This document shows positions 1 through 26,836 of a DNA stretch of 26,836 nucleotides, one piece after another. Both the position numbers and the translations under genes were made by a program. The stretch's first letter is position 1. Each line of letters begins with the position of its first letter. The notes beneath the pieces were generated by a model, which saw only the letters and a program-made list of their open reading frames with translations, was not told the origin of the DNA and did not search any database. The DNA comes from a virus: IMG/VR virus record IMGVR_UViG_3300010883_018640, positions 1 to 26,836 of that record; one strand, 5' to 3'.

Positions 1-2100
1 AGACGTTGAAGTAAAATCGCTTAACTTTACATCTCCATCAGCAGTAATTGTTCCAGTAGCATTAATTGTTCCTGCAACATCAATTCCAGCAGAATCAATG
101 TTCAACATATTATTATCGTAACCGATCTTAATAGTCGAAGCGTCTTTATTATAAACGTTCTTACCGATTGCAATACAGTCTGCACCGACCTCAGAGCCTG
201 GTCCTATTTGATAACTTTTGTATCGCCCTTGGTTATCTGCATTAAAATGCATTAATTGATCACCTGCAGTAAATCTGTGAAGACCATCAAGGGTGCCTCT
301 TAATATACCAACAAATGAGCTACCAGTAACATTGTTTCGAGCAGAGGCGGGCGCTGGATCAAACACTCTTCCGTAAACGAATTTTGCTTCAGTAGTGCTT
401 GTAACCTCTTTTACAAACGCCACTTCAGCATCTTTAAATCCGTGAGAGGAGTCGCCGTCAGTTATGACCGTAATAACATCATTTAATTCAAGGCTATGAG
501 CGCTTGAAAAAGAAAGAGAGAATGTATCGGTTTCGGTCGCTCTTGTATTGTCGGTTAACACAGTAACAGTCCCGTCTGAGAGACCCATATATTGATTTAC
601 GTCAATTTTATTTATAGTAAATCCGCTGGTTAGTGCGATTTGATCATTACCATCTGGAACTTGACCAATCGATTTATAATTGCCACCATAAAGAACTACG
701 GTAGCTTGTTCCGCATCTACAGCAGTAACTTCGGCATAAAGTGTTGCCGCAACAATCGCGCCTTCAAAATCTATTGAAATAGTAACTTGCAAAAGATCTC
801 CATTAGATAAAACTGCTGACCTATTTGATTCGCTGTCAAAAGTAAGTACTGCGGCTTCCGCCCCTCCTGCGGGAAACGAAGCTTCAGAATTTGATGAACG
901 ATTATCGGTATCTTGAATAGCCGAAACGTTCCATCCTACTAGGTTGGTTAAACTAACACTTGCAGAAGCGACACTCCTTGAAACCCTATGCCAATTCCAA
1001 AATGCAGCTTTATTATTTTTAAGATTATTGTTTGCAATCGCATAATATTGTTCTTGAACTCTTTCGTTTGGTTTGCCTGCGCCAACTTGTTGGGTAATGC
1101 GATTAATTTTCTGTACCGTATGAAAGTGATTTGAGTTATCTGCAAAACCATTATCTGCCCCACTGTTTTTAAATAGATCGTGTGTTGCTGCAATTGGCCC
1201 TTCGACTCTTAAATTAGCTGCAGTTCCATTATCGCTTTTAATTAAAGCCACACTTTTTCCTGGTGTACGATTTGCAGATGATATATTTAATTTAAAGTGG
1301 CCATCTACGTGTAATCTTGCATCTGGAGAAGTAGTTCCTATACCAACATTACCACTCTCCTTTGTAACGGCTAATCTACTAACTCCACTTGTTTTAAGGT
1401 GAAGGTCTGAGCCTCCTCCAAATCCATACTGTGGGCCAGTGATGCTGTCACTGTGGTACATTCCTCCAGTTGCTAAAAAGTTTCCCTGCACCCTAGTAGA
1501 ATCAAGCGTAATAACATTCCGTGATCCGTCGCTATTGATAAATGGGTGAGGGATATTTATAAGATCAATATCATAATCTTCATCTGTAAATTTAAATCCA
1601 TTAGCACCCGCAGTAAATTCATACTTAACAGGACCCATACCCTTCATTTGTATTTTACTTTCATTAAGTTCATCACCTAAGAAAATATACCTACCTATGT
1701 CTAACGAGCTTTGAATAAAAGCTTCAGTAAAATTACCACTTCCACCATTACTTAAAAACTGACCAGTTTCTTTGTCGTTAATTAACCTGTCATTTCCGCC
1801 TGAACCACTGACAAATAAACCACCTGACGGTCCACCAGAAAAAGAAATTGTAGAGTCCCCTAAAAATATAGAGTTTTCACTAAGATACAAATCTCTAAAT
1901 CTTTTATCGGGGCTGCCAATATCATAAGTTATGTCACTGTCTGGCAAGATATCACTAGATTCCGAATAAAAGCCACTTGTAAGACTATTGTAAGAGATTT
2001 TCTTGGTCTCTTTATTTACAGTATCTACAATAGGGATAAAATCCGTACTGGATGGGTCTGTAAGCTCGGTAAGATTTGATATTTTAGTATTTTGTGACAC
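1..2100 (-). CDS. Tail fiber / receptor-binding protein, C-terminus cut by window edge
   Basis: The minus strand is open from a GTG start at 2100 to the left edge: 700 codons with no stop and no end in the window. GTG is chosen because an in-frame TAA lies a few codons upstream with no ATG between. Residues 1-40 (start MSQNTKISNLTELTDPSSTD, then IPIVD and ETKKIS) match the N-terminal module of the three LRR genes upstream, so this is probably the same virion anchor. Around residues 245-266 is NVGIGTTSPDARLHVDG, a motif frequent in phage tail fibers, often ahead of a C-terminal chaperone domain, which would lie outside the window. The remainder is Gly/Ser/Thr-rich and looks beta-structured. 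It is the last gene of the minus-strand cassette, 27 nt after its neighbour. The structural role is well supported; the receptor is unknown. Confidence 0.85.
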   Translation of the reverse strand, partial: MSQNTKISNLTELTDPSSTDFIPIVDTVNKETKKISYNSLTSGFYSESSDILPDSDITYDIGSPDKRFRDLYLSENSIFLGDSTISFSGGPSGGLFVSGSGGNDRLINDKETGQFLSNGGSGNFTEAFIQSSLDIGRYIFLGDELNESKIQMKGMGPVKYEFTAGANGFKFTDEDYDIDLINIPHPFINSDGSRNVITLDSTRVQGNFLATGGMYHSDSITGPQYGFGGGSDLHLKTSGVSRLAVTKESGNVGIGTTSPDARLHVDGHFKLNISSANRTPGKSVALIKSDNGTAANLRVEGPIAATHDLFKNSGADNGFADNSNHFHTVQKINRITQQVGAGKPNERVQEQYYAIANNNLKNNKAAFWNWHRVSRSVASASVSLTNLVGWNVSAIQDTDNRSSNSEASFPAGGAEAAVLTFDSESNRSAVLSNGDLLQVTISIDFEGAIVAATLYAEVTAVDAEQATVVLYGGNYKSIGQVPDGNDQIALTSGFTINKIDVNQYMGLSDGTVTVLTDNTRATETDTFSLSFSSAHSLELNDVITVITDGDSSHGFKDAEVAFVKEVTSTTEAKFVYGRVFDPAPASARNNVTGSSFVGILRGTLDGLHRFTAGDQLMHFNADNQGRYKSYQIGPGSEVGADCIAIGKNVYNKDASTIKIGYDNNMLNIDSAGIDVAGTINATGTITADGDVKLSDFTSTS

Positions 2101-2127
2101 AATTATTAAAGTTTAAAAAATTAAGTA

Positions 2128-3747
2128 TTAAACGCCTACGATTTCTAGGCCGCCATATTTGTTATTTCCCTCTCCTTTTGCTTGATAATCCGCTACTGCT
2201 GAATTTGGAACTTGAATTTCGCTTAAGCTAGTACAGCCATCAAATGGAGTAGTTCCAAGCGTTGGAGCATCCGTAGCAGTGCAACTGAGTGTTGATAGCG
2301 ACGTACAATTTCTGAATGCAAAGCCAGCAATATTGCCCAAACCATTGCCAATTGTAACGGTTGTTAAGCTAGTGTTAAAGGCAAATGCTTGATATACAGT
2401 CGAGGTAACGTTATCGGGGATGGTAAGACTAGTCAGGCCAGTTTGAGAGATGGCGGTCTGACCAATCGAGGTCACACCGTCGCCGATGGTAATACTGGTT
2501 AGGCTGGTGCATTGATTGAATGCAAAATCCCCAATCGAGGTCACACCGTCGCCGATGGTAATATCGGTTACGCTAGTGCATCTTTGGAATGCACTCACTC
2601 CAATCGAGGTCACGCTGTCGGGTATAGTAATGCTGGTTAGGCTAGTGCAGCCAAGGAATACACGCTCTCCAATCGAAGTCACGCTATTGGGAATGGTTAT
2701 GCTGGTTGAGCCTGAGCAGAAAGCGAATGCATTAGCCCCAATCGAGGTTACACTATCGGGAATCGTGATACTGCTTACGCCAGAGCAGCCATAGAATGCA
2801 AAATCTCCAATCGAGGTCACGCTATTGGGGATGGTAATGCTGGTAAGGCCAGAGCAGCTTCGGAATGCCGAATCTCCAATCGAGGTCACGCTGCTGGGAA
2901 TCGTAATGCTGGTCAGGTTATTACAGAATCTGAATGCCCGATTTCCAATCGAAGTCACGCTATTGGGAATAGAATATGCACTACTTTTACCATATGGAAA
3001 AATAACTAAATTATCTGCAGACTTACTAAATAGAACACCGTCAATTGATGAAAATAATGCATTTTCACTGGATACATTAATACTTGTGAGGTTAGCGCAT
3101 GTTGTAAACAAACTGCTATCAATCGAAGTAAGGCTGTCGGGTAGATCAACGCTAGTAATACTATTGCAGGCAGAGAATGCATCACTTCCAATCGAGGTCA
3201 CACTGTCGCCGATCGTAATGCTTGTTACGTTAGTACAGTAATAGAATGCACTACTCCCAATCGTGGTAACGCTGTCGGGGATCTTAATGCTGGTCAGGCT
3301 TTGGCAATACATGTATGCCTGAGATCCAATCGCGGTCACGCTGTCTGGGATGTTAATACTGGTCAGGTCAAAGCAGCCAATGAAAGTATTATCTCCAATC
3401 GAAGTCACACTGTTGGGTATGACAACGCTGGTCAGGTTAGAGCAGTAATAGAATGCACTACTTCCAATCGATGTAACGTTATTCCCTATATAGATAGATT
3501 CTAAATTGGTATTATTTGAATACCCGCTTGAATTATCAATAGTTGTCAGATTTCTTGTCTGCACCACCCCTAACTGAGAGTCGGTAGTGTGGGGCATAGA
3601 TTGGGCGATGGCGACATCGCTAATTGGTAAATCAGCTAGGCTAATTTTCTTAGTTTCGTTAGAACTGATATCCACAATCGGTAAAACGTCAGTTACCGCA
3701 TTAGCCGAAGTAAGTTCTGTAAGTTCTGATATTTTTTTGTCTGCCAT
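2128..3747 (-). CDS. BspA-type leucine-rich-repeat fiber protein (16 repeats)
   Basis: 539 aa. Residues 1-45 are the shared anchor module ([22 protein letters not shown]). From about residue 85 come 16 units of a 23-residue repeat of the form [23 protein letters not shown], the BspA-like LRR type. After unit 6 there is an insertion ([10 protein letters not shown] ... VIFPYGK) typical of BspA-family proteins. The C-terminal cap ends in YGGLEIVGV, resembling the caps of the two paralogs. Repeat scaffolds are nearly constant, while the two residues before and after the Cys change from unit to unit, which suggests an exposed binding surface. ATG lies 4 nt after the stop of the upstream paralog, with a GAGG Shine-Dalgarno inside that gene's last codons. 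The probable role is host-surface binding on the virion. LRR assignment is very sure; the receptor role is inferred. Confidence 0.88.
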
Positions 3748-3751
3748 AATA

Positions 3752-4585
3752 TTAAGCCTCTTCGAGTTCTGCGATTATTAAACCTCCGTATGTTGTTCCA
3801 TTTCCTGCATTTTGGTAACTTACTGTTGCTCCAACTGGGACAGTAATTGTGGTAGCCGCAACATTATTAAACGAGTTAGTTTCAACACTTGGGGCAGATT
3901 CAGCAAGAGAGGTGATTGTGGCTAGGCTAGTGCAGTCATTGAATGCATTACTTGAAATCGTGGTAACGCTGTTGCCGATGGTAACGCTAGCCAGGCTTGT
4001 GCAGTCAAAAAATGCACTAACTCCAATCGAAGTCACGCCATTGCCGATCGTAATGCTGGCTAGGCCGCAGCTAAAAAATGCTTGCTCTCCAATCGAGGTC
4101 ACACTGTTTGGGATCGTAACGCTGGTTAGATTAGCGTTACCACCGAATGCGCTAGTTCCAATCGAAGTCGCGCCTACACCGTCAAGAATTGTAACACTTG
4201 TTAGACTAGAGCAGTTACTAAATGCAAGACTCCCAATCGAGGTCACGCTATTGGGGATGGTAATGCTAGTAAGGGTATTGGAGTTATAGAATGCACTGTC
4301 CCCAATCGAGGTCACATGACTGCCAATGTAAATAAGCTCTAAATTCGAATTGCTTTGATACCCGCTTGAAGTATCAATAAGTGTCAGATCTCGCGTCTGT
4401 TCTGTCCCTGAAATAAAGTCTATAGTGTAGGGATAAGACCGTGCTATAGCAGAAGCACTCATTGGAAGCTTGCCTATAGTTATTTTATCGGTTTGATTTA
4501 AACTGATATCCACAATCGGCAAAACGTCAGTTATCGGATTAGCTGAAATGATTTGTGTAAGTTCTGATATTTTTTTATCTGACAT
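3752..4585 (-). CDS. BspA-type leucine-rich-repeat fiber protein (6 repeats)
   Basis: 277 aa, the shortest of the three LRR paralogs. The N-terminus ([23 protein letters not shown]) is the shared anchor, followed by a linker containing IARSYPYT and [15 protein letters not shown] that is closely matched in the two paralogs. About six 23-residue repeats follow; one carries a 3-residue insertion (DGVGATSIG) and one has a deletion (SCGLASI). The cap ([12 protein letters not shown] ... [13 protein letters not shown] ... TYGGL) is nearly the same as in the 387-aa paralog. The start ATG follows the upstream gene by 4 nt. The junction sequence is duplicated almost exactly at the next gene, which shows that the genes arose by tandem duplication. 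Probably a virion-attached adhesion protein. Confidence 0.86.
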
Positions 4586-4589
4586 AATA

Positions 4590-5753
4590 TTAAGCCTCTA
4601 TGATTTCTAAGCCCCCGTATGTTGTTCCATCTCCTTCATCTTTGTAACTCTGTGTAGACCCAGCTGGGACAGTAATTGTGGTAGCCGTAACATTATTAAA
4701 CGAGGTAGTTTCAACACTTGGGGCATCTGTAGCAAGAGAGGTGATTGTGGCTAGGCTAGTGCATTGACTGAATGCAAAAATCCCAATTGAAGTCATACTG
4801 TTGGGAATGGTGACGCTTGTCAGGCCAGTGCAGCCAAAGAATGCAACAGGTCCAATCGAAGTCAAGCCATTGCCGATCGTAATGCTGGTAAGGCTAGAGC
4901 AGTTTCGGAATGCATCACCGCCAATCGAGGTTACACTATCAGGAATCGTAACGCTGGCTAGGCTAGTGCAGCCATTGAATGCATTACTTGAAATCGTGGT
5001 AACGCTATCGGGAATGGTTATGCTGGCAAGGCCAGTGCAGTCTTTGAATGTACTACCTTCAATCGAGGTCACGCTGTTGCCAATAATAAAGCTAGTCAGG
5101 CTAGTGCAGTCTCGGAATGCATTGGCCCCAATCGAGGTTACACTATCGGGAATCGTGATACTGCTTACGCCAGAACAGCCATAGAATGCACTACTTCCAA
5201 TCGCGGTAACGCTGTCGGAAATGGTAATACTGGTAAGACCGGTGCATTCAAAAAATGTATTGCCTTCAATCGAGGTCACACCATCGGGAATTGTAATACT
5301 GGTCAGGCCAGAGCAGCCTTTGAATGCGCTAGTTCCAATAGAGACCCCTCTTTCAGGGATCGTAATACTGGTTAGGCTTGTGCAATTGTCGAATGCAAAA
5401 GAGTTAATCGATCTCACGCTATCGGGGATTGTAACGTTGCTAAGGTTTGTGCAATTTTTGAATGCAGACAATGCAATCAAGGTCACGTTGCTTCCAATAT
5501 AAATAGAGCTTAAATTGGTATTATTAAAGAATTCGCTTGATGCAATTGAGGATACATTCCGTGTCCTCTCATTGCCTGTTTGAAAGTCCGTGGTAAAGGG
5601 GTAGGATCGACCAATCTCTTCGTTGCTCATAGGCAAATTAGATAAAATGATCCTCTTAGTTTCTACGGCGCTAGTATCAACAACTGGTAAAAAGTCATTT
5701 GTCGAATTAGCTGAAGTAATTTCTGTAAGTTCTGTTATTGTTTTGTCTGCCAC
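4590..5753 (-). CDS. BspA-type leucine-rich-repeat fiber protein (11 repeats)
   Basis: 387 aa starting at GTG (GTG-GCA-GAC). The second residue onward matches the ATG-started paralogs (ADKTITELTEITS), which fixes the start. It carries the anchor module, the linker with IGRSYPFTTDFQTGNERTRN, then 11 LRR units of 23 residues and a cap ending TYGGLEIIEA. One unit region is almost identical in DNA to part of the 539-aa paralog (76 bp, 2 differences), which points to recombination between the genes. It is the first LRR gene after the small 107-aa protein, 24 nt downstream of it. Likely role: receptor binding or adhesion on the virion surface. What it binds cannot be told from sequence. Confidence 0.86.
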   Translation of the reverse strand: MADKTITELTEITSANSTNDFLPVVDTSAVETKRIILSNLPMSNEEIGRSYPFTTDFQTGNERTRNVSSIASSEFFNNTNLSSIYIGSNVTLIALSAFKNCTNLSNVTIPDSVRSINSFAFDNCTSLTSITIPERGVSIGTSAFKGCSGLTSITIPDGVTSIEGNTFFECTGLTSITISDSVTAIGSSAFYGCSGVSSITIPDSVTSIGANAFRDCTSLTSFIIGNSVTSIEGSTFKDCTGLASITIPDSVTTISSNAFNGCTSLASVTIPDSVTSIGGDAFRNCSSLTSITIGNGLTSIGPVAFFGCTGLTSVTIPNSMTSIGIFAFSQCTSLATITSLATDAPSVETTSFNNVTATTITVPAGSTQSYKDEGDGTTYGGLEIIEA

Positions 5754-5777
5754 GGTAATTGTTAAAAATTAATTAGA

Positions 5778-6101
5778 TTATTCAAGAAGTAATAAAGATG
5801 AGTCTTCGGAAAGAAGCCTAGATCCATTCTCAAGTGAAATTGAACCAGCGAAAAATGGTGTTAAGTTTACAGGTCTAAATCCAGCATCTACAGGAATTTG
5901 AATAAATGAATCAAGACCAAAAAAATGATATTTTCTATTAAGTTCTTGAACTATATGCGTATACATATGAGAATCATTTCGATGTGAAATAGGATGATCA
6001 GTAGATAAAGAAGAAATTTTAGCATCAAAAGTTCTAGTTTCGAAGAGACTTTTATCAAAAGAAGTATGTATTTCGTCCTGTAATAATCTAATATTTTTCA
6101 T
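5778..6101 (-). CDS. Small protein of unknown function leading the fiber cassette
   Basis: 107 aa. I do not recognise a family. The N-terminal half is mixed polar and helical (RLLQDEIHTSFDKSLFETR, HMYTHIVQELNRKYHFF). The C-terminus (ISLENGSRLLSEDSSLLLLE) has the repetitive leucine/glutamate ending often seen in small phage appendage proteins. ATG at 6101 has the AT-rich upstream sequence AATATATAAATATT and no Shine-Dalgarno. It is the promoter-proximal gene of the minus-strand block, so it is transcribed together with the fiber genes. A small structural or fiber-attachment protein is possible but unproven. Confidence 0.65.
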   Translation of the reverse strand: MKNIRLLQDEIHTSFDKSLFETRTFDAKISSLSTDHPISHRNDSHMYTHIVQELNRKYHFFGLDSFIQIPVDAGFRPVNLTPFFAGSISLENGSRLLSEDSSLLLLE

Positions 6102-6151
6102 AATATTTATATATTAATTTTAAACTCCATTTTCAATTAAATCCCGTGAAT

Positions 6152-6214
6152 CTACCATATACTATATTACACATTTTTGAAAAATGTAGAAATTAACGCA
6201 ATAAACTATGGTAG
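6152..6214. repeat. Nested inverted repeats in the divergent intergenic region
   Basis: The inner palindrome ACATTTTT-G-AAAAATGT (6171-6187) is perfect, with 8-bp arms around one base. It is flanked by an outer inverted repeat, CTACCATA (6152-6159) and TATGGTAG (6207-6214), centred within about 4 bp of it. The region lies between the divergent gene blocks, so it could be an operator or a hairpin. The inner palindrome fills the spacer of the candidate minus-strand promoter. Confidence 0.55.
6166..6192 (-). promoter_or_regulatory. Possible reverse-strand promoter for the fiber cassette
   Basis: Read on the minus strand: TTTCTA, 15 bp, TGTAAT. It resembles the phage element found on the plus strand but has 15 instead of 16 bp and one mismatch in the upstream half. 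Its downstream half ends 64 nt before the ATG at 6101. It is the only candidate I found for the minus-strand genes. Confidence 0.4.
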
Positions 6215-6259
6215 TTGTCTGTTTTTAGGTTTTCTTAATTTATTTTTTACATCAATCAT

Positions 6260-6287
6260 TTTCACAAAATCTCACTTTAAATGTAAC
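6260..6287 (+). promoter_or_regulatory. Phage promoter-like element P1 (portal)
   Basis: TTTCAC, 16 bp, TGTAAC. The downstream half ends 7 nt before the portal ATG at 6295. If the start point sits about 7 nt after this half, as for sigma70-type -10 boxes, the mRNA would be leaderless. Confidence 0.75.
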
Positions 6288-6294
6288 ATTTGTC

Positions 6295-8274
6295 ATGGGG
6301 AAAAATAATTACAAGGCAGACAATCTTTATTTCACTGACAGGCAGAAATATTACGAGCAGAAGGAATCTGCACCACAAAAGTCATTGGGATCTGACTTTT
6401 CTAATGAAGATTATAACAAGATGGTTGGATTCGCTGGTAGCGAATGGGTAAAGGGCGGTTTAGGTCGCAGAGGAGTAAAATCTTTAGGGATCAACACTCA
6501 ATTATCGAATAGGTTTCCCAATTTAACTGGTGGAGGAAATCTTTACAACAATAATGGAGGCTATGTTACAATTAATGAAACTGTATGGCTATGTCAAAAA
6601 GCTTGGCAGGAGTTCCAGCTATTTCGAAATACGATTGAAGCTATGGTAGAATTCTCTATGTCAAAAATTAAATTATCGTCCTCTAATAAGAGTGCTAAAA
6701 ATTTTTGCGAGACTTGGTTAAAAGCCATTAATATAAATGGGTTTGCGGAACAGTTTTATAGAGAATTGTATAGATCTTGCAATGTTTTTCCGTATGCAAT
6801 GAAAGGAAAGATCAATAGCAAAGATACTAAAAATCTAAAAATGTATGCGTCTAGTGCGGAAATACCAGTAAAATATACAGTTCTTAATCCAGCCCAAGTA
6901 AGTTTGTATGGGGGTTTAACAAGCGATAGAGACATTTATAAAGTTTTAAGTCCTTACGAAATTAAAAGATTGAAAAATCCTCAAACTCAAAGTGAGAAGA
7001 TTTTATATCAAAAATTAAGTCCAGAAATAAAACAAGCGATTAAAGATAGTTCTGAATTATCTTTAACATCTTCTATTTACGTTCCTCTTAAAGATGTGAG
7101 TTCCGCTTTTTATCAAAAACAAGATTACGAATATTTTGCAGTACCACTCTTTTATGGAGTACTAGATGACATTGAATTGAAGCTTGAAATGAAAAAGGCT
7201 GATAGAAAAGTTTTAAAGACTCTGGAAAATATGATTCTAAAAGTTACTATGGGGGGCTATAAAGTTGACGGTAATGAAGTTCCTCCCAATCCGGAGCATT
7301 TAGCTTATATGAGACAGCTTTTCAATAGTGAGGCAACTCAGAGAGTTCTCGTTGCAGATTACACCACTGAGGTTGATTATGTTATTCCAGATATTACCAA
7401 AGTTGTTGGAGCCGAAAAATATGCTCAGGTAAATGAGGATATTAGAGAAGGTTTACAGTCAATTTTTGGAAGCAACGAGAAGTTTTCCAATCAAATGACT
7501 AAGGTTAGGGTATTTTGCCAGAGACTTAAAAGGGGTCAGTCTATTTTTAAAGAATGGCTTGAGGGAGAAATTGGAAATGTTTGCAAAGAAATGGGGTACA
7601 CGAATGCTCCAACAGTAAAACTTTCTTCTATAAACCTTGAAGACCAAACACAAATGAACAGAGTTTATACTCGAATGGCTGAGTTGGGATTCTTAGTTCC
7701 AGAAGAGCTGAATACAGCAATTGAAGATGGTATTCTTCCAGAGAAGAATGAAAGTCTTAAAAATCAAAAAGAATATCGCAAATTGAAAAACGATAGTCTT
7801 TATGAGCCACAAATGAATTACAATCCAATAGATGAAGAAGCTGGTCCATCTAGTAAAACTAAAATAAAACAAGAAAAAGGAAGACCAGCTGGCAGTGGGG
7901 TTCCGATTAGTGGACCTAGACAAAGTAGAGTCGTTGGTGGTATTGAAGGTATCTCACTAAAGGAAATACAGTCTTGCCTAACGGAGATGGATAAAATCAA
8001 AGAAAACGCCATTAAAAAACTTAAGGGTAGTTACAACGTTAAGAAGCTTACAGACTCTCAAGTTGATTTTGCCAATTCAATCGCAAAAAAGGTTGTAGAA
8101 AATTATAATAAAGCGGACTGGGAAAAGGCGGTTGCCTCTATCATCAAAAGCAAGTCAATTGATGAAAACCCAAAAATGCAAGAAGAGATTGATAAGATTT
8201 GTGATGATTTTGAATTAGACACCTTTCTAGGAGCTTTAGTTTGGCATTCTAGAAGGGACGCACCGAGCGATTAA
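6295..8274 (+). CDS. Portal protein
   Basis: 659 aa. Portal proteins form the dodecameric ring at one capsid vertex through which DNA enters and leaves, and which binds terminase and neck proteins. Support comes from position (first of the head genes, directly before the protease) and from portal-like segments. One is the N-terminal wing region QLFRNTIEAMVEFSMSKIKL (about residues 110-130). Another is the long helical stretch with YEYFAVPLFYGVLDDIELK and then RKVLKTLENMILKVTMGG (about residues 280-320). After about residue 500 there is a charged tail with KGRPAGSGVP, an AT-hook-like GRP core, and a helical C-terminus. ATG at 6295 has no Shine-Dalgarno and lies 7 nt after promoter element P1. 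Arginine is mostly AGA/AGG, unlike the capsid gene. Confidence 0.85.
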   Translation: MGKNNYKADNLYFTDRQKYYEQKESAPQKSLGSDFSNEDYNKMVGFAGSEWVKGGLGRRGVKSLGINTQLSNRFPNLTGGGNLYNNNGGYVTINETVWLCQKAWQEFQLFRNTIEAMVEFSMSKIKLSSSNKSAKNFCETWLKAININGFAEQFYRELYRSCNVFPYAMKGKINSKDTKNLKMYASSAEIPVKYTVLNPAQVSLYGGLTSDRDIYKVLSPYEIKRLKNPQTQSEKILYQKLSPEIKQAIKDSSELSLTSSIYVPLKDVSSAFYQKQDYEYFAVPLFYGVLDDIELKLEMKKADRKVLKTLENMILKVTMGGYKVDGNEVPPNPEHLAYMRQLFNSEATQRVLVADYTTEVDYVIPDITKVVGAEKYAQVNEDIREGLQSIFGSNEKFSNQMTKVRVFCQRLKRGQSIFKEWLEGEIGNVCKEMGYTNAPTVKLSSINLEDQTQMNRVYTRMAELGFLVPEELNTAIEDGILPEKNESLKNQKEYRKLKNDSLYEPQMNYNPIDEEAGPSSKTKIKQEKGRPAGSGVPISGPRQSRVVGGIEGISLKEIQSCLTEMDKIKENAIKKLKGSYNVKKLTDSQVDFANSIAKKVVENYNKADWEKAVASIIKSKSIDENPKMQEEIDKICDDFELDTFLGALVWHSRRDAPSD

Positions 8275-8302
8275 TTTCACTAAAGCAAACAAAAATTGTA
8301 AT
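8275..8302 (+). promoter_or_regulatory. Phage promoter-like element P2 (protease-scaffold)
   Basis: TTTCAC, 16 bp, TGTAAT. The upstream half starts at the base directly after the portal stop codon TAA (8272-8274). The downstream half ends 19 nt before ATG 8322. Confidence 0.8.
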
Positions 8303-8321
8303 CTTTAGAGATAGCCTAGTA

Positions 8322-10190
8322 ATGAATAAAGATCAAATTAAAAAAGATTATCCATTTTCCACGAAAATAATTGCGGAATATCAAGTTGTTCATCCTAAAG
8401 AAAGAGACGAACATCTGGCACTGGCATCTTTGGATTCTCTAAAAGCATTGCTTGATGTACCTAAAGAACAAATAGAGATGAATAGAGATCTTCTTTACAT
8501 TTCTGCTGATTTATGGGTAGGAGGAATGGCTAATAAAAATGGACATGCAATAACGACTGAAGACACAATAGCACTAGCCAAGCAGATTCCTCACAAATAT
8601 TTAAACCTTGAACACGACGAAGATGTTGTTGTTGGTTCCCTTTTCTCTTATGGATTCAGAGAATATGCAAATGAAAGAAATTTGATTTCAGAAGAAGATA
8701 TCGAAGATTTAAACAAGCCTATAGTTGCTTCTGGTGGAGGTTTTGTTTGGCGTAGTATCAAACCAGAGTTGGCTGAGTTACTTGTAGAAGCTTCTGATAA
8801 AAATTCTTTGAAATATGGTCAAGCATCATTCAGTTGGGAAGTTTATTTTAAAGAATTCTCGATAATGGAAGGTTCAAAATTTGTTGATCAAGCAGAAATA
8901 ATTGATGATGAATCTGAAATAGAGAAGCGTCTTCCGTTTTTAAAAGATAATGGAGGCTCTGGAGAATATGAGGGCAAAGAGATCTACCGTCTAGTTAAAG
9001 GCCCGAAGCTATTTTTAGGAGCTGGCATAGTGGGTAATCCTGCCGCTGATGTTAAAGGCATACTTACTACTGAAACAAAAGAGGATGTAGAAACTAAATT
9101 AGAAGCCAACGACAATAGCTCTAAAGTTTCCAAAACAGTAGAGAAGTCTTTGCAAACCAAACTTACAGATCATAAGGAAAAAGTTGGCTCGGACAAGCGC
9201 AAACAAACTACTCTTGGAAAACTTAAGATAGTTTACAATCGTGGTATTGGAGCTTATAATACTAACCCATCTAGCGTTAGACCTACTGTTAGTTCTCCAC
9301 AACAATGGGCTCAAGCGAGAGTAAACTCATTTTTACACGTACTAAGAAATCTTAAATTTAGAAGTGGTAAACATGATACCGACCTTCTACCCACTTCACA
9401 CCCTATGGCAGGGAAAGATAAGAAGAAGGCAAAAATTTCACAATCAAAAAAAATAAATGTAAAGAAATATACAGCTATGAAAATTAAAAATCAAGAAGAT
9501 TATAAAACTGTATTGGCTTCTGTTTGCGAAAGCGAAGAAGTTGATCATAAACTCCTTGCCTCTCTTGAAGCAAATTTCGATAAAGTGACTGCTTCTGCAA
9601 TTGCTGATGCGATCCGTGATGAGAGTGCCAAGTTCGCTACCGAGAAAAAAGAACTCGAAGAAGCTAAAACAATGGCCGCAGAAGAAAAAGCTAAAATTGA
9701 AGCAGAACTTACAGAGCTCAAGGAGAAATCCGAAGCTTCTGACAAAGAACTGGAAGAGATCAAAGCCAAACTTGTTGCGGAAGAACAAAGTCGCATTTTC
9801 AGCGAACGCATGGAAGCACTAGAAAAAGATTATGATCTTGAAGCTGATGACTCTAAAGTCATTGCTAAACAAATAAAAGGTCTTGATGAAGGTGGTTACG
9901 ATGCTTGGCTCGGAGATTTCAAAGTTTTTGCCAAAGAAAAGTCTAAAGACTACAAAATGAAAAAAGCTGAAGAAATGAAGAAACAAGAAGAAGAAGAAGC
10001 TGTAAAAGCCAAAGCTTCAACTGAAGAAACTGAAGAGCAAAAAGAATCTCGTGAAAAGGAAGACGCTGAAAAGCTTATCGCATCTGCACAAGAAGATGTA
10101 AAGCAAGAAGTAGCATCGACCCAACATGAAGAAAAAGTTTCACTTGAAGACCAGTTCAGCAACTTTGAATTGGAGCTTGAAGGAAAATAA
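8322..10190 (+). CDS. Prohead protease fused to capsid scaffold, with an inserted domain
   Basis: 622 aa in three parts. (1) Residues about 55-250 are a capsid-maturation serine protease: the probable catalytic His is H98 in NLEHDED, the probable nucleophile Ser is S171 in QASFSWEV, and the end is GAGIVGNPAADVKGIL. (2) Residues about 297-361 are an inserted basic domain, KIVYNRGIGAYNTNP, then QQWAQARVNSFL and KHDTDLL, not needed for either protease or scaffold. (3) Residues 386-622 are a charged, Ala/Glu/Lys-rich coiled-coil scaffold (ELEEAKTMAAEEKAKIEAEL and following). Fusion of protease and scaffold is known in phages. The scaffold would shape the prohead, then be cleaved. The gene sits between portal and decoration protein. 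An internal promoter-like element and in-frame ATG lie at the part 2/3 border. The catalytic residues are assigned by eye. Confidence 0.82.
   Translation: MNKDQIKKDYPFSTKIIAEYQVVHPKERDEHLALASLDSLKALLDVPKEQIEMNRDLLYISADLWVGGMANKNGHAITTEDTIALAKQIPHKYLNLEHDEDVVVGSLFSYGFREYANERNLISEEDIEDLNKPIVASGGGFVWRSIKPELAELLVEASDKNSLKYGQASFSWEVYFKEFSIMEGSKFVDQAEIIDDESEIEKRLPFLKDNGGSGEYEGKEIYRLVKGPKLFLGAGIVGNPAADVKGILTTETKEDVETKLEANDNSSKVSKTVEKSLQTKLTDHKEKVGSDKRKQTTLGKLKIVYNRGIGAYNTNPSSVRPTVSSPQQWAQARVNSFLHVLRNLKFRSGKHDTDLLPTSHPMAGKDKKKAKISQSKKINVKKYTAMKIKNQEDYKTVLASVCESEEVDHKLLASLEANFDKVTASAIADAIRDESAKFATEKKELEEAKTMAAEEKAKIEAELTELKEKSEASDKELEEIKAKLVAEEQSRIFSERMEALEKDYDLEADDSKVIAKQIKGLDEGGYDAWLGDFKVFAKEKSKDYKMKKAEEMKKQEEEEAVKAKASTEETEEQKESREKEDAEKLIASAQEDVKQEVASTQHEEKVSLEDQFSNFELELEGK
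9436..9463 (+). promoter_or_regulatory. Internal phage promoter-like element (nested scaffold)
   Basis: TTTCAC, 16 bp, TGTAAA, inside the coding sequence of the protease-scaffold gene. It has the same spacing as every intergenic copy. It ends 13 nt before an in-frame ATG at 9477. The encoded residues (KISQSKKINVKKY) form a low-complexity linker between domains. Confidence 0.7.
9477..10190 (+). CDS. Nested scaffold protein from an internal start (predicted)
   Basis: An ATG at codon 386 of the protease-scaffold gene is in frame and would give a 237-aa protein starting MKIKNQEDYKTVLASVCESE. It contains exactly the coiled-coil scaffold: heptad-like Glu/Lys/Ala segments (residues about 45-130 of the short form), an acidic and lysine-rich middle, and the C-terminus LEDQFSNFELELEGK. 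The ATG lies 13 nt after a full copy of the phage promoter-like element, within the 7-32 nt distance seen for the other copies. Lambda Nu3 made from within gene C is the known precedent. It would allow many scaffold copies per protease. No clear Shine-Dalgarno precedes it. The product is inferred from sequence only. Confidence 0.6.
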   Translation: MKIKNQEDYKTVLASVCESEEVDHKLLASLEANFDKVTASAIADAIRDESAKFATEKKELEEAKTMAAEEKAKIEAELTELKEKSEASDKELEEIKAKLVAEEQSRIFSERMEALEKDYDLEADDSKVIAKQIKGLDEGGYDAWLGDFKVFAKEKSKDYKMKKAEEMKKQEEEEAVKAKASTEETEEQKESREKEDAEKLIASAQEDVKQEVASTQHEEKVSLEDQFSNFELELEGK

Positions 10191-10218
10191 TTTCACATCG
10201 TAAAACAATTATTGTAAT
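10191..10218 (+). promoter_or_regulatory. Phage promoter-like element P3 (decoration + major capsid)
   Basis: TTTCAC, 16 bp, TGTAAT, followed by AACATC. It starts right after the TAA stop of the scaffold gene (10188-10190) and ends 21 nt before ATG 10240. It heads a two-gene unit closed by the terminator at 12010. Confidence 0.8.
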
Positions 10219-10239
10219 AACATCTAACTAACTAAAATT

Positions 10240-10812
10240 ATGGCATACAAAGATTTAAAACTAAAACCATCTCGTAATATTGCTCCGCACGACATTCGTT
10301 CGCATCTAAGAGCAGAATTTACTGGTGTAGCTGGTGATCTTGTCAAGGTTAAAACTTTTGACCCAGACAACGACAACTACTACGCCCAAGGTCAATCAGT
10401 GGGCGCTTCTCATGACGGCGTCTACTCTAATAAATTCCAATCTCCTTGGACTGTTGAAAAAGCTGTCAGCGGAGATTTCGCTGGTAGCATTCTAGGTATC
10501 ACACTAGAAGGAACTGCAGTAACAGACGATCACGGAAACCAAATCGACGGCTTCAACCAACGTTGGGCTGACGAAAATGGCTTCGTTGCTTCTGGCAAAC
10601 CAGTCCAAATCGCTACTCGCGGTAACTTCTGGGTTTCTAACAGCTGTATCGCTGGTAACCCTCAGCCTGGCTCTGGTCTTGCAGCTAATGCTGATGGTGG
10701 ATTCAGAGTTGTACTTCCGGGTGACGCTGCTGCTGATGGAACGCTTGTAGCTAAAGTTCTTTCTTCCGCTGGAACTCGCCAAGGCGATGTTAACATCGAA
10801 CTAACCCTCTAA
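10240..10812 (+). CDS. Probable capsid decoration / head stabilisation protein
   Basis: 190 aa. No family is recognised with certainty. It is Gly/Ala/Asp-rich with beta-type patterns (GDLVKVKTFDPDNDNYYAQG, GKPVQIATRGNFWVSNS) and no obvious membrane or coiled-coil part. Its place between the scaffold and the major capsid gene, in the same promoter-to-terminator unit, is where lambda-D-like decoration proteins are commonly encoded. Codon use is shifted to C-ending and CGY arginine codons, as in the capsid gene, which suggests high expression. It lies 20 nt before the capsid ATG. The decoration role is inferred from position and codon bias. Confidence 0.6.
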   Translation: MAYKDLKLKPSRNIAPHDIRSHLRAEFTGVAGDLVKVKTFDPDNDNYYAQGQSVGASHDGVYSNKFQSPWTVEKAVSGDFAGSILGITLEGTAVTDDHGNQIDGFNQRWADENGFVASGKPVQIATRGNFWVSNSCIAGNPQPGSGLAANADGGFRVVLPGDAAADGTLVAKVLSSAGTRQGDVNIELTL

Positions 10813-10832
10813 TCAGAAACGGAATTATTTAT

Positions 10833-11984
10833 ATGAAAATTAAATTAAAAGAAAAAACTGAACATATCGAACTTATCAAAGCTATGGGATCTCGTGACAA
10901 CGAAGCATCTCGTGATGCAATGAGAGTATTCGCTAGTCTTGTCGGTCCTCTTGCTAAGAAAGTACTTGATGAAACAAACGTAATCGACGGTTTCTACGAC
11001 ACTCTTTCTGTTGGTGAGTATGAGCCTCGTACTATCCCTCTTGATGACTATCATAACATTTCTGAAGCAGATTATGTTCGTGTATCGTTCTCAAGCCGCC
11101 CAGGAGATCTTGCTTACAACCAACTTACTGGTGCAGACGACGTTGCTTTCAGCACTGCTTTCATTAGTTCCGCAATTGCGTTCTATAAGAAGTATCTTAA
11201 AGCTGGTCGTATCAGCCACGCAGAGAACGGTATCCGCAAGCTTATCAACGAAGTTCGCTTCAAGATGAAACGCCAAGGCATCCAGCCTATCCTAGATTCA
11301 CTTGCAAATTCGACAACTAACGGTGGTAAACACCTTATCCGTTCGAACACAGCAGGTCAACTTGGACTTGATGACTTTAACCGTCTTCAAACAATGGCTG
11401 CTCGTGTCTTAAGTTCTGGTCTTGGTGATACACCAGCAGGTCTCGACAATAGCACTCGTGCTATCGATACTCTGGTAATGTCTCCTGAAATGGTCGAAGA
11501 GATTCGTGCAATTGCTTATCAGCCAATGAATACTCGCGCTGGTACTGAAACGACTAGTGGTGCAACAGCAGTTTCTGCTCCTGAAAGCGTTCGTGAAGCA
11601 GTCTATGCTGCTGGCGGTCTTCCTTCAATCTACGGAACTGAAATTATTCAGCTTAACGAAATGGGCCTTGGACAAGACTTCAATACCATCTTCGATACTC
11701 TTGCTGGTAATACTGAGTTCCCTGATATTGGTGAAAAATTCGACTCTAGCACAACCAGTGTATTTGCTGGTGGAAGTGAACAGTTCGTTCTAGGCATCTC
11801 TCGTAAGATTGATGTTAACGGTCTTCTTAAGGTTGAAATCGCAGACGGTGAAACTGGTGCAAACTTCAATGTTTCTCCTGACGATCAGTTTGTTGCTCGT
11901 GAGGGCAAGACTGGCATGTTCGGTGAAGCTGAAGTTGGTTACCTTGCAGTAGAGCCTCGCAATCTGTTCGGTCTTATCGTCTAA
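10833..11984 (+). CDS. Major capsid protein
   Basis: 383 aa. It is the expected size for an HK97-fold shell protein and lies directly after portal, protease-scaffold and decoration genes. The N-terminus is a charged helix (MKIKLKEKTEHIELIKAMGS). There follows an extended segment, SVGEYEPRTIPLDDYHN, and a typical capsid-like middle with IDTLVMSPEMVEEIRAIAYQ and GGLPSIYGTEII. The C-terminus VGYLAVEPRNLFGLIV is a strand-rich end. Arginine codons are nearly all CGT/CGC, in contrast to the AGA-rich portal, as expected for the most abundant virion protein. ATG has no Shine-Dalgarno; upstream is AATTATTTAT. A strong terminator follows 26 nt after the stop. No separate delta domain can be delimited because scaffold is supplied elsewhere. 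Confidence 0.85.
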   Translation: MKIKLKEKTEHIELIKAMGSRDNEASRDAMRVFASLVGPLAKKVLDETNVIDGFYDTLSVGEYEPRTIPLDDYHNISEADYVRVSFSSRPGDLAYNQLTGADDVAFSTAFISSAIAFYKKYLKAGRISHAENGIRKLINEVRFKMKRQGIQPILDSLANSTTNGGKHLIRSNTAGQLGLDDFNRLQTMAARVLSSGLGDTPAGLDNSTRAIDTLVMSPEMVEEIRAIAYQPMNTRAGTETTSGATAVSAPESVREAVYAAGGLPSIYGTEIIQLNEMGLGQDFNTIFDTLAGNTEFPDIGEKFDSSTTSVFAGGSEQFVLGISRKIDVNGLLKVEIADGETGANFNVSPDDQFVAREGKTGMFGEAEVGYLAVEPRNLFGLIV

Positions 11985-12009
11985 TCGATATCCAAAGTAT
12001 TTACAAAAG

Positions 12010-12034
12010 CCCACTCTTCGGAGTGGGTTTTTTT
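12010..12034 (+). terminator. Rho-independent terminator after major capsid gene
   Basis: Stem CCCACTC / GAGTGGG closed by a TTCG tetraloop, then a run of seven T. It ends the decoration-capsid unit and is followed 32 bp later by element P4. Confidence 0.93.
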
Positions 12035-12066
12035 ATTGTCTATTTACGAGGAATGAGGTGGATAAA

Positions 12067-12094
12067 TTTCACTAAAAGGCGTTTTAACTGTAAA
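12067..12094 (+). promoter_or_regulatory. Phage promoter-like element P4
   Basis: TTTCAC, 16 bp, TGTAAA. It lies between the capsid terminator and ATG 12114, ending 19 nt before it. It would restart transcription after the terminator. Confidence 0.75.
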
Positions 12095-12113
12095 CAGCGG
12101 TGAAAGTAAAATT

Positions 12114-12434
12114 ATGAAAATAAATGGAAGAATAGGAAATGACCAGCTTAATAAAGCTCTGGGGAATAAACAGGCAGTTTTAGGTTGCTCTGGAGCAGTA
12201 GATTACGCATGTAAGATCGCCAAAATGGACGTAGATTCGTTATACAGACATGGTATGTCTCAATATGGTATAAGGCCTAATAATCGTACAAAAGGCCGTC
12301 CAAGCTTCGAGAAGCGCTGTGTAGACGCTTTTAGAAAAGAAATGGGTCAAAAGATTACACAGGCTGGAGAGAGAAAAAAAATGACCAAGAAAAAACAAGG
12401 GGAATTAGAAAAAATCTTAGCTAAGGGTAAATAA
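12114..12434 (+). CDS. Small basic protein of unknown function
   Basis: 106 aa and strongly basic, especially at the end (GERKKMTKKKQGELEKILAKGK). I do not recognise the family. The central part (SGAVDYACKIAKMDVDSLYRHGMSQYGIRP) is helical and could be a helix-turn-helix-like fold, and NRTKGRPSF has a GRP core like an AT-hook. A nucleic-acid-binding role is therefore possible. It sits after the capsid terminator under element P4 and 8 nt before the next gene, with which it forms a two-gene unit. A structural or packaging-linked role is equally possible. Confidence 0.7.
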   Translation: MKINGRIGNDQLNKALGNKQAVLGCSGAVDYACKIAKMDVDSLYRHGMSQYGIRPNNRTKGRPSFEKRCVDAFRKEMGQKITQAGERKKMTKKKQGELEKILAKGK

Positions 12435-12442
12435 AAAACTTT

Positions 12443-13069
12443 ATGGCAAAAATAACCTTTTTAAATGAAGATCTTTACGAACGAGTAAAGAAAGAGGCTG
12501 ATAGAAAATTCAACAAGAATTCCTATGTTAAGCATATGTGGGTTCTTAAAGAGTATGAAAAGCGGGGAGGTAAAACCAATAAAGAAGGTAAGAAGCCTAG
12601 CAACAAGCAGGTTAAAAAATTAGTAAAGGGTTATGAAATTGATTTAGACCTTTATGAATTTGAAGTCGCGGCAGACAGGGATTATAGCAATTACTGTGAA
12701 GAATTTGGCTTAGAAGTTGAAAAAATTATTGCAGAAGACAATAAAGATAAGATTGACGAAGTTTACAGCAAATACAAAAGCACTGTAAATATGGGTTATA
12801 GCTCTTTGAAGAAATGGTCAGAAAGTCCATGCAGCAAAACTGCTAGTCTATCTCGCGGGCCAATTGAAAGGAATTTGAGATTACTATCTAAAAAGAAGAG
12901 TGAGTGGACTATGAGCGACGTTAAATCCGCAAACAGGACAATAAGTTTTGTATCTCGCATGAAGGGAATGGAACAGGGCAAAAAAACTAATATCAAAAAA
13001 GATGGACGACAAATTACTTGTCCTTCTAAAAGGGACGTTAGTTTAATGAATTGGGCGTATAGACCATAA
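12443..13069 (+). CDS. Basic protein with a conserved-looking C-terminal module, function unknown
   Basis: 208 aa and lysine-rich. The N-terminal half is helical (NEDLYERVKKEADRKF, SYVKHMWVLKEYEKRGGKT). The C-terminal half has a distinctive motif series: YSSLKKWSESPCSKTASLS, RNLRLLSKKKSEWTMSDV, ANRTISFVSRMKGMEQG and SKRDVSLMNWAYRP. From memory, such serial motifs occur in uncharacterised proteins of other large phages and viruses; I cannot confirm this here. The high charge suggests DNA contact. It follows the 106-aa gene by 8 nt and is probably co-transcribed from P4. Possible roles are a head-associated DNA-binding or injected protein; none is established. Confidence 0.72.
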   Translation: MAKITFLNEDLYERVKKEADRKFNKNSYVKHMWVLKEYEKRGGKTNKEGKKPSNKQVKKLVKGYEIDLDLYEFEVAADRDYSNYCEEFGLEVEKIIAEDNKDKIDEVYSKYKSTVNMGYSSLKKWSESPCSKTASLSRGPIERNLRLLSKKKSEWTMSDVKSANRTISFVSRMKGMEQGKKTNIKKDGRQITCPSKRDVSLMNWAYRP

Positions 13070-13105
13070 ATCATTACCGAATTATAAAAAAGTAAATATA
13101 AGAAG

Positions 13106-13133
13106 GTTCTCCATTTTTGCCTTTTTGTGTAAT
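13106..13133 (+). promoter_or_regulatory. Phage promoter-like element P5
   Basis: GTTCTC, 16 bp, TGTAAT, then AATAAAC and ATG. It ends 7 nt before ATG 13141. It would lie inside the gene if the upstream ATG at 13117 were used, so it decides the start. Confidence 0.72.
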
Positions 13134-13140
13134 AATAAAC

Positions 13141-13596
13141 ATGGCACAATTTCAACCAATTTCAGGCTTGGCCTATGAAATACATCAAGAACTGGACGCA
13201 CCAGCTACTCCCACAACTGGTAGTATTTTTTATTGGTTAGAATCAAACGTCGGAAAATTAAATAATAAAATTTCAACCTTCTATTGTTACGAATCTGGCG
13301 ACTATTACCCACAACTTGGAGACGACGAAAAGGGTATTTTAAAAGCTATATATTACGGATTTTATTATAAAAACAAAGCTAGAACTGCTTTGATGTCAAC
13401 TAGCAATAATAACATTTTATCTCTTAGAGACGATCAATCTTCTGTTACCTTTGTTCAGCCTAAACAGGTGGCTCGTGCCTATAGCGATTTGGCTAAAGAG
13501 TCAGATGTGGAAGCTGATAATTTAGCAAATTTGTGGAAACACAATAGGAGCGGACCAAGAGATACAAGGCAGAGCTGGACTGGACATTGGCAATAA
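13141..13596 (+). CDS. Probable head-tail connector protein
   Basis: 151 aa starting MAQFQPISGLAYEIHQEL. The ATG at 13141 is preferred over an ATG 24 nt earlier, because the earlier one would place promoter element P5 inside the coding sequence. Helical segments (SIFYWLESNVGKLNNKIS; GILKAIYYGFYYKNKARTAL) and the C-terminal QVARAYSDLAKESDVEADNL fit a small helical adaptor of the gp6/gp15 connector kind that docks on the portal. Its place after the head genes and before the tail tube supports this. The stop TAA overlaps the next ATG by one base, so the two are translationally coupled. The family assignment is tentative. Confidence 0.65.
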   Translation: MAQFQPISGLAYEIHQELDAPATPTTGSIFYWLESNVGKLNNKISTFYCYESGDYYPQLGDDEKGILKAIYYGFYYKNKARTALMSTSNNNILSLRDDQSSVTFVQPKQVARAYSDLAKESDVEADNLANLWKHNRSGPRDTRQSWTGHWQ

Positions 13597-14051
13597 TGGG
13601 CTATTTGACAGAAGATCAGGAATCAGCAGTAAATGAGGCATTCTCGCAACTTCATTATAACTTTGCTACGAAAAATCCTTTTTATGCAATTTCAGAAGGC
13701 ACTCAAACGGTAGTTTCTCACAATATAAATCATAATGCGTTTTATGATAATTCCCCACTTAATAGTGAGGTTGTTACTACAAAGCAGAGTGGATTATTTT
13801 ATGCAAGAACATCCTTTGTTAATGGGTCTGAAAATTTTTACAAACTAAATTTTGCAGGAAATTCGGAGCCGTTGCCAGAGACTGCACAGACAATATTAAA
13901 GGTTATTACAGATTCAACAGGCAACTCTCTACTTGAAAATGCAGAAAAGATTGAATGGAATGGAAGTTACTACCGTCGTAGATCTGAATCTTCAAAACAC
14001 GGTCTTTTGAAGGATAATTTTTATAGATTTTACTTTGAAGAGATAAGATAG
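13596..14051 (+). CDS. Probable head-closure / neck protein
   Basis: 151 aa from the ATG at 13596 (MGYLTEDQESAVNEAFSQLH). A TTG three codons earlier is also open, but TAATG overlap with the preceding stop is the commoner coupling arrangement in this window (three cases). The protein is beta-rich after an initial helix (TQTVVSHNINHNAFYDNSPL, SGLFYARTSFVNG, NFYRFYFEEIR). I do not recognise the family. Its position between the connector and tail genes suggests a head-closure or neck component. Note that both coupled proteins are 151 aa long but share no evident similarity. Confidence 0.6.
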   Translation: MGYLTEDQESAVNEAFSQLHYNFATKNPFYAISEGTQTVVSHNINHNAFYDNSPLNSEVVTTKQSGLFYARTSFVNGSENFYKLNFAGNSEPLPETAQTILKVITDSTGNSLLENAEKIEWNGSYYRRRSESSKHGLLKDNFYRFYFEEIR

Positions 14052-14055
14052 CAAA

Positions 14056-14083
14056 GTTCTCTGGAGGAATGCTTTTGTGTAAT
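14056..14083 (+). promoter_or_regulatory. Phage promoter-like element P6
   Basis: GTTCTC, 16 bp, TGTAAT, then AATATCT and ATG. The spacing to ATG 14091 is 7 nt, the same as P5, and the flanking TGTAATAATA is shared with P5. It begins 4 nt after the preceding TAG stop. Confidence 0.75.
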
Positions 14084-14090
14084 AATATCT

Positions 14091-14666
14091 ATGGCAATTT
14101 TTAAAAGAAGAATAAATGCTAAGATCCAAAAAAGTTTGACTGGTCAAAAGGCTAAAAACTTTATGAGACGCAAAGCTGAAAGACAGGTAAATATTGCTAA
14201 ATCAATGTTAGATGCAGATATCGATGCTGATCCTGTATCTAGGAAAATAGAAGGAGATCCAAAAACTATCGGATATTTTGGTTTTGAAGGGGGAGAATTA
14301 CCAGTAGAAAACCTAAAACGAGTTGTGGACAGCCGAATTGGAATCACTTCTAATAGCACTGTAAGAACTAGAAAAACTGCCTCTGCGAGGCAAGCCACAT
14401 ATGAATTTAAAATAAAGTTTCCCAGCTCTAAAGATATTTACTCAGAATCTATTTTAAGTCTTCCTTGGATATCAAAAACTTGGGTCGAGGGGGTTGAAAG
14501 AGGATTGGGTGGAGTAGAAAAGTTCGCTTTCAGACCAGGAAAAGGTCGTTCAGAATTTGGTTTGCAGCTCAAAGGAAATGTTGAAGACCCAATAACACCA
14601 CTTATGGATGGGGGATATATCCAAAGAATTAGGAAGTATTTCTCAGAAAATTTAACAAAAAAATAA
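14091..14666 (+). CDS. Putative neck / tail-completion protein
   Basis: 191 aa. The N-terminus is very basic (MAIFKRRINAKIQKSLTGQK ... MRRKAERQVNIAKSMLDADI), then mixed alpha/beta with WISKTWVEGVERGLGGVEKF and a C-terminal TPLMDGGYIQRIRKYFSENL. Size, basic N-terminal helix and position between connector-like genes and the tail tube are compatible with the HK97 gp10-like neck proteins. The sequence itself does not prove it. It is predicted to be read from P6 on a leaderless transcript and lies 3 nt before the next gene. Confidence 0.6.
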   Translation: MAIFKRRINAKIQKSLTGQKAKNFMRRKAERQVNIAKSMLDADIDADPVSRKIEGDPKTIGYFGFEGGELPVENLKRVVDSRIGITSNSTVRTRKTASARQATYEFKIKFPSSKDIYSESILSLPWISKTWVEGVERGLGGVEKFAFRPGKGRSEFGLQLKGNVEDPITPLMDGGYIQRIRKYFSENLTKK

Positions 14667-14669
14667 ATT

Positions 14670-15524
14670 ATGAATCCACAGTTTAAACATAAATTAGGTT
14701 CCAGCTTGGCTTTCTTTTTAGAACATAAAGTTCTTAACAAAGGGCAGGCTTATACGAATGTAACTGGAGAACTTTATCCTTCTAACCAAATGCCGTTTAA
14801 TGGACTGAATTTTTCATCTAGTTCTGACGCACAATGGGTTTATGATTCGTCTGTTTTGGGAGCCGCTATTCCTACTGGGGTTAGTTATTCAGAGATAGTA
14901 TCAGGCGAAATAGTGACCAATTTTATTGATAGAGATGTTAGCGGAGTTAATTTAAACTTTATGAACGGAGGAGCATATCATAGCGGAACTATTTCAGGAT
15001 CAGCAACTTATGCAAAGAAAGACTTAAACTTTTACTTTAGAAACGAAAAAGATGTGGAGTTATTTATGGAGAAATCTTTTAACTCCGAAGATCCTATAGA
15101 TCCGATTACAGGATCAAACGATCTAAAGATTAATGCTCCCTGTGTTATTTTAAGCCATAAAGACAGCAGAAATAACCCATTCGCTTTGGGGGGAATGGAC
15201 GAGAATGAATCAAATTATCAAGCTGTTGTTATTTCGGACAATGCCTATTTAATGGATGGAGCATTAAGTATTTTTGAAGACTTGACTCAAACTTGCTTTC
15301 CAATTATAGATTTTGAAGATATACCTTTTAATATTTACGGAGATTTGAAAAATGGTGAATTTAATTATACTGGTTTATATTCGAAATATCCAGATTCAAT
15401 GCAAAAAGCAAACGTAGATAGAGTTATAGTTAATACCACAAAAATTTCATCTAAGGGTGCAGATAACTTTTATTTAGGTTATGCAGAGTTTAGATTGTTG
15501 TGCTATAAATTTCCAAGAATTTGA
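14670..15524 (+). CDS. Putative structural protein (neck or tail terminator region)
   Basis: 284 aa. No family recognised. The composition is that of a beta-rich virion protein, with many Ser/Asn/Gly and alternating hydrophobic patterns (SEIVSGEIVTNFIDRDVSG, YHSGTISGSATYAKKDLNFY). The end ADNFYLGYAEFRLLCYKFPRI is a strand-rich tail. It has no coiled coil or membrane segment. ATG at 14670 is 3 nt after the previous stop, and no good Shine-Dalgarno is present. Its place directly before the tail tube is where tail-terminator or tail-completion proteins are often found, so that is the likely role. Confidence in the gene is high, in the role low. Confidence 0.6.
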   Translation: MNPQFKHKLGSSLAFFLEHKVLNKGQAYTNVTGELYPSNQMPFNGLNFSSSSDAQWVYDSSVLGAAIPTGVSYSEIVSGEIVTNFIDRDVSGVNLNFMNGGAYHSGTISGSATYAKKDLNFYFRNEKDVELFMEKSFNSEDPIDPITGSNDLKINAPCVILSHKDSRNNPFALGGMDENESNYQAVVISDNAYLMDGALSIFEDLTQTCFPIIDFEDIPFNIYGDLKNGEFNYTGLYSKYPDSMQKANVDRVIVNTTKISSKGADNFYLGYAEFRLLCYKFPRI

Positions 15525-15552
15525 TTTCTCATTTAATAAAAAAATTTGTAAT
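15525..15552 (+). promoter_or_regulatory. Phage promoter-like element P7 (tail tube)
   Basis: TTTCTC, 16 bp, TGTAAT. It starts at the base after the TGA stop (15522-15524). It ends 32 nt before ATG 15585, the longest leader of the set. Confidence 0.76.
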
Positions 15553-15584
15553 ATAAAATACAACCCTCAAACATTTTTTAAATT

Positions 15585-16658
15585 ATGGCATCAAGAACAC
15601 AAGTAAAATATGGATCAGCTGGACTTTTTGTTGGTCCCACCCCTTCAACAGGCGCTCACGCCGCTATTATACAATTACACCGTGTCCAATCTGTTAGTGA
15701 CACTTTTGACCTCCCCTTGGAGGACGTTAATCAATTTGGTCAGACAGCGGCTTTGGACAAGGTGGTAAATTCTTCACCTACTCCGACAATGGAGTTTACA
15801 TATTACACAACTGACGGTCATAATGAAGCAGCATTAGGAATGCCAATCGATGGCAGCAAGTCCATTGCCAGCTTCTTTTTAGATGGAACTCAAGATGATA
15901 AGAATTATTTCTCTCTGTTTACAAAGCAGGGCGTAGATGTCGTTGGTCGTACTCCAGTAGCTACAGAAGATTTTGTTGTAGGTATCGGAAATGGATTTGT
16001 TTCCTCTTACTCCGTCTCCGCATCTGTTGGAGGATTTATGGAATCTAGTGTTTCTATCGAAGGATCAAACTACTCAATTAAAGACGCGGCTGGAGCTGTT
16101 GTTATTCCTGCGATTAACCCAACTGACGGAACAGCTCTTACCACGACTTATACAATACCTGCTGGAACAACTGGGGAAGTTGGGATGCCATCAGTTATCA
16201 AAAAGGGCGATATTGCAATTGCTGGACTACCAACCACTTTGTTGGGTGTAGATCTTAGCAAAGCAAATGTTCAATCATTCTCAGTTTCTGTTGATTTGCC
16301 TCGTGAGGCGCTGGAAAGACTTGGTAGTGACTTCGTATTTGCTCGTCCGCTTCAAACACCTATTAATGCAACAGTATCTTTGGATTTTGCAGTAACCGAC
16401 ATAGTTGAGGGTAGTCTTTCAGACCTTTTTACTTCCTGCTCAGCAACCAGTTTTGACTTCACTATTACTGCTTCACCATGTGTAGGTAGCGCAAAATCTG
16501 AGACATTTAAGATTGAGATTAAAGGCGCATTCTTTGAAAGCGAGAACACTTCTACAGATATTGGTTCTGACAGAAACGGTTCGGTAAGCTTTACGGTTCC
16601 AATTGGAGCGGCTAGCGATACTACAAGAGGTATTTTCTTGGATGGTAGTAGTGAATAG
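15585..16658 (+). CDS. Major tail tube protein
   Basis: 357 aa. It is a beta-rich protein directly before the tape measure, in the usual place for the tube gene. The second half shows a pattern I read as the tube fold: VQSFSVSVDLPREALERLGS, arginine-proline segment FARPLQTPINATVSLDFAV, then FKIEIKGAFFESENTSTDIG and a closing NGSVSFTVPIGAA. Two later genes (24945 and 25793) have a similar layout, so this is probably one member of a tube-fold family. Arginine codons are often CGT, in line with high expression. It has its own promoter-like element and its own terminator, as expected for a protein needed in hundreds of copies. Confidence 0.78.
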   Translation: MASRTQVKYGSAGLFVGPTPSTGAHAAIIQLHRVQSVSDTFDLPLEDVNQFGQTAALDKVVNSSPTPTMEFTYYTTDGHNEAALGMPIDGSKSIASFFLDGTQDDKNYFSLFTKQGVDVVGRTPVATEDFVVGIGNGFVSSYSVSASVGGFMESSVSIEGSNYSIKDAAGAVVIPAINPTDGTALTTTYTIPAGTTGEVGMPSVIKKGDIAIAGLPTTLLGVDLSKANVQSFSVSVDLPREALERLGSDFVFARPLQTPINATVSLDFAVTDIVEGSLSDLFTSCSATSFDFTITASPCVGSAKSETFKIEIKGAFFESENTSTDIGSDRNGSVSFTVPIGAASDTTRGIFLDGSSE

Positions 16659-16690
16659 TAATTAAAGATCTATTAAAATATATTATTAAA

Positions 16691-16719
16691 TCCCACTGGA
16701 AACGGTGGGATTTTTTTTT
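16691..16719 (+). terminator. Rho-independent terminator after tail tube gene
   Basis: Stem TCCCAC / GTGGGA (extended by AAA/TTT) around an 8-nt loop, then nine T. The T-run overlaps the first bases of element P8, so terminator and next promoter are fused. Confidence 0.9.
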
Positions 16720-16744
16720 CACTTTGTTTTGTATTTAATGTAAT
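16717..16744 (+). promoter_or_regulatory. Phage promoter-like element P8 (tape measure)
   Basis: TTTCAC, 16 bp, TGTAAT, then AATAACTAGGTT and ATG. The TTT of the upstream half is the end of the terminator T-run. It ends 12 nt before ATG 16757. Confidence 0.78.
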
Positions 16745-16756
16745 AATAACTAGGTT

Positions 16757-19700
16757 ATGGCTCAAAGCGACTTAGACATTATAGTAGGAGCGGATACGCG
16801 GAATTTAAATCGGAACGTAAATACCGCTGTCCGCAAACTCGAACGTAAAGGCGTTAATTTAGACACTAAAAAGGGTCAGATGGCCTTGGGTCGTATTACG
16901 GGGAAGGCTGATGAGTTTACTAAGTCTCTAGAAGCTTCTAATGCCCGTGTTATTGCGTTCGGAGCGTCTGTTGCAGTTATTGAGGGAGTAAGAAGATCTT
17001 TCACAAAGCTAGTAAGTACAATCGTAGAGGTTGAATCGCAGCTTACAGCTATTAATAGTATTTTGGGTCAATCAAGCGGTACAATTTCAAAGTTTGGAAA
17101 TGAATTATTTGATATTGCGAAAAAAACTGGACAATCTTTTCAAACGGTAGCACAAACTGCTCAAGAATTTGCTCGTCAGGGTTTGGCGGTGGGAGAAACA
17201 TTGAAACGTACTGAAGATTCCCTAATTCTGGTCCGATTAACAACTTTAAAAACTAACGAAGCAGTTGCCGCAATTACGGCAACCCTGAATGGCTTCGCGA
17301 AAGAAGCTCTGACGTCAACTGAAGTTATCAACAAACTTCGTGCTGTTGAAACATCTTTCGCCGTTTCTTCGGATGATTTAGCAGCTGCGCTGGCTCGTTC
17401 TGCTGCTGTAGCTCAGGGTGCTGGAGTTTCATTTAATGAGTTACTGGGTGTTATTACGGCCATGAAGCAGAGAACTGGTCTTGGTGGCGCAACCTTGGGT
17501 CAAGGCCTTAAGACTGCTTTTACTAGACTGAGCTTACCGAATCGTATAGCAGAATTAAAAGACTTAAAAGTTGCAATTGATGATAACTCAAGCGGAATGG
17601 AAAAATTGCGTCAAGTCTCAATTGCTTATAAAGCGGCTCAAGATGCAGGTAATCAATCTTTAGCTGCTCAAATTGGTCAAGTGGCTGCTGGCGGGTTTCA
17701 AATTTCTAAGTTAATCTCCGCATTTCAAGATTTGTCTAGTGCGTATAGTGTCGCTGATAGTGCAGCTTTAAAATCAGGTGAGGCTACCAATGAAGCTAAT
17801 AAGGCAAACGAAGAGTATAACCAAACTATTGGGGGAATAAGCAAACAAATTAATTCCAATATTGGAAAAATTTTTAACAGCGTTGGAGCATTGGGGACTG
17901 GTGACGCAATTAAAGATCTTGTTGGGAACATAAATTCTATTTTAGAAGCTTTTCAAGGAAACAAACTTGGTGCGTCTAATGCATTCATTGGTCTTTTAAA
18001 TGATGCTATTATAGGAGCCAAGAATTTCGGCTTTTTACGTGATGCCGCAGAAGGCTTCGCGAAGGTTTTAAGTGGACCTGGACTTGTTGCTGCTGCTGCA
18101 GTTGTTAAAAATCTATTTGCTAACACATTGGTTCAAGGCGGTGCTTCTCTACTTTCATTAACTGGACTTAACAAAGGACAAAAAAATAGAGAACAAACTC
18201 AAACCGCTACTGTAGCTTTATTAAAACAAGGTACGGAAGAAGAGAAAAAGCAGTTTGCTTTAGCTACTTCGCAAGCACAAAAAGAACAAGTTATTCTTGG
18301 TATTTTAGAAAGACAACTTGCCATTCAAAAAGCTCAAGAAAGATCCGAAGTTAGATTTTCAGAACACTTAAGAAAGAGGGGATTAATTATATCAGGTAGC
18401 GCTGGAGGATATAATATAAAGCGTTCAACCAAGGCTATCGCGCTTAATCGTGGAGTGTCTAATAACGCGGGCGGAACAATTCCAGAAGCAATTATTAGAG
18501 AACAAAATGCTATTGGTAGAAATGTAGGAGGTGCTACATCGAAAGCGCAAGCAAGGGTTATTGAAAAATTTAATTATGGCAGAGGAAAAAAAGGTCCAGC
18601 AGTTGTAAATAGTGAAGAGCTTATCATACCTAATAAGTCTGGGGACATCGTTTTAAATAAAGAAATGATGAAGGGCGGTATGATGAATAAGAGCACGTTT
18701 AATTATGCTGCAGGAAGCAAGAGAGAAATCGCTATAAAAGGCAAACTAGAAAACGGGTTACCCTTGACCGTTAAGGATAAAGAATGGCTACGAAAGAATG
18801 CTGGTACCAATCCAGGAGGGGCTTCAAGTAGAAATCAGAACAAAATTTTACCCGCTACGGCTAGTGCTATTATTAAAAGAGGGGGAAATAGTATTTATGC
18901 CGATAATACTATTGGATCTGTTAGAACAAACAGATTTAAAGAAAGGTCTCAGGGAGTAAATCCAGTAGGCAGACCAACTGCCAAAGAAGCTACCAAAAGA
19001 AACCTAATAAATAAAGGAGCTTCAGGAGCTTTTGAAAACCTTAGAAGTTCAAGTTTCATTGGACCACCTAGGGGTTCTCCAACTGGAGCCGATAATTTTG
19101 GTGAGTTTGCAAGGAGACAAGATAGTCTTGATAATGCCGACCGTATAGCTCAAGAAAGAGAAGCCAAGAAACGGCGAGCACTTGAAGCGCAAAAGATAAG
19201 AGAGCAGGAACTACGAAGAGAGAAAGCTCTGCAGCGACGTGACATAGAAGAAGACGTAAGGAGACAAGATCAGACAAGTCGATTCCAAGGCGCAACTCCA
19301 GTAAATGCAAATACTAGGTTCTCGCAAGCAGACAGATCGATGGTATTAAATGATGAATATCGATCAGAGTTAAAAACGCAGATGGGAAGAAGGGGGATGA
19401 GCATGAAAGATTTGAATAGTACCCCAGAAGGCAAAAAGCTTAGACAACAAGTTAGAACCGCTGTTAAAACTTCTGTTGGTAATAGATTTTTTGAAATAGA
19501 CCAACAAATAGCCGAACAACAAGTTAAGGGAGCTCAAGCAGCAATAGATAAACAAAGCCGTAAAGGAATAGGAGGGAGATTAGGTATGCCGAGTTTCAGA
19601 GGTATAGAAAAACGTTTTGAGCAGGATAAGACTATGACACCTATGGCTAAGAAAATGATAAAAGCCGATATTTCAAATAGGAGATTCCAAAGAAACCAAG

Positions 19701-22700
19701 GAATTGCTCAAAGGGGATTTTTAGGCAGTATGGTTTTGAGTATGTCTGCTCCAACGATAGGTCGTGGCGCTGAATTCATAGCTGGAAAAGCGGGTCAAGA
19801 TGAAGATGCTGCTAAAAGAACTGGAAATATTTTCGAAGGCGCGGCGCAAGGAGCTTCGACGGGCATGTCCGCTGGATCATTGTTTGGACTGCCTGCAATG
19901 ATAGCTGGGACTGTAGGAGGCGCTATACTTGGAGGTGTTTCATCTGCAGGAAAAAAGGAGTCACCCTCAGATATATTAGCCGCACAATTTGACAAGCTTC
20001 AAGAAACAAATGCAAACAGCGCCAATGCGATTAAATCTTTTTTACAGTCTCAATCTCTAATTTCGGACTTAATATCTTCTGGAGATCTTGATCAGCAGAA
20101 AATATTAGGTATAGAAGACGCAACAAACAAAACTTTAAGAGAGTCGGGTTTAACATCCGAACAAATTGAAAAATTGACATCTGCGACCTCGAACGATAGG
20201 GGCGATGTAGCCGTGGAATTGCAGAGACAGTTAAATTCGCAAACATTTGAGGCTAAAAATAGGCTTGACGTAACAAAAATACTCGAAGATACAACGGGTA
20301 GTCGAGTTGTTCAAACTGATTTTAGCAGAAATCGTGAAAAAATGATAATGAATTTAGCCAGAAACGGCCAAGGCCAAGGGGCGAGTGGTCTTTCTATGCT
20401 TGAGGGCTTCGACAAACTTCTGTCGAAGATGGGAATGAGTAGCAACAGTTTTATTGTAGAGGACGATCCTTTCTCTGACATATCCGAAGATCAAAAAAAG
20501 GAACTAAAAAACATAAATTTAAGTAATGTTGATTTTAGTGCAATGGATCAAGCTATGAAGAATTCTGGTGATTCTATAGGTGAATTCTCAAAATCTATAT
20601 CCGAAGGACTCAGTTCCGGCCGTTTTGGCGGGATACAAAAAGCGTTAATGCGTTTGGGAATTGACATAGACGATTTGCCTTCTGCGATTAGAGAATCATC
20701 TGATGCACTACACGAATACGGTAATATTATAAGCGAAAGTTTTAAATCTGGAGGTGGATTCCAAGACATGGCAAACCGAAGGTCGATGACAAGAACAAGG
20801 GTAGGGTTGGGAATTAATAGTGCTGCGTTTGGTAGGGCGCAAATGGAGAACTTTAATGTACAAAGAAGTATAAACAATGCAAGCTCATTCAGGGATCAAT
20901 TATCTGGCCCAACCGAAATAAACAGAGAAAGAAGTGCTCTATTAATGTCTGGTAGCAGATTCGGACTAACAGGCTCAGGAAGGGATGATAATTTTAATAA
21001 GATACAAGCATTAAAAGTTAAGGAAGAAGAGGTCTTAACTGGAACAAACAAAAATAAAATTTTTGACGACACCATTGGGGGAATAGACGAACTCATAAAC
21101 CCTATAGTTACTTCTGGCACTAGTTTTGATGAAGAGAAATTGACCCCAGTTCTAGCGAAAATGGCAACAGGAATTTCTAGCCTAGAAGAGCTCAATAATA
21201 TAAGAACCGAACTAAAAAACATTTTCTCTGGGACCGAGGGTGTAGAAACAACACTGAACAGTTTAGTATTATCAGCTGCCGAGAGTCTTGAACTTGAAAA
21301 AATAGCGTCGAATGATAGAAGGGAAAACATAAACATTTCTAACAACCAAGAAGCTATTCTTAGGAAGTTAAGAACAGACCAATCCGTAAGATCTCAACAA
21401 GGATCTGAAATGGGAATGAGCGTGTCAGAAGTGATGGGCAGAGATGATCCAACTATCGCTGGTAAAGTTAGAGCTCAAGGAGAATATACAAGTACAAAGG
21501 GAGTTAAGAAAGTATTGACAAATGAGGCTGGAGAAATTAGAGAGGGTTTTGTTGCTGCCTTGGAAGAGAAAGACGAAGACGGAAAATTTAAAATAGATAG
21601 ATTTACGCAAGCAAGTATGTTATCTGAATTTGACAGAAATATAAAAAATACTGGAACGGAGGTTGACGAGAACGGACAATTTAAATTCAATAAATATGAT
21701 GTTGCTGGAAGAGCTAACGAAGCTATTAGACGCATGGGAGAAGGGCAATATGGCTCACGAATGGAAACTGCTGGATTTGGAGTCTTAACAAACGAAATAA
21801 CCAGCAGGGGCAAAACTAATGACGCCTTAATTGCAAGTACTCCATCGAGCGTAAGAGAAGCATTTACAGAACGAAAAGATGTCGTAAACAGGGATGCTGG
21901 TTTGAGTGGATTGGTAGTCCCCCAAAACAAAGAACAGGCAAGGTTACGAGACCAATATATCAAAGAATATTCCAGAATACAAAACAATAACAATCTTGGG
22001 CGTTACGATGGACCTAAGAGTTTTCATACTAAAAGTGGCATGGAGACAACAGAAAGGCATCAAATAGACCAAAGTGCCATTTTCAACAATCCCTTTAAAA
22101 ACGCATATAGCGAACGAGGAATGTTTAATCATGGAACTGAGATGTATGACCAAATATTTAACTCATCTGTCTTGGAATCTGGAGATTTTGATATTAAGAG
22201 TGGAATGCCATTAGACTTCAATAAGAATAACGCACGTCTTGGATATGGCGCAGCAAGTATGGCACCCGTCGGCGTCGATCTCGACGATCCAAGGGAAAAT
22301 TATATGTTCTCACAGAGTCAGGGAAAATCAGATAATGCAGCGTTCCGATCAATGATGGGACTTCCTAATTTAATCGAAGGTGGAGATGCTAACGCTTATC
22401 AGTATGGAACAGACAGTGCTGTTAAAGATACTAAGCCAGCACCTGAAGAAACCACAAATCCCTTAATAGAAGAACTTAAGAAAACTAATACAGCGTTATC
22501 GGCGCTTGCAGAGTCAAAAAATAATACCGACTTTCTGACAGAAATTTTAAGGTCTTTAGAACAAGGGAAGTCAGATAAAACTATAACTGGTGACGAGATG
22601 GGTACAGCAATAAAAGCGATAGACGATTTTAAATCATCAGATAAGACGCAAGGTGATAGGGGAAATCTTGAAGCAGTTATACAAAAACTTGTTGAAAATC

Positions 22701-22978
22701 AAGAAATTACATTTAGTGAGCTTTTAGAGCAAATTAAACAAGACAAGCAAAACAGTAACGTTGAACAACTTGCAGATCTGAATCAAAATATTGCCACATT
22801 CATTACCACTCTAAACGAAGGTGTAGAAAGTAAGGTGGAGACATTTAATAATTTTACATTATCTTTTGATGGAGTAGAAGAAAACTTTGCAAATACAGAG
22901 GCTATGATCGAATCAATGAGAACAAGGCTGGAGGGTTTAGAAGCCTCATTGAGAGGTGACGTTGTAGCACCTGCATAA
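16757..22978 (+). CDS. Tail tape measure protein
   Basis: 2073 aa, the longest gene in the window, placed directly after the tail tube. Residues about 60-340 are the conserved tape-measure core: helical, with SVAVIEGVRRSFTKLVSTIV, TLKTNEAVAAITATLNGFAK and GLGGATLGQGLKTAFTRLSL. About residue 610 has GPAVVNSEELIIPNKSGDIV. Residues about 780-840 are an Arg/Glu coiled coil (AQEREAKKRRALEAQKIREQ). Residues about 985-1065 are hydrophobic and glycine-rich (MVLSMSAPTI; LFGLPAMIAGTVGGAILGGV), a possible membrane-active segment. The C-terminal ~170 residues are helical. At about 0.15 nm per residue, the length would allow a tail up to roughly 300 nm, an upper estimate. The first ~300 residues use mainly CGN arginine codons, later parts mainly AGA/AGG. 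Confidence 0.92.
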   Translation: MAQSDLDIIVGADTRNLNRNVNTAVRKLERKGVNLDTKKGQMALGRITGKADEFTKSLEASNARVIAFGASVAVIEGVRRSFTKLVSTIVEVESQLTAINSILGQSSGTISKFGNELFDIAKKTGQSFQTVAQTAQEFARQGLAVGETLKRTEDSLILVRLTTLKTNEAVAAITATLNGFAKEALTSTEVINKLRAVETSFAVSSDDLAAALARSAAVAQGAGVSFNELLGVITAMKQRTGLGGATLGQGLKTAFTRLSLPNRIAELKDLKVAIDDNSSGMEKLRQVSIAYKAAQDAGNQSLAAQIGQVAAGGFQISKLISAFQDLSSAYSVADSAALKSGEATNEANKANEEYNQTIGGISKQINSNIGKIFNSVGALGTGDAIKDLVGNINSILEAFQGNKLGASNAFIGLLNDAIIGAKNFGFLRDAAEGFAKVLSGPGLVAAAAVVKNLFANTLVQGGASLLSLTGLNKGQKNREQTQTATVALLKQGTEEEKKQFALATSQAQKEQVILGILERQLAIQKAQERSEVRFSEHLRKRGLIISGSAGGYNIKRSTKAIALNRGVSNNAGGTIPEAIIREQNAIGRNVGGATSKAQARVIEKFNYGRGKKGPAVVNSEELIIPNKSGDIVLNKEMMKGGMMNKSTFNYAAGSKREIAIKGKLENGLPLTVKDKEWLRKNAGTNPGGASSRNQNKILPATASAIIKRGGNSIYADNTIGSVRTNRFKERSQGVNPVGRPTAKEATKRNLINKGASGAFENLRSSSFIGPPRGSPTGADNFGEFARRQDSLDNADRIAQEREAKKRRALEAQKIREQELRREKALQRRDIEEDVRRQDQTSRFQGATPVNANTRFSQADRSMVLNDEYRSELKTQMGRRGMSMKDLNSTPEGKKLRQQVRTAVKTSVGNRFFEIDQQIAEQQVKGAQAAIDKQSRKGIGGRLGMPSFRGIEKRFEQDKTMTPMAKKMIKADISNRRFQRNQGIAQRGFLGSMVLSMSAPTIGRGAEFIAGKAGQDEDAAKRTGNIFEGAAQGASTGMSAGSLFGLPAMIAGTVGGAILGGVSSAGKKESPSDILAAQFDKLQETNANSANAIKSFLQSQSLISDLISSGDLDQQKILGIEDATNKTLRESGLTSEQIEKLTSATSNDRGDVAVELQRQLNSQTFEAKNRLDVTKILEDTTGSRVVQTDFSRNREKMIMNLARNGQGQGASGLSMLEGFDKLLSKMGMSSNSFIVEDDPFSDISEDQKKELKNINLSNVDFSAMDQAMKNSGDSIGEFSKSISEGLSSGRFGGIQKALMRLGIDIDDLPSAIRESSDALHEYGNIISESFKSGGGFQDMANRRSMTRTRVGLGINSAAFGRAQMENFNVQRSINNASSFRDQLSGPTEINRERSALLMSGSRFGLTGSGRDDNFNKIQALKVKEEEVLTGTNKNKIFDDTIGGIDELINPIVTSGTSFDEEKLTPVLAKMATGISSLEELNNIRTELKNIFSGTEGVETTLNSLVLSAAESLELEKIASNDRRENINISNNQEAILRKLRTDQSVRSQQGSEMGMSVSEVMGRDDPTIAGKVRAQGEYTSTKGVKKVLTNEAGEIREGFVAALEEKDEDGKFKIDRFTQASMLSEFDRNIKNTGTEVDENGQFKFNKYDVAGRANEAIRRMGEGQYGSRMETAGFGVLTNEITSRGKTNDALIASTPSSVREAFTERKDVVNRDAGLSGLVVPQNKEQARLRDQYIKEYSRIQNNNNLGRYDGPKSFHTKSGMETTERHQIDQSAIFNNPFKNAYSERGMFNHGTEMYDQIFNSSVLESGDFDIKSGMPLDFNKNNARLGYGAASMAPVGVDLDDPRENYMFSQSQGKSDNAAFRSMMGLPNLIEGGDANAYQYGTDSAVKDTKPAPEETTNPLIEELKKTNTALSALAESKNNTDFLTEILRSLEQGKSDKTITGDEMGTAIKAIDDFKSSDKTQGDRGNLEAVIQKLVENQEITFSELLEQIKQDKQNSNVEQLADLNQNIATFITTLNEGVESKVETFNNFTLSFDGVEENFANTEAMIESMRTRLEGLEASLRGDVVAPA

Positions 22979-23006
22979 TTTCTCATTTTACCCTTTTAAA
23001 TGTAAT
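22979..23006 (+). promoter_or_regulatory. Phage promoter-like element P9
   Basis: TTTCTC, 16 bp, TGTAAT. It begins at the base after the tape-measure TAA stop (22976-22978) and ends 19 nt before ATG 23026. A GGAGG Shine-Dalgarno lies between element and ATG, so this transcript has a normal leader. Confidence 0.8.
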
Positions 23007-23025
23007 ACTACCTTGGAGGCAAGGT

Positions 23026-23244
23026 ATGGAAGAAAAGGATTATTTATATTTCAATTTTTTGGGCAAACGGTGTATCAAATACATGTTTAAACAATATTTG
23101 TATCATTTAGAAGATTTACTTGATAAAAAGTGCATTTCTAATGATGATTATGAAGAGGCAAGACAGAGAATTCTAGATGTTGGCAATGATCAAGCTAGGT
23201 TTTTCGAAGATCAGGCTGAGAATTACTATAAAATCAATAGGTAA
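23026..23244 (+). CDS. Small protein after tape measure, function unknown
   Basis: 72 aa: MEEKDYLYFNFLGKRCIKYM, then a helical part with YLYHLEDLLDKKCISNDDYE and EEARQRILDVGNDQARFFED. I do not recognise it. It has the clearest Shine-Dalgarno of the window (GGAGG) and its own promoter-like element, so it is very likely a real gene despite its size. It lies 9 nt before the 256-aa gene and is probably co-transcribed with it. A small tail-assembly or tape-measure-associated factor is possible. Confidence 0.75.
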   Translation: MEEKDYLYFNFLGKRCIKYMFKQYLYHLEDLLDKKCISNDDYEEARQRILDVGNDQARFFEDQAENYYKINR

Positions 23245-23253
23245 GGGAAATTT

Positions 23254-24024
23254 ATGAAAAAATTATATACATTCAAGGGGAAAATAGGCGAAGAAACTTT
23301 TGATTTTGGTCTTAAAAAGCCAAATAGAAGCGAAATGGAAGATTTAGAAATCTTTCAAGCTGCGATTAAGTCGAAACTTATGAACATGGGCGTTCAAACA
23401 AAAGCGGCTGTTGATAAGTATTACATGGATAATTGCGACGGAGCGATGACAAAAGGTGATGAGTATGAAATTACCAAATTACGCCAACAGCTTGTAAGAA
23501 AAGAAGAAGATTTGCTAACTAGTACGGGCGATAAAAACAAAGATACTAGAATCAAATTATACGAAGAGATAAATAAGTTGTCAGATCAGATTAGAAATTT
23601 CAATGAATATTATTCGGCAATTTATGATGATACTGTTGAGACTAAAGCTCGCAACAAATCAATTGACTATGCTTTTTTAAACTTTTCTCTGATTGATGAA
23701 AAAGCTATGTTTGAATCAGATAATGAGCATCCACAAAAAAGAATGATTGAGCAGTTCCAGCATATGGAAGAAAAGCAAGATGGCGAAAATGGAGACGAAT
23801 GGTCTGAAATTTATAACAAACTAGTTTTTCTATTTACTTTGTGGTTTATGGGAATCGCTGACACCGAACAAGATTTCGAAGGATTTTATAAAGAAAATTT
23901 CGGTAAAAAAATTGAAACAGAAATTGAAGAAGAGGAAATAGAAAAAGAAGTAGTAGAGGAAGTCAAGGCGGAATCAGAAGAAAAAAAAGCTAAAAAGAAA
24001 GTAAAAAAAGATAGTAAGAAGTAA
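23254..24024 (+). CDS. Putative tail assembly protein (chaperone-like)
   Basis: 256 aa. The start MKKLYTFKGKIGEETFDFGL has a strand-like pattern, followed by helices (KKPNRSEMEDLEIFQAAIKS) and a coiled coil near residues 70-115. A hydrophobic helix LVFLFTLWFMGIADTEQ is near residue 195. The last ~40 residues are alternating acidic and lysine runs (IETEIEEEEIEKEVVEEV; KKAKKKVKKDSKK). Tail-assembly chaperones usually lie next to the tape measure gene and can be charged and helical, which is the basis for this guess. The TAA stop overlaps the next ATG by one base. A slippery A-run near the end was tested by eye and does not lead to a fusion. Role tentative. Confidence 0.62.
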   Translation: MKKLYTFKGKIGEETFDFGLKKPNRSEMEDLEIFQAAIKSKLMNMGVQTKAAVDKYYMDNCDGAMTKGDEYEITKLRQQLVRKEEDLLTSTGDKNKDTRIKLYEEINKLSDQIRNFNEYYSAIYDDTVETKARNKSIDYAFLNFSLIDEKAMFESDNEHPQKRMIEQFQHMEEKQDGENGDEWSEIYNKLVFLFTLWFMGIADTEQDFEGFYKENFGKKIETEIEEEEIEKEVVEEVKAESEEKKAKKKVKKDSKK

Positions 24025-24923
24025 TGAACGAAGATTCTATTCTTCGAAGTGCGCTTTCGGAAATATTAAAAGGCTATTCTTATGATATTGAGAATAGCCT
24101 TTATATAAAACACATGTCTCTGGATGATCATGTAGATTACGAAAGAGTATATTCTTTTTTTTACGAAAGATTAAAAAAAAGAGGAGTAGAGACTTCTGAA
24201 AGTTTAATAGAAAGGGCTATTTCTCAAGATTTGTGGTCAGAGGAGAAGGAAAGCAAGATTAAAGATCTAGAAGAATTAAATGACCAACTAAAAAAAACTA
24301 TTCAGAAGTCACTGGCGGAAGACATGAAAAAACATGCAAAGAGTGAACTTGAAGCGAATGAAAAAGAATATCAGAATTTGTTGGATCAAAAATACTCAAT
24401 TACATCCAGCTCAATAGAAAAAATTACTGATAGAAGAATGCATGAACATTACATTGTGAATTCTTTATATTTAGACAGAGATCTTTCTCAAAAAAAGTTT
24501 AATGAAAAAGACTTTGATGAAATAGAGCCAGAAGAGTTATTTAAAATTAACAAAAGTTATACTAAATATACTGAAAAATTAAAAGAATCAAATATTAAAA
24601 GAATATCTATTAAACATTTTTTTCGAAGTTCTTGGGACCTATCAAAAAACACATATCAATATTTTGGAAAACCTATTAGTCAAATTACATATTTTCAAAC
24701 AAACTTGGCAACAAATGCAAATACATTTTCAAGTATTTTTAAAAACTATCCAGGTATTGAATCTGAAGATCCAGACGAGATAATTGAATTTGCACAAATG
24801 AGGTACGAAGCCGAAAAAAATACAGGCAAAAATAAAAGTTTTACAGGAGCTGATTCCGAAAAATTGAGAAGGGCTGGTATTCAAGTCGCTGACAGGTCTG
24901 CACAATTCAATAAGGTTCGATAA
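24024..24923 (+). CDS. Putative tail assembly protein, translationally coupled
   Basis: 299 aa, starting MNEDSILRSALSEILKGYSY with TAATG overlap to the previous gene. It is strongly helical: residues about 70-130 form a coiled coil (SKIKDLEELNDQLKKTIQKS and following), and the C-terminal part has FAQMRYEAEKNTGKNKSF and DSEKLRRAGIQVADRSAQF. No catalytic motif is visible. With its coupled partner it may form a tail-assembly chaperone pair, here placed after rather than before the tape measure, which would be an unusual order. Alternatively it may be a minor virion protein. Element P10 begins inside its last codons. Confidence 0.62.
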   Translation: MNEDSILRSALSEILKGYSYDIENSLYIKHMSLDDHVDYERVYSFFYERLKKRGVETSESLIERAISQDLWSEEKESKIKDLEELNDQLKKTIQKSLAEDMKKHAKSELEANEKEYQNLLDQKYSITSSSIEKITDRRMHEHYIVNSLYLDRDLSQKKFNEKDFDEIEPEELFKINKSYTKYTEKLKESNIKRISIKHFFRSSWDLSKNTYQYFGKPISQITYFQTNLATNANTFSSIFKNYPGIESEDPDEIIEFAQMRYEAEKNTGKNKSFTGADSEKLRRAGIQVADRSAQFNKVR

Positions 24924-24932
24924 AAGTGTAAT
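24905..24932 (+). promoter_or_regulatory. Phage promoter-like element P10 (weak upstream half)
   Basis: ATTCAA, 16 bp, TGTAAT, then AAATACCAAGGT and ATG. The upstream half is the least conserved of the set and lies in the end of the preceding gene. The spacing of 16 bp and the 12 nt to ATG match P8. Confidence 0.55.
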
Positions 24933-24944
24933 AAATACCAAGGT

Positions 24945-25793
24945 ATGAGGTATTCTAGAAGTCAAGACGTTTTTGTAAGCTTAGGTGGAGAAGGAATTAA
25001 GGGAGCAAACTCTTTTTCTTTTGATTCCTCATATTCTAGTCCCAAAACAGAAATTATTGGAAAGGGTCTGGCGACTAGAAGTTACAAGGGCAAAAACCAG
25101 TCTGAAGGATCTATATCAGCTTTAATATTAACTGCAGGAAATAATTTATACAATACGTTCATTGAAAACAGTGGTATTATAACTGCTGGAACTATGGGAT
25201 CTCATCTTAGTAATTTCTCTTTCACCAGTGGATATATAAATAGCTATAAATTGAATGGGGGAATCTCTAGTCCACCATCCGACTCTATTGAATTCGTTAC
25301 TTACGGAGAGATAGCATCAATTACAGAAGAAAACGAAAAGGACCAATTACTAGCAGATATGGTGGAAGAAAGTGCATTAGGATTGCGAAATAAATCTGTT
25401 CTTATTGAAGGTATCAGCGCACTAGAGTCGGGGCACATTCAGTCTTTTGAGTATTCTATTTCAACAAATTGGAAGCCATCTTATGCGATGGGAAGTCATC
25501 TTCCAGTCGATGTTTCTAGTGTTGCAGGATTCGAACTTTCTTTGAGTCTAGATTTGATAGTCGGCAGCGATGATAGACAAAATGTTTCAAACAGTTTTGA
25601 AGAAGCATTCGTTAGCGGATCAAGCGACTTGGAAATCAAGATAGTTCAATGTGAAGGGGGTTCAGACATTGTATATCATATGCCAAAAGCCAGAATGGAA
25701 TCAGAAGGACTGACCGCAGATGTTAACGGCTTCTTGGAGGGAACTATCAATTTTAGATCATTTGTTAATACATTGGAGGAGTTAGAAGAGTAA
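24945..25793 (+). CDS. Tail-tube-like protein, first of tandem set
   Basis: 282 aa. The start MRYSRSQDVFVSLGGEGIKG is followed by a beta-rich body. The C-terminal half resembles the tail tube in layout: HIQSFEYSISTNWKPSYAMG, PVDVSSVAGFELSLSLDLIV, then SDLEIKIVQCEGG and a final strand set LEGTINFRSFVNTLEE. It is probably a minor tube or tail-tip ring protein that caps or extends the tube. The TAA stop overlaps the ATG of the next gene by one base, and the two products look related, so coupling would give equal amounts. Confidence 0.66.
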   Translation: MRYSRSQDVFVSLGGEGIKGANSFSFDSSYSSPKTEIIGKGLATRSYKGKNQSEGSISALILTAGNNLYNTFIENSGIITAGTMGSHLSNFSFTSGYINSYKLNGGISSPPSDSIEFVTYGEIASITEENEKDQLLADMVEESALGLRNKSVLIEGISALESGHIQSFEYSISTNWKPSYAMGSHLPVDVSSVAGFELSLSLDLIVGSDDRQNVSNSFEEAFVSGSSDLEIKIVQCEGGSDIVYHMPKARMESEGLTADVNGFLEGTINFRSFVNTLEELEE

Positions 25794-26581
25794 TGGGTTA
25801 TAGAAGCTATAAAGATGTTAATGTAACATATGGTAGTACAGAAATATTATGCAAAAGTTTAAGCATTAATAATTCCAACTCTCTGGGTTTTGGCAAAGAT
25901 CGCTTATCTACTAGCACTGGGGTGTATTACGCAAATCAAAGGCCTACTACTGTAATTAATTTAGAGTATTTAATAGGTAGCGATGGAGACCTCTTTTATC
26001 AAGAATTTTCAGGGCTTTTTGATGGATCACAAAATTTTACTAATCAAACTGACACGGCATTGATTATCGGAGATTATACATTTACTGGATTGTGTCCACA
26101 AAGTTTGTCCATTTCCGCAAGCGACAACTCGCTTTTTAATGCTAGCGCCAGTTTAACTTACTATGGAAATATAAATGATCAAATTGAAGAAGCAGAGGAA
26201 GTGGTAAGTGTTGACTTTGAAGATGATATGAGTGTTGGTCATTCTGCTGCCAGCCCAGTAGTAGGAGTTGATGGTGTATCAGCATTATCTTTCAGTGTGT
26301 CCTTAAAACAAAACCCTATATTTTTAATAACTAATGACGGCACTTCCCCGGATTTTATTGATATTACAGAAAGAAGATCGGAATGCAGCCTTACAAGTAA
26401 TGATATAAGTAATTTTGTTACTACACACGGAGATAACGCTTCAGCTTCTTTTACGGTAAAAGATTTAGATGGAAATGAGTTACAGGACTATTCAATTGAA
26501 GGAAAAATTCAATCAACCGAATTTAGCTTGAGTGCTGAAGACGTTGTTTCAACAAATATATCAATAATTAGCTTTAGATAA
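25793..26581 (+). CDS. Tail-tube-like protein, second of tandem set
   Basis: 262 aa. The first half has ILCKSLSINNSNSLGFGKDR and TGVYYANQRPTTVINLEYLI. The second half has VSALSFSVSLKQNPIFLITN, an acidic linker (QIEEAEEVVSVDFEDD) and the end LQDYSIEGKIQSTEFSLSAE with closing strands. This beta-rich, two-part arrangement is like the 282-aa neighbour and the tail tube. Its start ATG overlaps the previous stop (TAATG). The next ATG follows its stop directly. Probably a distal tail or baseplate-hub ring protein. Confidence 0.64.
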   Translation: MGYRSYKDVNVTYGSTEILCKSLSINNSNSLGFGKDRLSTSTGVYYANQRPTTVINLEYLIGSDGDLFYQEFSGLFDGSQNFTNQTDTALIIGDYTFTGLCPQSLSISASDNSLFNASASLTYYGNINDQIEEAEEVVSVDFEDDMSVGHSAASPVVGVDGVSALSFSVSLKQNPIFLITNDGTSPDFIDITERRSECSLTSNDISNFVTTHGDNASASFTVKDLDGNELQDYSIEGKIQSTEFSLSAEDVVSTNISIISFR

Positions 26582-26836
26582 ATGATTTTCGATAAAACAA
26601 CAATATTAGGATCTTCTACCGAATATAAGTATTTCGGGTCAAATCTATATAATTATAAAAAAATCAAAACCCTAAAGGTTGAAGGTTTTTTAATTGATGA
26701 TACTGTTTTAGATGAAGAATCATCAACCAATATCGCTACTATTGATGACTTTCTAGATACGGCAACAATGGAAAGTGTTACGATTAACGAAGTAGATTTC
26801 GGCACAGGTAAGTTAACTCAAATCTCCTTTTCTGAT
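26582..26836 (+). CDS. Putative tail / distal tail protein, C-terminus cut by window edge
   Basis: The first 85 residues of an open frame that runs off the right edge, beginning MIFDKTTILGSSTEYKYFGS, then NYKKIKTLKVEGFLIDDTVL and ATMESVTINEVDFGTGKLTQ. ATG lies immediately after the stop of the 262-aa gene, so it continues the same unit. Mixed beta content and position after tube-like genes suggest a tail-tip or baseplate protein. The family cannot be fixed from this fragment. Confidence 0.6.
   Translation, partial: MIFDKTTILGSSTEYKYFGSNLYNYKKIKTLKVEGFLIDDTVLDEESSTNIATIDDFLDTATMESVTINEVDFGTGKLTQISFSD

Follow-up and report, generated by a model that had tools for sequence, protein, structure and literature searches.

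Bipartite elements upstream of structural genes in a phage genome fragment: probable late promoters with a phage sigma-like protein as candidate reader

Salmonella phage 7-11 possesses late promoters of the form GTAAtg-(16)-aCTA, served by its sigma factor SaPh711_gp47, with transcription starting 6–9 bp from the −10 element, and its early genes depend on host sigma70 (PMC8948821). Phage phiEco32 encodes the sigma factor gp36, which lacks region 4 and acts at middle and late promoters consisting of a single element, tAATGTAtA, without a −35 box and with starts 6–8 bp downstream (PMC8948821). The late promoters of T4 (gp55/gp33) are dispersed and lack a −35 element, and the T4 sigma is split and clamp-activated (PMC2988020).

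The stretch of DNA analyzed here (the window) comprises 26,836 nucleotides of the IMG/VR record IMGVR_UViG_3300010883_018640, from an uncultured marine phage. Its plus strand carries ten mismatch-free copies of KTTCWC-N16-TGTAA and its minus strand carries none; a scan of the window with the motif read backwards also gives 0 copies. Across 100 dinucleotide shuffles of the window, (T/G)TTC(A/T)C-N16-TGTAA is expected 0.14 times, with a maximum of 1, in line with the fewer than about one chance match per strand anticipated by the initial annotation. The eleven coordinates listed there are all exact, as is the remark that the upstream half is not TTGACA (the sites read TTC(A/T)C), and ten of the eleven copies stand as exact; the last one (24905, ATTCAA) is only a weak two-mismatch match. 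When two mismatches are allowed, 45 matches are found in the window versus 38 by chance, so sites of this motif are either perfect or absent, and looser matrices were discarded because such matches stay at chance level. The spacing is equally strict: with a gap of 16, matches at gene starts amount to 9/12 in the window and to 16/31 and 10/17 in the relatives G006 and G004, and any other gap gives 0–2 gene-start matches in the same comparison. Two conserved boxes at a fixed spacing just upstream of genes constitute a bipartite −35/−10 arrangement.

The closest known promoter system is that of the 7-11 late sigma. Both combine a phage-encoded sigma or sigma-like protein, with region 2 and, in the present case, a putative region 4, with bipartite promoters upstream of late genes and a 16-bp gap; early genes served by host sigma70 and a start at a comparable distance from the −10 would be further common traits. 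However, the consensus differs and tblastn shows no sequence relation. Unlike in 7-11, each unit has roughly its own promoter, the sigma-like protein contains a Cys-rich insert, the predicted leaders are very short and a conserved copy lies inside a gene. A phage-encoded sigma is shared with phiEco32, and dispersed late promoters and a small protein as probable partner of the sigma with T4.

All features of the window described below lie on the plus strand. The first promoter (6260–6287, TTTCAC-N16-TGTAAC) stands 7 nt ahead of the ATG of a 659-aa portal-like gene (6295–8274), which matches no family and owes its label to its place among the genes and to the character of its sequence; BLAST of the window DNA and of the portal against GenBank phages gave no match. 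A counterpart of this site is also found at the portal gene of contig G025, whose product is 33% identical. The element at 8275–8302 directly follows the stop codon of the portal gene and precedes a 622-aa protease-scaffold fusion ORF (8322–10190; DUF5824), and the one at 10191–10218 precedes a capsid cement-like gene (10240–10812; sub-threshold PF22758 match) and a conserved 383-aa gene (10833–11984), probably encoding the major capsid protein judging by its position. Further predicted late promoters precede genes for proteins of 106 and 208 aa (12067–12094), 151 and 154 aa (13106–13133, GTTCTC, ATG 7 nt downstream), 191 and 284 aa (14056–14083, GTTCTC, ATG 7 nt downstream) and 357 aa (15525–15552, TTTCTC), the 2073-aa tape measure protein (16717–16744; gene at 16757–22978) and a set of genes of 72 to 299 aa (22979–23006, TTTCTC). 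The weak candidate at 24905–24932 (ATTCAA-N16-TGTAAT) overlaps the end of ORF 24024–24923 and scores 10.7 versus 16.8–20.2 for the other sites. The copies were originally placed ahead of nearly every structural unit, which holds in general; the exception is the copy at 9436, located inside ORF 8322–10190. Two intrinsic-terminator-like hairpins, one between transcription units (12005–12032, preceding the 12067 element) and one directly ahead of the tape-measure promoter and abutting it (16688–16713), imply that the genes behind them need new starts.

The ATG follows the final base of TGTAAN at distances of, in order, 7, 19, 13, 21, 19, 7, 7, 32, 12, 19 and, for the weak candidate, (12) nt, which reproduces the range of 7–32 nt given earlier. 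Four elements start on the base right after the preceding stop codon. A −10 box that often ends 7–8 nt before the ATG implies nearly leaderless mRNAs.

In two close relatives, whose portal proteins are 87–90% identical to that of the window, the mismatch at orthologous sites over the three genomes is 0.011 for the −35 box and 0.000 for the −10 box, compared with 0.167 for the spacer, 0.292 upstream and 0.248 downstream; near-invariant hexamers between drifting sequences indicate strong purifying selection on the former. Contig G002, with a 100% identical portal protein, retains all ten window sites unchanged and encodes a sigma-like protein. Further away, TTCAC-N16-TGTAA is kept at some orthologous genes in lineages whose sigma-like protein is 31–47% identical. 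From the 51% clade outwards, TGTAAT without a −35 box is what many of the orthologous genes retain, suggesting that the −35 is optional or that another factor helps; PhoH of G006, just upstream of the sigma operon, also shows TGTAAT without a −35.

The sigma-like protein (220–260 aa) is encoded in the relatives about 22 kb upstream, outside the window, and consists of Sigma70 region 2, a Cys-rich insert and a region-4-like helix-turn-helix; one 231-aa representative is encoded at L068:1039–1734 on the minus strand. Sigma70_r2 (PF04542) is found in 14/14 homologues at E 0.1, and the clade-1 protein passes the curated cut-off of this family (25.1 vs 24 bits). PHROG 1740 ‘RNA polymerase sigma factor’ is matched by 8/14 and r4_2 (PF08281) is recognized in 2/14, with no real match to PF04545; the structural model (pLDDT 73, pTM 0.38) places helices at 169–180, 185–192 and 205–225. 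A PDB profile search retrieves ECF sigma factors (E 0.0013), and Foldseek with the model points to sigma-H (prob 0.99; best E a modest 1.4e-3). The protein resembles ECF factors such as SigH and RpoE/SigW, its best PDB matches, in the two-domain layout but differs in that a Cys-rich insert separates the domains. The consensus sequences of ECF promoters are also different. A search of INPHARED (GenBank) phages by tblastn with two distant homologues gave no match at E 0.01, and homology to the 7-11/phiEco32 sigma family (gp47/gp36) was likewise not detected with these queries. In each lineage inspected, the sigma gene has a neighbour that encodes a small Zn-ribbon protein of 105–147 aa; its size is comparable to that of T4 gp33, 112 aa (PMC2988020), and no homology between the two was seen.

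A second promoter class, of the TTGA(C/A)-N16-TATAAT type, is found at the sigma operon and early genes of the relatives. TTGAC(A/T)-N16-(C/T)A...T occurs at 18 gene starts in G006 and at 0 in the window, and the sigma operon is preceded by TTGAA(A/T)-N16-(T/G)AT(T/A)AT in 6/6 distinct clade-1 loci. The two classes suggest a cascade from host sigma to phage sigma.

Other promoter types were compared with the window sites and set aside. A host sigma70 promoter would read TTGACA/TATAAT and the late sites read TTC(A/T)C/TGTAAN; a Sigma70 consensus scan of the window yields 60 matches against 53.5 expected, a chance level. The T4-type late promoter consists of a −10 element only, TATAAATA, whereas here the −35 box is fixed in close relatives and the −10 is TGTAAN. 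The Bacteroidota housekeeping promoter is TTTG/TAnnTTTG; TAnnTTTG occurs at 0 gene starts of the window, with a total near chance.

We consider it highly probable that the elements are late promoters, with (N)TTC(A/T)C as −35 and TGTAA(T/A/C) as −10, most likely read by the phage sigma-like protein. The promoter and phage-sigma reading put forward in the initial annotation thus gains support from gene-start placement, purifying selection on the hexamers and a sigma-like gene, sought as that annotation proposed and found on contigs of the same phage group; the scan of relatives against shuffles that it also proposed places high-scoring matches, in the close relatives, at gene starts and not within coding regions or in shuffled sequence. 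The motif, its spacing, conservation and position and the sigma-like gene of the group are read directly from the sequence; the role of this sigma as reader, the temporal order, start positions and scaffold product are predicted from them. Transcription would open at host-sigma70-type promoters (TTGAC-N16-TATAAT-like), which would serve the Zn-ribbon-sigma operon along with the early genes. The sigma, once made, would join host core RNA polymerase, region 2 melting and reading the −10 and the C-terminal helix-turn-helix reading the −35, and turn on dispersed structural units of one to four genes each, with transcription probably starting at the ATG or a few bases ahead.

The weak recognition of region 4 would fit a host alternative sigma as reader, the phage protein having another role. 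We regard this as improbable: the motif spans the phage sigma lineage, in relatives whose sigma is 31–47% identical and whose genomes range between 35 and 47% GC, and the hosts probably differ, as MAGs carrying distant sigma homologues disagree in label (Verrucomicrobiales vs Flavobacteriales). Alternatively, the elements could bind a phage activator that assists weak promoters of the host sigma, a mode known from T4 middle and N4 late transcription. This would account for a −35 box unlike TTGACA, for the Zn-ribbon protein beside the sigma and for copies retaining only TGTAAT; the single rigid 16-bp spacing, the existence of a sigma-like gene and a −10 that differs from the TATAAT class of early genes make it improbable as well. 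The tight fit of elements between stop codon and ATG, in four cases directly after the stop, could also hint at a processing or translation signal in RNA, but we give it hardly any credence in view of the two separated hexamers with −10/−35 geometry and a drifting spacer, a divergent back-to-back pair of copies in relatives and the hairpins directly upstream of two copies.

The nested site (9436–9463) is followed after 13 nt by an in-frame ATG at 9477, from which a predicted scaffold of 237 aa (9477–10190; 46% charged; N-terminus MKIKNQEDYK) could be expressed separately. The protease domain of the fusion matches the fold of T4 gp21 (top Foldseek match 5jbl, prob 0.98, E 0.015) and of herpes assemblins in a model of modest quality (pLDDT 63.6), and its H98, S169 and S171 are invariant, supplying the His and Ser of a gp21/assemblin-like protease; a sequence-profile search of the PDB with this domain gave nothing useful. 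A counterpart of the nested site is present in 12/12 relatives examined (about seven divergent lineages), reads TGTAAA in 7/7 lineage representatives, and is followed by an in-frame ATG in the window and 12 relatives. We hypothesize that it lets the scaffold half be made apart from the protease half: a second, shorter mRNA from the linker would provide an excess of scaffold over protease. Across all lineages the site is read in one codon phase, which fixes Ser and Val in the linker peptide, S-(Q/H)-x-x-x-x-(N/x)-V-(K/N), and protein-level selection, e.g., on a protease cleavage site, could instead explain the conservation. This seems unlikely, as synonymous third positions (T before GTA, A of GTA) are fixed too, the remaining linker shows little conservation, and the DNA equals the motif used elsewhere, with an identical 16-bp gap.

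The predicted promoter within the fusion gene has a parallel in herpes simplex virus 1, where VP22a is identical to the last 329 residues of UL26 (PMC12474303). UL26/UL26.5 and lambda C/Nu3 similarly pair a protease-scaffold fusion with an in-frame scaffold made separately, as predicted here, but the separate product here would use a copy of the phage's late sigma promoter. A broader proposal, which we judge evenly balanced, is that of an undescribed lineage of uncultured marine phages with a late programme run by a Cys-insert sigma co-encoded with a Zn-ribbon partner, many leaderless late mRNAs and, lineage-wide, an in-gene promoter setting the scaffold-to-protease ratio in parallel to UL26.5. 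No published account of the motif or the sigma was found in the open-access literature.

These observations offer a promoter code and a probable reader for phages whose portal and sigma are unmatched in the searched GenBank phage set, and could allow the early/late programme of the group to be predicted from metagenomes. The nested site represents a deeply kept candidate for transcriptional control of scaffold dosage, comparable with herpesviruses, and the sigma together with short synthetic promoters is open to in vitro testing without phage culture. Left out of the counts, as it points at no gene start, is an antisense site near G006:26108(−), which is common to G001 and G004 and lies inside an opposite-strand gene.

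The window, a 26.8-kb viral fragment with no match among GenBank phages, contains ten perfect copies of KTTCWC-N16-TGTAA, all on the plus strand, against 0.14 expected by chance on both strands (dinucleotide shuffles; maximum 1). All eleven element coordinates reported by the initial annotation are exact. The reversed pattern gave no matches in the window, and near-matches show no excess there. The eleventh copy, 24905, is correctly located but weak, with a matrix score of 10.7 versus 16.8–20.2 for the others; its sequence (ATTCAA-N16-TGTAAT) is kept in the orthologous sequence of the related viral records G004 and G006, where it overlaps coding sequence.

The portal-like gene has 24 relatives in IMG/VR, with identity from 100% down to 30%. 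A three-way comparison of the window with G006 (141.7 kb) and G004 (46 kb) placed all ten sites at orthologous positions, with mismatches per site-pair of 1.1% in the −35 box, 0.0% in the −10 box, 16.7% in the spacer, 29% upstream and 25% downstream. When the matrix was split into halves and the gap varied from 10 to 22, enrichment at gene starts was seen at gap 16 only. G006 has 17 forward matches scoring at least 13; nearly all lie at called gene starts, and one is the in-gene site. On this evidence, all of it comparative sequence, the element resembles a promoter and is under purifying selection. Within the portal promoter, the spacer (window 6266–6281 and its orthologues in G008 and G025) keeps an inner TCAC across lineages (aaatctcactttaaa / aaagtcacattaaa / aaagtcacttcga). 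G006 (35877(−)/35878(+)) and likewise G001 carry a divergent pair of late promoters, back to back with abutting −35 boxes.

ORF 8322–10190, a protease–scaffold fusion, contains site 9436 in its linker. His 98 and Ser 169/171 are invariant in the N-terminal part of the ORF product, and the best PDB matches of the model of this part are T4 gp21 prohead protease, then herpesvirus assemblins (a modest E of 0.015); the C-terminal 237 aa are scaffold-like (46% charged). The site is present in 12 relatives in identical codon phase, each with an in-frame ATG 13–40 nt past it. Among seven divergent lineage representatives, TGTAAA and TTC.C are kept in 7/7, and most flanking and spacer positions share a base in 3–5. 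The predicted nested scaffold recalls lambda C/Nu3, where the scaffold is nested within the protease gene. The in-gene late promoter with an in-frame start also resembles herpesvirus UL26/UL26.5, whose scaffold VP22a is the C-terminal part of the protease–scaffold protein (PMC12474303).

The phage sigma factor, one of the readers suggested by the initial annotation, has a candidate outside the window: a Pfam sigma70 region 2 match occurs in 7/12 related records, above the cut-off in three. In the protein (220–260 aa), region 2 is accompanied by a Cys-rich insert, in which Cys 84, 87, 96 and 108 never vary, and by a segment resembling a helix-turn-helix, GYxTNE(K/E)NRxxGY, at the C-terminal end. 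Region 2 was found in 14/14 homologues and region 4 in 2/14; by profile and by fold (a modest model), PDB relatives are mostly ECF sigmas. In G002, with an identical (100%) portal protein and all ten window sites unchanged, this sigma-like gene precedes the portal by about 22 kb. TTCAC-N16-TGTAA is still present in relatives with a sigma only 31–47% identical (the G025 portal has GTTCAC-N16-TGTAAT, 7 nt, ATG), and many other genes of these lineages have TGTAAT alone. This sigma-like protein is the probable reader of the late motif.

In each lineage inspected, a small Zn-ribbon gene directly precedes the sigma gene, and the two often overlap at the sigma start codon. The Zn-ribbon protein (105–147 aa; L068:1734–2066(−), L070:1175–1492, L067:1722–2066(−) and others) is possibly a partner or anti-sigma. 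In G006 and G014, a gene whose sequence reads as a PhoH-like ATPase sits just upstream of this pair. As pointers to the host, the MAGs with distant homologues of the sigma disagree, their labels being Flavobacteriales/Flavobacteriaceae, Verrucomicrobiales and unclassified; Bacteroidota-type promoters are not enriched.

A second promoter class, TTGAC(A/T)-N16-(C/T)A...T, stands 4–12 nt before ATG in an early-type region of many small genes in G006 (L037–L038, about 92–114 kb; plus strand, fuller −10 half (C/T)AT(T/A)(A/C)T with the ATG 6–9 nt beyond it). Gene starts there have 18 copies with gap 16 and at most 6 with any other gap; the class also occurs in G008 and G011, and the window has none. 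Upstream of the Zn-ribbon–sigma operon, six distinct loci of clade-1 carry TTGAA(A/T)-N16-(T/G)AT(T/A)AT and lack the late motif, and several distant lineages have a TATAAT-like box closely upstream of the Zn-ribbon ATG. These classes fit an inferred cascade in which host sigma is followed by phage sigma.

The closest system in kind is Salmonella phage 7-11, where late promoters of the form GTAAtg-(16)-aCTA, with starts 6–9 bp away, are read by a phage sigma that has both region 2 and region 4 (PMC8948821). The mechanism is probably the same; the two systems differ in consensus, in sigma family and in the in-gene copy. We file the elements as a variant among phage-sigma late promoters, outside the 7-11 family.

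Since the −10 box usually lies 6–8 nt from the start, mRNAs from sites 7 nt before ATG (6260, 13106 and 14056; many in G006) would be leaderless or nearly so; predicted leaders elsewhere are roughly 5–25 nt. Bacterial TA-like boxes about 10–12 bp from the start codon are taken to mark leaderless genes (PMC3160421), and Shine–Dalgarno-like sequence is rare in G006 (19/205 genes). At L033 (G006) 5548–5627, an ATG 7 nt past the fusion-gene promoter opens a frame of nine codons ahead of the annotated start, possibly a short upstream ORF. Terminator-like hairpins at 12005–12032 and 16688–16713 directly precede two late promoters, which suggests a reason for the need of new starts inside the structural region. 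On the minus strand, window 1–5753 holds four adjacent tail-fibre-like genes sharing an N-terminal module, ISELT...D(F/V)(I/L)P(I/V)VD; three contain leucine-rich repeats of the BspA type and appear to be tandem duplicates.
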